From assembly GCF_010501015.1 (NCBI RefSeq), contig NZ_QVML01000001.1, positions 371,845-435,844 on the forward strand: a DNA stretch of 64,000 bases. Reading direction: 5' to 3'. The notes beneath the pieces are model-generated. The model did no database searches. It worked only from the letters and a program-made list of their open reading frames with translations, and was not told the DNA's origin. Position numbers and translations under genes: made by a program. Source of the stretch: Bacteroides sp. 214 (GTDB lineage: Bacteria; Bacteroidota; Bacteroidia; Bacteroidales; Bacteroidaceae). This document shows, one piece after another, positions 1 to 64,000 of this stretch (position 1 is the stretch's first letter; each line of letters opens with the position of its first letter).

Positions 1-112
1 TATGCCCGACGGACCAAAGGTGGGTAGCATTACACTTAGCCCACGAGGTGATTGGCGTATGCCAAGCGATGCAAGTGCAGCTGCTTGGCTACGGGAGATA
101 GAAGAATTATAA
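1..112 (+). CDS. C-terminal end of an unidentified protein (partial)
   Basis: An open frame runs into the window from the left edge and stops with TAA at 110-112; about 36 codons are visible (ending in ...[15 protein letters not shown]). An ATG at position 2 is in frame but is more likely internal than the true start. A terminator hairpin follows 5 bases after the stop, as expected for a real gene end. The visible residues do not let me name the family. Confidence 0.5.
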
Positions 113-117
113 AAAAC

Positions 118-158
118 AAACGGAGCTACCTCAACTAATAGACGAGGCGGCTCCGTTT
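118..158. terminator. Bidirectional terminator between converging genes
   Basis: AAACGGAGC (118-126) pairs perfectly with GCTCCGTTT (150-158), with a second CCTC/GAGG stem inside (129-132 / 144-147). It lies between the plus-strand gene end at 112 and the minus-strand gene end at 182, so it can serve both strands. Confidence 0.8.
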
Positions 159-181
159 CATGTAACATAAATATATACAAA

Positions 182-1840
182 TTACCCTTTTGCTTCTTGA
201 TACAAGAAGCGTTTGATGCTCTTTTTAGGAGTCTTTTCAAATTCTTCGGGGTAGATTTTCATTTTGTGTATTTGCGAGTAGGCAGGAAGCGTAGCATTCA
301 AGGCAATGCGATTCTCTTCCATAAGCTGTTCCATATCGCTGGCTTTAAGTCCATGTGCAAACGCGTCATCAAAGTCAGGATAAACCAATCCTACCAGTTT
401 TTCGTTTTGCTGTACAATGATGCTTTCAGAAACATAAGGCATGTTGTTTAACTTATCTTCTATTTCTTCTGGATAGATATTCTGCCCACTGGCACCAAGC
501 AACATATTTTTGCTACGTCCGCGAATGGTAACATTACCTTCGGCATCCATTACGCCAAGGTCGCCGGTGTGCAACCAACCGTCAGCATCGAGTACTTCGC
601 GGGTTGCTTCTTCGTTTTTATAGTAACCAAGCATGGTGTTGGCTCCTTTACATACAATTTCTCCAACAATGTTTTGGGGGTCGCTCGAAAGTATTTTTAC
701 CTCCATGCGCGGTACTGCTTTACCGCATGATCCCAATTTGAATCTCTTCCAATCTTCGTAGCAAATAATAGGTGCGCACTCTGTCATACCATATCCTACA
801 GTGTAAGGGAATTCGATCATACGTAAAAATTGCTCTACCTCCTGATTAAATGCGGCTCCACCAACAATAACTTCATAGAAGTTTCCGCCAAAGGCATTGA
901 TAACTTGTTCGCGTACGTGCGCTTTTATCTTATCATTAATAATAGGTACTTTAAGGAGTATCTTCATCGTTGGGGTTTGCAGTTTGGGCAGCACGTTCTT
1001 CTTGATAATCTTTTCAATAATCAACGGAACGGCAACAACCAATTGTGGCTTTACCTCTTCAAATGCCTGGAAGATAATCTTTGGGCTGGGCGTACGGGTA
1101 AGGAAGAATATCTGGCAACCGGCAGCAAACTCATATAAGAATTCGAATGACATGCCATACATGTGTGCCATAGGCAGCATAGAAACAATTTTATCGCCTT
1201 TATTCAGCGTTAATACCTCAAAAGCGAACTTGACGTTTGACCATAAGCTACGATATGGAATCATTACACCTTTAGAATAACTGGTTGTTCCGGAAGTGTA
1301 GTTGATAACTGCTAACTCTTCGGGTTGATCTTTGTGATAACTCACGTGTTCGGTGCGGAAATTTTTGGGGTATTTCTTTCCGAACATTTCATTTAAGTGT
1401 TCTCTTGCGTGTGTTAGCTTCTTAGAGCGGGAAACAAGAGTAGAGAAATCTGTAACCGATAGTACTCCTTCCAACAATGGCATAGCAGCCTCGTTGAGGT
1501 TTTCCCAAACGATATCACCAACAAAGAGAAGTTTTGCTTCAGAGTGATTTACGATGTTGTGTACATTGTCGGCTTTGAATTCGTGTAAAATAGGAACTGC
1601 TACTGCTCCGTAGGTAACTGTGGCAAGAAAAGCAACCCCCCAATGTGAACTATTTCGCCCACAGATTGCTATTTTATCCCCCTTCTTTACACCACTTTCT
1701 TCAAAAATAATGTGTATTTTCTCAATCTTGCGAGCTACATCTTTGTATTGTAATGTAGCACCTTTGTAATCTGTTAGGGCATATAAATCCCAATTGCTCT
1801 TAATACTGTTTTCAATATAAGCAATAAAACTTTGATCCAT
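182..1840 (-). CDS. Long-chain fatty acid--CoA ligase (AMP-binding, FadD-like)
   Basis: 552 residues, a usual length for this family. It activates a fatty or other carboxylic acid with ATP to an acyl-adenylate and then to acyl-CoA, in the cytoplasm or at the inner membrane. Visible motifs: the adenylate P-loop YTSGTTSYSKG (181-191), VGYGMTE (348-354), HTGD (424-427), the hinge GRSKNML (441-447), and a C-terminal lysine-rich stretch (EKTPKKSIKRF) that should hold the catalytic lysine. It stands alone, with terminators on one side and its own promoter on the other. The acyl substrate cannot be read from sequence; the FadD-like assignment is by overall layout. Confidence 0.9.
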   Translation of the reverse strand: MDQSFIAYIENSIKSNWDLYALTDYKGATLQYKDVARKIEKIHIIFEESGVKKGDKIAICGRNSSHWGVAFLATVTYGAVAVPILHEFKADNVHNIVNHSEAKLLFVGDIVWENLNEAAMPLLEGVLSVTDFSTLVSRSKKLTHAREHLNEMFGKKYPKNFRTEHVSYHKDQPEELAVINYTSGTTSYSKGVMIPYRSLWSNVKFAFEVLTLNKGDKIVSMLPMAHMYGMSFEFLYEFAAGCQIFFLTRTPSPKIIFQAFEEVKPQLVVAVPLIIEKIIKKNVLPKLQTPTMKILLKVPIINDKIKAHVREQVINAFGGNFYEVIVGGAAFNQEVEQFLRMIEFPYTVGYGMTECAPIICYEDWKRFKLGSCGKAVPRMEVKILSSDPQNIVGEIVCKGANTMLGYYKNEEATREVLDADGWLHTGDLGVMDAEGNVTIRGRSKNMLLGASGQNIYPEEIEDKLNNMPYVSESIIVQQNEKLVGLVYPDFDDAFAHGLKASDMEQLMEENRIALNATLPAYSQIHKMKIYPEEFEKTPKKSIKRFLYQEAKG

Positions 1841-1869
1841 TATACTTGCACATTTAGTAATGATGTGTG

Positions 1870-1900
1870 CAAATATATGTTTTTATATTACTATTGCAAA
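1870..1900 (-). promoter_or_regulatory. Bacteroides-type promoter of the acyl-CoA ligase
   Basis: On the minus strand a -7 box TATATTTG (plus-strand CAAATATA, 1870-1877) is preceded by a -33 TTTG (plus CAAA, 1897-1900) at exactly 19 bp. This matches the Bacteroidetes TTTG-N19-TAnnTTTG form. The start codon is about 30 bp downstream. Confidence 0.7.
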
Positions 1901-1951
1901 CTATTTGTTAAAGAAATTAGCGGAACTGAGTAAATTCAATCATTTGTTTTT

Positions 1952-1959
1952 TACCTTTG
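1952..1959 (+). promoter_or_regulatory. -7 box upstream of the tandem sensor kinase
   Basis: TACCTTTG fits TAnnTTTG and lies 58 bp before the kinase start. No convincing TTTG is present 19 bp upstream, so the call is partial. Confidence 0.45.
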
Positions 1960-2016
1960 TAAAGAGCATATTGCTTTGAAATAGTAAAAGTTTTTATCAT
2001 ATAAGCTTGTCATAGC

Positions 2017-5000
2017 ATGAATCAACGTTCGCCGATTTACTTGTTGCTATTCATTTGGATTACAACACTTTTCTCGTGTGTAGGAACTGCACCTACCCGC
2101 GAAGTGCGTTTTATTGATTCATTAAACTATCGGGCATATATGCTTCGCTACAAAGATCTGGATTCTTCATATCAGTTGGCAAAATTAGCTTATGAAGAAA
2201 CGTCTCTTTACAAACAAGGTAAAGCTGAGGCGTGTAACAATCTAGGTTTTTATGCTTTTATGCGTATGGATTTCGATGAAGCAGAACGTTGCTATCGCGA
2301 AGTTTATAGTTTAACACAGAACGAATTAGAACTGCTTATAGCCGATGTGGGGATGATGAAGATATATCAACGTACCTCCATGAATAAGGAGTTTTATGAC
2401 TATCGCAATAATGCCCTTCGGCGGATACGCAGATTGGATGAAGAACGTAACCTTTTTGTAGGTCAGCGCGAAAAAACAAGGTTAAATTTTGCTTACACTG
2501 AGTTCTCTATCGTTTCCGCAATCTATTATTATTACCTCCAACAGATGAATGAAGCGATTATTTCTATTAATGAAATAAAACCTGAAGTTGAATTTGAAAA
2601 TGATACAAGTCAATTATTATATTACCACTACATAAAAGGTTCTGCGTCGTTAACCAATGAAGAGAGGTGGGAACGAAAACAATTGAATGATTTTGATGAG
2701 CTATACCTTACATGGCGGTTGGCTTCGCGATATGGATATACCTATTTTGAAGGAAATAGTTTGCAGGGTTTAGCCAACCTAATGGTATCACCAGATAATT
2801 TTGAATTCTTCTTGAATCGCCGTTCGTATCTCATTGCACAGTTTGGGCTTCCTGTTGATACTATGTTTCCTTTTCGGCTGGCACGTATGGCGTTGGAGAA
2901 ATTCAAGGAGTATAACGATATCTATCAGATAGCAGGAGCCTATGTATCAATAGCGCGCTATCTTAATGAACATAGTAATTATGCCGAGGCGTTGGACTCT
3001 CTAAACAGAGCGTTAGATTGTGTGAACGAACATCACCGTATGTTCTATTCAGGCGAAAATAAAACAGATGATGTATTGTATACGTATGTGGAACGTGATA
3101 CAGCTTATGCTGAAATAGGCTGGATAACCGGTATGCGGCAGGGCGGTGAGCATGTAAAAGTAAAGACTGTACCTGAATGGATTTCGCGTATTCGCGAACA
3201 ACTCAGCGTATCTTACGCAGGAATGGGTATGAAAAAGGAATCCGATTACAACCGCAATATTTACCTCGATATCTTAAAATACACACGGCAAGATAAAGAA
3301 TTGGAAAGTCGATATTCTGTCCTTGAAAAAGAATCAAAACAATTGAACTGGCTGTTATTACTTATCCTTGTACTTATTTGTATTTTAATTGTGTTATTCT
3401 GGTTCTTCAATGGACGAGCAAAGAAGCGAAATCAAAACCATCTGAAACACTTGCGGCTTACATTAGATATTTGTCAAAAGATTACTGCTTCTGTTCCATC
3501 GGATGTAGAGGAAGAAGAAGATATTATCGCAGCCATAAAAGAAGCGATTCTGCCTGACATGAGGGTGTTGACTGGTGTGCTTGATATGGGTATTCGGTTG
3601 GATAATGATTTGGATGAAAGCAAATCAATTGTGGCGAAGAGTAGTAAACAGATAAGAACAGCTTTTCCACTCTTTGTACCCGACAAGGAACAACCTATAG
3701 GTGTGTTGGAGCTCTTTACTCTTCGTCCTATTTCCAAAGAAGAAAGAACGTTAATACAGGTTATCAGTCCCTATATTGCTTGGACGCTCGATAATGGAAT
3801 GACATTCATATCACTTGGCGACGAACAAGAAAAATTAAAGAAACAACGATATGTCTTTGAACAACATATTGCAAAGAATAAGCGAGAGAACTTAATTAAA
3901 AAATCGTGTTTAGCAATAGTAAACGGTATTGTGCCTTATATAGACCGTATTCTAAATGAGGTATACAAACTCAAAGAGAAGAGTTTTGCAAAAAATGAAG
4001 TTGTGAGGCGTGAGAAATTTCAATATATTAATGAATTGGTAACAACCATCAATGAGTATAATGACATTCTTGCCCTTTGGATAAAAATGAAACAGGGAAG
4101 CCTAAGCCTGAATATCGAGAACTTTGAATTGAACGAGCTTTTCTCCTTGGTAGCCAAAGGGCGCAAAACTTTCGAAATGAAAAAGCAAACCTTTGATGTT
4201 GAACCTACTTCTGTGATTACTAAAGCCGATAAAGCATTGACTCTCTTTATGATAAATACATTAACAGAGAATGCTCGTAAGTACACTGCCGAAGGAGGAA
4301 CTGTTCGTGTCTATGCCAAATCCACAGATGCATATGTGGAAATCTCCGTAGAAGATAATGGACGGGGATTATCTGATGCAGATATGGCGATGATTAAAGG
4401 CGAGAAGGTGTATGATTCGCGGGTAATTGGTATGAACGAGGCAGCAGCTGAAGAACTAAAGCGTATCAAAGGAAGTGGTTTCGGGTTGATGAATTGCAAA
4501 GGAATTATCGAGAAATATCGTAAAACGAACACCTTGTTCAATGTCTGTGTGTTTGATGTGGAAAGCTCGTTGGGTAAGGGAAGTCGCTTTTTCTTTCGTT
4601 TGCCATTGGGTATAAAGAAAATATTAGGGGTATTGCTCTGTTTGTTACTGCCTTTCGGACTAACTTCCTGTCATAAGCAAGTAGCAAAGCAGGCAAGTAT
4701 CACTACTGATTCGGTTAAAACTGCAAATCTGTTAAAGTACGCTTACCTGCTCGATGAAGCATCTGCTTATGCTGATACTGCTTACTACTGTAATGTTACT
4801 GAAGAGTATGAGCTTGCTCTAGAGTATATTGACTCTGCCATGACACAACTTAATCGGCATTATAATGTATTTGGTGCTGAACCCAAAGTTTTTATGGAAC
4901 TGATTAGCGACAGTTCTCCTGCCGAATTAACCTGGTGGGAGAATTTCTTTGATTCAGATTATTCTATTATTCTGCAAATACGCAACGAGGCGGCAGTTGC

Positions 5001-6483
5001 TTTCCTGGCACTGAGAGAATGGGACGACTATTCCTATAACAATAAAGCATATACTGCACTCTATAAACTTAGTGCCGAAGATCAATCTTTAGAGGCTTAT
5101 TGTCGCGAATTTGAACGTTCTACTACCAACAAGGCCGTGGGCGTGTTGCTTTGTGTTTTGTTGTTCCTTTCTTCGCTGATAGTTTATTATATCGTGTTTG
5201 TTCGCAAACGAATTGTAAACCGTTGGAATTTGGAACAGGTGTTGGACATAAATAAAACGATGTTCTCCTCTTCGTTGTTGCGCTCGGAAGAGTCGGTGGA
5301 GGTATTGCAGAAAGAGGAAAATGTTTTGAGAGAAATTCCGCAAAACATTGTGAATGAAGCTTTTGAGCCAATAAATGAACTGGTGCCAATAAAACGATTG
5401 GGATTAGCTGTTTATAATGAAGATAGGGAACAACTGGAGTTTGCTTCGTATCCGCAATTGAATATGCTGCCCGATATAATCGGCAGGAGCTTTGTTGAAC
5501 AGAGTTACTTAACGGATAAAATGACTCAGGCATTTCCATTAAATGTGGAGGTCGGCGATAAGCAACAATGCGTTGGGGTGCTTTACTTGGAACGACAAGA
5601 GGGTGCAGAACAAGAGTCAGAACTACTATTACTGGGTTTGATTACGCGTTATGTGAGTATTGTTATCTTTAATGCGGTAGTAAAATTGGCTATGCGATAC
5701 AGAGATATTGAATCGGCTTACGAAGATGCGCATCGTGCTTCGCGCGAAGATAGTATGTTACACGTGCAAAACTTAGTGTTAGATAATTGCTTGTCTACTA
5801 TTAAGCATGAAACAGTTTATTATCCCAATAAAATTAAGCAAATCATCGGTAGGTTGTTAGATGCTACGCGTACAACAAAAGAAGAGGAAGACGATGTAGA
5901 CGCTATCAGCGAATTGATAGAGTATTACAAAGGTATATTTACCATTCTTAGTTCTAATGCATCCCGACAGTTAGAGGAGGTTACTTTTCGTCGAATAACG
6001 ATTCCGGTTGCGGAATTGCTGAGGTATGCAGAGCGCTATTTCAAGAAGTTAACCAAAGGAAAGGAAGGAGTAGTTTCTTTAACGCTGCATTGCCCCGAGG
6101 AAAAGCCACTTGTGTTGGGTGACCTTAATTTACTTTATTTCTTGTTGGAAAATTTACTAGAGGAAGCTCTTTCAACTAACTTGCCGGGTGAGTTAATACT
6201 ACAAGCGCAAGTAACTAATGATGGTTTTGTACGCTTCCTCTTTACAGATAACCGCAGAACGAAATCAACAGAGGAACTCAATCAGCTCTTCTATCCTAAT
6301 CTTGAACGCATGACATCAGGCGAGCGGGGTGAATTGAAAGGAACCGAATATTTGGTTTGTAAACAGATTATTCGTGATCACGACGAATATGCAGGAAGGA
6401 GAGGTTGTCGCATTAATGCCGAACCGGCAGCTATGGGAGTTGGCTTTAGTATTTACTTCACATTGCCCGAACGTAAAAAATAA
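2017..6483 (+). CDS. Tandem two-module TPR sensor histidine kinase
   Basis: 1488 residues made of two similar modules. Module 1: lipoprotein-like signal with Cys21 (LFSC), TPR-like helical region, membrane segment about 443-465, GAF-like region, helical dimer region and an HATPase domain with N-box NTLTENARKY (about 746-755), G1 DNGRGLS (about 780) and G2 GSGFGLMNC (about 818). Module 2 begins with a second signal-like stretch ending LTSC (Cys about 885), then TPR-like helices, membrane segment about 1040-1063, GAF-like region, H-box IKHETVYYPNKI, and an ATPase-like end without clear glycine boxes. The equivalent of the H-box in module 1 (CLAIVNGIVPYIDRI) has no histidine. Such long hybrid sensors (I recall DUF5112/DUF5113 names) occur in Bacteroidales. 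The response regulator follows 12 bp downstream. The signal sensed is unknown. Confidence 0.85.
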   Translation: MNQRSPIYLLLFIWITTLFSCVGTAPTREVRFIDSLNYRAYMLRYKDLDSSYQLAKLAYEETSLYKQGKAEACNNLGFYAFMRMDFDEAERCYREVYSLTQNELELLIADVGMMKIYQRTSMNKEFYDYRNNALRRIRRLDEERNLFVGQREKTRLNFAYTEFSIVSAIYYYYLQQMNEAIISINEIKPEVEFENDTSQLLYYHYIKGSASLTNEERWERKQLNDFDELYLTWRLASRYGYTYFEGNSLQGLANLMVSPDNFEFFLNRRSYLIAQFGLPVDTMFPFRLARMALEKFKEYNDIYQIAGAYVSIARYLNEHSNYAEALDSLNRALDCVNEHHRMFYSGENKTDDVLYTYVERDTAYAEIGWITGMRQGGEHVKVKTVPEWISRIREQLSVSYAGMGMKKESDYNRNIYLDILKYTRQDKELESRYSVLEKESKQLNWLLLLILVLICILIVLFWFFNGRAKKRNQNHLKHLRLTLDICQKITASVPSDVEEEEDIIAAIKEAILPDMRVLTGVLDMGIRLDNDLDESKSIVAKSSKQIRTAFPLFVPDKEQPIGVLELFTLRPISKEERTLIQVISPYIAWTLDNGMTFISLGDEQEKLKKQRYVFEQHIAKNKRENLIKKSCLAIVNGIVPYIDRILNEVYKLKEKSFAKNEVVRREKFQYINELVTTINEYNDILALWIKMKQGSLSLNIENFELNELFSLVAKGRKTFEMKKQTFDVEPTSVITKADKALTLFMINTLTENARKYTAEGGTVRVYAKSTDAYVEISVEDNGRGLSDADMAMIKGEKVYDSRVIGMNEAAAEELKRIKGSGFGLMNCKGIIEKYRKTNTLFNVCVFDVESSLGKGSRFFFRLPLGIKKILGVLLCLLLPFGLTSCHKQVAKQASITTDSVKTANLLKYAYLLDEASAYADTAYYCNVTEEYELALEYIDSAMTQLNRHYNVFGAEPKVFMELISDSSPAELTWWENFFDSDYSIILQIRNEAAVAFLALREWDDYSYNNKAYTALYKLSAEDQSLEAYCREFERSTTNKAVGVLLCVLLFLSSLIVYYIVFVRKRIVNRWNLEQVLDINKTMFSSSLLRSEESVEVLQKEENVLREIPQNIVNEAFEPINELVPIKRLGLAVYNEDREQLEFASYPQLNMLPDIIGRSFVEQSYLTDKMTQAFPLNVEVGDKQQCVGVLYLERQEGAEQESELLLLGLITRYVSIVIFNAVVKLAMRYRDIESAYEDAHRASREDSMLHVQNLVLDNCLSTIKHETVYYPNKIKQIIGRLLDATRTTKEEEDDVDAISELIEYYKGIFTILSSNASRQLEEVTFRRITIPVAELLRYAERYFKKLTKGKEGVVSLTLHCPEEKPLVLGDLNLLYFLLENLLEEALSTNLPGELILQAQVTNDGFVRFLFTDNRRTKSTEELNQLFYPNLERMTSGERGELKGTEYLVCKQIIRDHDEYAGRRGCRINAEPAAMGVGFSIYFTLPERKK

Positions 6484-6495
6484 TAAAATGACAAT

Positions 6496-7218
6496 ATGGA
6501 AAAGTTTAAAGTAATCATTGTAGAAGACGTTAAGTTAGAACTGAAAGGTACCGAAGAAATCTTTCGCCATGAAATACCCAATGCCGAAGTGATTGGTACA
6601 GCCATGACCGAGAAAGAATTTTGGGACTTAATGGAAGTACAAGTTCCCGATATGGTGTTGTTGGATTTGGGGCTGGGAGGTTCTACTACCATTGGCGTGG
6701 AGATATGCCGCAACATTTTTAAGCAGTATAAAAACGTACGTGTCCTTATTTTCACGGGCGAGATTCTGAATGAAAAGCTTTGGGTAGATGTGTTGAATGC
6801 GGGAGCCGATGGCATTATTCTCAAAACTGGCGAGCTGCTAACGAAGACCGATGTTCAAGCTGTTATGGACGGTAAGAAACTGGTTTTCAATTATCCTATT
6901 TTAGAAAAGATAGTAGACCGCTTTAAGAAGTCTGTCGAAAATGATTCAAGACGTCAAGAAGCCATCATTGGTTATGATATTGACGAATATGACGAACGAT
7001 TCCTACGTCATTTAGCGTTGGGCTATACAAAAGAAATGATTGCTAACTTGAAAGGAATGCCTTTTGGCGTAAAATCATTGGAGAAACGACAGAATGACCT
7101 AACCAACCGGCTCTTTCCACAAGGAGATAGAGTAGGGGTAAACGCTACTCGTCTGGTAGTTCGTGCATTGGAGTTGCGTGTCATTGATATAGATAATTTA
7201 GAACCGGATGAGGAGTAA
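6496..7218 (+). CDS. Response regulator with LuxR-like C-terminal region
   Basis: 240 residues. The receiver domain (about 1-125) has the acidic pair Glu10/Asp11, the phospho-acceptor Asp57 in DMVLLDLGLGG and the conserved lysine in ADGIILKTGE. The C-terminal part (about 160-210: DERFLRHLALGYTKEMIANL..GVKSLEKRQNDL) resembles a LuxR-type helix-turn-helix as found in Bacteroidales regulators. It lies 12 bp after the tandem kinase and overlaps the transporter gene by 11 bp, so the three form one operon and the kinase is its likely partner. Target genes are not evident. Confidence 0.88.
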   Translation: MEKFKVIIVEDVKLELKGTEEIFRHEIPNAEVIGTAMTEKEFWDLMEVQVPDMVLLDLGLGGSTTIGVEICRNIFKQYKNVRVLIFTGEILNEKLWVDVLNAGADGIILKTGELLTKTDVQAVMDGKKLVFNYPILEKIVDRFKKSVENDSRRQEAIIGYDIDEYDERFLRHLALGYTKEMIANLKGMPFGVKSLEKRQNDLTNRLFPQGDRVGVNATRLVVRALELRVIDIDNLEPDEE

Positions 7219-8662
7219 ATGGCGGATATTACATCCTGCCACTATGTTTTTGTTACTTACGTTGGCAGTAGTTTTTCTTTCGTGGATATTCGATATTTAC
7301 GGATTAAATGTGATACATCCGCAGACAGGCGAAAACATACACGTGCAAAGCTTGCTGAGTGAAGAAGGTGTTCGATGGGTGTTGCGTAATGTTATAACTA
7401 ATTTTACCGGATATGCTCCTTTAGGGATGGTGATTATAGCTATGTTTGGTATAGGTGTGGCTGAACACTCTGGCTTTATTAATGCCTGTATACGTAGTCG
7501 TAGAATGGGCAAACAGGATACAAACAAGGTAATACTATTAGTTATTGTAGCAGGCGTATTGTCTAATTTGGTAGGCGATGCGGGCTATATTATTTTGTTG
7601 CCACTTGCTGCGGCTTTATTCTATACAGTTGGTTTACATCCTATTGCTGGTATTATTGTGGCATATGTTTCGGTTGCATGCGGATATAGCGCTAACCTGA
7701 TAGTATCGACCATCGATCCTTTGTTGGCAAATACAACACAAGCTGCTGCTGTTTCTACTATATATGCCAATAGCAGTACAGGACCACTTTCCAACTACTA
7801 CTTCATGGTTGCTTCCTCCTTTTTAATAACGGCAGTTATTTATTTTGTAACAAAGAAAAATCTTATTCCATCCTTGGGGCGTTACGAAGGCGATACACAT
7901 GTGGAGAGTTATACTCCGCTATTTCGTCGCGAGAAGAAAGCGTTGACATTAGCGCTTATCATAGGTGCAGCTTATTTTCTTATTATATTGTGGCTTACTT
8001 TCTCCTCGTGGGGAGTGCTTCGTGGAGTAACAGGTGGACTAGTTCGCTCTCCATTTATAACCGGTATCCTTTTTATTATTTCCTTTGGCATTGGGCTTAT
8101 GGGAATGTTTTATGGTTTTGCTTCGGGACGCTATCGCTCCGACTCGGAAGTAGTAGATGGATTGGTACATCCCATGCGGCTGTTGGGTATTTATCTGGTT
8201 ATAGCTTTCTTTGCTTCGCAGATGTTTGCCTTCTTGGAGTATTCAAATTTAGATAAATGTGTTGCGGTGCTGGGTGCAAATATGCTCTCTTCATTACAAA
8301 TTCATAGTTTGTGGATATTGGTGTTGTTTATCTTATTTGTTGCTTTTATCAATCTCTTTATGGCTTCGGCTATGACGAAGTGGAGCTTTATGGCATTTAT
8401 CTTTATACCTGTTTTTGCTGAAATGGGTATCTCGCCGGATTTTACACAATGTGCTTATCGAATAGGAGATAGCGCGACTAACGCCATAACTCCATTCCTT
8501 TTTTATATGCCGCTGGTGCTAACTTTTATGCAAGAATATGATAAACGCTCCTCGTACGTTTCCTTGTTGAAGTATACGTGGAGGTATTCACTACTTGTTT
8601 TGGTTTCATGGATTCTACTCTTTGTCGCTTGGTATTTATTGAATATACCTTTAGGATTATAG
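7208..8662 (+). CDS. AbgT-family transporter
   Basis: 484 residues with many hydrophobic helices, matching the AbgT (p-aminobenzoyl-glutamate) transporter family. Visible family features include the N-terminal WILHPATMFLLLTLAV, an NLVGDAGYIILLPL helix, SANLIVSTIDPLLA, and SATNAITPFLFYMPL near the C-terminus. Known members import p-aminobenzoyl-glutamate or export sulfonamide-like folate precursors with a cation gradient. The ATG at 7208 lies inside the end of the response regulator gene (11 bp overlap), which suggests translational coupling. Pairing a carrier with a sensor system suggests regulated transport, but the substrate here is an inference. Confidence 0.85.
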   Translation: MRSKWRILHPATMFLLLTLAVVFLSWIFDIYGLNVIHPQTGENIHVQSLLSEEGVRWVLRNVITNFTGYAPLGMVIIAMFGIGVAEHSGFINACIRSRRMGKQDTNKVILLVIVAGVLSNLVGDAGYIILLPLAAALFYTVGLHPIAGIIVAYVSVACGYSANLIVSTIDPLLANTTQAAAVSTIYANSSTGPLSNYYFMVASSFLITAVIYFVTKKNLIPSLGRYEGDTHVESYTPLFRREKKALTLALIIGAAYFLIILWLTFSSWGVLRGVTGGLVRSPFITGILFIISFGIGLMGMFYGFASGRYRSDSEVVDGLVHPMRLLGIYLVIAFFASQMFAFLEYSNLDKCVAVLGANMLSSLQIHSLWILVLFILFVAFINLFMASAMTKWSFMAFIFIPVFAEMGISPDFTQCAYRIGDSATNAITPFLFYMPLVLTFMQEYDKRSSYVSLLKYTWRYSLLVLVSWILLFVAWYLLNIPLGL

Positions 8663-8702
8663 TTTGTGAGTATAGGTTGACTGAAAAAAAACAAGAATCT
8701 TT

Positions 8703-8732
8703 TTTGATTTATCGCAAAAAGACTTACCTTTG
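8703..8732 (+). promoter_or_regulatory. Promoter of tRNA-Arg
   Basis: TTTG at 8703-8706 and TACCTTTG at 8725-8732, 18 bp apart, fit the Bacteroidetes promoter form. The mature tRNA starts 18 bp after the -7 box. Confidence 0.7.
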
Positions 8733-8749
8733 CAGCCGAAATAAAGGAC

Positions 8750-8823
8750 GGTCGGGTAGCTCAGTTGGATAGAGCAACAGCCTTCTAAGCTGTGGGTCTT
8801 GGGTTCGAATCCCAACCTGATCA
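8750..8823 (+). tRNA. tRNA-Arg (anticodon TCT)
   Basis: A full cloverleaf can be folded. Acceptor GGTCGGG pairs with CCTGATC (two G-U pairs), D-stem GCTC/GAGC, anticodon stem ACAGC/GCTGT around loop CTTCTAA (anticodon TCT at 8784-8786, reads AGA), T-stem TTGGG/CCCAA with TTCGAAT loop, discriminator A at 8823. The CCA is not encoded. It is followed by its own terminator. Confidence 0.95.
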
Positions 8824-8833
8824 CTTTAAAAAG

Positions 8834-8873
8834 AACCGCAAGTACAGTGTTATCTGTAGCTTGCGGTTTTTTT
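8834..8873 (+). terminator. Terminator after tRNA-Arg
   Basis: AACCGCAAG and TACAG (8834-8847) pair with CTGTA and CTTGCGGTT (8854-8868, one bulged G), followed by seven T residues (8867-8873). Confidence 0.85.
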
Positions 8874-8980
8874 GTCTTTTCAAGTACAAAGACTTGACGC
8901 TTCAAGTTTGAAGACTTGACGCGTCAAGTATAAAGAGTACACGCGTCAAGTTTATAGACTTGACACACCCCCTCTCAGAA
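8871..8980. repeat. 22-bp array A1 (CTTGACGCGTCAAG, P class)
   Basis: Five units start at 8871, 8893, 8915, 8937 and 8959, exactly 22 bp apart. The core is the palindrome CTTGACGCGTCAAG followed by a semi-conserved tail ending AAGA/TAGA. The third unit is perfect, the second and fourth are near matches, and the outer two are partial. Bases 8921-8951 are identical to the reverse complement of 40383-40413 in array A6, and CCCCTCTCAGAAGC (8969-8982) is also shared. It lies between tRNA-Arg and the 3' end of the AlaX gene, just before array A2. Confidence 0.9.
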
Positions 8981-9013
8981 GCTTTGTGAGCAGGGTTTGA
9001 AATGGCTGATTTT

Positions 9014-9100
9014 CTGACTGAGTTTTGCTTCAATTCTGACTGAGTTTTTAAATTTTCTGACTGAGTTTTGAGGTAAAACTCAGTCAGAAAATTTTAGAAG
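9014..9100. repeat. 22-bp array A2 (CTGACTGAG, T class)
   Basis: CTGACTGAG starts at 9014, 9036 and 9057, and its inverse CTCAGTCAG at 9079 (steps of 22, 21, 22). The last two form a perfect 13-bp stem (CTGACTGAGTTTT / AAAACTCAGTCAG) followed by AAAATTTT, which may also end transcription. It continues the intergenic block begun by A1. Confidence 0.88.
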
Positions 9101-9105
9101 TTGAC

Positions 9106-9564
9106 TTACATCAATTTAAACCTTAATCGCAATCTTCCATCGGTATAGTCTGTTGTTGTTATTTTAAATGTGCCGATTTCAGACGTGTTGGATACATGCT
9201 GCCCGATACAGGCACAGGTGTCGTAATCGCCCACTTTAACAATACGAAGAGTTTCGCTCACATCGGTGGGGAGTTTGCTTAAGTCAACACCTTCGGGTAT
9301 GTTATCGCGTGTAACTAACATCTCGTTTACTGGCAAATGTTGTGCGATAATCTCATTAACCTTCTTTTCTATAGCAGCGATGATTTCGGTTGTTGGCTCT
9401 TGATTGATAAAGTAATCGCACTTACTTTTTTTACGTTCGATATGACTGTTTTTGGATCGTTCGCAAGAAAACATACGTACCATGGTTTGGTTAAGAATAT
9501 GTTCTGCGGTATGCATAGGTGGGTATTCCTCTTTGTTGTGCTCGTTGAGTGTTGCTTGATTCAT
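9106..9564 (-). CDS. AlaX-type alanyl-tRNA editing protein
   Basis: 152 residues matching a free-standing second additional domain (SAD) of alanyl/threonyl-tRNA synthetases. Both zinc/editing motifs are present: H18-T-A-E-H22 and C119-I-G-Q-H123. Such proteins hydrolyse mischarged tRNA, usually Ser- or Gly-tRNA(Ala), in the cytoplasm. The short length fits the compact AlaX-S type without the extra glycine-rich region. It begins one base after the end of the upstream antiporter gene, so the two are co-transcribed. The exact tRNA substrate is inferred from family. Confidence 0.82.
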   Translation of the reverse strand: MNQATLNEHNKEEYPPMHTAEHILNQTMVRMFSCERSKNSHIERKKSKCDYFINQEPTTEIIAAIEKKVNEIIAQHLPVNEMLVTRDNIPEGVDLSKLPTDVSETLRIVKVGDYDTCACIGQHVSNTSEIGTFKITTTDYTDGRLRLRFKLM

Positions 9565-9565
9565 G

Positions 9566-11839
9566 TTACTTTCTGTTATTTAAGTTTTCTTCAAATGCTC
9601 TTAACTTATTTTTTTCTCCTGCCAGCAATAAAATATCATCTTTTTGAAACACAAAATGTCCGGTAAGGATTGTAATGGTTTCTTCTCCGCGCTCAACGCT
9701 GATAATCATACATTCTGTATTCTTTGGCAGATTTAGCTGTGCGATTGTTTTTCCGACAATAGGAGACTCTTCTTCTACAATATATTGAGACAGCTCAACA
9801 TGATGTTCGGGTATTTGTTCTTCGCAACTTGCTTTCTTTGATTTTCGTTCTTCAATGCTTTTAATCAATCGTTGAATATTATCGTCAGAGCCGGCAATAA
9901 CAATTCTATCGTATGGATAAAGCTTTTCATGAGCATCGGGGATATTTATTTTTCTGTTTCCACGAAGAATGGTAACAACGCTAACACCCGTTTTTTGCCG
10001 GAAGTTTAGTTCATGCAAACTTTTGCCTATTTTGGGAGAGTTAGGGGTTATCTCTATTTCTTCTATGTGTATTTCTTTGGATAATAAGTGTTTCTTCATA
10101 CTGGAAGGTATAGCTGCTTTGTTCTCTTCCAACGTTTGCTTTAAGTTGAGATTACTTAAAAAACGAGCTTCCATTTTGCGCGATTGTTTCTTGAATCCTT
10201 GAGATAGAATGATGAAAATAATCACTACAAAGCCAATTAGAGACATCCAAATGGTTAGGTTGGAGAAAAGTGGAGTTAATACCATTAATATAAGAATCAT
10301 ACAAAGAAAAACCCTGGAAGCTATTAATAATATAAGAATCCCCCGATTGAAATAGTTATTGCCCCAAAGGTTCTTGAACTCTTCCGAACGATTCTTTTTC
10401 ATCAGTATAGCGCGTAGGAAAGGTGCCATCAGGGAGATAGTAAGAGTAGCTGATATGATTCTTCCAACTCTTCCGGGTATATATTCTATAATATAAGGTG
10501 TAGTAAAGCGTTCGCACAACAGCAAAACAGCAATAGCGAGTGCCGAATATATTGCGACTAGCTGAAGAATACTTTTAAGTAGTTTGTTCCAATCGTTTTG
10601 TGTGTTTACAGTTTTGTATTTGGAGGCAGTATATCCGGTAATTAAAGTATTCCACCTTGATGGAATTCTTTTTTCTATGAATGCGTATAGTGGAGTTGCC
10701 AGCCGGATGCAATAAGGCGTAGTAAATGTGGTAATGATAGATACTGAAACTATAATAGGGTAGAGGGTGTTGCTTATTACCCCCAAACTTGTTCCCAAAG
10801 TAGCTATGATAAAGGAGAATTCCCCAATTTGCGCAAGACTAAATCCTGCTTGCAACGACACTTTCAGACCTTCGCCTGAAGCCAGAACACCTAATGTGGC
10901 AAAAATAACGCGACCGATTAATACCACTACTACCAACACGGCAATTGTAACAGAATGTTCCCTTACAATATCGGGTGCAAGCATCATACCTACAGAAACA
11001 AAAAAAACTGCTCCAAAGAAGTTTTTCAATGGTTCCACTAATCGCTCAATGTGTTTAACCGCAACTGTTTCGGCAAGAATAGAGCCCATGATAAATGCTC
11101 CTAATGCTGCCGAGAATCCTACATGGGAAGCAAAAAGAACCATGCCGAAACAAAAGCCCATGGCAATGATTAGTAATGTTTCATCGTTGAGGAATCTTTT
11201 TATAGCTTTTAGCATTGTAGGGATTAAATAGATACCAACTACAAACCAAATAAGAATAAAAAAAACTAACCTAAACAGGCTGCCCAATAAAGCAGTTCCT
11301 TCTATTTCATTGCTTACTGCCAACGTGGATAGCAAGACCATCATTAATATAGCAGCTAAATCTTCTACAATAAGCATCCCAAAAACAATTCCTGCAAATC
11401 GCTGTTTCTGGAGTCCCATGTCATTGAATGCCTTAATGATAATAGTTGTGGAGGACATCGAAAGCATTCCTCCCAAAAAGATACTATCCATTTGTGACCA
11501 CCCAAAAGCCTTTCCTACAAAATATCCGATAATAATCATGGAACCTAGATTGACGAGAGTGGCAATAGTAGCTGTTCCACCTACTGCCATAAGCCGCTTA
11601 AAGCTAAACTCTAATCCTAGTGCAAAGAGTAGAAAGATAACACCGATTTCTGCCCAAACCTCTACGTTGCCCATATCAGTAACAGTAGGAAGCCATGTGA
11701 CGTGTGGTCCGGCAATAAAACCAGCCAATATATAGCCAAGAACTACAGGTTGCTTTAACCATTTAAATACAATGGTGGCAATGCCTGCTGTGATGAGTAT
11801 AATTGCTAAATCGGTAATAAATTCGTGTAAATGAGCCAT
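9566..11839 (-). CDS. CPA2-family cation:proton antiporter with two RCK-C domains
   Basis: 757 residues. Residues about 1-400 form the Na+/H+ exchanger membrane domain (GYILAGFIAGPHVTW, FLLFALGLEFSF, EDLAAILMMVLL, GAVFFVSVGMML). A second hydrophobic block spans about 440-560. The C-terminus carries two TrkA-C/RCK-C domains (about 620-680, IGKSLHELNFRQKTGVSVVTI; and about 700-757, VGKTIAQLNLPKNTECMIISV). There is no NAD-binding TrkA-N domain. It likely exchanges K+ or Na+ for H+ at the inner membrane. The start codon lies only 26 bp after tRNA-Thr without an intervening terminator. Confidence 0.9.
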   Translation of the reverse strand: MAHLHEFITDLAIILITAGIATIVFKWLKQPVVLGYILAGFIAGPHVTWLPTVTDMGNVEVWAEIGVIFLLFALGLEFSFKRLMAVGGTATIATLVNLGSMIIIGYFVGKAFGWSQMDSIFLGGMLSMSSTTIIIKAFNDMGLQKQRFAGIVFGMLIVEDLAAILMMVLLSTLAVSNEIEGTALLGSLFRLVFFILIWFVVGIYLIPTMLKAIKRFLNDETLLIIAMGFCFGMVLFASHVGFSAALGAFIMGSILAETVAVKHIERLVEPLKNFFGAVFFVSVGMMLAPDIVREHSVTIAVLVVVVLIGRVIFATLGVLASGEGLKVSLQAGFSLAQIGEFSFIIATLGTSLGVISNTLYPIIVSVSIITTFTTPYCIRLATPLYAFIEKRIPSRWNTLITGYTASKYKTVNTQNDWNKLLKSILQLVAIYSALAIAVLLLCERFTTPYIIEYIPGRVGRIISATLTISLMAPFLRAILMKKNRSEEFKNLWGNNYFNRGILILLIASRVFLCMILILMVLTPLFSNLTIWMSLIGFVVIIFIILSQGFKKQSRKMEARFLSNLNLKQTLEENKAAIPSSMKKHLLSKEIHIEEIEITPNSPKIGKSLHELNFRQKTGVSVVTILRGNRKINIPDAHEKLYPYDRIVIAGSDDNIQRLIKSIEERKSKKASCEEQIPEHHVELSQYIVEEESPIVGKTIAQLNLPKNTECMIISVERGEETITILTGHFVFQKDDILLLAGEKNKLRAFEENLNNRK

Positions 11840-11865
11840 CGAATTCTTGGTGTTATGTGGAGTGG

Positions 11866-11938
11866 AGCCGATAGCCGGACTCGAACCGGCGACCTACACG
11901 TTACGAATGTGTTGCTCTACCAACTGAGCTATATCGGC
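11866..11938 (-). tRNA. tRNA-Thr (anticodon CGT)
   Basis: Read on the minus strand, acceptor GCCGATA pairs perfectly with TATCGGC, D-stem GCTC/GAGC, anticodon stem ACACA/TGTGT-type around loop TTCGTAA (anticodon CGT, plus-strand 11903-11905, reads ACG), T-stem GCCGG/CCGGC with loop TTCGAGT, discriminator T. CCA is not encoded. No terminator separates it from the antiporter gene downstream. Confidence 0.95.
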
Positions 11939-11950
11939 AATTTTCGTACG

Positions 11951-11978
11951 CAAAATTAAAAAGATTATTTCAAAGTTA
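11951..11978 (-). promoter_or_regulatory. Candidate -7 boxes for tRNA-Thr
   Basis: Two minus-strand TAnnTTTG boxes lie upstream of the tRNA: TAATTTTG (11951-11958), 12 bp from the mature 5' end, and TAACTTTG (11971-11978). Neither has a clear TTTG 19 bp upstream, so which one is used is open. Confidence 0.4.
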
Positions 11979-12068
11979 AGAATGAATTGTTTTTCTTTTT
12001 CTTTGGACTGTATCGTTTTTTTCCTTTTTATGTGCTTTTTATGTGCTGTTTTTTATAAAGAATTATAT

Positions 12069-12076
12069 TACCTTTG
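12069..12076 (+). promoter_or_regulatory. -7 box of the polysaccharide export operon
   Basis: TACCTTTG matches TAnnTTTG and lies 34 bp before the start of the export gene. The -33 region is T-rich but lacks an exact TTTG. Confidence 0.5.
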
Positions 12077-12110
12077 CCGATAATTTATATTTTAATTAAA
12101 TAATAACACT

Positions 12111-14414
12111 ATGCGTAAAGCTATCACATGTTTATTATTATTGTTTGCAATATCAACAAGTATGTTGGCGCAACGAATGACGGAAGAACAAATTAAAGCC
12201 GCGATTGCAAGTCAGTCTACAGGAGTCGTTAATGAAGATCAAATTAAAGCTACGATTGCAAACCAGTCAACAGGAGTTGCTGAGCAACAAAGGACCCGCA
12301 ATGTGCCCGATTTGGCAAAAGATGATAGCATAAAAAATAATCAACCAAAGATTAAAAGTGAAATATTCGGGAAAGATTTATTTGCGAACAATAACCTTTC
12401 TTTTGAGCCAAGTACTAATATGGCAACGCCTGCAAACTACAGGTTAGGTCCAGGGGATGAAGTTATAGTGGATATTTGGGGAAATTCCGAAACAACTATC
12501 CGACAAACCATCTCTCCTGAAGGTAGCATACAAATTAATAAGATAGGACCTGTTTATTTAAGCGGAATGACTGTGCAAGAAGCAGAAGTATATATGCAGC
12601 GTGTGCTCTCCAAAATTTATGAGACGATAGGTGATGAGACTTCGCAAATTAGATTGACGCTTGGTCAAAACAGGACAATTCAAATAATAATGATGGGTGA
12701 AGTTTCTACTCCCGGTACTTATGCATTATCTTCATTCTCAACCGTATTTCATGCTTTATATAGAGCTGGTGGAATTAATTCTATTGGCGGTATGCGCTCA
12801 ATACAACTTATAAGAAATGGAAAAAAGATTGCAGATATTGATGTGTATGACTATGTCATGGATGGCAAAGTAGGCGAAGATATTCGTCTAATGGAAGGTG
12901 ATGTTATCATGGTACTTCCATATAATTCACTGGTCAGGATACAAGGTAAAGTAAAACGTCCGATGACTTATGAAATGAAAGAGGGGGAGACTGCTGCAAA
13001 AATACTAGAGTTTGCCGGTGGCTTTGTTGGCGATGCTTATAAACAAAATATACGCCTGATGAGACAAAGTGAAAAGGAAAAACAAGTTTTCACTATAGAG
13101 GAAATGGATTATTCGCTCTTTCCGTTACAGGATGGAGATACTATCGATGTAGGTACTATTCTTGATCGGTATGAAAATAAAATAGAAGTTATTGGGGCTG
13201 TCTATCGTGAAGGTACGTATCAATTAAGTGGAAATATAAATTCCGTTAAGCAATTGATTCAAAAGGCGGATGGCTTACGTGGAGATGCTTTTATGGAACG
13301 TGCACAGCTTCAACGTGAGAAAGATGACCTCAGTTTGGAACTAATATCAATTGATTTAAGAGGAATTATTAACGGAGCAGTTCCTGACATCCCTTTACAA
13401 CGCAATGATGTTTTATCTATCTCAAGCATTCATGATTTGAAGGAGAGCCCAATGCTTAAGATACATGGACTAGTAGCAAATCCAGGAACATATACGTATG
13501 CTGAAAAAATGTCTGTAAAGGATTTGATACTTAAGTCGGGTGGGTTGCTTGAGGCTGCTTCCGTTGTTCGTATTGATATTGCAAGAAGAATTAAAAATCC
13601 GGAAAGTGAAGAAACTACAAACTTGATAGGGAAGACTTATTCGTTTGATATGAAGGATGGTTATATCATAGGTGGTTCAGATAAATTTATATTAGAACCT
13701 TTTGATGAAGTATATGTTCGCCGTAGTCCTGCATATCAAGAACAACGAAATGTTACAGTAACAGGTGAAGTCGTTTTTGGTGGTGTGTATGCCTTAAATA
13801 AGAAAAACGAACGTCTAAGTGACTTAGTAGATAAAGCGGGTGGAATTACTCCTGATGCATTTGTAAATGGTGCCCGGTTAATGAGGCAAAAGAACGAGGA
13901 AGAGTTGCGACGAAGCAATGATGCTTTGAGTCTGGCTGCTAGAGAAGAACCGGAAGATTCTGTTTCGATTGTTGAAGTGGCAAAAAGCGAACCAACTTAT
14001 TCTGTTGGAATTAATCTTCAAAAAGCATTAGATAATCCGGGTTCTGACTTCGACTTGGTATTGAGGGAAGGGGATGAGCTTATTATTCCAGAATATATTA
14101 ATACGGTCAGAATAAATGGAGCGGTAATGCATCCAAATACAGTCCTATACAAAGAAGGAGAAAGTTTTAAGTATTATCTTGACCAGGTAGGAGGATATAC
14201 CAGTCGTGCTAAAAAAAGAAGAGCTTACGTGGTGTATATGAATGGTACTGTAGCCCGTCTGAAGGGAAATACAGCTAATAAAATAACTCCGGGTTGCGAG
14301 ATTATTATTCCAAATAAAGGCGAAACTAAAAAAATGACGGTAACTGAGACAATAAGTGTCGCTACTTCGCTTGTTTCGTTGGTTGCAATAGTTATTGCTC
14401 TACTTAGAAAGTAA
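12111..14414 (+). CDS. Polysaccharide export outer-membrane protein (Wza-like, multiple SLBB)
   Basis: 767 residues. A signal peptide (KAITCLLLLFAISTSMLAQ) is followed by an imperfect direct repeat, EEQIKAAIASQSTGV at about 24-38 and EDQIKATIANQSTGV at about 42-56. Next comes the polysaccharide export domain (NYRLGPGDEVIVDIWGN about 110-126) and a series of SLBB domains (for example VIGAVYREGTYQLSG, ITVPV-like turns, VTGEVVFGGVYAL, INGAVMHPNTVLY). A C-terminal membrane helix (TISVATSLVSLVAIVIALL) ends the protein. It is much longer than E. coli Wza because of extra SLBB copies. The Wzz-like gene follows after 6 bp. No glycosyltransferases are adjacent. Confidence 0.9.
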   Translation: MRKAITCLLLLFAISTSMLAQRMTEEQIKAAIASQSTGVVNEDQIKATIANQSTGVAEQQRTRNVPDLAKDDSIKNNQPKIKSEIFGKDLFANNNLSFEPSTNMATPANYRLGPGDEVIVDIWGNSETTIRQTISPEGSIQINKIGPVYLSGMTVQEAEVYMQRVLSKIYETIGDETSQIRLTLGQNRTIQIIMMGEVSTPGTYALSSFSTVFHALYRAGGINSIGGMRSIQLIRNGKKIADIDVYDYVMDGKVGEDIRLMEGDVIMVLPYNSLVRIQGKVKRPMTYEMKEGETAAKILEFAGGFVGDAYKQNIRLMRQSEKEKQVFTIEEMDYSLFPLQDGDTIDVGTILDRYENKIEVIGAVYREGTYQLSGNINSVKQLIQKADGLRGDAFMERAQLQREKDDLSLELISIDLRGIINGAVPDIPLQRNDVLSISSIHDLKESPMLKIHGLVANPGTYTYAEKMSVKDLILKSGGLLEAASVVRIDIARRIKNPESEETTNLIGKTYSFDMKDGYIIGGSDKFILEPFDEVYVRRSPAYQEQRNVTVTGEVVFGGVYALNKKNERLSDLVDKAGGITPDAFVNGARLMRQKNEEELRRSNDALSLAAREEPEDSVSIVEVAKSEPTYSVGINLQKALDNPGSDFDLVLREGDELIIPEYINTVRINGAVMHPNTVLYKEGESFKYYLDQVGGYTSRAKKRRAYVVYMNGTVARLKGNTANKITPGCEIIIPNKGETKKMTVTETISVATSLVSLVAIVIALLRK

Positions 14415-14420
14415 TTAATT

Positions 14421-15536
14421 ATGAGTGAGAATAAGGATGTAATAAAGACTCAGTCTGTACAATCAGAGGAGCAAGAAATTGACTTGATGGAATTAGTACG
14501 GAAAGTATGGGATGGTCGTGTCTTAATATTAAAATGGTGTGGCGTCGCTGCATTCATAGGATTAATTGTAGCCTTTAGTATTCCTCGTGAGTATGAAACT
14601 ACAGTCACTTTAGCCCCTGAAAACAGAGGAGGTGCATCTGGTGGAAGCATGGGAGCTTTAGCTGCCATGGCTGGTTTAACAACGGGAGCAACGAGTGGAA
14701 GAGATGCCTTATCGCCCGCTCTATACCCAGATATAGTAAGCTCGACGCCCTTCTTAATAGAGTTGTTCGAAGTGCCGGTTGTAGATAAAAAGGGAGAAGT
14801 ACAAACTACTCTTTGTGATTATCTGCAAAATCACCAACGCTCTCCATGGTGGAGCGGTATTGCATCTGCTCCTTTTAAAATTCTTGGTTGGGGATTGTCT
14901 TTGTTCAAGAGCAAGGGAGAGGAGGCTGTTGAAAGCGAGATTGACCCCTTTAGGTTAACACATAAAGAAGCTGGTATTGCTAGTCAGATTGCTAGCCGTA
15001 TAAAGGTAACTGTTGATAATAAGAGTGGTGTAACCTCGTTATCTGTGACGATGCAAGACCCTTTAATCTCAGCTACAATAGCTGATGTAGTTATGAGTCG
15101 ATTGCAAATGCATATTACAAATTATCGTACTACTAAAGCGCGTCATGATTTTGAGTTTGCGGATAAATTATTTACTGAAGCAAAAGCGAATTATATGATT
15201 GCGATGGAACGTTATGCTGTTTATGTAGACAAAAATACGAATATAGTACTCGAAAGTTCGAAAGTGGATAGAACACGTTTGTTGAATGAAATGAATTTAG
15301 CATATTCTCTGTATATGCAGCTGTCTCAACAACTTGAGGTAGCTCGCGCCAAAGTGCAAGAAATAACCCCTGTTTATACAGTTGTTCAACCGGCCTCTGT
15401 TCCGTTATCTCCAGTTAAACCACGTAAAGCAATGATTTTGATTGGATTTGTGTTTTTAGCAGGTGTTGCTGCTGTGGGATGGATATTGTTTGTTAAAGAC
15501 TTTATCGCGGAGTGGAAGAAACCTAAGACTGCTTGA
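14421..15536 (+). CDS. Wzz-type polysaccharide co-polymerase / chain-length determinant
   Basis: 371 residues with the typical layout: cytosolic N-terminus with an EIDLMELVRKVWDGRV Wzz signature (about 18-33), first membrane helix about 37-57, periplasmic helical domain, conserved PASVPLSPVKPRK motif and a second membrane helix about 340-360. Such proteins set the chain length of exported polysaccharide together with an OPX partner. It is 6 bp downstream of the export gene. It lacks a tyrosine-kinase domain. The helicase on the other strand ends 2 bp away. Confidence 0.9.
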   Translation: MSENKDVIKTQSVQSEEQEIDLMELVRKVWDGRVLILKWCGVAAFIGLIVAFSIPREYETTVTLAPENRGGASGGSMGALAAMAGLTTGATSGRDALSPALYPDIVSSTPFLIELFEVPVVDKKGEVQTTLCDYLQNHQRSPWWSGIASAPFKILGWGLSLFKSKGEEAVESEIDPFRLTHKEAGIASQIASRIKVTVDNKSGVTSLSVTMQDPLISATIADVVMSRLQMHITNYRTTKARHDFEFADKLFTEAKANYMIAMERYAVYVDKNTNIVLESSKVDRTRLLNEMNLAYSLYMQLSQQLEVARAKVQEITPVYTVVQPASVPLSPVKPRKAMILIGFVFLAGVAAVGWILFVKDFIAEWKKPKTA

Positions 15537-15538
15537 GG

Positions 15539-16801
15539 TTAGTTCTGCCCCTTCTTTGGTCCTTTCTGTCTTCCACCTTTGCGGAAACTGCTATTGCCAG
15601 GTCTTCTCTTTTTTTCGCTGCGTTTGAACTCTCCTTTTGATTGACTTTTGGGGTTGTATGCAGGTGCTTCGCCAAGTTCAATAGGTACAGGTATTTTATA
15701 GATATCCTTTTCAAGGAAATCTTCAATCTGCTTGAAGTCACGTTGCTCTTTTTCGCTAACAAACGTAAGCGCTACACCGTCGTTGTTAGCACGTGCTGTT
15801 CTGCCAATGCGGTGTACATAATCTTCGCTGTCGTGGGGTACATCAAAATTAATAACTAGTCGTATATCATCAATATCGATACCACGTGCTACTATGTCGG
15901 TGGCTACCAGTACATTTACCTTTCCCGTTTTGAATTCGTGCATAATTTGTTCACGCTGTATTTGCTCCAAATCCGAGTGCATTTCACCTACGTTGAGTTT
16001 CATCATTTTCAGTGACTTGGTGACTTCTTTCACTTTAAGTTTAGATGAAGCGAAGATAATTACCTTTTCGGGAGGCTCTTGCGCAAAGAGCACACGAATA
16101 ATACCCAGTTTTTGGTATTCTGTGCAAACGTATGCGGCCTGTATAATTTTCTCAGCAGGTTTAGATACAGCTATTTTAACTTCTACAGGGTCATGGAGTA
16201 TGTTTTTTGCCATTTGCTGTATCTTTGTAGGCATCGTAGCCGAAAACATAATTGTCTGACGTTCTTTAGGCAGCAATTTTGCAATTTGCATAATATCATC
16301 ATAAAAACCCATATCAAGCATACGGTCTGCTTCATCAAGAATAAAGAAAGAAACTTTTGAAAGATCTACATACCCTAGATTGATGTGTGAGAGTAGACGC
16401 CCGGGAGTAGCGATAACCACGTCTGCACCCAATACAAGTCCTCTCTTTTGTTGTTCAAATAAGATACCGTCATTGCCTCCATATATGGCTACGCTTGAGG
16501 TAGGCATAAAGTATGAGAAACCTTCCATTTGCTGGTCAATCTGCTGTGCTAACTCGCGGGTGGGCGACATGATGATACAGTTGATAGCATCTTCGGGATA
16601 GTTCCCACTATTCAATTTGTTGATTACTGGGAGTAGAAAAGCAGCAGTCTTACCGGTTCCGGTTTGAGCCACAGCAATTAGGTCTTTTCCTTCAAGAATG
16701 ATAGGTATGGATTTCTCTTGTATAGGGGTGCACTCGTCAAAGCGCATAGCTTCTAGTGCTTCCAGTATAGTCTCAGATAAGTTTAATTCAGTAAACTTCA
16801 T
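15539..16801 (-). CDS. DEAD-box RNA helicase (RhlE-like)
   Basis: 420 residues with the full helicase set: Q motif (FDECTPIQEKSIP), motif I AQTGTGKTAA, motif Ib/TPGR (ATPGRLL), motif II DEAD, motif III SAT, motif V VATDIVARGIDI and motif VI HRIGRTARA. The C-terminal tail (about 375-420) is lysine/arginine-rich and likely binds RNA. It unwinds RNA using ATP, in ribosome assembly or mRNA decay. The serB gene starts the minus-strand pair upstream, 20 bp away. Confidence 0.93.
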   Translation of the reverse strand: MKFTELNLSETILEALEAMRFDECTPIQEKSIPIILEGKDLIAVAQTGTGKTAAFLLPVINKLNSGNYPEDAINCIIMSPTRELAQQIDQQMEGFSYFMPTSSVAIYGGNDGILFEQQKRGLVLGADVVIATPGRLLSHINLGYVDLSKVSFFILDEADRMLDMGFYDDIMQIAKLLPKERQTIMFSATMPTKIQQMAKNILHDPVEVKIAVSKPAEKIIQAAYVCTEYQKLGIIRVLFAQEPPEKVIIFASSKLKVKEVTKSLKMMKLNVGEMHSDLEQIQREQIMHEFKTGKVNVLVATDIVARGIDIDDIRLVINFDVPHDSEDYVHRIGRTARANNDGVALTFVSEKEQRDFKQIEDFLEKDIYKIPVPIELGEAPAYNPKSQSKGEFKRSEKKRRPGNSSFRKGGRQKGPKKGQN

Positions 16802-16821
16802 GGGTTAATCTTTATTTATGA

Positions 16822-18060
16822 TTATAATTTTCCTCGTTCCTCAAGATATGAGTCTTTGAAGCCAAGAAAGTAAAGAACACCATCAATCCCAATGGTATTT
16901 ATGGATTGTTTTGCATTGGCAACAACCTTTGGTTTTGCATGATATGCAATGCCTAGTCCGGCTATGCCGAGCATCGGAAGGTCATTAGCACCATCGCCTA
17001 CAGCAATTGTTTGTGCAATATCAACTTTTTCTACTTGCGCAATCAATCGCAAGAGTTCGGCTTTACGCTTTCCGTCAACCACATCGCCGAGGTAATTCCC
17101 GGTTAGTTTGCCATCAATAATTTCAAGTTCATTGGCATAGACATAATCAATGCCGTATTTATCTTGTAGGTAGCGTCCAAAGTATGTGAAACCGCCCGAA
17201 AGAATCGCAATTTTGTAACCGTATCGTTTAAGAACATACATCAGTCGGTCTACTCCTTCGGTAATAGGTAGATTCTCAGCTATTTCTTTCATAACCGATT
17301 CATCGAGTCCTTTAAGCAGCGCCACACGTTCGCGGAAACTTTCGGTAAAATCAATCTCGCCTCGCATGGCGCGTTCGGTAATTTCTTTCACCTGTTTGCC
17401 TACTCCGGCTTTCATTGCCAGTTCATCAATAACCTCTGTTTCAATTAGTGTGGAGTCCATGTCAAAACAGATTAAGCGACGCATGCGGCGATACATATTA
17501 TCCAGTTGCATAGAAAAGTCCATTTCCAATTCCTTAGATAATTTCATCAATTTTGCTTGCATGACAGCTCCATCTTTAGGGGTTCCACGTACGGATAACT
17601 CAATACATGCTCGTACGTTCGCTTTCTGCTCATCTAATGGAATACGGCCGGTAAGACGTTTGATGGCATCGATATTCATACCTTGTTCTGCCAAAATTCG
17701 GGTTACGGCCGATATTTGCATAGCAGAAAGTTTTCGTCCCAATAGCGTAAGAATGTATCTGTTCTTTCCTTGCATGCTTACCCACTCTTCGTATTCTTCG
17801 GTAGTAATGGGGTAAAATTGCACATTGATGTCCAGTGAGGAACCTTTGAACAACAACTCTTTCATCACCAGTCCCGAACTATTTTCTTCCGAACGAAACA
17901 AAATACCCAATGAGAGGGTGTTGTGAATGTCCGCCTGACCAATATCTAAAATGGTAGTATTGTATTTTGCTAGTATTTCTGTAATAGAAGCAGTAAGCCC
18001 GGGACGATCTATTCCCGTAATTCTAATTAAAATGAGTTCTGTTTTAATTTGCTCTTTCAT
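16822..18060 (-). CDS. serB: Phosphoserine phosphatase SerB with ACT domains
   Basis: 412 residues. Two ACT-type regions occupy about 8-85 and 100-175 (RITGIDRPGLTASITEIL; LTLLGRKLSAMQISAVTRIL). The HAD phosphatase domain follows: nucleophile motif FDMDSTLIE with Asp200 and Asp202, ILSGGFTYF, and GDGANDLPML. It makes the last step of serine synthesis from phosphoserine. The ACT domains suggest amino-acid feedback. A minus-strand TAATTTTG box lies about 20 bp upstream (18080-18087), and the helicase gene follows in the same direction. Confidence 0.93.
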   Translation of the reverse strand: MKEQIKTELILIRITGIDRPGLTASITEILAKYNTTILDIGQADIHNTLSLGILFRSEENSSGLVMKELLFKGSSLDINVQFYPITTEEYEEWVSMQGKNRYILTLLGRKLSAMQISAVTRILAEQGMNIDAIKRLTGRIPLDEQKANVRACIELSVRGTPKDGAVMQAKLMKLSKELEMDFSMQLDNMYRRMRRLICFDMDSTLIETEVIDELAMKAGVGKQVKEITERAMRGEIDFTESFRERVALLKGLDESVMKEIAENLPITEGVDRLMYVLKRYGYKIAILSGGFTYFGRYLQDKYGIDYVYANELEIIDGKLTGNYLGDVVDGKRKAELLRLIAQVEKVDIAQTIAVGDGANDLPMLGIAGLGIAYHAKPKVVANAKQSINTIGIDGVLYFLGFKDSYLEERGKL

Positions 18061-18182
18061 GTCTCTTTTCTTAATAATGCAAAATTAGATAAAAATACGT
18101 GATATATGCTAAACAACATAAAAATAAGCAGCCGAAAGTGAGAAAAAAGCCTTTTTGTTTGGATAAAAGAAACTTTAGTGCT

Positions 18183-18190
18183 TAACTTTG
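18183..18190 (+). promoter_or_regulatory. -7 box upstream of the structured leader
   Basis: TAACTTTG matches TAnnTTTG, with TTTG at 18158-18161, 21 bp upstream. Transcription from here would give a 5' leader of roughly 120 bases before the redoxin-like gene. Confidence 0.55.
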
Positions 18191-18196
18191 CACCGG

Positions 18197-18319
18197 ATTT
18201 CTGAAAAAAGACATTGAGAATCAGCGGATTCTCCTATTTTGATAGGTCTCAAATTAACGTCCGGGATGAAATCTCTGTAATAAAACAGTTCCGGATAGTA
18301 TGAACCAAAACCGAATTAC
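18197..18319 (+). ncRNA. Candidate structured 5' leader
   Basis: The leader can fold into three stem-loops. GAGAATC/GATTCTC (18216-18222 / 18227-18233, loop AGCG); CCTAT/ATAGG (18233-18237 / 18242-18246, loop TTTG); CCGG (18261-18264) with CCGG (18291-18294), enclosing CTGT/ACAG (18275-18278 / 18285-18288). TTGAGA (18214-18219) can alternatively pair with TCTCAA (18247-18252), which would compete with the first hairpin. I do not recognise it as a known riboswitch. Confidence 0.35.
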
Positions 18320-18817
18320 ATGAAGCATGTAAAATGGATTTTTGCTGTAATATTAATTTGTTCTTTGACATCTTTCGTAGCGAAAGACAAGCCAACAGGA
18401 GGGTTGGGAGTCGGTCATATTGCGCCCGATTTTAAGATTGAAACCGCATCTGGTGTGGTATCACTTAAATCCATGAAAGGTCAATATGTGTTGATTAGCT
18501 TTTGGGCTAGTTATGACGCACAATCCCGTATGCAGAACGCTAGTTTAAATAATGCGTTGCCGGTTGGTAGTCAGCAGATCAGAATGGTTTCTGTATCGTT
18601 TGATACTTATCAGTCGATATTTGATGAAACTGTTCGCAAAGATCAGATAGAAACTTCAGATTGTTTCGTGGATACACGGGGCGAGAAGTCGGGTTTATTC
18701 AAGAAATATGCCTTGAACCGTGGTTTTACCAACTATCTGCTTGATGAGAATGGCGTGATTATAGCCAAAAACATCTCTGCTAAAGAATTAGTAAGCAACT
18801 ATTGTTATCACGAATAA
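18320..18817 (+). CDS. Thioredoxin-fold (TlpA-like) protein lacking the redox cysteines
   Basis: 165 residues with an N-terminal signal or anchor helix (WIFAVILICSLTSFVA). The AhpC/TSA-redoxin fold is visible: GHIAPDFKIETASGVVSLKSMKGQYVLISFWASYD, and a later strand LLDENGVIIAKN. Where family members carry WCxxC, this protein reads WASYDAQSR, so both catalytic cysteines are missing. The remaining cysteines are outside the active site. It is probably periplasmic or membrane-attached, with a non-redox or structural role. It stands alone, behind a long leader and in front of a terminator. Confidence 0.75.
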   Translation: MKHVKWIFAVILICSLTSFVAKDKPTGGLGVGHIAPDFKIETASGVVSLKSMKGQYVLISFWASYDAQSRMQNASLNNALPVGSQQIRMVSVSFDTYQSIFDETVRKDQIETSDCFVDTRGEKSGLFKKYALNRGFTNYLLDENGVIIAKNISAKELVSNYCYHE

Positions 18818-18829
18818 CAAGAAGAATAA

Positions 18830-18870
18830 AAGGCGGAAGAGGACGATACAATCGTTTTCTTCCGCTTTTT
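18830..18870 (+). terminator. Terminator after the redoxin-like gene
   Basis: AAGGCGGAAGA pairs with TCTTCCGCTT (one bulged G), with CGAT/ATCG (18844-18847 / 18851-18854) stacked inside, followed by a T run. The opposing gene ends at 18876. Confidence 0.8.
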
Positions 18871-18875
18871 GTATT

Positions 18876-21746
18876 TTAAAAACTAATAGAGAATAATGCC
18901 TCCATACTTACACCGCTCTTTTGTATCGGTTTTATCATTCGCATACCGGCCGAAATAGGATAATCGGACTGCAACGCACACAAATCAAATAACAAATCGG
19001 CACCATAAGAATTAAATGAATCCCACTTGCTGTTGCGTAATGCTTTGTTGAGCGATAGGTCGTAAAATAGATTTGCTCTGACTCGTTTAATGTATGCCAA
19101 TGAACCTAAACTAAAATCTGGGTGTAAGAAACTAAAACCGTAATCACCTTTCAATTCAATTAATCGGCTGGTAGCATACTGGTAAGAGTATCCGCGAGCA
19201 AAGTCAATCAATTTTTTCGAAAGAAATATCTTACCCGGATTCTGATGTTGATATCCTATGCGGAGCATCAATGAGTTATTACTGAAAATACCTGGTAGGT
19301 AAGTCGTTAAGCGAGCTGCATATGATTTGCCATAGTTTGAATTGGCTATACTCTGAAGCATCATCAGGCGAAGTTGATAACCCCACTTCGGAAGGATATC
19401 CCGTTGAGCCATTCTGCGATAATTGTAGAATCTTACTTCGGGTAGTATATATTGATAATCGCTGAATTTGGTGGTTCCATACTCTTGAAAGCGATTGTTT
19501 GTATAATAATAGGTAACAGCCGGTTGTATGCCTCGTATATATTGGTCTTTATTTAATCTGAATGGTATATATACGCATGCTTCCGCATCAAGCCTTGCAC
19601 GCCCCGACCAAGCTACTTGAGCTTTATCTTTTCCTTCTTGGTCTTTGCTCCAGATGAAATCGAAAGCTTTTCCACCATATTCCACATTTATATCAAAGAC
19701 AGGATACAGTCCGGTATAGCTAAAAGCTAGCTTGCCATGATGCTCTCCATCTTCGTAGAACCATCCTAACTGTGTAATCGCCGTATTTAATGAATTCTGC
19801 GACAAGAACATTGCCCCCGGTTTTACAATCGTGCTGAAATCATCCATACTCAAGTTGATAATATCGCTGGCATCATAGTAAAATGGTGTCCAACTATGTA
19901 TCTTAATAAGATTTAGCAACTTGTTGTATCGCTTGGTATGAAAATCAATATCTCTTAGCTGTACAGTATCCAGCTTGTATGTTTCTTGTTCGCTTATTGC
20001 TTCGGCAAGTTTTGGAACATGTGGATAGGTGAAACTCACTTTTTCTTTAGTTAGCTTATCAACCGGAGTTGCTGCTATTTTATATCCATTGGCTTGGTAA
20101 TCAGCAAATAACAATTGGTCATTATCCGTAGAAAGGGTAGGGGTGAATGCGCCAAACCTTGCAGTGGTAACTTTGTGTGTTTCCTTTGTTTGTGGATCTA
20201 AACAATAGATGTTATTTGTACCATCAGCACCCGATTCGAACCACAACTTGTTATCATTCCATGTTATGGCACTAACATTTGCCCAAGTTGGACTTAGTAA
20301 TTTACTCCATGTGCTTGTTTTCCGGTTAAGTTCCCAAATAGTTATTCCATTGTCTCCTATGGCACTGACAGCAAGTTTGTCTTCTCCCATGAACGCAATG
20401 TCCTTTGCAAAAGCATTTTCGGGTGTTGCAAAACGAGCCAACTCTATTCCGTCGCGAAGTGTTAGTATAACAATGTGGTTATTCCCTTGCTCGCTATACT
20501 CGGAGAGTGCGGCAAGTGTTCCGTCTTCACTAATAGCAGGTGCTTGGTAGCGTGTGCGTGAGGTTATGTTTTTGGTTTTTTGTGCATATAGGTTGTGACT
20601 TTTAAGAACAGAATAACTCTCGTGAGACCAACGCAATCCTGTCTCTATCTCTGTCCAGTAAATCATCCCATTGACGTAGATAATACGGCTGTTTATGTTG
20701 CCTACATGTGTTATGTTTTTCTCTTTTCCATTGGTAATAGCTACGATTGAGGCAATATCTTTCAAGCTGGTTTTTAGTGCAATGACGGTTTCGTTATTAA
20801 TAGCTTGCGGATATTTGTATTCTACATAATCTTTTTTGTCCTCTGTGAGGTAGGTGTAAGTAAACCCTGAGTGGTAGAAAATGCTGTCTTGCTTTCGCCA
20901 CTCTTCGTTGAGAAATTCAAATGTCTCCTTAAATAGTTTTTTGGTTGTGCTTCCTGTATGATGTTTAAAAGAACTGGAGAAAGGTGGTATGTTTAAGAAA
21001 TGCTTTACATACCTACGGGTTACTTTATTCCAGAGGTCGGAGCCATATTTATGTCTTCCGTAGGCAACCATATCGTATCCCAAGGCATATTTAGTGCCGG
21101 TATAATCTTTGTATGATCCTAAAAACCATTTGTCGAATGAGTAGAAATCTTCCGCAGCCATTTGAGCGCGATAAATCATATTAAACTCGGGAAGTCTTCC
21201 GCGACCACTGAAGGATAATGCGGTTTCGGTAACTACGGCATCTCCTTCGAGGAACCATGTGGGGACAAAGAAGTTGGCAATTCCCGCTGTTTGCTCTCCA
21301 AAAAGATAGAACATCGGCGTGAAAACACCGTGCATGAGTTTGCGTGTTTGAAGAACGTGGCGTGATTCATGAATAGCCAGTTGTCTATCCCAGCTTTGTG
21401 CATACAAATCGGATGATGGGGTAGTAATAAGTTCCATTCTTCGAGGTGCCCAGGATACCATACCATTGGATTGCATATTGCCGGGATGTAATACCACAGG
21501 AAAGGGGGTTCTACGCGATTTACCAATCGATTTCTGTATTTCGGGGTAGGCTGTCTCCAGCAATTGTCCATAGCGATATGCCATTGAATCATTGCCATGC
21601 GGATAAATAATCTTGTAGTGTTCTGTTTTGGCAATATTCCATTTATAGCGGGCAGGGTCTGTACCATAATTCACAAACTGGGCATACAATTGCATTGTAG
21701 CACAAAGCAATAGAGCTATCGCTGAGATTCTTTTGGCTGAAAGCAT
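18876..21746 (-). CDS. Zincin-like / beta-propeller / beta-barrel surface protein
   Basis: 956 residues. A signal peptide (ISAIALLLCATMQLYAQ) precedes a gluzincin-like region with H126-E-S-R-H130 and a downstream W-F-L-E167-G motif, the pattern of peptidase-MA-type metalloproteases. Residues about 290-590 show repeated strands typical of a TolB/WD40-like propeller (ITWNDNKLWFESGADGTNNIYCLD). The final roughly 300 residues alternate hydrophobic strands and end in Phe, as an outer-membrane barrel would. It is probably an outer-membrane or surface protein; the substrate is unknown. A minus-strand -7 box TACTTTTG (21781-21788) with CTTG 19 bp upstream lies before it. Confidence 0.7.
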   Translation of the reverse strand: MLSAKRISAIALLLCATMQLYAQFVNYGTDPARYKWNIAKTEHYKIIYPHGNDSMAYRYGQLLETAYPEIQKSIGKSRRTPFPVVLHPGNMQSNGMVSWAPRRMELITTPSSDLYAQSWDRQLAIHESRHVLQTRKLMHGVFTPMFYLFGEQTAGIANFFVPTWFLEGDAVVTETALSFSGRGRLPEFNMIYRAQMAAEDFYSFDKWFLGSYKDYTGTKYALGYDMVAYGRHKYGSDLWNKVTRRYVKHFLNIPPFSSSFKHHTGSTTKKLFKETFEFLNEEWRKQDSIFYHSGFTYTYLTEDKKDYVEYKYPQAINNETVIALKTSLKDIASIVAITNGKEKNITHVGNINSRIIYVNGMIYWTEIETGLRWSHESYSVLKSHNLYAQKTKNITSRTRYQAPAISEDGTLAALSEYSEQGNNHIVILTLRDGIELARFATPENAFAKDIAFMGEDKLAVSAIGDNGITIWELNRKTSTWSKLLSPTWANVSAITWNDNKLWFESGADGTNNIYCLDPQTKETHKVTTARFGAFTPTLSTDNDQLLFADYQANGYKIAATPVDKLTKEKVSFTYPHVPKLAEAISEQETYKLDTVQLRDIDFHTKRYNKLLNLIKIHSWTPFYYDASDIINLSMDDFSTIVKPGAMFLSQNSLNTAITQLGWFYEDGEHHGKLAFSYTGLYPVFDINVEYGGKAFDFIWSKDQEGKDKAQVAWSGRARLDAEACVYIPFRLNKDQYIRGIQPAVTYYYTNNRFQEYGTTKFSDYQYILPEVRFYNYRRMAQRDILPKWGYQLRLMMLQSIANSNYGKSYAARLTTYLPGIFSNNSLMLRIGYQHQNPGKIFLSKKLIDFARGYSYQYATSRLIELKGDYGFSFLHPDFSLGSLAYIKRVRANLFYDLSLNKALRNSKWDSFNSYGADLLFDLCALQSDYPISAGMRMIKPIQKSGVSMEALFSISF

Positions 21747-21780
21747 ATCTGTTTGTCTGTATAAAATTAGCTAATGGTAG

Positions 21781-21811
21781 CAAAAGTAAGGAATTGAAGC
21801 GGATTGACAAG
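21781..21811 (-). promoter_or_regulatory. Promoter of the zincin-propeller gene
   Basis: Minus-strand TACTTTTG (plus CAAAAGTA, 21781-21788), with CTTG (plus CAAG, 21808-21811) 19 bp upstream, close to the TTTG-N19-TAnnTTTG form. Confidence 0.55.
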
Positions 21812-21850
21812 AAAAATGGGGCGAAAGTCTAAAACTTCCGCCCCATTTTG
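21812..21850 (-). terminator. Terminator of the LruC lipoprotein gene
   Basis: AAAATGGGGCG (21813-21823) pairs with CGCCCCATTTT (21839-21849). On the minus strand the stem is followed by T residues and lies 24 bp after the stop of the LruC gene. Confidence 0.75.
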
Positions 21851-21873
21851 AGTTATAATAATTTAATCTATTA

Positions 21874-23547
21874 CTATTTGTTCCAAACAAGACCTTCAAC
21901 AGGAGTATCCTCATACCAGCTCCCATGTGCAGCACACCCGCTTTTTACCCAGTCTTTGTATCTTGGATAAGCTGCGTCAATACGTTTATTTTCGAGACAC
22001 CACTTGAAGTTAAAGTTGTCTGTGATTGGTATTGCCAAAGCACATGGGAATAGTTCATTTTTCTCCCAATATGTTTCCGAAGTAAAGGTATGATTCCCAT
22101 TGCATAACATTGGTATGTATTTGTCTGCTTTATCTACTGCGAATTGTCTTACGATTGGTTCTACTGCATCGTCGTCAGCATATACATTCATGTAGCCATT
22201 CAAGTCGGTTAATAAGGTCTTACCATTGATGCCGAAGCTGTTACTAAACGCTGCACCTTTTGCCTTGATTTCGAGACGAACTGCACTTGGCAACCATGTT
22301 TCGTCAACTTGAGTTTCAGTTATTTTATATTTTACAACCAAGTCGTTAAAGTCATAGTCTCCTTCGTTTGGATAGTTGTCTTCGAATATCCAAAGACCTT
22401 CTTGCACAGTAGTTACAGGTGTAGGATTTGGAGCAGGAATGAAGTTCTCAGTACAGATGGGGTCTGCTTCAATTAAGCAAATCATATCGTTGAAGTCGCC
22501 ATCCCAGCTACTTTCACTTGGCAAGCGGTTTTCCATACCCAGTGTGGCGTAGGTTGTTCCTTCGAATTCCCAGGTTCTGATTACACCACAAGTGTATTCA
22601 TTATCTCTGTAGTTATAACGTAGCCCACTAATAGGGGAGCCGTTGTATGTTTGGTTAATATTTCCAGCGCTGTATCTACCTTCATAAGCTAATTTGTTAT
22701 AGTACGGAGTACTAAATTTAGGATATGGTTGACCTTCGTGTGCTGCATTTCCAAGATATTTAAATCCAATTCTTGTTCCAGGCTTGAAAGAACCTAAGTA
22801 AACTCTATTACCAGTGTTTGTAGGAGGTGCTACATCGCTAAAAACCAAAGTCAGGTTATTATTAATTTCATCAAGAGTTTTATCGGGTACTCCAGCTTTG
22901 TTTACTCTATAAGTATAATACCACAGGGTGCCCGAAAAATTAGAACCACCATTGGTAACATAAGTAAGCCATACATTCGAGTCGGTGTATTCAATGATAG
23001 TAGTACTACCATCTTCATTAGAGATAATATCTTTAGTACCTTCGGCAGCAAATAGGTCACTACTCATTTTAATATCATCATTCCATACATTTACCACGCT
23101 TTCGGGGTAAAATTTGTTAATTGCAGTAATTAACGCGTCGCTAAGTTCAACTTGTGTAGCGCCAGGTATTTCTGGTCCTTCTGCACGAGTTAATGAGCCA
23201 ACTGCATTTCTTCCTTTCAAAACAATATTACCTTTCTCGTGCAATGTAATATCTCCATTTACATACGAGTAGAGTTGTTTTAATGCTTTAGGAACAGTAA
23301 TATCCAAACTAAATGGTGCATAAGCTACCATGATAGGATTGCCTGAATTTCCTTCGCCCGATGGGTCTGAAGTATAAATATAACAAGCGGTACCTGCTGG
23401 CAAATTGCTCGAGATGGTCACTTTTTCAGTTAGACTGAAATCCAACTCTTTCTTGTCTATCCCTTTGTAGGGATCATCATACAGATCTTTTTCGCTACAA
23501 CTTGCAGCTACTAAGATAACGGCTAAAAAGAAAACAACCTTTTTCAT
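21874..23547 (-). CDS. LruC-domain lipoprotein
   Basis: 557 residues. A lipoprotein signal (VVFFLAVILVAASC, Cys17) is followed by SEKDLYDDPYKG. The LruC-domain hallmark is GLWIFEDNYPNEGDYDFNDLVVKY, and a second acidic copy is WDGDFNDMICLIEAD. Long LruC proteins are exported and likely surface-exposed, with acidic loops that may bind calcium; they occur in Bacteroidetes and Leptospira. The real function is not known. A minus-strand promoter box lies about 80 bp upstream, and a terminator follows the gene. Confidence 0.82.
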   Translation of the reverse strand: MKKVVFFLAVILVAASCSEKDLYDDPYKGIDKKELDFSLTEKVTISSNLPAGTACYIYTSDPSGEGNSGNPIMVAYAPFSLDITVPKALKQLYSYVNGDITLHEKGNIVLKGRNAVGSLTRAEGPEIPGATQVELSDALITAINKFYPESVVNVWNDDIKMSSDLFAAEGTKDIISNEDGSTTIIEYTDSNVWLTYVTNGGSNFSGTLWYYTYRVNKAGVPDKTLDEINNNLTLVFSDVAPPTNTGNRVYLGSFKPGTRIGFKYLGNAAHEGQPYPKFSTPYYNKLAYEGRYSAGNINQTYNGSPISGLRYNYRDNEYTCGVIRTWEFEGTTYATLGMENRLPSESSWDGDFNDMICLIEADPICTENFIPAPNPTPVTTVQEGLWIFEDNYPNEGDYDFNDLVVKYKITETQVDETWLPSAVRLEIKAKGAAFSNSFGINGKTLLTDLNGYMNVYADDDAVEPIVRQFAVDKADKYIPMLCNGNHTFTSETYWEKNELFPCALAIPITDNFNFKWCLENKRIDAAYPRYKDWVKSGCAAHGSWYEDTPVEGLVWNK

Positions 23548-23627
23548 AATTGACAGTTTTTGTTGTGATACATTTATAATTGTTTTAGTTGTAAATTGTA
23601 ATATCCAAACTTGTTTACTTTACTCTG

Positions 23628-23635
23628 CAAAGCTA
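23628..23635 (-). promoter_or_regulatory. -7 box of the LruC lipoprotein gene
   Basis: Minus-strand TAGCTTTG (plus CAAAGCTA) fits TAnnTTTG. The implied leader is about 75 bases. No exact -33 TTTG was seen. Confidence 0.5.
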
Positions 23636-23965
23636 CAAACAATAAACATACCATTTATAGTTTTGCTGTTAATAAATGTTATATGGGGATATATTCTACA
23701 ACTTTATTGAAAAATAGTTGATTATTTTAGTCTTTTCCACTTGTATAATAACCGATAAGTCTGTTTGATGTAAGCCAACATTACTGCTTGTTCTGTATTT
23801 GTATAATATTGTATATCTTGAAAACGACATAAAAACAACCAATATGATTCCCTTATTACTTTTATACTTTCTTTTTGGTTAATGCTGTTTGATGAAGTGG
23901 GGTGAGTCTCAACTTGCAAAAGTGCTCTACAAGCCTTCTGGGTAGGGTGTTTTTGAATCGAAAAG
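23636..23965. other. Intergenic DNA, possible small ORF remnant
   Basis: AT-rich gap upstream of the LruC gene. A minus-strand frame from 23919 to 23722 (65 codons) has a protein-like end (NTEQAVMLAYIKQTYRLLYKW), but there is no promoter or recognisable family. It may be a remnant or chance; I do not call it a gene. Nothing else is recognised here. Confidence 0.3.
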
Positions 23966-24075
23966 AGCCTATGGATGAGCGACTGTTTGCCATAGGCTCA
24001 CGACCCATCATCCATAAGCATACAGAGTGTTTGCTTATGGCAAACGGTCGTTCGTCCATAGGCATAGAAAGAAAA
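23966..24075. repeat. 22-bp array A3 (GCCTATGG / CCATAGGC, P class)
   Basis: Five units start at 23966, 23988, 24010, 24032 and 24054, exactly 22 bp apart. The cores are AGCCTATGG, TGCCATAGG, ATCCATAAG, TGCTTATGG and GTCCATAGG, so orientation is +,-,-,+,- while the phase holds. Bases 23967-23994 match the reverse complement of 24036-24063 at 25 of 28 positions, and CCATAAGCA (24012-24020) pairs with TGCTTATGG (24032-24040). TGCTTATGGCAAACG (24032-24046) recurs in array A7. Confidence 0.9.
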
Positions 24076-24076
24076 A

Positions 24077-24164
24077 TGGACTGTGTTTGAATGTAGAACT
24101 GACTGTGTTCTTTCCTGGTTTTGACTGTGTTTTTATTCAAGATGCAGTCAGAAAAATAGGCGTT
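24077..24164. repeat. 22-bp array A4 (CTGACTGTG, T class)
   Basis: TGGACTGTG at 24077, CTGACTGTG at 24099, TTGACTGTG at 24121, then the inverse TGCAGTCAG at 24143; all steps are 22 bp. The first unit is 23 bp from the last A3 unit. The last unit is inverted and followed by AAAAAT, as in array A2. Confidence 0.88.
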
Positions 24165-24422
24165 ATAAGCCTCGTAGGGTATGTTTTGGGTGATGTGAGT
24201 GTTTTTTACACTGTTTGAGGCGTTTTTTCTAAAGCCGTTTTCCTGCGATTTTTCCTGTCCACGCGTTGGCTTTTCTCATTTTATCGCATTCTCGAAGCCT
24301 TTGACATTATGATAGTTTTCCAATTACCATCGACCTGCAGAAAAGTTTATATTTATAACCACAAAAGAATGTCATTGCCTATTTAGTTTATTTAATTAAG
24401 GTGGAATATGCCATTCTTTTTT
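24165..24422. other. Intergenic DNA upstream of pheT
   Basis: No gene is seen. It contains AGTGTTTTTTACACT (24199-24213) and scattered AGGCG/GCC repeats that may be worn T-class units, but they do not keep a clear 22-bp phase. Confidence 0.4.
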
Positions 24423-24430
24423 TAACTTTG
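24423..24430 (+). promoter_or_regulatory. -7 box of pheT
   Basis: TAACTTTG matches TAnnTTTG and lies 36 bp before the chosen pheT start. The in-frame upstream GTG at 24401 precedes this box, which supports the later start. Confidence 0.55.
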
Positions 24431-24466
24431 CGCATCTTTTTGAATATTATAAAACATTATCTATAT

Positions 24467-26929
24467 ATGAATATCTCTTATAACTGGCTCAAACAGTACC
24501 TTGAGTTTGATTTAACGCCCGACGAAGTTGCAGCTGCACTCACCTCAATCGGTTTGGAAACCGGTGGTGTTGAAGAAGTTCAGACCATAAAAGGAGGTCT
24601 TGAAGGAATAATAATTGGAGAAGTTTTAACTTGCATTGAGCATCCCAACTCCGATCATTTGCACATTACAACCGTGAATTTTGGGAGCGGAGAACCTGTG
24701 CAGATTGTTTGCGGAGCACCCAATGTAGCTGCCGGACAAAAAGTTGTTGTTGCCACAAACGGCACCATCTTATATAATGGTGAAGAGTCTTTTACCATCA
24801 AGAAGTCTAAAATACGCGGTGTGGAGTCCAATGGAATGATTTGTGCCGAAGACGAAATAGGTATTGGTACTGCACACGATGGAATTATAGTACTTCCTGC
24901 CGATGCCGTTCCTGGTACACCTGCCAAAGATTATTATAATATAAAGAGTGACTATGTGCTCGAAGTCGATATTACACCCAATCGTGTTGACGGAAGCTCA
25001 CACTATGGTGTAGCGCGCGACCTTTATGCGTATTTGTTGCAAAATGGTAAAGTTGCAGAACTGAAGAAACCTTCTGTCGATGCGTTTGCCGTTGACAATC
25101 ACGAACTCGACATTGATATTGTTGTAGAAAATACAGAAGCATCTCCACGCTATGCCGGTGTTACCATTAAAGGGGTTACTGTAAAAGAGAGCCCGGATTG
25201 GTTGCAAGACAAACTGCGTATAATTGGATTGCGCCCTATTAATAATGTGGTAGATATTACAAACTACATACTACATTCGTTTGGTCAGCCGTTACACTGC
25301 TTCGATGCCGATAAGATTGTTGGCAACAAAGTAGTTGTTAAAACACTCTCTGAAGGAACATCTTTCACTACATTAGACCATGTAGAGCGCAAACTTTCCG
25401 AACGCGACCTGATGATTTGTAATGAAGAACGCCCTATGTGTATTGCCGGAGTGTTTGGCGGGATAGAATCGGGTGCTACGGAAGAAACAAAGAACATATT
25501 CCTCGAAAGTGCTTACTTTCATCCTACATGGGTGCGTAAAACTGCTCGCCGTCATGGTTTGAATACCGACGCTTCTTTCCGTTTTGAAAGAGGAGTAGAC
25601 CCTAACAACGTTATATATTGCCTGAAGCTTGCCGCATTGATGGTGAAAGAATTGGCAGGCGGTACTATCTCGTCAGAAATAAAAGATATCTATCCAAATC
25701 CGATACAGGATTTTGTAGTAGAGCTTATATATAATAAGGTGAACTTATTGGTAGGTAAAGAAATTCCGGCAGAAACGATAAAAAGCATTGTTGCCAGCTT
25801 GGGAATGAAAATCACCAACGAAACACCAGAAGGAATAACACTTGCCGTACCTCCTTATCGGGTAGATGTGCAACGTGATGTGGATGTGATTGAAGATATT
25901 CTACGCATATACGGATATAATAATGTGGAAATACCCACAGCGCTTAGCTCAAGTTTAACAACTAAAGGCCCCGAAGACAAATCGTACAAGTTGCAAAACC
26001 TGATATCGGAGCAATTGGTTGGTTGTGGGTTTAACGAAATCATGAACAACTCCCTGACTCGCGCTGCTTACTATAGCGAGTTAGAGTCGTACCCTGCTAA
26101 CGACTTGGTAATGCTGCTTAATCCTTTAAGCAATGACTTGAATGGTATGAGGCAGACTCTGCTCTTCGGCGGTTTAGAAAGTATTGCACACAATGCTAAC
26201 CGCAAGAGTGGCGACCTTAGATTCTTTGAATTTGGTAACTGCTATTATTTCAATGCCGAAAAGAAAGGTGGCGAAAAACCTTTGGCTGCTTACCGCGAGG
26301 AATATCACCTTGCTATGTGGCTGACAGGAAAAAGAGTCACAAACTCTTGGGCACATGCTGATGAAAGCAGCTCTGTTTATGAACTTAAAGCGTATGTGGA
26401 GAATGTTTTGCTTCGTTTGGGCTTGAACTTGCGCGACTTGGTGGTTGGTAATCTAATCAATGATATTTATGCCACAGCCTTGTCGGTAGATACAAGAGGA
26501 GGGAAGCGCTTGGGGGCGTTTGGAGTTGTATCGAAGAAAATCTGTAAATCGCTCGATATAGATAGCGAGGTATATTACGCCGAGCTTAATTGGCAAGAAC
26601 TAATGAAGGCAATTCGTTCGGTGAAGGTGTCATACAAGGAACTTTCCAAGTACCCGGCTGTGAATCGCGATTTAGCGCTATTGCTAGATAAGAAAGTGCA
26701 ATTTGCCGATATTGAGAAGATTGCTTACGAAACAGAGAGGAAGCTCCTTCGCAAAGTGGAATTGTTCGATGTGTATGAAGGAAAAAATATGGAAGCAGGT
26801 AAAAAATCGTATGCTGTAAGCTTTACGTTGCAGGACGAGACACAAACCCTGACCGACAAAGTAATTGATAAAATAATGTCCAAACTGATCAGAAACCTTG
26901 AAGAGAAGCTTGGTGCCAAACTTAGATAA
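24467..26929 (+). CDS. pheT: Phenylalanyl-tRNA synthetase beta subunit
   Basis: 820 residues from ATG at 24467 (MNISYNWLKQYLEFDLTPDE), the standard PheT beginning; an in-frame extension to 24401 lies before the promoter box and is rejected. Domains in order: EMAP-II-like tRNA-binding domain (about 40-150), B3/B4 editing domain (about 210-390, with the GVFGGIESG stretch), B5 domain (about 400-480), the catalytic-like core, and the FDX-ACB anticodon-binding domain at the C-terminus (about 728-820; YPAVNRDLALLLDK). It pairs with PheS, not present here, to charge tRNA-Phe. The YebC-family gene follows 20 bp downstream. Confidence 0.96.
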   Translation: MNISYNWLKQYLEFDLTPDEVAAALTSIGLETGGVEEVQTIKGGLEGIIIGEVLTCIEHPNSDHLHITTVNFGSGEPVQIVCGAPNVAAGQKVVVATNGTILYNGEESFTIKKSKIRGVESNGMICAEDEIGIGTAHDGIIVLPADAVPGTPAKDYYNIKSDYVLEVDITPNRVDGSSHYGVARDLYAYLLQNGKVAELKKPSVDAFAVDNHELDIDIVVENTEASPRYAGVTIKGVTVKESPDWLQDKLRIIGLRPINNVVDITNYILHSFGQPLHCFDADKIVGNKVVVKTLSEGTSFTTLDHVERKLSERDLMICNEERPMCIAGVFGGIESGATEETKNIFLESAYFHPTWVRKTARRHGLNTDASFRFERGVDPNNVIYCLKLAALMVKELAGGTISSEIKDIYPNPIQDFVVELIYNKVNLLVGKEIPAETIKSIVASLGMKITNETPEGITLAVPPYRVDVQRDVDVIEDILRIYGYNNVEIPTALSSSLTTKGPEDKSYKLQNLISEQLVGCGFNEIMNNSLTRAAYYSELESYPANDLVMLLNPLSNDLNGMRQTLLFGGLESIAHNANRKSGDLRFFEFGNCYYFNAEKKGGEKPLAAYREEYHLAMWLTGKRVTNSWAHADESSSVYELKAYVENVLLRLGLNLRDLVVGNLINDIYATALSVDTRGGKRLGAFGVVSKKICKSLDIDSEVYYAELNWQELMKAIRSVKVSYKELSKYPAVNRDLALLLDKKVQFADIEKIAYETERKLLRKVELFDVYEGKNMEAGKKSYAVSFTLQDETQTLTDKVIDKIMSKLIRNLEEKLGAKLR

Positions 26930-26949
26930 TACATTAAAAATATACGATA

Positions 26950-27681
26950 ATGGGAAGAGCATTTGAATATAGGAAAGCAACAAAAATGAAAAGATGGGGC
27001 AATATGGCCCGTACTTTCACAAGAATTGGTAAGCAAATAGCCATTGCAGTTAAAGCTGGTGGCCCTGATGCGGAAAACAATCCACACTTAAGAGCCATCA
27101 TTGCCAACGCTAAACGCGAAAACATGCCAAAAGATAATATTGAGCGTGCTATCAAGAATGCGATGGGTAAAGACCAGAAAGACTACAAAGAAATGAATTA
27201 CGAAGGTTACGGTCCGTTTGGTATCGCTATCTTAGTAGAGACAGCTACAGATAATACCACTCGTACGGTGGCTAACGTTCGTAGTGTGTTCACTAAATTT
27301 GGCGGGCAGCTGGGAACTTCGGGTAGCTTGGATTTTATGTTTAATCATAAATCAGTGTTTACCATTACCAAGAAGGAAGATATGTCTGTAGAAGACTTGA
27401 TTCTTGAACTTATTGATTTTGGTGTAGACGAAGACTATGACGAAGAAGATGATGAAATAACCATCTATGCCGAATTTCAATCGTTCAACGCCATTCAAAA
27501 ATACTTAGAAGAAAATGGTTACGAAATAAAGAGTTCGGAATTCACACGTATTCCAACCGACGAGAAAGACCTTAATTCCGAACAACGCGCTACTATAGAA
27601 AAAATGGTTGAGCGTTTGGAAGATGATGAAGATGTGCAGAATGTTTATACAAACATGAAGCCTGCCGAAGACGAAGAATGA
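26950..27681 (+). CDS. YebC/PmpR-family protein
   Basis: 243 residues, standard family length. The N-terminal signature is present (MGRAFEYRKATKMKRWGNMA, then GGPDAENNPHLRAIIANAKRE), as are the NMPKDNIERAIKNA and FNHKSVF motifs. Family members act as transcriptional regulators or, as shown for some, as ribosome-associated factors that relieve stalling. The acidic stretch DEDYDEEDDE lies near 155. It is downstream of pheT and overlaps the next gene by 4 bp (ATGA), so the three are likely one operon. Confidence 0.93.
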   Translation: MGRAFEYRKATKMKRWGNMARTFTRIGKQIAIAVKAGGPDAENNPHLRAIIANAKRENMPKDNIERAIKNAMGKDQKDYKEMNYEGYGPFGIAILVETATDNTTRTVANVRSVFTKFGGQLGTSGSLDFMFNHKSVFTITKKEDMSVEDLILELIDFGVDEDYDEEDDEITIYAEFQSFNAIQKYLEENGYEIKSSEFTRIPTDEKDLNSEQRATIEKMVERLEDDEDVQNVYTNMKPAEDEE

Positions 27682-27923
27682 TATATACTTATCGCACAAC
27701 AGGCACCTGTAGTACCAATATTGAGATAGAAGTTGAAGGTGATGTTATTAAGAATGTAGTTTACTGGGGAGGTTGCAACGGAAACTTGCAAGGAATCTCT
27801 AAGTTGCTAAAAGGCATGAAAGTATCTGATGTAATAAGTAAACTGGAAGGCATTAAATGCGGAAATCGTTCAACCTCTTGTCCCGATCAACTCTGTAAGG
27901 CGCTACACGAGATGGGTTATTAA
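27678..27923 (+). CDS. TSCPD-domain protein (TIGR03905-like)
   Basis: 81 residues. It has the TSCPD-type cysteine pattern: GTCSTNI, GGCNGNLQGISKLL, IKCGNRSTSCPDQLCKAL. Related domains occur at the C-terminus of ribonucleotide reductases, but the role of the free-standing family is unknown to me. The ATG overlaps the stop of the YebC-family gene (ATGA), indicating translational coupling. A strong terminator follows. Confidence 0.88.
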   Translation: MIYTYRTTGTCSTNIEIEVEGDVIKNVVYWGGCNGNLQGISKLLKGMKVSDVISKLEGIKCGNRSTSCPDQLCKALHEMGY

Positions 27924-27945
27924 AGAAGATTTAAGATAGGAATTC

Positions 27946-27986
27946 AAAAAGCGGTATGTTCTACATTATAGAACATACCGCTTTTT
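27946..27986 (+). terminator. Terminator of the pheT operon
   Basis: An 18-bp perfect stem: left arm 27946-27963 (AAAAAGCGGTATGTTCTA), right arm 27969-27986, loop of 5, ending in T residues. The A-run on the other arm makes it possibly bidirectional. Confidence 0.88.
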
Positions 27987-28033
27987 GTTTTGGTTGTAAT
28001 AGGGCTCTTGAATTAGTATAGGGCAATAGAGCA

Positions 28034-28064
28034 CAAAAAAAGGTGCCCTTTCGGACACCTTTTA
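28034..28064 (-). terminator. Terminator of the OmpA-family gene
   Basis: On the minus strand AAAGGTGTCC pairs with GGGCACCTTT (one mismatch), followed by seven T residues, 36 bp after the gene end at 28100. Confidence 0.8.
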
Positions 28065-28099
28065 GTAAATAGAGCTGGAACTCTCAATAGACCCTTATC

Positions 28100-29293
28100 T
28101 TATTCCAGAATTACTACACGGTTAAGCATGTTTTTACCAAACATGTTGTCTGTTCCACCGAATCCAACAAGTTCTAATTGACTGCTGCTTACGCCTTCTT
28201 TAATAAGAGCATCGTAAACTTCTTGAGCACGTCTTTCAGACAATGTTTGATTCCAGCTACTGCTACCAGTTGCTTTGTCAGCATATCCTGCAATTTTGTA
28301 TTTCTTGTTAGGATTAGCTTTGATAATTTTAGCTGCCAATTGGATGTTAACCATTCCATAGTCGTCGATCTTGCTCTTTCCAATTTGGAAGAAGATAGCG
28401 CGAGGACCTGCAACTTCGATTTCTTTAACAACTTCTTTAGTTTGTGGCTTATTAGCAAGTGATCTTTTGCAAGCAGCAAGTTCATCTTCAGCATCTTTCA
28501 ATGCTTGACGATACTTATTGATTTCATTGTTAAGTGCGTCTACGTCAATTTTAGGTCCGCAATTAACAAATTTCTTGCCACCGAAAGTATAAGAAAGACC
28601 AGCCATAACAGATACAGCACCATCAGTATGAGATCTTGTATATTTACCAAATGGAGAAGGAGAAACTTCACCTCTTGCTTCGATATTGATATCCCAATAT
28701 TTACCAATGTTGAATTGTCCCATAATACCTACAGAACCATTGATTAAAGCTTTTACTTTGCCAGAATCCACATTTCTTACCCAAGTTCCGTTAGCTGTAT
28801 TAACAACATACTCTTGTGTTCCGTAACCTTTTGCAAAAGTAAAGCCAGGACCTGCGAATACAGAGAATGTAAATACGCGGTTAGGGTTGTAGCCACAGAA
28901 TAAATTTGAAAGATTCAATAAACCATCAAGGTGAGTGTTGATGTAGTTCTTTTTCACTTTTTCAAAATCTCCATATCCTGAAAAATTGCCGTCTGCGTCA
29001 ACAGTACCAGCGTTATAGTCAGTGTATAAAGTTGTTTTCCAACCATTAACCTGTCCGCGGATACCCCAAACAGGAGTAAACCACTTACCGATAGAGAAAG
29101 ATACTTTAGGGGTGATAGCATCGCCTAAACCATTGTCTCTGTTGTCTGGATTCATGCTAGCTTGTACACCACCTCCAATGCTAATAAAGATATTATCTCC
29201 TGCTTTTTCGCTGAAGAATTTCTCTTTAGTCTGAGCTGTTGCTGTTACTGCAGCAGCCACAAATAAAGATAATATTACTAATTTATTTTTCAT
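28100..29293 (-). CDS. OmpA-family outer-membrane protein
   Basis: 397 residues from MKNKLVILSLF (29293); the longer frame to 29347 adds an unlikely lysine-rich leader. Signal peptide about 1-21 (cleavage near TATAQ), then a beta-barrel of about 230 residues, a coiled-coil linker (about 250-280, NNEINKYRQALKDAEDELAACK), and a C-terminal OmpA-like peptidoglycan-binding domain (KSKIDDYGMVNIQLAAKII, IAGYADKATG, NQTLSERRAQEV). It likely links the outer membrane to the cell wall. It is the last gene of a four-gene minus-strand operon with two YjbH-like proteins and a DUF3869 lipoprotein. Confidence 0.92.
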   Translation of the reverse strand: MKNKLVILSLFVAAAVTATAQTKEKFFSEKAGDNIFISIGGGVQASMNPDNRDNGLGDAITPKVSFSIGKWFTPVWGIRGQVNGWKTTLYTDYNAGTVDADGNFSGYGDFEKVKKNYINTHLDGLLNLSNLFCGYNPNRVFTFSVFAGPGFTFAKGYGTQEYVVNTANGTWVRNVDSGKVKALINGSVGIMGQFNIGKYWDINIEARGEVSPSPFGKYTRSHTDGAVSVMAGLSYTFGGKKFVNCGPKIDVDALNNEINKYRQALKDAEDELAACKRSLANKPQTKEVVKEIEVAGPRAIFFQIGKSKIDDYGMVNIQLAAKIIKANPNKKYKIAGYADKATGSSSWNQTLSERRAQEVYDALIKEGVSSSQLELVGFGGTDNMFGKNMLNRVVILE

Positions 29294-29351
29294 TTTTTTA
29301 GTTTTTAATATTTTCAACTCTTTTATTCTTTTGTTTGTTCCGACCATTTGT

Positions 29352-30092
29352 TTACTTCAAGTAAATCTTGTAAGCAAGACCGCCGGTAAAGTATTTCATT
29401 TTTTGCATTTCTACCTGCACGTGCAAATGGTTGAAAAACAAATAGGTAGCACCAAACGCAAAATCTTTTGAATCATACTCTGCAACTATTCGTAGGCTGG
29501 GCAACGCGGATGGCGAGTAGGTCACACCTGCTGCAATCCCATTCAGCTTATACTCTCTTCGGTCGTTATAAAGATAGGAGAGATGTACTCCTATTTGTTC
29601 TTTTCCTAACGAAAAGTGTTTGGTTGCTGCTATGAAGTAACGGCTGAAATAACCATTGCCATCAGTAGGAAGCGTAGAACCAGTCGATGATGTAAATGGA
29701 TCTGAAGCTCCAACAACCACAGCTGGCATATGTTGCCAAAATTGCCCTTCTTTCAAAACTCGCAGTCGACCGGCAAAGTGCCTGTCTTGATTCGTAAATC
29801 CTGAATAACCGTAGGGTTTTAGCCCTAATGATTCCGCTGTGAAAAGTGTACAGATGTACGAAATCTCAAGAAACGGGAATATGGTTACATTCAGAAAATA
29901 ATTATACGTATGGTAGTACCAAGTAGGAGGAGTTATCTCCTTATTTAAGAAATTACCACCTAATATTACTGTTTTATCTCGTTGCATTTCTGCAGACGGA
30001 GCATGCAGTAATCCGGTAACACCATAAGTCATTTGTGCTGAAAGTACTAACTGATAACATAAAAACAAACTCAATAGAATTAACTTTTTCAT
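29352..30092 (-). CDS. YjbH-like outer-membrane protein (short)
   Basis: 246 residues with a signal peptide (LILLSLFLCYQLVLSAQ). The start of the mature part, MTYGVTGLLHAPSAEMQRDKT, matches the YjbH/YmcA-type family (G-x-x-N/H-x-P-S/T-A), followed by alternating strands of a barrel. In enterobacteria YjbH belongs to the YjbEFGH exopolysaccharide operon. It sits between the DUF3869 lipoprotein and the OmpA-family gene, with a gap of 58 bp before OmpA. The role in polysaccharide or envelope function is inferred from family and context. Confidence 0.75.
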   Translation of the reverse strand: MKKLILLSLFLCYQLVLSAQMTYGVTGLLHAPSAEMQRDKTVILGGNFLNKEITPPTWYYHTYNYFLNVTIFPFLEISYICTLFTAESLGLKPYGYSGFTNQDRHFAGRLRVLKEGQFWQHMPAVVVGASDPFTSSTGSTLPTDGNGYFSRYFIAATKHFSLGKEQIGVHLSYLYNDRREYKLNGIAAGVTYSPSALPSLRIVAEYDSKDFAFGATYLFFNHLHVQVEMQKMKYFTGGLAYKIYLK

Positions 30093-30135
30093 TTATTCGC
30101 GGTTTCAAGTGTTGCTTTCAGCGCCTACTTATTTA

Positions 30136-31074
30136 TTAGATACCAGAAGCAGAACCACCACCAGCATTCAAGTTTCCACTGTGTCCGTGTCCTAATCCGT
30201 GTCCGTGGTAAATATTGTTAGAGAACTGAGTACTTCCAAATTCCCAAGCGTAAGCAACTACAACTACAATTTTATAAGTCACACCATTATACTTTATAAT
30301 ATGAGTATCTTCTTTGTATTTAGTTGTAGAAAAAACTGTTTTTACTGAAGAATAAGGAGCTAATTCAAATTTGTACTCTTTATCTTCTGTCGCAAATACA
30401 GCATCAATAGCAGCGGGTGCGCCACCATACAAAGCTGCAAGGTATGTACTAATATACTCTTTCAAACCATCAAGAGCTGCTCTCGTTGTAACACCAAGTT
30501 CGTCAGTAAGAAGACCAGCGCCTACGTTTACATTAAAATTGAAAGTTAAGTCAATGAAGTTGGCTGAATCATTAACATAGTCAACTTCTTCATCCTCAGT
30601 AGCATCGAAAGTTACTGTTGAAGGATTTTTCTCTGTTGTACTAACAGTCATAGTTAAGCCTTCGATTTGGAAGCTTTCTGATTGCAATACAGCGTTAAAT
30701 TGGTAAGTAGCAGCTTGACCAGCTTTCAAAGCAGTAACAGTTAACGAACCACTTGATGCAGTGTATCCATCTTTAGAAACAGCGATAGTGTAAGCTCCAG
30801 CTTTTTCTGTAGTAAAGGTGTAAGCACCAGCTACTGTAGTTAAAGTTTTAGAATCAGCGCCACTGAAAGCTACTGTTGCACCATCAATTACTTTACCTGT
30901 AACTACGTCAGTAACAGTACCAACAACTGTGTAAAGAGCTGCGGGCGGATTGTAAGGAAGAGTAACATCGTCCTTCTCTGATTCATAACAGCTTGTAAAC
31001 ATTGTGCCACTTACGGCAAGTAAGGCTAACGCTAACTTAGCGTTGATGCCAAAGAATTTACTTTTCATTTTCAT
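30136..31074 (-). CDS. DUF3869-type lipoprotein with carboxypeptidase-regulatory-like repeat
   Basis: 312 residues. A lipoprotein signal (LALALLAVSGTMFTSC, Cys29) is followed by a region like a CarboxypepD_reg/PEGA fold (VVGTVTDVVTGKVIDGATVAFSGADSKTLTT...) and a longer C-terminal domain. The last 25 residues are rich in His and Gly (YHGHGLGHGHSGN), which could bind metal. I believe this is DUF3869, a Bacteroides family of unknown function. It starts 10 bp after the end of the upstream YjbH-like gene, so they are co-transcribed. Two nearby ATGs (31074, 31068) are both plausible. Confidence 0.75.
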   Translation of the reverse strand: MKMKSKFFGINAKLALALLAVSGTMFTSCYESEKDDVTLPYNPPAALYTVVGTVTDVVTGKVIDGATVAFSGADSKTLTTVAGAYTFTTEKAGAYTIAVSKDGYTASSGSLTVTALKAGQAATYQFNAVLQSESFQIEGLTMTVSTTEKNPSTVTFDATEDEEVDYVNDSANFIDLTFNFNVNVGAGLLTDELGVTTRAALDGLKEYISTYLAALYGGAPAAIDAVFATEDKEYKFELAPYSSVKTVFSTTKYKEDTHIIKYNGVTYKIVVVVAYAWEFGSTQFSNNIYHGHGLGHGHSGNLNAGGGSASGI

Positions 31075-31084
31075 TTTAATAAAA

Positions 31085-32347
31085 TTAAAAATTTGATAAT
31101 TCTGATTTAATAAAATATGGGTTATAATTTATTTCATATGCATAATTACTACCCAAACGGGGAGTATATGATTTTCCGTAATATCTTTCATTTCCAGCAT
31201 TGTACAAGATACCCATGTATTTTGCCGTTGTTATTCTTACTTTATTTCTTTTATATTTTCCGTAAGGAGGCAACATTACCTGAAAATAGAAACCACCATT
31301 CGTTTTCGAGTATTTGGCATCTCCACTAATTTCTCGTATGGCTTCTGTTTTCATTGCATAAAACCCTATGGCTGCATATCTAAACATTCTCATAAAGTCA
31401 ACACGTACTCCTTTTTCTCCATATAAATACTGCTCCACTTTTACGCTGAGCTGAGTATTGTATTTTGTCCAATAGTAATTAGCTCCTACAGTCCACGTTA
31501 ATCTCTTCAATGGGCTGGCATGCCAAACCCAATCTTTAAAGTACGAAACGCCTGTATAGCCAATTTTACCTTCCAATGAAAATTGCTCATTCTTTGGGAT
31601 GAAGTGTTTAACACTTAAATCGCCTCCCCACCTATTATTATTAAAGGTACCTACAGTACCAGTAACAAATGTGTTGTAGGGAAGTCGCATTGTTTGTGCT
31701 AATGTAATATATCCTTGTCTTACCTGTTTGTATTCAGGTCCGTAGTCGTTAACCACAGGGATTATTACTTGTCCGGTTAGTTTCATTCCTTTCCACATCG
31801 ATATTTCCACAGCAGGGTTTATATTCAAAAGCACCTGGTATATTTGTGTTATAATGTAGTTCTGGAAAGAGAAATCCGGATATACCACCACATCAATCTT
31901 AAACAAAGAGCTATTTTTTACTTTCTGCTTTCTTATCTTCTCCCAACTATCTCCCAAATCATGACTAACATCCCAATCGTGACGAGTCGCTATTTGGGTT
32001 TCTCTAGCATTCTCTACCGGTTGGTATTTCAAAGAAATAACAGGAACATTATTATCTAAAACAATGACCCTACACACTTTGTTCTCAGGCATCCCAAATT
32101 CTTGAATTTTGTCTATTGCCTTTCCAATGCCAACTCCACCTGAACGATATGATGCATTTTCCAATACATAAACACGCTCTTCTTCATCTTCGGTCCAAGA
32201 AACATTTTCAAATCCCATTCCAATCAAAACATCAACTGTTGTATCAGCACTCTGGGAATAAACTTCTACTGAGAAAAGACATAATAGAAAGACGAACGTT
32301 CTATATTGTTTTATACAGTTAATGTTTGGATATTTAATGTTCATCAA
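31085..32347 (-). CDS. YjbH-like outer-membrane protein (long)
   Basis: 420 residues, first gene of the operon. Signal peptide FVFLLCLFSVEVYSQ ends near residue 32. The N-terminal globular part (about 35-170) carries IGMGFENVSWTEDEEERVYVLENASYRSG; the C-terminal part is rich in aromatic beta-strands (YGPEYKQVRQGYITLAQ, WGGDLSVKHFIP, GKIGYTGVSYFKDW), as in YjbH barrels. Only the family-level assignment is supported. Paired with the shorter YjbH-like protein two genes downstream, it may form part of an outer-membrane polysaccharide or surface complex. A TATTTTTG box lies 61 bp upstream. Confidence 0.7.
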   Translation of the reverse strand: MMNIKYPNINCIKQYRTFVFLLCLFSVEVYSQSADTTVDVLIGMGFENVSWTEDEEERVYVLENASYRSGGVGIGKAIDKIQEFGMPENKVCRVIVLDNNVPVISLKYQPVENARETQIATRHDWDVSHDLGDSWEKIRKQKVKNSSLFKIDVVVYPDFSFQNYIITQIYQVLLNINPAVEISMWKGMKLTGQVIIPVVNDYGPEYKQVRQGYITLAQTMRLPYNTFVTGTVGTFNNNRWGGDLSVKHFIPKNEQFSLEGKIGYTGVSYFKDWVWHASPLKRLTWTVGANYYWTKYNTQLSVKVEQYLYGEKGVRVDFMRMFRYAAIGFYAMKTEAIREISGDAKYSKTNGGFYFQVMLPPYGKYKRNKVRITTAKYMGILYNAGNERYYGKSYTPRLGSNYAYEINYNPYFIKSELSNF

Positions 32348-32407
32348 TTTGTTAGGGCAAAGAGCCCATTCTATTTACTTCTATTATTTTTATTTGTAAA
32401 TATAGTG

Positions 32408-32415
32408 CAAAAATA
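32408..32415 (-). promoter_or_regulatory. -7 box of the YjbH-DUF3869-OmpA operon
   Basis: Minus-strand TATTTTTG (plus CAAAAATA) fits TAnnTTTG and lies 61 bp before the first gene of the operon. Confidence 0.5.
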
Positions 32416-32528
32416 AGGACATTTTTAAGAATGACAAAGGAATATTCATCAAAAAGCTGGTTTTAGCTCTCTTTTTTGTTAATAAACGTTTGAGGAAAGA
32501 TATATTAGTAGCTTTATCGCATTATTTA

Positions 32529-32536
32529 TATCTTTG
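32529..32536 (+). promoter_or_regulatory. -7 box of ruvX
   Basis: TATCTTTG fits TAnnTTTG, 10 bp before the chosen ruvX ATG. The in-frame ATG at 32490 lies upstream of it, which argues for the later start. Confidence 0.5.
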
Positions 32537-32546
32537 CACCCTAATA

Positions 32547-32969
32547 ATGAAAAGAATACTTGCGATAGATTATGGTAAAAAGCGCACAGGCATTGCAGTA
32601 AGTGATACCTTGCAGCTCATAGCGAATGGTTTGCAAACTATTCCAACTCACGAGCTTATTGATTTTATTATAAACTATATTGCTAAAGAACCGGTCGAAG
32701 TAATTGTTGTTGGAAAACCTAAACAGATGAATTATGAAGATTCGGAAAATTGGAATAGAATCGAAGTTTTTGTTCGGTTACTCAACAAAAAGCTGCCTGA
32801 TATTCCAGTGGAATTTGTTGACGAGCGATTTACGTCGGTGCTGGCTCAACGAACAATGCTTGAGGCCGGACTAAAGAAAAAAGCACGGCAGAACAAAGCC
32901 TTGGTTGATGAAATAAGTGCAACAATAATACTGCAATCATATTTAGAAAGTAAACGTTTAAATTTATAA
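32547..32969 (+). CDS. ruvX: Holliday junction resolvase RuvX / YqgF
   Basis: 140 residues from MKRILAIDYGKKRTGIAVSD at 32547, the usual start and length; the longer frame to 32490 is rejected because the promoter box lies between. YqgF signature: Asp7 in AIDYGKKRTG, GKPKQMN, and VDERFTSVLAQ followed by LVDEISATIILQSYL. The family is an RNase H-fold nuclease linked to 16S rRNA 5' end processing and, by older work, Holliday junctions. The def gene follows 10 bp downstream. Confidence 0.92.
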   Translation: MKRILAIDYGKKRTGIAVSDTLQLIANGLQTIPTHELIDFIINYIAKEPVEVIVVGKPKQMNYEDSENWNRIEVFVRLLNKKLPDIPVEFVDERFTSVLAQRTMLEAGLKKKARQNKALVDEISATIILQSYLESKRLNL

Positions 32970-32979
32970 TTAAGAAAAA

Positions 32980-33534
32980 ATGATACTACCCATTTACATA
33001 TATGGACAGCCTGTGCTACGAAAAGTAGCGGAAGATATCACACCCGATTATCCGGAACTGAAAGCTCTGATAGAAAATATGTACGAAACAATGAAAAGAG
33101 CGGAAGGCGTAGGCTTAGCCGCACCACAGATAGGTCTTCCTATTCGTGTTGTTGTTATCGACCTAAGTGTGTTTGGTGATGATGAACCTGAATTCAAAGA
33201 CTTCCGGAAAACATATATAAACCCACATATCATTGAAGCAGAAGGCGAAGAGATATCTATGGAAGAAGGGTGCTTGAGTTTGCCAGGTATCCATGAGGAG
33301 GTAAAAAGAAGTAATAAAATTCGAGTGAAATACATGGACGAGAATTTTGTCGAATACGACGAGGTTGTTGAGGGGTATTTGGCAAGAGTTATGCAGCATG
33401 AGTTCGATCACCTTGATGGAAAAATGTTTATTGATCATATATCTGCGTTACGTAAACAAATGATAAAAGGTAAGTTGAATGCAATGCTGAAAGGACAAGC
33501 GCGCTGCCACTATAAGGTAAAAACCATAAAGTAA
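32980..33534 (+). CDS. def: Peptide deformylase
   Basis: 184 residues with all three active-site motifs: [10 protein letters not shown] (about 45-54), EEGCLSLPG with the metal-binding cysteine, and [10 protein letters not shown] with the HExxH metal ligands. It removes the formyl group from new polypeptides in the cytoplasm using Fe2+ or a similar metal. It is 10 bp downstream of ruvX and shares its transcript. A strong terminator follows 22 bp after the stop. Confidence 0.96.
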
Positions 33535-33556
33535 ACATATAGCGGCTATAAGCCTC

Positions 33557-33605
33557 AAAAAGAGGCACAGACGAGAATTTATTTTCTCTCTGTGCCTCTT
33601 TTTTA
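33557..33605 (+). terminator. Terminator after def
   Basis: AAAAGAGGCACAG (33557-33569) pairs with CTGTGCCTCTTTT (33590-33602), followed by more T residues. Confidence 0.85.
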
Positions 33606-33625
33606 TGCCTTTATGGCTGGTTTTG

Positions 33626-33735
33626 TGGTAACCAGTTGGAGCAAGAATGGTTACCACTACTATCCTAAATGGTTACCACGGGTATTTATAGTGGTTACCA
33701 GTAATACTCTTTGTGGTAACCGCTAAGTTGGTTTG
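33626..33735. repeat. 22-bp array A5 (TGGTTACCA, P class)
   Basis: Five copies of the 9-bp palindrome TGGTWACCA start at 33626, 33648, 33670, 33692 and 33714, exactly 22 bp apart (the last ends in G). The 13-bp stretches between them are unrelated to each other, so the period is kept although the spacers are not copies. It sits between the def terminator and the SDR promoter, outside any gene. Confidence 0.92.
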
Positions 33736-33790
33736 CTTGTATTTAATTTTATTTAAGCAGAAAATAAAATGCGCCTCCAAGAATATATAA

Positions 33791-33798
33791 TATATTTG
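33791..33798 (+). promoter_or_regulatory. -7 box of the SDR gene
   Basis: TATATTTG fits TAnnTTTG, 27 bp before the SDR start. No TTTG lies 19 bp upstream. Confidence 0.5.
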
Positions 33799-33825
33799 TG
33801 AAGAATTTATAAACAACAATATAAT

Positions 33826-34587
33826 ATGGAGAATATTGTTTTTATTACAGGTGCAAGCAATGGAATAGGAGAGGCTTGTGCCCGTAAATTTGCAGCGCAA
33901 GGATACAATTTAATCCTGAATGCAAGAAGTGTAGATAAGCTACAGCAAATTAAAAACGAACTTACGGAGAAATACAATATACAAGCTTTAGTACTGCCTT
34001 TTGATGTGAGAAATCGCTCGGAAATAGTGCAGGCTTTAGAGTCATTGCCCGTTGAATGGAAGAACATTTCCATCCTTATCAATAATGCCGGATTGGTAAT
34101 AGGTGTTGATAAAGAGTTTGAAGGAAATCTGGATGAGTGGGACATTGTGATTGATACCAATATCAAAGGACTGCTTGCAATGACACGATTGTTGGTTCCC
34201 GGCATGCTCGAACGTGCTAAAGGACATATTATTAATATAGGATCTATTGCCGGTGAGGCGGCTTATCCGGGTGGAAGTGTGTATTGTGCAACAAAAGCTG
34301 CAGTAAAAGCTCTTTCGGACGGATTGCGTATTGACTTAGTTGACACACCGCTTCGGGTAACAAATATAAAGCCAGGCATGGTCGAAACAAATTTCTCTGT
34401 AGTAAGATATCGTGGAGATAAACAAACAGCTGATAATTTTTACAAAGGCATACAGCCGTTAACTGGCGATGATGTTGCGGAAACTGTTTACTTTGCGGCC
34501 TCGGTTCCTGCGCATGTTCAAATAGCAGAAGTGCTCATCATGCCAACAAATCAGGCAACAGGTACCATCTCTTACAAAAAGCAATAA
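33826..34587 (+). CDS. Short-chain dehydrogenase/reductase (YdfG-like)
   Basis: 253 residues with the classical SDR layout: cofactor motif TGASNGIG (about 7-14), NNAG, catalytic Ser in INIGSIAG, and YCATK (Tyr-x-x-x-Lys) with the tetrad. The basic residue after the second strand (LILNARS) suggests NADP(H). The overall sequence resembles YdfG/serine-3-dehydrogenase-type enzymes, which reduce or oxidise small hydroxy acids; the real substrate is unknown. A GTG-start lipoprotein gene follows after one base. Confidence 0.92.
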   Translation: MENIVFITGASNGIGEACARKFAAQGYNLILNARSVDKLQQIKNELTEKYNIQALVLPFDVRNRSEIVQALESLPVEWKNISILINNAGLVIGVDKEFEGNLDEWDIVIDTNIKGLLAMTRLLVPGMLERAKGHIINIGSIAGEAAYPGGSVYCATKAAVKALSDGLRIDLVDTPLRVTNIKPGMVETNFSVVRYRGDKQTADNFYKGIQPLTGDDVAETVYFAASVPAHVQIAEVLIMPTNQATGTISYKKQ

Positions 34588-34588
34588 A

Positions 34589-34993
34589 GTGAAAAGCCTT
34601 ATACCAAAGTTTTGTCTATTGCTATTACTGTGTGGGTTCTTTTCGTGTTCAAAAAGTGATGAATCTATACTGGAAGAGAAGTGGAAACTGATTAGCGTTG
34701 AAAATATAGATGGAACAAAAGCAGAAGCAGGCGCGGTGTTTTATAATTTCCAGAAGGGAAGCTTTTCGGCTATTTGTATAGATAACGATGCGTATCATTC
34801 CTTTTATGGAAACTATGCGCTGAACGAAAAGGTTCTTTCCATTGTTATTATTCCAGAGAACACAACAGGCGAAGTATATGAAAAATATATCGGTTGGGAA
34901 GAAGGAAGTAATGTGTTTGTTGTTGAACAGCTGACAAGTTCCCGGCTTCGGTTAAGAGATGAAGAAAGAATATTAACTTTTAGAAAATATTAA
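34589..34993 (+). CDS. Small lipoprotein, lipocalin-like
   Basis: 134 residues starting with GTG at 34589, one base after the SDR stop, so translation is likely coupled. Lipobox LLLLLCGFFSC gives Cys20. The mature part (EEKWKLISVENIDGTKAEAG ... FYGNYALNEKVLSIVII ... LRLRDEERILTF) has the strand pattern of small lipocalin-like Bacteroides lipoproteins. Function unknown. It precedes the SPOR lipoprotein gene by 20 bp. Confidence 0.7.
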   Translation: MKSLIPKFCLLLLLCGFFSCSKSDESILEEKWKLISVENIDGTKAEAGAVFYNFQKGSFSAICIDNDAYHSFYGNYALNEKVLSIVIIPENTTGEVYEKYIGWEEGSNVFVVEQLTSSRLRLRDEERILTFRKY

Positions 34994-35013
34994 TCAATTA
35001 ATAACGTAAAATT

Positions 35014-35508
35014 ATGAAGAAACAAATCGTATTAGGAATGGGATTGTGTGTTGCTTTTGCTTTCGCAGGTTGTAAATCAAGCGAAAGTGCTTACAAAAAA
35101 GCATACGAACAAGCTAAGCAACAAGAATTGACCGAAACGGTTGCCACTGCTCCGGTAGAGGTAGCTCCTGCTGCTGCACCGGTTGAATCTGTAAGAGTAG
35201 TGAAACCTGCTGAAGAAGGAGTGCGTCAGGAAAAAGTTACCTATGTGTCGGGACAAAACGAACTGAAAGATTACAGTGTGGTTTGCGGAAGTTTCTCATT
35301 AAAAGCTAATGCCGAAAGCCTGAAAGATTACTTGGAGACTCAAGGTTATACCCCAACAATCGCATTCAATGCAGAAGCTGCTATGTATCGCGTAATTGTA
35401 GCATCGTATGGTGATCGTGCTTCGGCTGCTGCTGCACGCGATGCTTTCAAAGCTAAATATCCAAATCGTAATGACTTCCAAGGTTCTTGGTTGTTGTATC
35501 GTTTGTAG
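35014..35508 (+). CDS. SPOR-domain lipoprotein
   Basis: 164 residues. Lipobox AFAFAGC (Cys19) is followed by an Ala/Pro/Val-rich linker and a C-terminal SPOR domain (about 90-164; YSVVCGSFSLKANAESLKDYLETQGY, YRVIVASYGDRASA). SPOR domains bind denuded peptidoglycan, so it is likely a periplasmic cell-wall or division-associated lipoprotein of the outer membrane. A terminator follows 20 bp after the stop. Confidence 0.9.
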   Translation: MKKQIVLGMGLCVAFAFAGCKSSESAYKKAYEQAKQQELTETVATAPVEVAPAAAPVESVRVVKPAEEGVRQEKVTYVSGQNELKDYSVVCGSFSLKANAESLKDYLETQGYTPTIAFNAEAAMYRVIVASYGDRASAAAARDAFKAKYPNRNDFQGSWLLYRL

Positions 35509-35528
35509 TAATTTGATGATATAATAAG

Positions 35529-35566
35529 AAAGCCCAAAGAGAGATTATTCTCCTTTGGGCTTTTTT
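35529..35566 (+). terminator. Terminator after the SPOR lipoprotein
   Basis: AAAGCCCAAAGAGAG pairs with TCCTTTGGGCTTT (small mismatch), ending in a T run at 35561-35566. Confidence 0.82.
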
Positions 35567-35568
35567 CA

Positions 35569-35576
35569 TATCTTTG
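35569..35576 (+). promoter_or_regulatory. -7 box of the DUF3805 operon
   Basis: TATCTTTG fits TAnnTTTG, 24 bp before the DUF3805 start; it directly follows the terminator T run. Confidence 0.5.
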
Positions 35577-35600
35577 CATTTGTATTAATATAGCAAATTT

Positions 35601-36437
35601 ATGACTGAAATATCCGGTAAAAAATTTATTTCACCGGGAGCTTGGTTCTCCCTCTATTATCCTATTAATTGGCATGAGTTTGAAGACATGGAGGGTAGCT
35701 TCCTTTTTTACGATCCGGTTGACTGGACGGGGAACTTTCGTATATCTGCTTTCAAGAAGGATGAATCCTTTAGAGATGCCATGCGATACGGTTCCGAAGC
35801 AGTGAAGAAAGAACTTAAAGAAAATGCTGCTGCTACGTTGGTAACGATAGGAAAACACCAATGTGCTTATAGCCAAGAAAACTTTCAGGAAAAAGAAATA
35901 GAATATACTAGTCACATCTGGGTGTTTGGGCAGGAAAATGTCTCTTTTGAATGTAGTTTTACTGTGCCAAAAGGAAAAGCAGCCGACAAAGCCAAGCAAA
36001 TTATATCTACAGTAGAAATCAGGAAGGATGGGGTTAAGTATCCTGCTGAGACTATTCCTGTGCGAATAGCCGAAATCTCTCTTATTGATGAAAGCTATCG
36101 GTGGACAACTGAGTTGGTGAAAGCTACTTTGAAGAAAGATTTTCAAGGAGCGGAAGAAGATCTACCCAAATTGCAATCTGTCATTGATAACGGCAACATA
36201 AATACTAAAAAACGCGATGCCTGGAATGCCATCGGTATTACCCTGTGTGTTATTATCGCTAATGAAATAGAAGGAATGGAGTGGGTAACTCTCATTGACG
36301 GAAATCGTGAAGCTCCTGTGTTGTGTTATAAAAACGAACAACAAATAGACCCCATGAAATTGGTGTGGAGCAAGGTTAAAGCAGGTGAAATATGCGATGT
36401 GGTTGAAGCATACAAAAACGTAATAGCTAATCTGTAA
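35601..36437 (+). CDS. DUF3805-domain protein
   Basis: 278 residues without signal peptide. The N-terminus (FISPGAWFSLYYPINWHEFEDMEGSFLFYDP) matches what I recall as DUF3805, a Bacteroidetes domain of unknown role; the C-terminal half (NTKKRDAWNAIGITLCVIIANEIEGMEWVTLIDGNREAPVLCYKN) fits a following DUF3806 domain. It resembles small house-keeping proteins fused to an ABC-F operon. Its last base is the first base of the ABC-F start codon (TAATG). Confidence 0.75.
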   Translation: MTEISGKKFISPGAWFSLYYPINWHEFEDMEGSFLFYDPVDWTGNFRISAFKKDESFRDAMRYGSEAVKKELKENAAATLVTIGKHQCAYSQENFQEKEIEYTSHIWVFGQENVSFECSFTVPKGKAADKAKQIISTVEIRKDGVKYPAETIPVRIAEISLIDESYRWTTELVKATLKKDFQGAEEDLPKLQSVIDNGNINTKKRDAWNAIGITLCVIIANEIEGMEWVTLIDGNREAPVLCYKNEQQIDPMKLVWSKVKAGEICDVVEAYKNVIANL

Positions 36438-38299
36438 TGGTAAACCTGCAAATAGATAGCCTTACTAAATCTTTTGGCGATCATATACTTTTTGAGAATA
36501 TTACATTTAGTATTCTCGAAGGACAACGCATCGGACTCATAGCGAAGAACGGAGCAGGTAAAACTACTCTCCTTAATATTATAGCTGGCAAGGAAGGATA
36601 CGACAGCGGAGAAGTTGTCTTTCGTCGCGATATCACCGTGGGGTACTTGGAGCAAGACCCTGTTTATCCCGAAAATCTGAACGTACTCGAAGCATGTTTC
36701 TATCATGGTAACCACCTTATTGAGCTGATTAAAGAGTACGAACTTGCCATGGCAACCGAAGGTAATCCCGGGCTGGAAGCATTGCTCACCCGCATGGAAT
36801 ACGAAAAGGCGTGGGATTACGAAAGAAAGGCGAAACAAATCCTCACGCAACTTAAGATAACAGATTTTACACAACCTGTCAACCAACTATCGGGTGGGCA
36901 GCTCAAGCGCATTGCTTTGGCAAACGCATTGATTACTGAGCCCGATTTATTAATACTTGACGAACCTACCAACCATCTCGATTTAGATATGATTGAATGG
37001 TTGGAGGGATATTTGCAAAAGTCAAACCTTAGTCTGCTTATGGTAACGCACGACCGTTATTTCCTCGATAGGGTTTGTTCCGAAATTCTTGAGATAGACA
37101 ATAAACAGATATACAGTTATAAAGGGAACTACAGCTATTATTTGGAGAAACGCGAAGAACGTGTGGATGCCAAAAATCAAGAGATAGCTCGTGCCACAAA
37201 TCTGTATCGCACGGAACTGGAGTGGATGCGTCGTATGCCACAAGCACGTGCACATAAAGCAAAATATCGCGAAGACGCTTTTTATGATTTGGAGAAGGTT
37301 GCCAAACAGCGTCAAAACAACGATACCATTCAGTTGAATGTGAAGTCTTCGTACATTGGTTCTAAAATATTCGAAGCCGAACACGTATATAAAAGCTATG
37401 ACAATGTAAAAATACTCGAAGACTTTTCGTACATCTTTGCCCGTTACGAGAAAATGGGAATTGTGGGCAATAACGGAACTGGAAAATCTACTTTTATCAA
37501 GATACTGCAAGGTGAAGTTAAGCCGGATAGTGGAACGATTGAGGTTGGTGAAACGGTTCGTTTCGGATATTATTCGCAATCGGGTTTGCAGTTTAATGAA
37601 GAGATGAAGGTGATTGATGTGGTACAAGATATTGCTGAAGTAATAGAACTGGGTAATGGAAAGCAACTATCGGCTTCGCAATTTCTACAGCATTTCCTCT
37701 TTACGCCCGAAACGCAGCACAATTACGTGTATAAGTTGAGTGGAGGTGAGCGTCGCAGACTTTATCTCTGTACAATCCTCATGCGCAACCCCAATTTCTT
37801 GGTGCTGGATGAGCCTACCAACGACTTGGATATCATTACATTAAATATTCTCGAAGAGTATTTGCAAAACTTCAAAGGCTGCTTAATTGTTGTGTCGCAC
37901 GACCGCTATTTTATGGACAAGGTGGTAGATCATCTTTTAGTCTTTAATGGGCAGGGCGATGTACGCGATTTTCCAGGTAACTACTCTGATTACCGCGCTT
38001 GGAAAGCTCTGCAGGAGCAAAAAAAGAAAGAAGAAGAGAAGCCTGTTGAGGAGAAAAAACAACGCGTACGTACTACCGAGAAACAAAAATTAAGCTTCAA
38101 GGAAAAGCGGGAGTTTGAACAATTGGAACAGGAGATAGCTACCCTTGAAGAAGAAAAAAAAGTTATTGAATCAGCTCTTTGCAGTGGAACTTTATCTGTC
38201 GATGAACTTACGGAGAAGTCTAAGCGACTACCCATACTTACCGATCTGATTGATGAGAAAACCATGCGATGGCTGGAATTAAGCGAAATAGAATCATGA
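36437..38299 (+). CDS. ABC-F family ATPase
   Basis: 620 residues with two ATP-binding cassettes and no membrane segments. Walker A GAGKTTLL (about 38) and NNGTGKSTFI (about 350); signatures LSGGQLKRIAL and LSGGERRRLYL; Walker B LLILDEPTNHLDL and FLVLDEPTNDLDI. A linker between the cassettes and a C-terminal coiled-coil tail (about 535-600, lysine- and glutamate-rich) are typical. ABC-F proteins act on the ribosome in translation, some giving antibiotic resistance; which role applies here is not evident. The PHP gene overlaps its stop by 4 bp. Confidence 0.94.
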   Translation: MVNLQIDSLTKSFGDHILFENITFSILEGQRIGLIAKNGAGKTTLLNIIAGKEGYDSGEVVFRRDITVGYLEQDPVYPENLNVLEACFYHGNHLIELIKEYELAMATEGNPGLEALLTRMEYEKAWDYERKAKQILTQLKITDFTQPVNQLSGGQLKRIALANALITEPDLLILDEPTNHLDLDMIEWLEGYLQKSNLSLLMVTHDRYFLDRVCSEILEIDNKQIYSYKGNYSYYLEKREERVDAKNQEIARATNLYRTELEWMRRMPQARAHKAKYREDAFYDLEKVAKQRQNNDTIQLNVKSSYIGSKIFEAEHVYKSYDNVKILEDFSYIFARYEKMGIVGNNGTGKSTFIKILQGEVKPDSGTIEVGETVRFGYYSQSGLQFNEEMKVIDVVQDIAEVIELGNGKQLSASQFLQHFLFTPETQHNYVYKLSGGERRRLYLCTILMRNPNFLVLDEPTNDLDIITLNILEEYLQNFKGCLIVVSHDRYFMDKVVDHLLVFNGQGDVRDFPGNYSDYRAWKALQEQKKKEEEKPVEEKKQRVRTTEKQKLSFKEKREFEQLEQEIATLEEEKKVIESALCSGTLSVDELTEKSKRLPILTDLIDEKTMRWLELSEIES

Positions 38300-39147
38300 A
38301 TCTAACCAATTATCATACACATTGCTCTTTTTGTGATGGCAAAGCGCCACTCGAAGAGTTTGTTCAGGAAGCCATTGCGCAAAAGTTCACCTCCTACGGT
38401 GTTTCTTCACATGCTCCATTACCTTTTTCCACAGCTTGGACAATCAATAGCGAAGCTGCTTTGAATGATTACTTTCAGGAGTTTTATCGTTTGAAAGAAA
38501 AATACAGTGGGGAAATAGAACTGTATCTTGGTTTGGAAATTGATTATATGAATGACGAAAGCAATCCTGCGTCAGCATATTTCCAGGCACTTCCATTAGA
38601 TTATCGTATCGGATCACTGCACATGATTTACAATCTGAAAGGCGAGGTTGTAGATGTAGATTGCGGACCGGAGAAGTTCCGGGAAATTGTAGACAACCAC
38701 TTTGATGGCGATCTTGTGCATGTTATTAATGTGTATTATCAACGACTCACACGAATGGTTGAATTGGGTGGCTTCGATATTTTGGGACATCCTGACAAGA
38801 TACACCACAACGCCATGTGCTATCGTCCTGGTATTCTGGATGAATCATGGTACGAAAATATTATGAACAACTATTTTCAACGAATAGCCGCTGCAGGTTG
38901 TATGCTTGAGGTAAATACTAAAGCCTATTTTCAGCGTGGTGTGTTCTTTCCCAATGAACGCTATTTTTCACAGATAAAGCAGTTGGGTATTCCTGTAGTG
39001 GTAAATAGCGATGCGCACTTACCTAAGAATATAAACGATGCGCGCCCCGAAGCATTGGCAGCTCTGTTGAAAGCTGGCTATACCGAGGTTATGGAACTGC
39101 ACGGTGGCGAGTGGAAAAGCGTAAAAATAGGAGAGTGTAAGGAGTAA
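38296..39147 (+). CDS. Histidinol-phosphatase-type PHP protein
   Basis: 283 residues from the ATG at 38296, which overlaps the ABC-F stop (ATGA); the longer frame from 38269 is less likely. PHP motifs: NYHTHCSFCDG, VSSHAPL, LGLEIDYM, GSLHMI, GHPDKIH, and NSDAH near the end. The layout fits the HisJ/HisK type of histidinol phosphatase, which removes phosphate in histidine synthesis, though other PHP phosphoesterases are possible. Coupled to the ABC-F gene without evident functional link. Confidence 0.82.
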   Translation: MNLTNYHTHCSFCDGKAPLEEFVQEAIAQKFTSYGVSSHAPLPFSTAWTINSEAALNDYFQEFYRLKEKYSGEIELYLGLEIDYMNDESNPASAYFQALPLDYRIGSLHMIYNLKGEVVDVDCGPEKFREIVDNHFDGDLVHVINVYYQRLTRMVELGGFDILGHPDKIHHNAMCYRPGILDESWYENIMNNYFQRIAAAGCMLEVNTKAYFQRGVFFPNERYFSQIKQLGIPVVVNSDAHLPKNINDARPEALAALLKAGYTEVMELHGGEWKSVKIGECKE

Positions 39148-39159
39148 AAAAATCCTTGA

Positions 39160-39921
39160 TTAATTTCCTCCTTTTAGTATACGGTGCAACAATAGTGGCT
39201 CGTCGGTGGTTATGAAATCAATGCCTTGATCGATAGCCCATCTCATGTCAGCTTCTTTGTTGACTGTCCACACATTAACCTTCATGCCAAGTTCGTGCGA
39301 TTCTTTTATCCAACCGGGATTCTTTTTGAGTACACTAAGGTTGTAGTCGGGTCCTGTGCATCCTATCTCTTTCAACTCTTTCGGCGAGAGATTACCGTTT
39401 AAATAATAAACTGGGGTGCTTGGGGATGCTAAACGGATAAATTCCTTGGTGGCATGTAGCGAAAAACTTATGTATTCCACTCTCTCCTCCAAGTTATACT
39501 TTTTTATTAATCCAATGATTTCTTCTACAGCACGAGTTTCCCGTTTGGCAGATGAATGTTTCTTTAATTCGATGATTAAACGCACATTTAGCTTTCGTGC
39601 TTCGGATAGATATTCTTTTAGTGTAGGGAGCTTTTCGCCATTTGCCAGTTTCAGTTTTTTGATAGCGCTCGATTTATCATTTTCCATTGACACCCCCTTA
39701 TAGAACGGGTCGTGGTTTACAAACAATACATTGTCTTTACTAAGCCATACATCCAATTCGCTGCCATAACACTTGGCAGAATCAGCTTTTTGCATAGCGG
39801 CAATACAGTTTTGAGTAGCGCCTTCCGTTTTCCAAAATCCCCGGTGAGCAATAACCTGTGTTTGTGTACAAACCTTATCAACAAACACAGACAGCAATAG
39901 TAGTACTAATATTTTTTTCAT
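39160..39921 (-). CDS. Secreted glycerophosphodiester phosphodiesterase
   Basis: 253 residues with a signal peptide (ILVLLLLSVFVDKVCTQ). The GDPD motif IAHRGFW (HRG) and the active-site acids E55-L-D57-V and H-D-P (VNHDPFYKG) are present. The end carries NVWTVNKEADMRWAIDQGIDFITTDEP, typical of the family. It hydrolyses glycerophosphodiesters to glycerol 3-phosphate and an alcohol, probably in the periplasm. It stands alone on the minus strand, convergent to the PHP gene by 12 bp. Confidence 0.93.
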   Translation of the reverse strand: MKKILVLLLLSVFVDKVCTQTQVIAHRGFWKTEGATQNCIAAMQKADSAKCYGSELDVWLSKDNVLFVNHDPFYKGVSMENDKSSAIKKLKLANGEKLPTLKEYLSEARKLNVRLIIELKKHSSAKRETRAVEEIIGLIKKYNLEERVEYISFSLHATKEFIRLASPSTPVYYLNGNLSPKELKEIGCTGPDYNLSVLKKNPGWIKESHELGMKVNVWTVNKEADMRWAIDQGIDFITTDEPLLLHRILKGGN

Positions 39922-40027
39922 AATGAGCTGATTTCGTTTCTTACAAAAGTATCGAAAAATATTTTAATACAAAGAAACTGTCCTGAATAATAAAATACCA
40001 CAAATGTGTTATTTCTAATTTATAATA

Positions 40028-40035
40028 TACTTTTG
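40028..40035 (+). promoter_or_regulatory. -7 box of the cysK remnant
   Basis: TACTTTTG fits TAnnTTTG, 24 bp before the remnant ATG. It shows that the promoter region of the broken gene survives. Confidence 0.4.
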
Positions 40036-40058
40036 TAGAAAATACAATTGATATAATT

Positions 40059-40256
40059 ATGGAAAAGATTGCAGAAAAATAAACCGATCTCATTGGTAAC
40101 ACTCCATTGTTAGAACTGAAATCTTTTGAGAAACATTTATCTATAGATGCGCATTTGATTGGAAAGTTAGAGTATTTTAACCCATTAGGAAGTATGAAAG
40201 ACCGTATAAAACGAATAAAGTATGAAACAAGGTATTGTAGTAGAAAACGGCTCAAT
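40059..40256 (+). pseudogene. cysK: Broken, truncated cysteine synthase (cysK relic)
   Basis: The reading frame from ATG 40059 gives MEKIAEK then TAA, then continues in frame as TDLIGNTPLLELKSFEKHL... FNPLGSMKDRI, the start of O-acetylserine sulfhydrylase, including the PLP-lysine motif GSMKDR. After about codon 50 the match moves to the +1 frame (QGIVVENGSI, from 40228), then ends. About 60-65 of the roughly 310 residues remain. Defects seen: an early stop at codon 8, a frameshift and loss of the rest. Array A6 begins about 80 bp downstream. Confidence 0.85.
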
Positions 40257-40339
40257 TCGAAATCTTTGTTGGTGCTTGTCTTCCCTTTACATTTCTGCTT
40301 ATTCCCCCAAAATACAACGTGCTCTAAGACGCTTCTGAG

Positions 40340-40449
40340 AGGGGTATTTCAGCCCCAAATACTTGACGCGTCAACTCTTTATACTTGACGCGTGTACTCT
40401 TTATACTTGACGCTTCAAGTATTTGGAGCACACGGCTATACTATTTTCC
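40340..40449. repeat. 22-bp array A6 (CTTGACGCGTCAAG, inverse copy of A1)
   Basis: Three strong units start at 40362, 40384 and 40406, 22 bp apart, with weaker flanking units at 40340 and 40428. Core CTTGACGCG(T)CAA. Bases 40383-40413 equal the reverse complement of 8921-8951 over all 31 positions, and GCTTCTGAGAGGGG (40331-40344) equals the reverse of 8969-8982. It lies downstream of the cysK relic and before the tRNA-Lys terminator. Confidence 0.9.
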
Positions 40450-40481
40450 CTATAACTTTAAGTTGTGCAAGTGGCATAAAG

Positions 40482-40522
40482 AAAAAACGCTAAAAGTCTA
40501 TAATTTAGACGATTAGCGTTTC
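40482..40522 (-). terminator. Terminator of tRNA-Lys
   Basis: AACGCTAA (40486-40493) pairs with TTAGCGTT (40513-40520), with GTCTA/TAGAC inside; on the minus strand it is followed by six T residues. Confidence 0.82.
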
Positions 40523-40529
40523 CTTTTTG

Positions 40530-40602
40530 TACACCCTCAGGGACTCGAACCCTGGACCCATTGATTAAGAGTCAATTGCTCTACCAGCTGAGCTAAGAGT
40601 GC
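40530..40602 (-). tRNA. tRNA-Lys (anticodon CTT)
   Basis: Minus strand: acceptor GCACTCT pairs with AGGGTGT (G-U pairs at two positions), D-stem GCTC/GAGC, anticodon stem ATTGA/TCAAT around loop CTCTTAA (anticodon CTT, reads AAG), T-stem CAGGG/CCCTG with loop TTCGAGT, discriminator A. CCA is not encoded. Confidence 0.94.
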
Positions 40603-40619
40603 ATCTCTTTTAGCGTGTG

Positions 40620-40650
40620 CAAATTTACGTTTTTTGTTTTATTAGCCAAA
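40620..40650 (-). promoter_or_regulatory. Promoter of tRNA-Lys
   Basis: Minus-strand TAAATTTG (plus CAAATTTA, 40620-40627) with TTTG (plus CAAA, 40647-40650) exactly 19 bp upstream. Confidence 0.75.
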
Positions 40651-40713
40651 ACTTTTCAAATTATTTTCTACAAAAAATGTCATAAAAACAAGAACGGTAG
40701 TGGTGTGGAATGC

Positions 40714-41553
40714 TTATTCCCACTCATACAGTTCCGACGCAGTATTTCGTTTTAGTGCAACGAGCTGTACATCCTTTCCGGGAATGATGCCTTTTGCACG
40801 CAGTTTATATTCTACAGTTTTGTAGGCAAGCTCAGGGTGGTTGTTGTCTTTACTCAAGTGACACAACCAGATGTGTTGCAGATGTTCGTTGATGTTTTCG
40901 GCAAGAAAATCGGCAGTAGCATTGTTGCTTAAATGCCCGTTACTACCTGTGATGCGTTGTTTTAAGTATTCGGGGTAGGTGCCCATTCGAAGCATTTCGT
41001 CATCGTAGTTGGCTTCCAAAATGAGGTAATGGGCTTTATTGATGTAGTGTGCTGCTAATGGGGTTATTTCACCTAAGTCGGTTAAAAACGAAAAATTCTT
41101 TCCGCCAACCTCTATATAATAACCTACATTATCTGTTCCGTCGTGAGGAACTTCAAAAGCAGTGATGTTAAAAGCAGCTATTTGAGTTGGCTCTTCTTTT
41201 TTGATGTATCGTACGCAACTGTATAGTTTTTCGGTAACACAGTAACTTTTATTAATCCCTTCGTGAATATGCGCGGTAGTATAAATCGGTATATGTAGTT
41301 TCTCGCCTAAATTGCCAACAGACTTGATGTGGTCGGCATGGTCGTGTGTAACGAGTACACCAAGAATTGACTCCATAGCAATGTTTACATCTTTCAGTCT
41401 TTTCTTAATAGTGCGCACACCAATACCAGCATCTATGAGTATGCCGTGCTTGCCGTAGCCTAAGTAGTAACAGTTGCCGCTACTTCCGCTTGCCAGACTT
41501 AAAAATTTCACTGTGGGGGTATTCTGAATGGGGTAATCTATTTCTAATTGCAT
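40714..41553 (-). CDS. MBL-fold metallo-hydrolase (YycJ/WalJ-like)
   Basis: 279 residues from MQLEIDYPIQNTP (41553). The longer frame to 41601 starts inside the terminator of the upstream gene and is rejected. Metallo-beta-lactamase motifs: FLSLASGSSGNCYYL, LIDAGIG, VTHDHADH and later conserved histidines (GSNGHLSNNATADFL, LCHLSKDNNH). The layout fits the YycJ/WalJ-type nucleases or related hydrolases; substrate not evident. It stands alone on the minus strand between tRNA-Lys and the MFS carrier. Confidence 0.85.
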   Translation of the reverse strand: MQLEIDYPIQNTPTVKFLSLASGSSGNCYYLGYGKHGILIDAGIGVRTIKKRLKDVNIAMESILGVLVTHDHADHIKSVGNLGEKLHIPIYTTAHIHEGINKSYCVTEKLYSCVRYIKKEEPTQIAAFNITAFEVPHDGTDNVGYYIEVGGKNFSFLTDLGEITPLAAHYINKAHYLILEANYDDEMLRMGTYPEYLKQRITGSNGHLSNNATADFLAENINEHLQHIWLCHLSKDNNHPELAYKTVEYKLRAKGIIPGKDVQLVALKRNTASELYEWE

Positions 41554-41587
41554 CTTTATTTGTTTATTCATTCGCAGTGGGACGAAC

Positions 41588-41620
41588 AAAAAAGCCGTCA
41601 CTTCGGAAAAGTGACGGCAA
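41588..41620 (-). terminator. Terminator of the MFS/POT carrier
   Basis: GCCGTCACTT (41594-41603) pairs perfectly with AAGTGACGGC (41609-41618), followed on the minus strand by six T residues. Confidence 0.85.
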
Positions 41621-41643
41621 ATATAGCGAAAAAAGGAGTATGC

Positions 41644-43011
41644 CTATGCTAGCTTCTCTTTCTTTTTGTCAATTCCTCGGGTGATTTTTCCAAATATCAG
41701 CAATGCAAAAGCGGCAATTAATCCAATAGCGGCAAAATAGAACCAGATATAGTGTGCGTTGGCGCTAGCTGCTTGCCATGCCTCGTGAGAATCGAACAGT
41801 GCGGGATCCGGACAATACTTAGTAAGCAGCCAACCAGCCAGTCCAAAACCGAAAATAGAAGATAGAAATGAATGTAAATGACTGAAGCCTAAATACATAC
41901 CTTCTTCTCCTTTGGGCGCTTGCAGAGAGAAATACTCCAGATAGCGTGGCGAAATGAAACACTCTGATAATCCTTGTACAACAATCCCAACAATCATCAT
42001 TAATGTAATATTGCTAACACCAGCAATTACTTCGTTCTCCAAAATATTGCCGCAAGCCATTAGTATAGCAGAAAATGGAATCAAAAACATACCAATATTC
42101 ATGGAGGTTATGGCGGTTCTCTTGGACAATAGTTTCGTTATGAAACCTACGCAGCACACCACCACTAATGGATTCACATTAGCAATCCAACCTGGCCGGG
42201 CAGCTTCGCCTGCTAAGCGGATAACGTATTTGGGCATGGTTGCATACAATTGGTGTTGCACCATCCAGAAGCCGGTAACAATTATAATTAGTACCACCAA
42301 ACGCCAGTTGCTAAGTAGCCGTTTAAAACCCTCCCAAATATCTAGCATGCTTTTGCCTTCTCCAGCTGTTTCGGCAGATTTGTACAGGAAGTAAACAGCA
42401 ATAAGGGCAATGAGGGTCATAGTCCCCGAGAAATAATTAATAAAGATATACGCTTCGTCACCTACGATACCTCGTAGCGGATCAATAATAGTTTTTCCGG
42501 TAAAGGCACCAATATTTACCATCATATAGAAAATGGAATAGCCTTTTGCGCGATTGGCCTCGGTGGTTTCTTTGGCAACCGATGCGGATATAACAGATTT
42601 AATGAAAGAACCACCTACTACTATACAGAGCAAAACCGGTACAATAACCCAACGATAGGCACTATTGTGTAGCCCGTTGAAGGTGGTTGTTTGTCCGTAT
42701 GAAACCAGTCCGGTGCTTTCGAGGAGGGTGGGGAATATGGCTAACCCGAAGTATCCGATAGTCAGCAATGTAAATGCAGTAAGCATGGATTTGCGAAAAC
42801 CAATTTTGTCGGCATAGGCACCCGAGAAAATGGGTAATAGATACAAACCGCCCGAGAATAATCCGGAGATGATACTTGCTTCGAAGTCATTGAAACCAAG
42901 AATATTCGATAAGTAGAGTGTTAAAACTATAAAAACGGCATAATATGCCATTCGCTCGAACAACTCTACGGTATTGCTCACCCAAAATGCTTTGGTAAAT
43001 CCTTTTTTCAT
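41644..43011 (-). CDS. MFS/POT-type transporter
   Basis: 455 residues with about 12 membrane helices. The beginning (FTKAFWVSNTVELFERMAYYAVFIVLTLYL) has the ExxERfxYY-like signature of proton-dependent oligopeptide carriers (here ELFERMAYY). Loop GAYADKIGFRKSM is the MFS cytoplasmic motif. The protein likely takes up peptides or a related solute with protons, but the POT assignment is by this N-terminal motif only. A promoter box (TAACTTTG, 43048-43055) lies 37 bp upstream. Confidence 0.8.
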   Translation of the reverse strand: MKKGFTKAFWVSNTVELFERMAYYAVFIVLTLYLSNILGFNDFEASIISGLFSGGLYLLPIFSGAYADKIGFRKSMLTAFTLLTIGYFGLAIFPTLLESTGLVSYGQTTTFNGLHNSAYRWVIVPVLLCIVVGGSFIKSVISASVAKETTEANRAKGYSIFYMMVNIGAFTGKTIIDPLRGIVGDEAYIFINYFSGTMTLIALIAVYFLYKSAETAGEGKSMLDIWEGFKRLLSNWRLVVLIIIVTGFWMVQHQLYATMPKYVIRLAGEAARPGWIANVNPLVVVCCVGFITKLLSKRTAITSMNIGMFLIPFSAILMACGNILENEVIAGVSNITLMMIVGIVVQGLSECFISPRYLEYFSLQAPKGEEGMYLGFSHLHSFLSSIFGFGLAGWLLTKYCPDPALFDSHEAWQAASANAHYIWFYFAAIGLIAAFALLIFGKITRGIDKKKEKLA

Positions 43012-43047
43012 AGCATTGAATTAGTTGATGAATTTATTTTTCGCGGA

Positions 43048-43077
43048 CAAAGTTATAAAAAAAGGGCACTTCGCAAA
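43048..43077 (-). promoter_or_regulatory. Promoter of the MFS/POT carrier
   Basis: Minus-strand TAACTTTG (plus CAAAGTTA, 43048-43055) with TTTG (plus CAAA, 43074-43077) 18 bp upstream. The -33 box lies in the uxaC terminator hairpin. Confidence 0.6.
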
Positions 43078-43086
43078 GTACCCTTT
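43057..43086 (-). terminator. Terminator of uxaC
   Basis: AAAGGGCACTT (43061-43071) pairs with AAGTACCCTTT (43076-43086) with one mismatch; on the minus strand T residues follow. Confidence 0.8.
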
Positions 43087-43121
43087 ATTGTATTATCGGT
43101 TCTGTTTAACCTCATTTCTCT

Positions 43122-44528
43122 TTAGAACTGGAAGAATTTCTTCGCATTGTAGTAACTGATATCTTCAATCATCTGATTAACACGTTCCATTTCTGAGTAT
43201 GGAATCTCGCCGTTTTCTACATCACGACCCACCAAGTTACAAAGTGTGCGACGGAAATACTCATGTCTTGGATATGACAGGAATGAACGAGAGTCAGTCA
43301 ACATTCCAACAAAGCGGCTCAACAAACCAAGTACCGAAAGCGCGTTCATTTGTTTTTCCATGCCATCTTTTTGATCCAGGAACCACCAGCCCGAACCAAA
43401 CTGCATTTTACCTGCAACGGTTCCATCTTGGAAGTTACCAATCATGGTGGCAATAACTTCGTTTGCACAAGGGTTAAGGTTGTACAGGATTGTTTTTGCC
43501 AATTTGTTTTGTGAGTTCAAGCGGTCGAGCAACTTACTCATTGCCTTAGCAGTTGTAAATTCGCCTATTGAATCGAAACCTGTATCGGGTCCTAATTGTG
43601 AGAACATACGGCTATTATTATTACGAATAGCACCATAGTGGAATTGTTGTGTCCAACCTTTTTCGTAATCCATAATACCAAATTCAACCAACATGGCCGA
43701 TTTGAACTTCAGAATTTCTTCTTTGGTTAGTTGAGTGCCACCATACACCTTATTAAATATAGCACTGATTTCGGCGTTGGTGTAATCTTCTGCGTAAAAC
43801 TCTTCGATACCGTGGTCGGACAATTTACAGCCTTGTGCCGCGAAGAAGTCGTGACGATTGTTTAATGCTGCAATCAGGTCGTTGTAGTTGGAGATATTCA
43901 CACCGCTAACTTCGGCAAGTTTCTCTACATACGCACGGAAGTCGGCAGGAACTTCTACTGCCATAGCTTTGTCTGGACGCCATGTTGGAAGCATTTTTAT
44001 TTCAAATCCGCTTTCGCGTGTTTTAATGTGGTATTCCAAGCTATCAATTGGGTCGTCGGTTGTACACACTACCTCAACGTTGTAGCGGCGCATCATGCCA
44101 CGAGCGCTATAGTCGGCAGTAGCTAACTTCTCGTTACATTCGTCATATATTTCGCGGGCAGTTTTAGGACTCAATATTTTATTGATACCAAAAGCTGTCT
44201 TTAATTCCAAGTGTGTCCAGTGGTAAAGTGGGTTACGCATGGTATAGGGTACTGTTTCTGCCCATTTTTCGAATTTTTCCCAATCGCTGGTGTCTTTGCC
44301 TGTACAGTATTTTTCGTCAATACCGTTAGTTCTCATGGCGCGCCATTTGTAGTGGTCGCCTCCCAACCAGATTTCAGTTAGTGATTTGAACTTATGATCA
44401 TCTGCAACCATTTGTGGAATCAGGTGGCAGTGGTAATCAATGATAGGCATTTTGGCTGCGTGTTCGTGATATAACTTTTGTGCGGTTTCTGTCTGCAACA
44501 AGAAGTTTTCATCCATAAAGTTTTTCAT
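43122..44528 (-). CDS. uxaC: Glucuronate isomerase
   Basis: 468 residues from MKNFMDENFLLQTETAQKLYHEHA (44528), the usual start and length for UxaC; a longer frame to 44600 is rejected because it would cross the promoter. The metal-binding start IDYHCHLIP, MLTDSRSFLSYPRHEYFRR near the end, and GSGWWFLDQKDGM are hallmark stretches. It isomerises D-glucuronate/galacturonate to fructuronate/tagaturonate. The uxaB gene, next step, lies divergently across a shared promoter region. Confidence 0.96.
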   Translation of the reverse strand: MKNFMDENFLLQTETAQKLYHEHAAKMPIIDYHCHLIPQMVADDHKFKSLTEIWLGGDHYKWRAMRTNGIDEKYCTGKDTSDWEKFEKWAETVPYTMRNPLYHWTHLELKTAFGINKILSPKTAREIYDECNEKLATADYSARGMMRRYNVEVVCTTDDPIDSLEYHIKTRESGFEIKMLPTWRPDKAMAVEVPADFRAYVEKLAEVSGVNISNYNDLIAALNNRHDFFAAQGCKLSDHGIEEFYAEDYTNAEISAIFNKVYGGTQLTKEEILKFKSAMLVEFGIMDYEKGWTQQFHYGAIRNNNSRMFSQLGPDTGFDSIGEFTTAKAMSKLLDRLNSQNKLAKTILYNLNPCANEVIATMIGNFQDGTVAGKMQFGSGWWFLDQKDGMEKQMNALSVLGLLSRFVGMLTDSRSFLSYPRHEYFRRTLCNLVGRDVENGEIPYSEMERVNQMIEDISYYNAKKFFQF

Positions 44529-44597
44529 GATAACTTGAATTAAATTGTTTATATTATTGCTTATTGGTATTTTTGTTTTATTAACCGTTATCGCACA

Positions 44598-44628
44598 CAA
44601 AAATAGTTGTTTCTATTGTTAAGCCAAA
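44598..44628 (-). promoter_or_regulatory. Promoter of uxaC
   Basis: Minus-strand TATTTTTG (plus CAAAAATA, 44598-44605) with TTTG (plus CAAA, 44625-44628) exactly 19 bp upstream. Confidence 0.75.
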
Positions 44629-44645
44629 ATTACTCACTATATTTG
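44615..44645 (+). promoter_or_regulatory. Promoter of uxaB
   Basis: TATATTTG (44638-44645) with ATTG (44615-44618) 19 bp upstream. It interleaves with the divergent uxaC promoter, so one regulator could act on both. Confidence 0.65.
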
Positions 44646-44734
44646 CCACCCTGATTTGTGTTATTTAACTCTTTATTACACCAATCATAGATATAAACAA
44701 ACAAGATACATAGAACAAATAAATCAAACAAATT

Positions 44735-46174
44735 ATGAGAGCATTGAATAAAGAAACAGCTCCGAAAAAGAGCTATCCAGAACGTATAATCCAGTTTGGC
44801 GAAGGTAATTTTCTACGCGCATTTGTAGATTGGATTGTATATAACATGAACCAAAAGGCAGACTTCGATGGTAGTGTTGTAGTAGTTCAACCAATTGATA
44901 AAGGTATGGTTGACATGTTGAATGCACAAGACTGTCTCTATCATGTGAACTTGCAAGGACTTGATAAAGGTAAGGTGGTGAACGACTTGACTTTGATTGA
45001 TGTTATTAGTCGGGCAATGAACCCTTACTCACAAAACGAAGAGTTTATGAAACTTGCCGACCAACCCGAAATGAGATTTGTTATCTCTAACACTACTGAG
45101 GCTGGTATTGCTTTTGATCCTTCGTGCAAACTGACTGATGCTCCTGCTTCTTCGTATCCTGGTAAATTGACACAATTACTTTATCGTCGTTTCCAAACAT
45201 TTAATGGTGACAAGAGCAAAGGATTGCATATTATTCCTTGTGAATTGATTTTCCATAACGGTGCCAAATTAAAAGAAGCAATCTATCAATATATTGATTT
45301 GTGGAACCTTGGCGCAGAATTCAAAACATGGTTTGAAGAAGCTTGTGGTGTGTATTCTACATTGGTAGACCGCATCGTACCAGGATTCCCACGTAAAGAT
45401 ATTGCCGAAATCAAAGAAAAATTACAGTATGATGATAATCTGGTGGTACAAGCCGAGATTTTCCACCTATGGGTAATCGAAGCTCCACAAGAGCTTTCAA
45501 AAGAATTCCCTGCAGACAAAGCCGGACTGAACGTATTGTTTGTACCTTCTGAAGCTCCTTACCACGAACGTAAGGTTACTTTATTGAATGGTCCTCATAC
45601 AGTGCTTTCTCCTGTTGCTTTCTTGTCGGGTATCAATATTGTTCGCGATGCTTGCCAAGATGAAGTAGTAGGTAAATTCATCAAAAAAGTAATGTATGAT
45701 GAATTAATGGAAACTCTAAACTTACCAAAAGACGAGTTGATGGAGTATGCAGGCGATGTATTGGAGCGTTTCAATAACCCATTCGTAGAGCATGCTGTAA
45801 CCAGCATTATGCTTAATTCATTTCCTAAATACGAAACACGCGATCTTCCGGGTTTGAAAACCTATTTGCAACGCAAAGGTGAACTACCTAAAGGTTTGGT
45901 GTTGGGTCTTGCTGCTATCATTACTTACTATAAAGGAGGCAAACGTGCTGATGGTGCAGAAATTGCTCCGAATGACTCGCAAGAAATCATGGACTTATTG
46001 ACAAAACTTTGGGCAAGCAACGATTATGCTACAGTTGCCAAAGGTGTACTTGCCGCTAGTTTTATTTGGGGTGAAGATTTGAATGATATTCCAGGATTGA
46101 CCGATGCTATTGTTGCTAACTTGAAATCAATTCAAGAAAAAGGCATGGTTGAGACAGTGAAGTCTATACTCTAA
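44735..46174 (+). CDS. uxaB: Tagaturonate reductase
   Basis: 479 residues of the mannitol dehydrogenase fold: an N-terminal NAD-binding region (IIQFGEGNFLRAFVDWIVYNM), SNTTEAGIAFDP, and a C-terminal domain including LLNGPHTVLSPVAFLSG and the K-x-x-x-N-type active-site segment. It reduces D-tagaturonate to altronate in hexuronate breakdown. It lies opposite uxaC; the altronate dehydratase (uxaA) is not in the window. A terminator follows. Confidence 0.93.
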   Translation: MRALNKETAPKKSYPERIIQFGEGNFLRAFVDWIVYNMNQKADFDGSVVVVQPIDKGMVDMLNAQDCLYHVNLQGLDKGKVVNDLTLIDVISRAMNPYSQNEEFMKLADQPEMRFVISNTTEAGIAFDPSCKLTDAPASSYPGKLTQLLYRRFQTFNGDKSKGLHIIPCELIFHNGAKLKEAIYQYIDLWNLGAEFKTWFEEACGVYSTLVDRIVPGFPRKDIAEIKEKLQYDDNLVVQAEIFHLWVIEAPQELSKEFPADKAGLNVLFVPSEAPYHERKVTLLNGPHTVLSPVAFLSGINIVRDACQDEVVGKFIKKVMYDELMETLNLPKDELMEYAGDVLERFNNPFVEHAVTSIMLNSFPKYETRDLPGLKTYLQRKGELPKGLVLGLAAIITYYKGGKRADGAEIAPNDSQEIMDLLTKLWASNDYATVAKGVLAASFIWGEDLNDIPGLTDAIVANLKSIQEKGMVETVKSIL

Positions 46175-46197
46175 GATACCATAATATAATAACACTG

Positions 46198-46238
46198 AAG
46201 CATCCTGCGGACTTTTAGTCTGTGGGATGCTTTTTTTT
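46198..46238 (+). terminator. Terminator of uxaB
   Basis: AAGCATCC (46198-46205) pairs with GGATGCTT (46225-46232) with a CGGAC/GTCTG inner stem, followed by T residues. Confidence 0.85.
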
Positions 46239-46256
46239 GAACTCATTTGAGATTTC

Positions 46257-46388
46257 AGCCATAGGCGCGCGAGTCGAATGCTTATGGCAAACGAGTCGAA
46301 TGCTTATGGTATTTGCACCAAATGCTTATGGCATTCGACTTGATTGCTTATAGCTCTTGCACCAGCAGCCTATGCTTTATTAGTTCAA
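46257..46388. repeat. 22-bp array A7 (TGCTTATGG, P class)
   Basis: Six units start at 46257, 46279, 46301, 46323, 46345 and 46367, exactly 22 bp apart. Cores: AGCCATAGG, TGCTTATGG (three times), TGCTTATAG and AGCCTATGC. The 13-bp spacers differ, though GAGTCGAATGCTTATGG occurs twice (46271-46287 and 46293-46309). TGCTTATGGCAAACG (46279-46293) is identical to a stretch of array A3. It follows the uxaB terminator and precedes array A8. Confidence 0.92.
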
Positions 46389-46405
46389 TGAAGACTACAA
46401 TATTA

Positions 46406-46480
46406 CTCAGTGAGAAATGATTGCTTTCTCACTGTTTTTTACTCAAAACACACTGAAAAACCATCCATTTCTCACTGAAC
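46406..46480. repeat. 22-bp array A8 (CTCAGTGAG / CTCACTG, T class)
   Basis: CTCAGTGAG at 46406, CTCACTGTT at 46428, CACACTGAA at 46449 and CTCACTGAA at 46471 (steps 22, 21, 22). CAGTGAGAAA (46408-46417) pairs perfectly with TTTCTCACTG (46425-46434). It follows array A7 by 39 bp, the same P-then-T order as A1-A2 and A3-A4. Confidence 0.82.
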
Positions 46481-46777
46481 TTTTACAACCATCCTTCACC
46501 CTTCATTTTAATGAAAAATCAATTGATAATCAACTTGTTAAGGGTGAATCCTATCTCTCCTTCACCAATCTTTATAAGAAACAGCGTATCTATCACCCAA
46601 ATAATAATGAGAATCAACCTGTTGAGTTGAAAAATGAAGAGGTGAATAGTAAAAACTTGTTTTCCTGGTGGTAAATGAAAAAGAGAAAAAACAGGCGAAA
46701 AGAGTGCTAAAGAAAAAACAAAAGCATCCTATAATAACTATTCTGTGGAAATTCAAAACAGTTTCTTACTTTTTTTG
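46481..46777. other. Intergenic DNA with weak TTCACC repeats
   Basis: No gene is called; an 85-codon plus-strand frame (46417-46674) overlaps the array and lacks any support. TTCACCCTT (46495-46503) is the inverse of AAGGGTGAA (46540-46548); CCTTCACC recurs at 46493 and 46559, 66 bp (3 x 22) apart. The rest is AT-rich with no clear structure. Confidence 0.5.
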
Positions 46778-46785
46778 TATTTTTG
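46778..46785 (+). promoter_or_regulatory. -7 box of pyrG
   Basis: TATTTTTG fits TAnnTTTG, 60 bp before the GTG start. No TTTG lies 19 bp upstream. Confidence 0.4.
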
Positions 46786-46845
46786 CGTCTTTTAGTACGC
46801 AGACGAAATCAAAATACAGGAAATAAATAATAAATAGCATAAGTT

Positions 46846-48447
46846 GTGAAAGAGACTAAGTACATTTTTGTAACCGGTGGGGTTGCTTCTTCATTAGGGA
46901 AAGGCATTATATCATCATCTATCGCTAAGCTTTTACAAGCAAGAGGTTATAAAGTAACCATACAAAAGTTTGACCCATACATCAACATTGATCCGGGTAC
47001 TATGAATCCATATGAACATGGAGAATGTTATGTAACAGTAGACGGGCACGAGGCAGATCTCGACCTGGGACATTACGAACGCTTCCTTAGCATTCAGACT
47101 ACCAAGGAAAATAACATTACTACCGGACGAATCTACAAAAGTGTTATCGATAAAGAACGTCGTGGCGATTATTTGGGTAAAACCATTCAGGTAGTTCCTC
47201 ATATTACCGACGAAATAAAACGTAACATAAAGCAACTCGGAAGTAAATATAAATTTGATTTTGTTATTACCGAAATTGGTGGAACAGTGGGCGATATTGA
47301 ATCTCTTCCTTATATGGAGAGTATCCGTCAGCTTAAGTGGGAATTGGGTAATAATGCGCTTTGCGTACACCTCACTTATGTTCCTTTCCTTGCTGCCGCC
47401 AAAGAGCTAAAAACAAAACCTACACAACATTCAGTAAAAGAACTTCAGTCGCTCGGAATACAGCCCGATGTATTGGTGCTTCGCTCAGAACATCATTTAG
47501 ATGCCAATTTAAGAAAGAAAGTAGCTCTTTTCTGTAATGTACAAGAAGAGGCGGTGGTACAATCTATTGATGTGCCAACTATCTACGAAGTACCATTGAA
47601 AATGCAGGAGCAAAACCTCGATAAGACCATCCTTCGTAAAATGGGACAGCCTGTTGAAGCCGATCCGGATTTGTTGCCATGGAGAACTTTCCTCGCGCGT
47701 CGTAATAGTGCTACCGAAGAAATTACTATTGCCCTTGTTGGTAAATACGTGGAACTGCAGGATGCGTACAAATCTATCTTGGAATCGCTTTTGCAAGCAG
47801 CAACATACAACGATCGTAAACTGAAAATTGAATATGTTCAATCCGAAACGCTTACTGCCGACAATGTGGAAGAGAAACTTGCTCATGTAGATGGTGTGGT
47901 AATCTGTCCGGGATTTGGTGCAAGAGGTATTGAAGGTAAATTCATTGCTGCCCGCTATACTCGTGAAAACGATATACCTACATTGGGTATCTGTCTTGGT
48001 ATGCAGTGTATGTCAATAGAATTTGCACGCAACGTATTAGGTTATGCCGATGCTAACTCTGTAGAGATAAATGAAAAGACACCATACAACATCATAGATA
48101 TTATGGAAGAACAAAAGTCCATAACAAATATGGGTGGTACTATGCGCTTGGGTGCCTTTGAGTGTGTGCTAACTAAAGGTTCAAAAGCCTTTGATGCATA
48201 CAAAGAAGAACATATTCAGGAACGCCATCGTCATCGCTACGAGTTTAATAATCAGTATCGTGATGCGTTTGAAAAAGCTGGTATGAAGTGTGTGGGTATA
48301 AATCCTGAGTCAGATTTGGTTGAGATAGTTGAAATACCTACATTGAAATGGTATATGGGTGTACAGTTCCACCCCGAATACAGCAGTACGGTACTGAAAC
48401 CGCATCCGTTATTTTTGGCGTTTATCAAAGCGGCCATTGATAAATAA
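46846..48447 (+). CDS. pyrG: CTP synthase
   Basis: 533 residues, started by GTG at 46846 (KETKYIFVTGGVASSLGKGI). N-terminal synthase domain with the glycine-rich loop and the ATP/UTP motifs (KIDPYINIDPGTM-like FDPYINIDPGTM, HGECYVTVDGHEADLDLGHYERF), C-terminal glutamine amidotransferase with nucleophile LGICLGMQC and His/Glu in QFHPEYSS. It makes CTP from UTP. It precedes yidC by 37 bp, an arrangement seen in related genomes. Confidence 0.97.
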   Translation: MKETKYIFVTGGVASSLGKGIISSSIAKLLQARGYKVTIQKFDPYINIDPGTMNPYEHGECYVTVDGHEADLDLGHYERFLSIQTTKENNITTGRIYKSVIDKERRGDYLGKTIQVVPHITDEIKRNIKQLGSKYKFDFVITEIGGTVGDIESLPYMESIRQLKWELGNNALCVHLTYVPFLAAAKELKTKPTQHSVKELQSLGIQPDVLVLRSEHHLDANLRKKVALFCNVQEEAVVQSIDVPTIYEVPLKMQEQNLDKTILRKMGQPVEADPDLLPWRTFLARRNSATEEITIALVGKYVELQDAYKSILESLLQAATYNDRKLKIEYVQSETLTADNVEEKLAHVDGVVICPGFGARGIEGKFIAARYTRENDIPTLGICLGMQCMSIEFARNVLGYADANSVEINEKTPYNIIDIMEEQKSITNMGGTMRLGAFECVLTKGSKAFDAYKEEHIQERHRHRYEFNNQYRDAFEKAGMKCVGINPESDLVEIVEIPTLKWYMGVQFHPEYSSTVLKPHPLFLAFIKAAIDK

Positions 48448-48484
48448 ACGAATTACTTATTATTAATATAGATATAGAAAACGA

Positions 48485-50335
48485 ATGATGGATAAAAATA
48501 CCATAACAGGACTTGTCTTGATTGTACTACTGCTGATAGGATTTAGCTACTTTAGCCGTCCCTCGCAAGAACAACAAGAAGCCTTTAAACGATACAATGA
48601 CTCAATTACCATCGTTAAGCAAAAGGAAGAGGCTCTTAGAGAAAAAACAGCTGCTGCCCTTGCCAACGAAAAAGAAATCGTAACAATTGATTCAACCTCT
48701 ACTTTCTTTAATGCGATTGAGGGTGTAGAAGGTACAGTAGTGATTGAAAATGAACTGCTAACAGCCGTAATCGACAATAAAGGCGGTAGGGTTACAAAAG
48801 TTACACTAAAGGAGTACAATGACCAGGAAAAGCAACCGTTGGTGTTGTTTGACGGTAACGAGATGATGATGAACTTTTACTTCTATAATAAGAAGGAAGC
48901 AATTCAGACTAAAGATTACTACTTTATACCGGTTAACCAATCGGAGATGGGTGTAACCATGCGTTTGGTAGCAGGAGAGGAGAGTTACATTGACTTCATT
49001 TACCAACTCAAACCGGATAATTATCTGTTGGATTTTACCATACAGGCAGTTGGAATGGAAAACTTGTTGGCACATAGTGTAGATTATCTTAATATAGAAT
49101 GGTCACAACGTGCTCGCCAATTAGAACGTGGTTCGGTTTTTGAAAAAAGATTATCCAACCTTACATATAAGTATGTAGCCGACAAAACTGATAACCTTGC
49201 CGAAGCCAAAGATGATGAAGAAACTATTGACAGACGATTGAATTGGATTGCTTACAAAAATCAGTTCTTTTCATCGGTGTTTATTGCCGACCAAAGCTTT
49301 AGCGAGAATATCCTAAAATCACGTGTTGGAAAAGAAGGTAATGATTACATTAAGGATTATTCTTCAGAGATGCGTACCTCTTTTGACCCTAAAGGAGAAG
49401 CGCCCACTACAATGCATTTCTATTTTGGCCCTAACCACTACAAAACCCTCAAGGCTTATGATAAAGGAAAGAGCGGTGACAGTAAGTGGAAACTTAATGA
49501 CTTGGTTTACTTGGGCTGGCCGGTAGTAAAACAAATCAACCAATGGTTTACTGTAAATATCTTCGACTGGTTATCAAGTTGGGGGTTAGGTATGGGATTG
49601 GTTCTTTTCTTGATGACAGTTTTGGTAAAAATTGTGGTGTTTCCTGCAACATGGAAAACATATATGTCTTCGGCCAAGATGCGTGTGTTGCGTCCTGAGA
49701 TTGAAAAGATTAACGCTAAATATCCCAAGCAGGAAGATGCAATGAAGAAGCAACAAGAAACCATGGCGCTGTATAGTAAATATGGTGTAAGTCCTATGGG
49801 TGGTTGTTTGCCGATGCTGTTGCAGTTCCCTATATTAATGGCTTTGTTTATGTTTGTGCCTAGTGCGATTGAGTTGCGTCAGGAAAGTTTCTTGTGGGCA
49901 AACGACTTGTCGACCTATGATGCAATACTTAAATTACCGTTCAATATTCCTTTCATGGGTAGTCACATCAGCTTGTTCTGTTTGTTAATGACGGTAACAA
50001 CCATCCTTAACACCAAGTACACTATGTCTCAACAAGATACCGGACAACAACAGATGCCGGGTATGAAGTGGATGATGTACCTCATGCCGGTAATGTTCCT
50101 CTTTATATTGAATAGCTATCCTGCCGGGTTGAACTATTACTATTTTATCTCTACTTTGATAAGTGTAGTTACAATGATTGTTCTGCGCAAAACAACCAAT
50201 GAAGAAAAACTGTTGGCAGGACTTGAAGCAAATAAGACAAAGAATAAAACCAAGAAGAAATCAGGATTCGCTGCACGTCTGGAAGCAATGCAGAAAGAGC
50301 AGGAGCGGATGTTGAAAGAGAGACAAAAGAAGTAA
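48485..50335 (+). CDS. yidC: Membrane protein insertase YidC
   Basis: 616 residues. An N-terminal anchor ([17 protein letters not shown]), a large periplasmic domain (about 60-355), and the conserved 60KD_IMP/YidC region at the C-terminus (from about 365, [59 protein letters not shown]) with about five helices and a lysine-rich tail. It inserts inner-membrane proteins alone or with SecYEG. The first of two adjacent ATGs is used. It is followed by a terminator and the S9 peptidase gene. Confidence 0.96.
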
Positions 50336-50350
50336 ATGAATAGATAATTC

Positions 50351-50387
50351 AAAAAAAGGTACAGGAGCATAACTTGTGCCTTTTTTT
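50351..50387 (+). terminator. Terminator of yidC
   Basis: AAAAAAAGGTACA pairs with TTGTGCCTTTTTTT (one mismatch), ending in seven T residues. Confidence 0.78.
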
Positions 50388-50407
50388 AGCCAATAATCAA
50401 AACGTCT

Positions 50408-52495
50408 ATGAAACATGTAAGTTTATTAATGATGTCAGCAGCTATGATGTTAGCTTCTTGTGCCACTGAGAAGGTACAGAAAGAAAATCCGGTACTTATC
50501 GGAAAGTCAACCATACAAGTGAGTGATAAACGAATGACCCCCGAAGCACTGTGGGCATTCGGTAGAATAGGAGAGGTAGCTGTTTCGCCTGATGAAAAGC
50601 AGATAGCTTATACGGTTGCCTATTACAGCATTCCCGAGAATAAAAGCAATCGCGAAGTATTTGTGATGAATGCCGACGGCAGTCAAAACAGGCAAATAAC
50701 GCAAACTCCATACAGTGAAAACCAGGTTGTCTGGATTAAGGGTGGTAGTAAACTAGCCTTCTTGAGTAGCGAAAGTGGTAGCAGTCAGGTTTGGGAAATG
50801 AATCCTGATGGAACCGGACGTAAACAACTTACTGCTTATGATGGTGATATTGAGGGTTTTGCCTTCTCGCCCGACGAAAAGAAACTACTCTTTATCTCTT
50901 CCATAAATGTCATTCCAAGTACAGCCGATCTGTATCCCGACTTGGCAAAAGCCAGTGGTTTGCTTCGTTCCGACCTGATGTATAAGCATTGGGATGAATG
51001 GGTAACAACTGCGCCACATCCTTTTATTGCCGATTTCGATGGAAATAGTATCGCTAATGTTATGGATATACTACAAGGAGAGCCATACGAAAGTCCGATG
51101 AAGCCTTTTGGTGGTATTGAACAATTGGCATGGAACACTACCTCTGATAAGGTTGCATATACTTGTAAGAAAAAAACAGGTAGAGCGTATGCACTTTCTA
51201 CTAACTCGGATATCTATATCTATGACCTCAAGACCAAGCAACACACAAATATTACTGAAGGGAATATGGGGTATGATACCAATCCTACGTACTCACCCGA
51301 TGGTAAGAGCATTGCATGGTTGAGTATGGAGCGAGATGGTTACGAGTCGGACTGGAATCGCTTGTTTGTGATGAATTTAGAAACCGGCGAGAAACGTTTT
51401 GTGAGCAAATCGCTAGATTCAAATGTAGATACGTATAGTTGGAGCAAAGATGCACAGACAATCTATTTTACCAGTGTGTGGCATGGTAAGACACAGATTT
51501 ATGCTGTAACCTTAGCCGATGAACAATTAAAAGTAATAACCGAAGGTGTGCACGACTATGCTTCTGTTGCTTTGTGTGGTGACAAGTTAATAGCTAAAAG
51601 ACACTCCATGAGTATGGCAGACGAGATTTATGCCGTAGCTCTGAATGGTGAAGCTACTCAGCTAACCTTTGAGAATAAACATCTCTATGATCAGTTGGAA
51701 ATGGGTAGGGTAGAGGAACGTTGGATGAAAACAACCGATGGTAAGGAGATGCTTACATGGGTAATTTATCCGCCTAACTTTGATCCTAACAAAAAATACC
51801 CTGCAATTTTGTACTGTACCGGTGGTCCTCAAAATGCGGTAAGCCAGTTCTTTTCCTATCGTTGGAACATGCAAATGATGGCGGCAAACGACTATATAAT
51901 TGTTGCGCCCAATCGTCGTGGACTTCCCGGATTCGGACTGGAGTGGAACGAACAAATTAGTGGAGACTATGGTGGTCAGTGCATGAAAGATTTATTTACT
52001 GCTATTGATGTCATGGCAAAAGAGCCGTTCATTGATGAAGAGCGTTTAGGTTGTGTAGGTGCCAGCTTTGGTGGATATACTGTTTATTGGATGGCTGGTC
52101 ATCACGAAAAGCGTTTCAAAGCATTCATTTCACATTGTGGTATATTTAACATGGAAGTGCAGTACATTGATACAGAAGAAATATTCTTTGCGAATTGGGA
52201 TATGGCTGGCCCTTACTGGGATAAGAATAACCCTAAGGTAAAGAATACATATAAACATTCTCCGCACTTGTTTGTAGAAAAATGGGATACACCGATACTT
52301 TGTATTCATGGAGAGAAAGACCTACGTGTACCGGTTACACAAGGAACGATGGCGTTCAATGCGGCTCGTGTTCAAAATATTCCGGCGGAGTTATTGATAT
52401 TCCCGGATGAAAACCATTGGGTTTTGAAGCCACAGAACGGAATCTTGTGGCAACGAACATTCTTTAGCTGGCTGGATAAATGGCTAAAGAATTAA
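50408..52495 (+). CDS. S9-family serine peptidase, lipoprotein
   Basis: 695 residues. Signal with lipobox SAAMMLASC (Cys18). A beta-propeller (about 45-420) shows repeated PDGxSI/AWLS or SPDEK-type blades; the C-terminal alpha/beta hydrolase holds the nucleophile GASFGGY (Ser about 555), an acid and the histidine in FPDENHWVLKPQ. It fits acylaminoacyl-peptidase or dipeptidyl-peptidase-like S9 enzymes, probably surface- or periplasm-attached and acting on peptides. The opposing creatininase-family gene overlaps its 3' end by 4 bp. Confidence 0.92.
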   Translation: MKHVSLLMMSAAMMLASCATEKVQKENPVLIGKSTIQVSDKRMTPEALWAFGRIGEVAVSPDEKQIAYTVAYYSIPENKSNREVFVMNADGSQNRQITQTPYSENQVVWIKGGSKLAFLSSESGSSQVWEMNPDGTGRKQLTAYDGDIEGFAFSPDEKKLLFISSINVIPSTADLYPDLAKASGLLRSDLMYKHWDEWVTTAPHPFIADFDGNSIANVMDILQGEPYESPMKPFGGIEQLAWNTTSDKVAYTCKKKTGRAYALSTNSDIYIYDLKTKQHTNITEGNMGYDTNPTYSPDGKSIAWLSMERDGYESDWNRLFVMNLETGEKRFVSKSLDSNVDTYSWSKDAQTIYFTSVWHGKTQIYAVTLADEQLKVITEGVHDYASVALCGDKLIAKRHSMSMADEIYAVALNGEATQLTFENKHLYDQLEMGRVEERWMKTTDGKEMLTWVIYPPNFDPNKKYPAILYCTGGPQNAVSQFFSYRWNMQMMAANDYIIVAPNRRGLPGFGLEWNEQISGDYGGQCMKDLFTAIDVMAKEPFIDEERLGCVGASFGGYTVYWMAGHHEKRFKAFISHCGIFNMEVQYIDTEEIFFANWDMAGPYWDKNNPKVKNTYKHSPHLFVEKWDTPILCIHGEKDLRVPVTQGTMAFNAARVQNIPAELLIFPDENHWVLKPQNGILWQRTFFSWLDKWLKN

Positions 52496-53250
52496 TATAA
52501 ATCGTGTAGACCAACCTCGCCAAAGAGTTTTGCAATTTTCTCTACTACAGCATGGATATAAGCGGCACCTTTTTCGGGTGTCGCTTTTTTCGGATTACCC
52601 ACACCGCTATCAATGGTTGTTTTATCCCAGTGGCGTGGTGCCCAACCCAATTTTTCATTTAAAGCAGGTATAGCAAATGGCTTGGAGTCACCGTCGCCTG
52701 CTTCTTCCAAATGAACTAATTCGGGATGATAATGCATCATCACCGATGTTTCCATCTCACCAGCATGGTCATCAATAGCTGCTTCAAAATATCCTTTGGG
52801 CGAAACCACACTAAACCATTCGGCAGAGACAATCAGAAAATCGGGGTAAACAAAAGCCAAATCACGAATCATTCCTTTAAAATGATTGCCACCGTGTCCA
52901 CTAAGAATTATTAGTTTTCTTACTCCCTGCACATAGAGTGAAGCTACAATATCTTCCAAAATGGCTTGCTGGGTAGAATAACGCGTATGTATGCAGAAGG
53001 GAAGTTCGCGCTGACCGGGGTTGTGTGCGCCAAATGCAACAGGCGGCAACACCATACAGCGCATTCCATATTGCTTAAGAGTTAACTCAGCGGCTTCTAC
53101 GGCAATATCATGAGGAAGAATGCAGTCGGTCAGATAGGGCAAGTGTAAGTTATGAGGTTCGGTTGCTCCCCAAGGAAGTACTACGACATCGTATTTAACT
53201 CCTCTTACTTTGCCATAAGAGGAGAGTGATAGGTCAAATTCTTTATTCAT
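52492..53250 (-). CDS. Creatininase-family amidohydrolase
   Basis: 252 residues. The family motif is PWGATEPHNLHLPYLTD (metal-binding Glu/His), with GGHGGNHF (SGHGGNHFKG here) and DDHAGEMETS. Such zinc enzymes cleave cyclic amides such as creatinine or formamide-type rings; which substrate applies is unknown. It ends with a 4-bp overlap into the S9 gene on the opposite strand, and is preceded by a TATCTTTG box (53295-53302). Confidence 0.88.
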   Translation of the reverse strand: MNKEFDLSLSSYGKVRGVKYDVVVLPWGATEPHNLHLPYLTDCILPHDIAVEAAELTLKQYGMRCMVLPPVAFGAHNPGQRELPFCIHTRYSTQQAILEDIVASLYVQGVRKLIILSGHGGNHFKGMIRDLAFVYPDFLIVSAEWFSVVSPKGYFEAAIDDHAGEMETSVMMHYHPELVHLEEAGDGDSKPFAIPALNEKLGWAPRHWDKTTIDSGVGNPKKATPEKGAAYIHAVVEKIAKLFGEVGLHDLY

Positions 53251-53294
53251 TTCATTGAGTTGATTCAGATTGCTATTTGCTCTAAGCTAAAATA

Positions 53295-53302
53295 CAAAGA
53301 TA
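53295..53302 (-). promoter_or_regulatory. -7 box of the creatininase-family gene
   Basis: Minus-strand TATCTTTG (plus CAAAGATA), 44 bp before the start. Confidence 0.45.
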
Positions 53303-53314
53303 AGAATGTTTTTC

Positions 53315-54196
53315 TTATTGCTTTCTGAATTCTTTGGGAGAAACTCCGGTGCAGTTCTTAAAATATTTGCCAAAGAAAGACTGGTTAGCGAAATTCAAGT
53401 CATCGGCAATTTCTTGAATATTCTTTTTGGAACCACTTAGCAAACTTTTGGCTTCATTAATAACAAAATTGTCAATCCACTCACCGGCAGTTCGCCCGCT
53501 AACTTCTTTTACCACACAAGAAAGGTGTTTGGGGGTAACACATAACTCATAGGCATAGAAATTTACACTTCTTTCTTTCTTGAAATTAGAAGATAGGCTA
53601 CGCATAAAATAATCAAACAATGACTCCTGTCTTGTTTTGTGGGGAATGTTGATTTTCCTTTTGTTATTGTACACATCATATATCTCATAGTACAACGAGA
53701 CAATCAGGTTACAAATAATATCTCGTAAAAATTCACCATGTTCTTCGTTTGTTTTCTTCCAGATAAGGTTAAAATAGTCGAGTATTCGTTCCAACTGCCT
53801 TTGACTTAGAGAGATACACGGATAGTCTTTGGTATAAAAGAAGAAAGGTAACATTATCTTAATGCGAGCATAGGTTTCGTCAGAGAACTCTCGAGACATA
53901 GCTATACACACACTTTGATAATCGGGGCTAACTTCGATAGATTGCAAAACTTGATCGGGCAAGCTAATAAGTAGGGTGCCCGGAGTAATATAGTACTCTT
54001 GCATATTTATTCCAACACGTGTAAAGCCATTCAGGCAAATAGAAATAACAGTCGTATCTATTCTTGTTGGCTTATCATAAGAAGGCATTAACCGCAAATC
54101 ATTAAAGATATAAAAATCGCTATCAATGTGGTTTACTTTTCTTTCATCAGTGCAAATGGGAAAAGTCTCTAAATTGTATATGGAAATTGCATTCAT
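53315..54196 (-). CDS. AraC-family transcriptional regulator
   Basis: 293 residues. The N-terminal part (about 1-180) is a cupin-like sensing domain; the C-terminal region (about 195-293) is an AraC-type double helix-turn-helix (LCVTPKHLSCVVKEVSGRTAGEWI; IQEIADDLNFANQSFFGKYFKNCTGVSPKEFRKQ). It is likely an activator or dual regulator. The gene has a TAGATTTG box at 54212-54219 that is overlapped by an inverted repeat, pointing to autoregulation. The next gene in its direction is the creatininase-family gene, 64 bp downstream with its own promoter. Confidence 0.92.
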   Translation of the reverse strand: MNAISIYNLETFPICTDERKVNHIDSDFYIFNDLRLMPSYDKPTRIDTTVISICLNGFTRVGINMQEYYITPGTLLISLPDQVLQSIEVSPDYQSVCIAMSREFSDETYARIKIMLPFFFYTKDYPCISLSQRQLERILDYFNLIWKKTNEEHGEFLRDIICNLIVSLYYEIYDVYNNKRKINIPHKTRQESLFDYFMRSLSSNFKKERSVNFYAYELCVTPKHLSCVVKEVSGRTAGEWIDNFVINEAKSLLSGSKKNIQEIADDLNFANQSFFGKYFKNCTGVSPKEFRKQ

Positions 54197-54211
54197 AAGG
54201 CTCTCTTTTTA

Positions 54212-54239
54212 CAAATCTAACAATTAAAACTGTTAGATT
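54212..54239 (-). promoter_or_regulatory. Inverted repeat overlapping the AraC promoter
   Basis: AATCTAACA (54214-54222) and TGTTAGATT (54231-54239) are perfect inverses 8 bp apart. They overlap the minus-strand -7 box TAGATTTG (54212-54219) just upstream of the AraC start, the place for an autorepression operator. Confidence 0.5.
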
Positions 54240-54437
54240 ATTCGCAAATAGAACACAAATCAGAGAAATAGAACAAAATAAGAGTTTTACAGAAGAGGGT
54301 AAAACTTAAAATGCGAAGTAATTGTTACAAACAGTTTACAAAAACGAGGTTGTTTTCTTGCTTTTATGATGAACAAGTCGCTAAATCCGTTGGGTTATTT
54401 TTTGGATTATACCTGACGAAGCGCATTTTTGCACCTT
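54240..54437. other. Intergenic DNA between AraC and the TonB receptor
   Basis: AT-rich; no gene, promoter or terminator is recognised. Confidence 0.4.
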
Positions 54438-54542
54438 GTCTTATGGCAAAAAAAGACACTGACTTTTGAAATAAAACTCAGTGTCTTTTGAGGTGTTTCT
54501 CAGTGCTTTTTGATTCAAAAAACACTGAGAAATTTTAGTTAC
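54438..54542. repeat. 22-bp array A9 (CTCAGTGTC, T class) with a P-type unit before it
   Basis: GACACTGAC at 54455, CTCAGTGTC at 54477, CTCAGTGCT at 54499 and AACACTGAG at 54521; all steps are 22 bp. The last two pair as CTCAGTG/CACTGAG. Just before, GTCTTATGGCAAA (54438-54450) resembles the P-class core TGCTTATGGCAAA, and the preceding TTTGCACC also occurs in array A7. The tail GAAATTTTAG matches array A2 (GAAAATTTTAG). Confidence 0.85.
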
Positions 54543-54562
54543 TTGAATATATCTACAGCAGC

Positions 54563-56890
54563 TTATTTTGTAAGCTTAAAGCCAAAGAAGAAAGTACGAG
54601 GTTGGGTGGGACCATAAAAATAGCCCGAGTCTCTATACTTACCACTGTCTAAGTCTTTTTGGAAACTATCGAAGATGTTTTGAACACCCGCATTAAGTTG
54701 TAGTTTGATGTGGTCGCGTAGTGTAAATGTATAATTTAGCTTTACGTTCATATCCCAGAAATCGGGTGTTTTCTTCATCACAGGGTCTGCTTCGTGTGGA
54801 AAGTGCGGAACAAGCATTTCGCCAGTATAGATACTTGATATGGAAAAATCGAATTTGCTTGTTGGCGCTGCTGTAAAAGTAAAGTACCCATAGTAGTTTG
54901 GCGTACGTGGCATACGTTTAGTGAATTGCTGGTTGTCGTCATCATCATCCGTCCATGCTTCTGCCTTTTTGTACTGGCTGCGCTGTGCAGTAAAACCAAC
55001 CTGAAACTGTACATTACGTCCGTGTGCTATTTTTGCATCAATATTTGCACCATACACACGAGCACCACTACCATTTCTTCTCTCTTTGATGGGGTCACCG
55101 TATTCATTTTCGCCGATAGGTTCCAATACGAATACATTTTTCAAATCTGTATAGAAACCTTCTACCAGTATATTGGCTTGCCAATGGTGTCCAAGTGGAG
55201 TTGTCCAGTCGAGCGAACCACTGAATGTTTTGGAACGTTCTTCTTTCAAATCATCAGCAAGTACAATTTGCATACCTTCACCATTTACAGCAGTGATGTG
55301 TAAGTCTTCGTCGAAAGCTTGTGGAGCACGAAAACCGGTAGAGTAGGTAAGGCGTCCTTGCAAGTTATCGATAGGAGTCCACAATAAATTTAAGCGAGGA
55401 CTGAAAATTAGATTGCTAATCAAATTGTGTTTATCCAAACGTGCACCAGCCAATAGGGTGAGGTACTTCATTTTCCATTCACTTTGCACAAATCCTCCAC
55501 CAATACGTACATCTTGTTTCATATCTCTGTGATAGCCGGTCATAACATCATGCAGGGAGTTGTCCTGATATTCAAGACCAGTAGTAAGTGTTGCGCGAGC
55601 AAAAATGAACTGATCAATGTTTCCGGTATACATGCCACCCACAACCCATGTAAGGTCGTCTGTCTTGCCATAAGCATTTAAATCTTGGAGTGCACCGTAG
55701 TAACTACTTCTTTCAATGTGTTGTACAGAAGCATAGAGAGACATTTTATGTTTGTATTCACTCCAAAACTTGTCATAACTTACTCCTCCGCTATTGATGA
55801 TATGCTTGGTTTGTTCGGTAATATCACTTTCGTGTGGTTGTTGGTCGAATGCGTTTCCACCACGGCGAAACTCATTTGTTGTGTGATACTCAATATTTAG
55901 CTTACTGAAGTGAGTGGGGCGATAGTAAGCACGCATACCAAAAGTGTTCATATTCAACTTTCCTACTTCCGAGAAACCATCTCCGTCTCTATCGTATGGA
56001 TTGCGGTTGCGATACGATTCGTACAATGAAATACCGTATGAATTGTCTTTAGAAACCAAAGAGACATTTGCGCCCATGTATTGTTCCCATGATTGCCCAT
56101 CGGCATTAGACATAGTAGTTGTTACCTGGAAAGAGTTGTCAATAGGATCTTTCGTAATGATATTTATTGTTCCAGCAACAGCATTTGCACCAAACAAAGC
56201 CGAACCTCCTCCACGAACTATTTCCACACGCTCAATCATATTTACTGGTATTTGTTCCAGTGCGTACACACCCGACAAGGCACTTACAACCGGACGGCTG
56301 TTTATGAGTATCTGTGAGTAAGGACCTTCCAAACCATTGATGCGCACTTGTGGAAAAGCACAGTTTTGACAATTGTTCTCAACGCGTAATCCTGATTGAT
56401 AATTTAACGATTTCGCTAAATCAGTGGAGTTGACAGTCTCAAACAGTTTTTGCGAGATAACGTTTACCACTACCGGAGCTTCTTTGCGGCTTACTTCGTT
56501 ACGATTTGCCGAAACGACTACTTCATTGAGCAATAGGTTGTCTTCCGATAGCTTGAAGTGTATAACAGTTGTAAATTCGCTACTTACGGTTACCTTTTTC
56601 TCTTGCGTTTTATAACCTAGCATCTGTACGCGAAGTGTGTATTCGCCTGCAGGGATTTTACGGAATTCAAACTGTCCGCGTTCATTGGAAGTTGCACCTT
56701 GTCCGGTTTCAATAATTAAAATACTTGCATACGGAATGTCTTCTTCGGTTCCGTTGACGATAATGTGACCTGAAATATGGTTCCCATCTTTTATGGGGTT
56801 TGCTGCTTGTACATTTAAGTAGAGACAAGCTGCGACGATAAGGAATACAAAACGATTGATTTTTGTGTTTATTCTTCTTACAGTTATCAT
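54563..56890 (-). CDS. TonB-dependent outer-membrane receptor
   Basis: 775 residues. Signal peptide (FVFLIVAACLYLNVQA), a CarboxypepD_reg-like domain (about 38-115; GHIIVNGTEEDIPYASILIIE), a plug (about 120-235; NGLEGPYSQILINSRPV, EIVRGGGSALFGANAVAGTINI) and a 22-strand barrel ending ...PRTFFFGFKLTK. It imports a ligand with energy from TonB. No SusD partner is adjacent, so a metal, siderophore or cobalamin-like substrate is more likely than a glycan, but this is inference. A 10-bp inverted repeat straddles its promoter and start. Confidence 0.9.
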   Translation of the reverse strand: MITVRRINTKINRFVFLIVAACLYLNVQAANPIKDGNHISGHIIVNGTEEDIPYASILIIETGQGATSNERGQFEFRKIPAGEYTLRVQMLGYKTQEKKVTVSSEFTTVIHFKLSEDNLLLNEVVVSANRNEVSRKEAPVVVNVISQKLFETVNSTDLAKSLNYQSGLRVENNCQNCAFPQVRINGLEGPYSQILINSRPVVSALSGVYALEQIPVNMIERVEIVRGGGSALFGANAVAGTINIITKDPIDNSFQVTTTMSNADGQSWEQYMGANVSLVSKDNSYGISLYESYRNRNPYDRDGDGFSEVGKLNMNTFGMRAYYRPTHFSKLNIEYHTTNEFRRGGNAFDQQPHESDITEQTKHIINSGGVSYDKFWSEYKHKMSLYASVQHIERSSYYGALQDLNAYGKTDDLTWVVGGMYTGNIDQFIFARATLTTGLEYQDNSLHDVMTGYHRDMKQDVRIGGGFVQSEWKMKYLTLLAGARLDKHNLISNLIFSPRLNLLWTPIDNLQGRLTYSTGFRAPQAFDEDLHITAVNGEGMQIVLADDLKEERSKTFSGSLDWTTPLGHHWQANILVEGFYTDLKNVFVLEPIGENEYGDPIKERRNGSGARVYGANIDAKIAHGRNVQFQVGFTAQRSQYKKAEAWTDDDDDNQQFTKRMPRTPNYYGYFTFTAAPTSKFDFSISSIYTGEMLVPHFPHEADPVMKKTPDFWDMNVKLNYTFTLRDHIKLQLNAGVQNIFDSFQKDLDSGKYRDSGYFYGPTQPRTFFFGFKLTK

Positions 56891-56924
56891 ACCTTTGTTT
56901 TTTTAATTGGGGGGCAAAGGTATG
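56888..56924 (-). promoter_or_regulatory. Inverted repeat spanning promoter and start of the TonB receptor
   Basis: CATACCTTTG (56888-56897) and CAAAGGTATG (56915-56924) are perfect 10-bp inverses, 17 bp apart. The distal arm holds the minus-strand -7 box TACCTTTG; the proximal arm covers the start codon. The same box is present on the plus strand. Confidence 0.5.
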
Positions 56925-56962
56925 TTTTTTATTTTGAATGATTATAAATAGAGAGTGTTTTT

Positions 56963-57433
56963 TTATTGAATGTTGCTACATAATTCTTCTAAGAAGTGTT
57001 TATCTATTTCATCAAAATGATTGATTTTATCGCTGTCAATATCTAAAACTCCCCATGTCTTCTCATTGATAATGAGTGGAATAACTATCTCTGATTGCGA
57101 AAGCGAACTACAGGCAATGTGCCCGGGAAAGTCATTTACATCTGCCACTATAATTGTTTCATTTTTCTGCCATGCAGTTCCACATACTCCCTTCCCTTTT
57201 TTGATACGGGTACATGCGATTGGCCCTTGAAAAGGTCCTAATACTAGCTCTTCGCCTTTTACTAAATAGAATCCGACCCAAAAGAAGTCAAATGCTTCTT
57301 TGAGTGCTGCAGCAATATTTGCTAAGTTGGCAATGCGGTCTTCTTCGCCTCCTATTAAGGCCTTGATTTGTGGTAATAAAGATTCGTACTTCTCTTTTTT
57401 ATTACCTTCTATAAGGAATAAACTTTCGGACAT
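56963..57433 (-). CDS. Free methionine-(R)-sulfoxide reductase (GAF-domain)
   Basis: 156 residues forming one GAF domain. Three cysteines at the family positions are visible: ACTRIKKG, GVCGTAW and HIACSS, plus FFWVGFYLVKG and WGVLDIDS. The enzyme reduces free Met-R-sulfoxide in the cytoplasm with thioredoxin. It begins 6 bp after the 5'-nucleotidase stop and shares its transcript. Confidence 0.93.
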   Translation of the reverse strand: MSESLFLIEGNKKEKYESLLPQIKALIGGEEDRIANLANIAAALKEAFDFFWVGFYLVKGEELVLGPFQGPIACTRIKKGKGVCGTAWQKNETIIVADVNDFPGHIACSSLSQSEIVIPLIINEKTWGVLDIDSDKINHFDEIDKHFLEELCSNIQ

Positions 57434-57439
57434 TGCAAG

Positions 57440-59167
57440 TTACTCTTGTGGAAAAAGAATGTGATAATCACGTTCTGCTGCTTTTGCAGCCCAGTCTTCA
57501 GGAATGAACTTCCATTGGTTGAATGGTTGTGGGTTGAGCTCTTTTACTTTCCTGAGGTGTTGTATGAGGTAGTAACGTATATCCTTGTTGGTTGATGTTA
57601 TGATACGTTCCTTTAGTTTTTCTTGTGGAATACCTGCACCTTTTGTCAACAGTTCTCCGCCACCATTTCCACGATGAGAGTTTACAACAACAGTGTATTC
57701 TTTGTTTTCATCAAATGGGCTACCATCCGCCATACTGATGATATTGATTTTTTTACCTTTTCTCTTGGTTACATCTACCGTGTAAATAAGCCCTGCTGCT
57801 GAATCAAAATTATAACTGAAGTATTTCAGTGCATAGTTGTTTTTATTCTTCTCAGGATCCTTAAGATTTAATAGATGATCTTTAGGAGATTTCATTCGGT
57901 TTGTCCACATATCATAGGAAAATTCTAAGTATTTCTTAATCTCTTTTCCTGATAAGCGGATGGTGTATAACAGGTTTTCGTATTTATATAGTTTAAACAT
58001 GTCGGCAACAGTAATACTTCCTTTCTTGATATGGGTGTCATAAGCAAGAGGAGATGTAAAAGAAATTTCAGCTCCTGTAATCTGCAATTGCAACATGTGA
58101 ATAAAATCAATGAACGCAGAGGAACCAAAATAGGCATCGCGAGTGGAAAGTGTTTCTTGAAAAGTACCAATTTCTTCATCGAGGAATGCTTCAACACCTT
58201 TTTTTGCTTGGTTAAATTGGTGTAAGAAAGCTTCACTAGGGTGGTATTGATCGGCTGAGATGATAGCACCGGTAATTGTTTTTTGCTCTACTTTACCATA
58301 TCTCATATTTAATTTAATATCTACTTCAGCTAAAGCTGTTCCATTGTTACCGGGATTTACTACCATAATGGTATCACCCATGTCGCTAACAATTTTCTTA
58401 CATTCGATAGTATGGTCATGCCCCATTAAAATTACATCAAAGCCCGGTACTCTACGAGCTACGGAAAGCGATGCATTATCCTTGTATCCTCCTAAAATAG
58501 TATCAAACTGTCCAGCATGAAACAATCCGATAACAATATCGGGGTTTTCTTCTTTCTTTATAATTCGCATCCACTTCTTTGCGGACTTTTCCATGTCCTC
58601 AAAATCTAAATCTTGCCACAAATTAGATGGTAGCCATACTGGCACTGCGGGAGTTATCAACCCTAATACTGCAATTTTTACACCTTCACGTTCAATAATA
58701 ATGTAGGGTTTGTACGTAGGTTTTCCGGTTTCTTTATTGAGAATATTTGCGCCAAGTACAGGGAAGCTGCAGTTACTTATCCATCTATCCATAACTTTTT
58801 TGCTTGGCTCAATGTCGTGGTTACCTATGTTTGCTACGTCATACTTCATATAATTCATTATGGCAGCACAAAGGTGTGTTGAAGTTGTGTCAATGAAATT
58901 ATAGTAATAAACAGTGGGATCTCCTTGAATAATATCCCCATTGTCAATCAATATAAGGTTATCTTTATAAATCTTTCGTTTTTCTTCAACATAGGAATAT
59001 ACACGCGCCAAACTTCCCGAAGCTTCTTTTTTCTCCAAGAAATTATATGGGTATAACCGCCCATGTATATCACTCGTTTCCACCAGTTTTAACGAAATCT
59101 CTTTCTCTTGTGCCAATATAGGATGCACTCCTAACAGCAGTAAGAGAATGCATAATGTTTTCTTCAT
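57440..59167 (-). CDS. Secreted 5'-nucleotidase / metallophosphatase
   Basis: 575 residues. Signal peptide (LCILLLLLGVHPILAQ). Metallophosphatase part (about 25-300): TSDIHGRLYP, DNGDIIQGDP, GNHDIE, LFHAGQFD and MGHDHTI give the dinuclear metal site. C-terminal 5'-nucleotidase domain (about 330-540) has STRDAYFGSSAFIDFI and the substrate-binding region with VVVNSHRGNGGGE. It probably hydrolyses nucleotides or 2',3'-cyclic nucleotides in the periplasm. It sits between the sensor kinase (12 bp before) and fRMsr. Confidence 0.92.
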   Translation of the reverse strand: MKKTLCILLLLLGVHPILAQEKEISLKLVETSDIHGRLYPYNFLEKKEASGSLARVYSYVEEKRKIYKDNLILIDNGDIIQGDPTVYYYNFIDTTSTHLCAAIMNYMKYDVANIGNHDIEPSKKVMDRWISNCSFPVLGANILNKETGKPTYKPYIIIEREGVKIAVLGLITPAVPVWLPSNLWQDLDFEDMEKSAKKWMRIIKKEENPDIVIGLFHAGQFDTILGGYKDNASLSVARRVPGFDVILMGHDHTIECKKIVSDMGDTIMVVNPGNNGTALAEVDIKLNMRYGKVEQKTITGAIISADQYHPSEAFLHQFNQAKKGVEAFLDEEIGTFQETLSTRDAYFGSSAFIDFIHMLQLQITGAEISFTSPLAYDTHIKKGSITVADMFKLYKYENLLYTIRLSGKEIKKYLEFSYDMWTNRMKSPKDHLLNLKDPEKNKNNYALKYFSYNFDSAAGLIYTVDVTKRKGKKINIISMADGSPFDENKEYTVVVNSHRGNGGGELLTKGAGIPQEKLKERIITSTNKDIRYYLIQHLRKVKELNPQPFNQWKFIPEDWAAKAAERDYHILFPQE

Positions 59168-59179
59168 CTGTATAATTAA

Positions 59180-61141
59180 TTAATGCGTTTGTTGCACGAG
59201 CTTGCTCGGCAACTCAATGGGGTGAGTAAATATAAATTTCGCTCCATTGTTATATTGAGGATCAACCCAAATTTTACCTCCCCATCGTTCTACTATTAAC
59301 TCACAAATGGCAAGGCCTAAACCCGTACCTTGTGTATATTCATTTGTTTTCTCGAATCGTTCAAAAATAAGTCGTTGTTTTTCAATAGGAATACCAATTC
59401 CTGTATCTGCAATTGCAAATGTAACATTGTTATTTGGTTTATCAACAATAATTTCTACAGTAATAGTTCCGTTTTCTGTAAATTTAATAGCATTTAAAAG
59501 TAAGTTTATGATAACTTGTTGCAAGCGTCGCACATCTGTAACTAATTCCAAACGCTCGAACTCTGATTTGAAAATAATCTCATTAGTACTTTTCTTTGTT
59601 TGCTTAATTAAGATAATTACTTGTTTAGTAAGCTCTATAATATCGCTTTTTTCGAAAGAGAAAAAGAATTTGTCTGTTTCCATGCGCGATATGTCCAATA
59701 CATCGTTAATGATTCGAAGCAACAATTCAGAGTTTGTATTAATGATATCGAAGAATGTTTGTTGTTCTTCTTTTTCCATCTCTTCGGTAATTAATACATT
59801 CGAAAAACCCACAATAGCATTGAGTGGCGTACGTATTTCATGACTTATATTAGCTAAGAAAGCGCTTTTCAGCCTATCAGATTCCTCTGCTCTCTCTTTG
59901 GCTTCCCGTAAGTTAACCTCCGAGAGTTCTAATGCTGTGTTTAATTTTTTTGCTCGGTGGTAGAAATATAGCAACACTAAATACGCTGTAATTATTACAA
60001 AAATAAAAAAGACAGCCCCCCAGAGCCAATACTTATATAGTTCGTATAAGGATGGTCTTTTGTTAACAAAGATGGTTCCGTCTGGGAAATCTGATTTATG
60101 CAAATTTAATTGCTGTAGCTTGCTATAATCAAATCTTAGTACATTGTTTATTAGTGTTACTAGATTTTCTTTGCAAGCAGAATTTTTATCAACTTGTAAG
60201 CGTCTGACTTGTCTGGCTAGATTTTTGCCAAAATCTTGATAATTAGGTGTAACACCACCAATAGCCCAATATCCTAATCCAATTGTGCTCAGTGTGAAAG
60301 CAGGGATATGTGCTGTAGCTCCCATCATGGCATAGATTGCGTTTCTCAAAAAATAACTGTCGCTCTCGTCTATACGCCATGTAGCAATAAGTATAGCGGT
60401 TTGTTCGGGAAGTTGTGTCAGCTCCTTTATGATTGAATAAAAGGTGTGGTGTCGTCCATCCAATAAAATGAGGTTCAAATCAGGATATTTTTCACTGATT
60501 TCTTTTCTAGCGAATGCTTGGATAGAAACACCACCATAAGTGTTGTCGGATATAAAAGCAATATTTTTGGTTTCGGGGTATAGCTCGAGTATCAGCTTGA
60601 TGTTACTATCAATATCATAGTCAAAAACAAAACCACCATTTAAATGTTTTGCTATTTGGGGAGAAAGAAAATCTACAGACTCGGGCATCCAATTTTTAAG
60701 AGAATATTTGGTGGAATTATCGGGTAGAATAACTCCGTTCCGGCTTCCCATTGCGCTTAATACTGTAATATCGCTACTTACATAATCTTGTTGCGAGAAA
60801 TATGTAGCCCATGCTTCTTGGCCCAATAAAATGATAAATTCCGGTTTTTTCTCTCCCTTGTATTTATTCAAAATGGTACGCATTCTACCTTTCCAAAGAT
60901 GTGCTTCGGAAAAGCTTCGACAATTCATATTCTCAATAACAATATGGTTTTTACCATCCAAAGCACTGTATTCATCCATGAATGCAGTTATGTTGGTGGC
61001 TGTAATGTGTGAGTCGGGATTGTAAGAACTGATAATCAATATCTGTTTTTCACTTTCTGAAGCCCAAATTTTATTATAGAAAGCATCAAAACAAGTAAAG
61101 AATATCAAAAGGAAGATGCAATATTTATTGGTCTTAAACAT
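59180..61141 (-). CDS. Sensor histidine kinase with periplasmic ABC-substrate-binding-like domain
   Basis: 653 residues from MFKTNKYCIFLLIFF (61141). The longer frame to 61195 would start upstream of the -7 box at 61185-61192, so the later start is used. A signal/anchor is followed by a periplasmic region (about 35-375) with an ABC-transporter substrate-binding-like fold (PEFIILLGQEAWATYF, KNIAFISDNTYGGVSIQAFAR, TAILIATWRIDE), a membrane helix about 390-412, a coiled coil, HisKA with the phospho-acceptor FLANISHEIRTPLNAIVGF, and HATPase (N-box NLLLNAIKFT, DTGIGI, GTGLGLAI). No receiver domain is attached and no response regulator is adjacent. Confidence 0.85.
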   Translation of the reverse strand: MFKTNKYCIFLLIFFTCFDAFYNKIWASESEKQILIISSYNPDSHITATNITAFMDEYSALDGKNHIVIENMNCRSFSEAHLWKGRMRTILNKYKGEKKPEFIILLGQEAWATYFSQQDYVSSDITVLSAMGSRNGVILPDNSTKYSLKNWMPESVDFLSPQIAKHLNGGFVFDYDIDSNIKLILELYPETKNIAFISDNTYGGVSIQAFARKEISEKYPDLNLILLDGRHHTFYSIIKELTQLPEQTAILIATWRIDESDSYFLRNAIYAMMGATAHIPAFTLSTIGLGYWAIGGVTPNYQDFGKNLARQVRRLQVDKNSACKENLVTLINNVLRFDYSKLQQLNLHKSDFPDGTIFVNKRPSLYELYKYWLWGAVFFIFVIITAYLVLLYFYHRAKKLNTALELSEVNLREAKERAEESDRLKSAFLANISHEIRTPLNAIVGFSNVLITEEMEKEEQQTFFDIINTNSELLLRIINDVLDISRMETDKFFFSFEKSDIIELTKQVIILIKQTKKSTNEIIFKSEFERLELVTDVRRLQQVIINLLLNAIKFTENGTITVEIIVDKPNNNVTFAIADTGIGIPIEKQRLIFERFEKTNEYTQGTGLGLAICELIVERWGGKIWVDPQYNNGAKFIFTHPIELPSKLVQQTH

Positions 61142-61184
61142 GGGGCAAAAGTAAATAAGAACAATTATAAGCATTAATTCAAAG

Positions 61185-61192
61185 CAAATATA
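61185..61192 (-). promoter_or_regulatory. -7 box of the kinase-nucleotidase-fRMsr operon
   Basis: Minus-strand TATATTTG (plus CAAATATA), 43 bp before the chosen kinase start. No -33 TTTG at 19 bp. Confidence 0.4.
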
Positions 61193-61226
61193 CAATTTTG
61201 TTGCTTAATTATAACAACGGAATTCC

Positions 61227-61234
61227 TACATTTG
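61227..61234 (+). promoter_or_regulatory. -7 box of tex
   Basis: TACATTTG fits TAnnTTTG, 26 bp before the chosen tex ATG; the in-frame start at 61198 lies upstream of it. Confidence 0.5.
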
Positions 61235-61260
61235 TTCTTAATAAAACAGATAACAGAAAT

Positions 61261-63393
61261 ATGAAACAGTTTTCAGGTATTATAGAACAGGAATTAAAGA
61301 TCTCACAAAAGCAAGTAGAGAACACTTTGAAACTACTCTCCGAAGGAGCAACAATCCCGTTCATTTCTCGCTATAGAAAAGAACTCACAGGAAATTTAGA
61401 TGAAATTCAGATAGAAACAATCAATAGTAGATATCTAAAATTGTGTGAAATAGTCAAAAGGAAGGAAACGATTCTTTCTACTATTGAGGAACAAGGAAAA
61501 TTAACAGATGAATTGCGAAAAAGGATTACTGATACTTGGGATTTGACTGTTCTTGAGGATTTATATTTACCTTATAAGCCAAAGCGAAAAACCCGTGCCG
61601 AGCTAGCTCGGCAAAAAGGACTTGAACCGCTAGCTAATATTATTTTGTTGCAACAAGAAAGAGACCTGAATGCTCGAGTTAAAATGTTCTTAAGTAAGGA
61701 AGTTGAAACAGTAGACGAGGCATTGAAAGGTGCAAAAGATATTATTGCTGAACAAATCAATGAGAATGAGCGAGCCCGGAATCTTGTTCGCAACCAATTT
61801 GAACGTGGTGCGATTATTACTTCCAAAGTAATTAAAGGTAAAGAGGAAGAAGCCGATAAGTATCGTGATTACTTTGATTATACCTCGTCTCTGAAACGAG
61901 CTTCCTCACATCGTATATTGGCTATACGGCGTGCCGAATCAGAGGGCTTTCTCCGGGTTGGTATTTCGCCTGATGATATTGAATGTATAGAAAGACTTGA
62001 AAAGCAATTTGTTCGTAGCCAAAATACATGTGGACAATTAGTGTCAGAGACTGTTTCTGATTCGTACAAACGCTTGCTGAAACCTTCCATCGAAACCGAA
62101 TATGCCCATCTCTCTAAAGAAAAAGCCGATGATGAAGCCATTCGAGTGTTTGCGGAAAATTTGCGACAGTTATTACTCGCACCTCCATTAGGACAAAAAC
62201 GAGTACTAGCAATAGATCCAGGCTATCGCACCGGTTGCAAAGTGGTATGCTTGGATGCGCAAGGAAACTTGTTGCATAATGAGAATATATATCCACACCA
62301 ACCAGTAAACAAACGATCAGATGCAGCTTCGCGGGTGCGTAAAATGCTAGAGTCGTATAAAATAGAGGCAATTGCTATAGGTAATGGTACGGCAAGTCGC
62401 GAAACGGAAGAATTTATTACTTCTATGAGGTTTCCACAAGAAGTGCAAGTCTTTGTAGTAAGTGAGCAAGGTGCTTCCATCTACTCTGCTTCAAAGATTG
62501 CGCGTGATGAGTTTCCCGATTACGATGTCACTGTGCGTGGGGCGGTTTCTATTGGTAGAAGATTAATGGATCCACTTGCCGAGTTAGTAAAGATAGACCC
62601 AAAATCTATTGGTGTAGGGCAGTATCAACATGATGTGGACCAGAACAAGCTCAAAAAAACATTAGACCAAACCGTAGTAAGTTGTGTAAATTCCGTTGGT
62701 GTTAATCTGAATACGGCAAGTGGGCATCTACTGACGTATGTTTCAGGATTAGGTCCTCAATTAGCCCAAAACATTATTGATTATCGCACAGAGAATGGTG
62801 CTTTTGTTTCGCGTAAGGAACTCATGAAGGTTACACGTATGGGAGCTAAAGCATTTGAACAATGTGCGGGATTCTTGAGGATTCCCGAAGCGAAAAATCC
62901 ACTGGATGCTACAGCTGTTCACCCCGAAAGTTACCATATTGTGGAACAAATGGCAAAAGATATCAAATGTACGGTTGCAGAACTAATTACAGATAAGAAC
63001 CTGCGTAGTAGTATTGATATAAACAAATACGTAACAGCTACTATTGGTATTCCTACGTTGCAAGATATTATGCAGGAGTTAGATAAACCAGGCAGAGATC
63101 CACGTAAAACGATTCGTGCATTTGAGTTTGACAAGAGCATTCGTACAATAACCGACCTCAAAGTTGGTATGATACTTCCCGGTATTGTGGGAAACATAAC
63201 CAACTTTGGTGCTTTTGTAAATATCGGTATTAAAGAGAATGGATTAATACACCTGTCGCAGATGGCCGCGAAATATATTTCAGACCCCAACGAAGTAGTT
63301 TCTATTCATCAACAAGTGTACGTAAAGGTGCTCGAAGTAGATACAAATCGCAAACGAATATCTCTTACGATGATTGATGTTCCGCAGTTCTAA
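61261..63393 (+). CDS. tex: Tex-family RNA-binding protein
   Basis: 710 residues from MKQFSGIIEQELKISQKQV (61261). Family layout: N-terminal Tex/helical region (TIPFISRYRKELTGNLDE, DLYLPYKPKRKTRA), YqgF-like RNase H fold (VLAIDPGYRTGCKV), a helix-hairpin-helix pair (GVNLNTASGHLLTYVSGLG, LMKVTRMGAKAFEQCAGFL), and a C-terminal S1 domain (about 625-700; GMILPGIVGNITNFGAFVNIG). It is a nucleic-acid-binding factor linked to transcription and ribosome handling. The 3' end overlaps the opposing CPBP gene by 29 bp. Confidence 0.95.
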   Translation: MKQFSGIIEQELKISQKQVENTLKLLSEGATIPFISRYRKELTGNLDEIQIETINSRYLKLCEIVKRKETILSTIEEQGKLTDELRKRITDTWDLTVLEDLYLPYKPKRKTRAELARQKGLEPLANIILLQQERDLNARVKMFLSKEVETVDEALKGAKDIIAEQINENERARNLVRNQFERGAIITSKVIKGKEEEADKYRDYFDYTSSLKRASSHRILAIRRAESEGFLRVGISPDDIECIERLEKQFVRSQNTCGQLVSETVSDSYKRLLKPSIETEYAHLSKEKADDEAIRVFAENLRQLLLAPPLGQKRVLAIDPGYRTGCKVVCLDAQGNLLHNENIYPHQPVNKRSDAASRVRKMLESYKIEAIAIGNGTASRETEEFITSMRFPQEVQVFVVSEQGASIYSASKIARDEFPDYDVTVRGAVSIGRRLMDPLAELVKIDPKSIGVGQYQHDVDQNKLKKTLDQTVVSCVNSVGVNLNTASGHLLTYVSGLGPQLAQNIIDYRTENGAFVSRKELMKVTRMGAKAFEQCAGFLRIPEAKNPLDATAVHPESYHIVEQMAKDIKCTVAELITDKNLRSSIDINKYVTATIGIPTLQDIMQELDKPGRDPRKTIRAFEFDKSIRTITDLKVGMILPGIVGNITNFGAFVNIGIKENGLIHLSQMAAKYISDPNEVVSIHQQVYVKVLEVDTNRKRISLTMIDVPQF

Positions 63394-64000
63394 TAGTTTC
63401 TTGCTTTTTTTGTTTTATACACCAAAGAGTAATGAATGTTGCTGCTGCAAGCGAGATAATCGAACAAAGTATAGACCCCTCAAAACCAAATAATCCTCCG
63501 TTTAAGATGTTTTCTTCAGGACGTGAAATTGTAAGGAGAGGGGAGAACATATTGGTTCCGCTTACTTCAAATCCTAACACCGGACCTTGTATCCAATTCC
63601 AGAATACGTGCAACGAAATGGGAAACCATAAGTTGCGCGTATATATATAGGAAGCTCCAAGCATAACACCCGCCAGAAAAAGGTTAATGTAAGGCAGTGT
63701 ACCCAAATTGGGGTTTCCCGCATGCATAACTGAGAAGAGTACGGATGACAGCACCAGTGCCAGAAACTTATTCATCTTACTCATCAGTCGATTGAGTATA
63801 TACCCGCGAGTCATAACTTCTTCGATCATAGCGGCAGGAAGAAAAAAGACAAAGGAGGTGGCAAGCGTAGAAAGACTTGGATTAATACCCTCTATGACAA
63901 TATTTCCCGTTGCCAGTAGTACGCCAAACCCTATGACATAAAGTACAATTGCCATTAATAAGCCATATAGAATATCCTTTCCCCGGCCATGAATGCTCAT
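63365..64000 (-). CDS. CPBP-family intramembrane protease (5' end cut by the window)
   Basis: 211 residues visible; an ATG happens to fall at the edge, but the family is usually about 250-300 residues, so it likely continues beyond the window. Motifs: FLPAAMIEEVMTRGYIL (the EExxxR site), LFSVMHAGNP (first histidine) and SLHVFWNW (second). Several membrane helices. CPBP proteases cleave CaaX-like or bacteriocin-leader peptides; the substrate is unknown. It ends inside the end of tex (29-bp convergent overlap). Confidence 0.85.
   Translation of the reverse strand: MSIHGRGKDILYGLLMAIVLYVIGFGVLLATGNIVIEGINPSLSTLATSFVFFLPAAMIEEVMTRGYILNRLMSKMNKFLALVLSSVLFSVMHAGNPNLGTLPYINLFLAGVMLGASYIYTRNLWFPISLHVFWNWIQGPVLGFEVSGTNMFSPLLTISRPEENILNGGLFGFEGSILCSIISLAAATFITLWCIKQKKQETIRTAEHQSS

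Follow-up and report, generated by a model that had tools for sequence, protein, structure and literature searches.

Nine intergenic arrays of short motifs repeated at a 22-bp step are distributed over the window analysed here, a stretch of 64,000 nucleotides from Bacteroides sp. 214, and these arrays are likely to be binding platforms for copies of a sequence-specific DNA-binding protein, a candidate binder that we infer. The most direct evidence comes from an array family with the motif ATAGTGACG that could be followed through three other genomes of the genus (G021, G222 and G145), in which motif and pitch are conserved and the spacers drift like the flanking noncoding DNA. The window has a G+C content of 39% and belongs to a genome of 3.39 Mb in 75 contigs, whose PheT protein exhibits 83% identity to that of Bacteroides sp. 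519, the best among the 80 titled records returned, and up to 81% to those of other genomes of the genus.

All nine arrays of the original prediction were located where it had placed them, and none is assigned a strand. Array A1 (8889..8951), situated 3' of a tRNA gene, consists of CTTGACGCGTCAAG-type palindromes at a step of 22 bp, and A2 (9014..9087) comprises three copies of CTGACTGAG followed by an inverted CTCAGTCAG, at steps of 22, 21 and 22 bp. In A3 (23967..24063) GCCTATGG/CCATARGC motifs of mixed orientation are spaced 22 bp from centre to centre, and in A4 (24078..24151) three GACTGTG motifs precede an inverted CAGTCAG, again at steps of 22 bp. The same step separates the five TGGTWACC(A) units of A5 (33626..33721), the three CTTGACGC-type palindromic units of A6 (40359..40413) and the GCTTATGG/GCCTATG motifs of A7 (46259..46374), where unit 1 is inverted. 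A8 (46406..46477) carries CTCAGTG/CTCACTG motifs at steps of 22, 21 and 22 bp, and A9 (54455..54529) CTCAGTG/CACTGAG motifs at steps of 22 bp on motif centres. The constant step of 22 bp with one 21-bp exception each in A2 and A8, as originally described, was reproduced when the centres of the 9-mer motifs were read by hand, and inverted units in A3 and A7–A9 left it unchanged. Rfam at the gathering threshold matched only three tRNAs in the window and no family at the arrays, and a known RNA family was consequently rejected as their identity.

Exact 7-mers recurred at a distance (lag) of 22 bp 78 times in the intergenic DNA of the window, compared with a mean of 0.77 in 60 dinucleotide shuffles, which rules out a chance origin of the signal. 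Harmonics appeared at lag 44 (30 matches) and lag 66 (10 matches), and lags 11, 20, 21, 27, 43 and 58 also exceeded four standard deviations, with 4–19 matches. In 400 kb of contig C22, 238 exact 7-mer matches were counted at lag 22 and a median of 6 over lags 8–120; furthermore, lag 22 ranked first in both 400-kb sets of the same genome, with 176 and 299 8-mer matches and a median of 2. A sample of 864 kb, consisting of the window and forty 20-kb stretches that follow the order of the contig, two being placed around transposase genes, and hence not random, contained a lag-22 match in 50 of its 294 intergenic regions; lags other than 22 and its multiples were found in a mean of 1.9 regions and a maximum of 13, and lag 33 in a single one. 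Neither a missing excess at lag 22 nor equally strong signals at many other lags, the two outcomes that the original prediction had named as contradicting it, was observed in contig C22 or in the region counts over 864 kb. The 51 lag-22 arrays called in this sample extrapolate to approximately 200 per genome.

The motif families that share the 22-bp step in this genome include CAGTSAG, CCATARGC, GTGGTTACCAC, TCTTCACANNTGTGA, TTCTCAACATGG, CTTGACGCGTCAAG, GTGCCAACGCGTTGGCAC and others, and a step of 21 bp characterizes the AATGCATTAAC..ATAACTC family. Array L260 likewise has a 21-bp step. When neighbouring motifs with centres at most 70 bp apart were paired in the 864-kb sample, 35 of the 41 family A pairs in the same orientation and 15 of the 18 inverted ones were 22 bp apart, and for family B the corresponding numbers were 38 of 39 and 25 of 28. 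The array step is independent of the motif and of its orientation. General palindromy of the units was not supported by a dyad measure, which scored 6/51 arrays of this genome as palindromic versus 530/3000 random 22-mers; family A is scarcely palindromic, and 21 of 37 arrays from other Bacteroidales were scored as palindromic.

The lag-22 signal extends beyond this genome. Five further genomes of the genus showed it in 12/164 intergenic regions (mean 1.0 and maximum 4 at other lags), and it was found in 9/111 regions of three Hoylesella/Prevotella genomes (mean 0.7, maximum 3) and in 39/598 regions of 80 titled Bacteroidales loci (mean 5.3, maximum 24), where lag 21 reached 31/598 regions, partly owing to 7-bp repeats. 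The controls, which covered two groups of six genomes each (220 kb and 180 kb) plus a 50-kb stretch of E. coli, yielded 1/84 regions in other orders of the class, 1/68 in other classes and 0/17 in E. coli; the restriction of lag-22 arrays to Bacteroidales is a small-sample result. The arrays of other Bacteroidales are built on motifs unlike those of the window genome, such as ATAGTGACG, TGGAACA..TTCCA, CATGTACA, TTTATAATAAA and AAACGGGCCGTTT. No lag-22 peak was present in the samples of G017 (0 matches) and H. oralis (1 match). The H. oralis motif GTCAACCTCCGTGGTTCAC gave 124 matches, mostly at 22-bp steps at the places listed, and did not match either strand of nine other genomes searched. 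In G021, lag 33 was second by match count.

Several of the arrays sit inside dispersed noncoding elements, which the original prediction had not noticed. A6 belongs to a MITE-like dispersed element of about 208 bp on the minus strand (40249..40456, limits approximate), and it is copy L007 that has best preserved the terminal inverted repeats of this element, ACGGATCAAGT..ACTTGATCCGT. This element is common to 10 of 12 other distinct loci examined besides A1, one of the ten showing its left side only, and at L001 and L002 the array is present without the flanks of the element; the alignment of the element leaves out L003 and L009 of these twelve loci. Copy L010 differs from the others by exactly two units, having one and they three. 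A short stretch to the right of A1 looks, by eye, like flanking sequence of the A6 element. In 148 other genomes, with the best five candidates or fewer scored in each, the element as query gave matches of about 20–40 bp in five genomes, with no transposase noticed by eye at the four of these five loci that were examined. No other genome of the genus yielded the whole element in this search, and among these candidates no parent insertion sequence was found either.

A3 and A4 lie together in a second dispersed noncoding element (23924..24318, no strand assigned, limits approximate), which aligns over about 400 bp with copies in L033 (at ~16.4k), L034 (at ~8.7k, reverse) and L159 (at ~6.3k) and includes an imperfect CCCTACAAG/CTTGTAGGG inverted repeat. 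Terminal inverted repeats of the kind that define MITEs were thus seen in the A6 element, in copy L007, and as this imperfect repeat in the A3+A4 element, and none were recognised for the other arrays. A 135-bp left module is usually followed by a CAGTSAG array and then often by a CCATARGC array; among 17 copies examined, four have no array after the module and one has another array family. At least 40 sites of the module are listed in its own genome, and it was found in 0/118 other genomes of the genus at an E value of 0.001 (best seven candidates or fewer per genome). In copies aligned on the module, the motif columns are generally better conserved than the spacer columns (26/30 rows). Moreover, with the arrays masked and weak two-copy arrays scored as arrays, 41 of the 79 intergenic regions that contain an array have flanks in common with some other region, versus 24 of 186 array-free regions. 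An array can also be missing from an orthologous gap: array L322 of G222 is absent from G021, and at this single site the G021 sequence is shorter and shows no clean target-site duplication.

These observations, namely the inverted repeats and the one or three units per copy of the A6 element, the dispersal of A3+A4, the shared flanks, the own-genome spread of the left module and the array that G222 has and G021 lacks, all favour the proposal that the arrays are selfish, MITE-like noncoding elements with internal minisatellites, useless to the cell, whose 22-bp step results from the copying of units, for example by a transposase or during replication. Idle copies of this kind would be expected to decay evenly. 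Old orthologs do not: as detailed below, their motifs and spacers have changed at very different rates, with no indels, and we regard the selfish-element reading as unlikely.

The family in question, ATAGTGACGNTAT (that is, the ATAGTGACG family), was gathered in G021, G222 and G145 with an intact array as a DNA query, which did match where a strict pattern search gave no match; this search by likeness to an intact array under-samples decayed arrays. Taking the best matches only (15 of 35, 15 of 44 and 30 of 42, respectively, with both strands counted) and removing repeat hits, 11, 13 and 19 distinct arrays were obtained. Four units are present in 42 of these 43 arrays and three in the remaining one, and every one of the 128 steps equals 22 bp, with 20–24 bp allowed. 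The 13-bp arms are kept, and the 9-bp spacers vary freely in sequence but not in length.

In eight ortholog pairs between G021 and G222, 4 of 416 motif sites had changed (1.0%), compared with 26 of 216 spacer sites (12%; motif versus spacer, Fisher 1.7e-9), 195 of 1412 noncoding flank sites (13.8%) and 253 of 3011 coding flank sites. The length of the arrays had not changed once, versus 12.5 indels expected (P 3.6e-6) from the flank rate of 28 in 1412. When G145 was added, the 27 pairs at 11 loci, which are not independent of one another, revealed 14/1404 changes in motifs, 98/729 in spacers and 452/4495 in noncoding flanks, and no array indels versus 31.8 expected. Furthermore, the free motif position N keeps the pattern of its locus in seven of the eight G021/G222 pairs, which argues against homogenisation between loci and counts against the selfish-element reading. 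Motif and spacing kept around a free spacer, the behaviour of an array of protein sites, is a finding confined to the ATAGTGACG arrays of G021, G222 and G145. The claim that the spacing is selected has thereby gained support from a direct test in other genomes of the genus; for the window's own families, no close relative was found on which to repeat it. A copying mechanism with a 22-nt step, which had been put forward alongside selection, is still a candidate, yet it leaves the stability of the motifs amid drifting spacers unexplained.

Recombinase sites such as loxP and FRT also consist of conserved arms and a spacer that matters for its length and not for its sequence. The kept 13-bp arms and length-fixed 9-bp spacers of the ATAGTGACG family would suit such sites, as would the orientation >><<, observed in 36 of its 43 arrays. 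However, same-orientation neighbours outnumber inverted ones in families A and B (80 versus 46 pairs), spacer length varies between families and the period is constant, and an unsystematic look showed no recombinase gene linked to any array. We consider it very unlikely that the arrays are sites of a site-specific recombinase.

The location of the arrays relative to genes bears on a function in RNA. The arrays had been described as occurring whatever the gene orientation. As regards the type of gap this holds, since 20 of 46 arrays lie in divergent gaps, which make up 37% of the intergenic bases, and no significant preference results (five arrays at stretch ends excluded); within co-directional gaps, however, 15 of 18 arrays are nearer to the 3' end of a gene. 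All eight ATAGTGACG-family arrays in co-directional gaps are likewise nearer to the gene 3' end, and 7 of 16 loci of this family are in convergent gaps. One convergent gap of G021 was searched across 23 loci, of which seven gave partial matches and 16 were compared; in the partial matches of G078 and G009 the similarity starts within the array. The ATAGTGACG array occupies this gap in G021, G222 and G145, and a different array, GATGAGCATC, occupies it in G012, G093, G237 and G001, with four units at exactly 23-bp steps in 4/4 genomes. Other sequence, hairpin-like by eye, stands there in G240, G141, G127, G125, G030, G138, G218, G115 and G014.

The 3' bias, the convergent loci and the single hairpins in genomes without an array in that gap would all fit RNA-level elements, such as hairpin terminators or stabilisers of mRNA 3' ends. 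Against this, in the ATAGTGACG family spacers 1 and 3 show no complementarity (2.25 matches over 9 positions versus 3.62 in shuffled sequence; 24 arrays), and position N does not covary between the units that would pair (12 versus 11.4 and 17 versus 19.4 expected; 34 arrays). These complementarity and covariation tests rule out RNA hairpins as the conserved feature of this family. Beyond it, the 20 own-genome arrays in divergent gaps do not suit 3'-end elements, nor do the arrays of other Bacteroidales, which show no 3' preference in co-directional gaps (8/15). There is accordingly only a very slim chance that the arrays act as RNA. Taken together, the contrast between motif and spacer and the missing RNA pairing indicate that DNA sites at a fixed pitch appear to be what is kept.

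Repeated protein-bound sites about two helical turns apart and on the same face of the helix are known from iterons and cooperative operators, which belong to one origin or promoter and use one motif. The arrays described here differ in occupying many loci with many motif families. They share regular repeats and variable spacers with CRISPR, whose repeats measure 24–48 bp (PMC3733652) and occur at one or more loci; our arrays differ in that a complete period takes up 22 bp, the units are freely inverted and the arrays are dispersed. REP/BIME sequences with their RAYT proteins are similar in being short, palindromic, dispersed and at times grouped, but REP partners lie 20–100 bp apart, with no fixed step, and are sorted by GTAG or CGTC tags (PMC3733652). 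A RAYT origin was rejected, as other palindromes, and not the array repeats, flank the two Y1_Tnp genes of this genome. One of these genes has a GCCTATGG-type array about 0.65 kb away.

As far as our searches reach, the closest published relative within the open-licence literature is BrickBuilt (PMC4596501), a MITE of Porphyromonas gingivalis also mentioned in PMC5771137 and PMC10969869. In the available sections of PMC4596501, it is a dispersed intergenic element, reported only from P. gingivalis and P. gulae, that has a leader, an internal tandem repeat, a tail and ends formed by small inverted repeats, and, as in our arrays, part of its unit is better conserved than the rest. It differs in being one family with a 23-nt unit in up to 22.8 copies without spacers, and those sections make no claim that unrelated motifs share a period or that spacing is selected (PMC4596501). 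Our arrays do not consist of direct 23-nt tandems without spacers; they advance by 22 bp, their spacers vary and some of their units are inverted. An order-wide period common to unrelated motifs, with a conserved step, was not found in our searches of the open-licence literature. We file the arrays as dispersed intergenic repeats that putatively work like an array of protein sites, membership in the MITE or REP classes not being established.

The phased DNA-binding protein of the original prediction gains from the conservation of motif and pitch in the ATAGTGACG family, and its binding to the arrays is what we infer. Since 21–23 bp is about two turns of DNA, the sites would face much the same way. 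Purely helical phasing was rejected, as 33-bp steps are not raised in the region counts and 11-bp steps occur for one motif only, TCTTCACA, in 7 of 13 neighbour pairs, all of these 11-bp pairs within the 135-bp left module. The distances between dyad centres do show peaks, at 11, 22, 33 and 44 bp for other Bacteroidales and at 11 and 22 bp for this genome; the peaks at 11 and 33 bp arise because the dyad repeats every 22 bp. One exact step per family, together with 33-bp steps that are not raised, suggests that contact between neighbouring proteins probably sets the step. Adjacent copies of the protein would line up along the same helix face at intervals of two turns, as dimers or chains whose contacts would accept one step per family, 22 bp in most and 21 or 23 bp in some, and each motif family would have a separate binder. 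The arrays may have spread in the genome within small noncoding elements, either mobile or copied, and may come to rest where they are least harmful, in many cases close to the 3' ends of genes. Their task may be insulation, a roadblock at the end of genes, anchoring of the nucleoid or control of the carrier elements themselves.

We tentatively raise the possibility that a class of DNA-binding proteins specific to the order exists in Bacteroidales, with a target sequence that changes fast between families and species and a side-by-side assembly geometry that stays fixed at one unit per two helical turns, almost always 22 bp, and that up to hundreds of selected arrays per genome have been spread by small noncoding elements. 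A class of repeats that is defined by a ruler and not by a sequence escapes standard searches by homology or family. If the proposed binding holds, many selected, unannotated sites would lie in the intergenic DNA of gut Bacteroides and related bacteria.

Two genes for Y1 transposases (Pfam PF01797) were found in the genome of Bacteroides sp. 214, one on contig C4 (locus L146, positions 1399–1902) and the other on contig C6 (locus L147, positions 1402–1854). The palindromic repeats surrounding these genes (CACGGGTTTCACCCGTG / CCCCTACGGGG; CTAGGGTTACGCGCG) form nests of their own and differ from the 22-bp arrays. The second gene, at L147, is also flanked on either side by long degenerate tracts (positions 1100–1300 and 2020–2380) in which ACATTCGTATGTTTGT serves as the building block.

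In other genomes of the genus, near-matches to GATCAAGTAGAAATCTTTGTTGGTG, resembling one end of the MITE-like A6 element, were located at two loci: the copy at L257 is intergenic, and that at L258 follows a tRNA-like sequence, the only ORF it overlaps being one of 84 aa. A similar match at L256 falls within a gene and may be due to chance.

In the genome G218, CATCTT/AAGATG dyads are arrayed at a step of exactly 21 bp (L260, positions 1269–1351). A tRNA-like sequence, judged by eye, is situated near this array; tRNA genes also adjoin arrays A1 and A6 of the window.

The GTCAACCTCCGTGGTTCAC family accounts for 124 matches in Hoylesella oralis (genome G061; also locus L111), with a step of mostly exactly 22 bp among the places listed, and was not found in nine other genomes searched. 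The genomes G012, G093, G237 and G001 (loci L288, L289, L290 and L292) carry a GATGAGCATC array of four units at a step of exactly 23 bp, and the convergent gap that houses it is the same one that holds the 22-bp ATAGTGACG array in related genomes.
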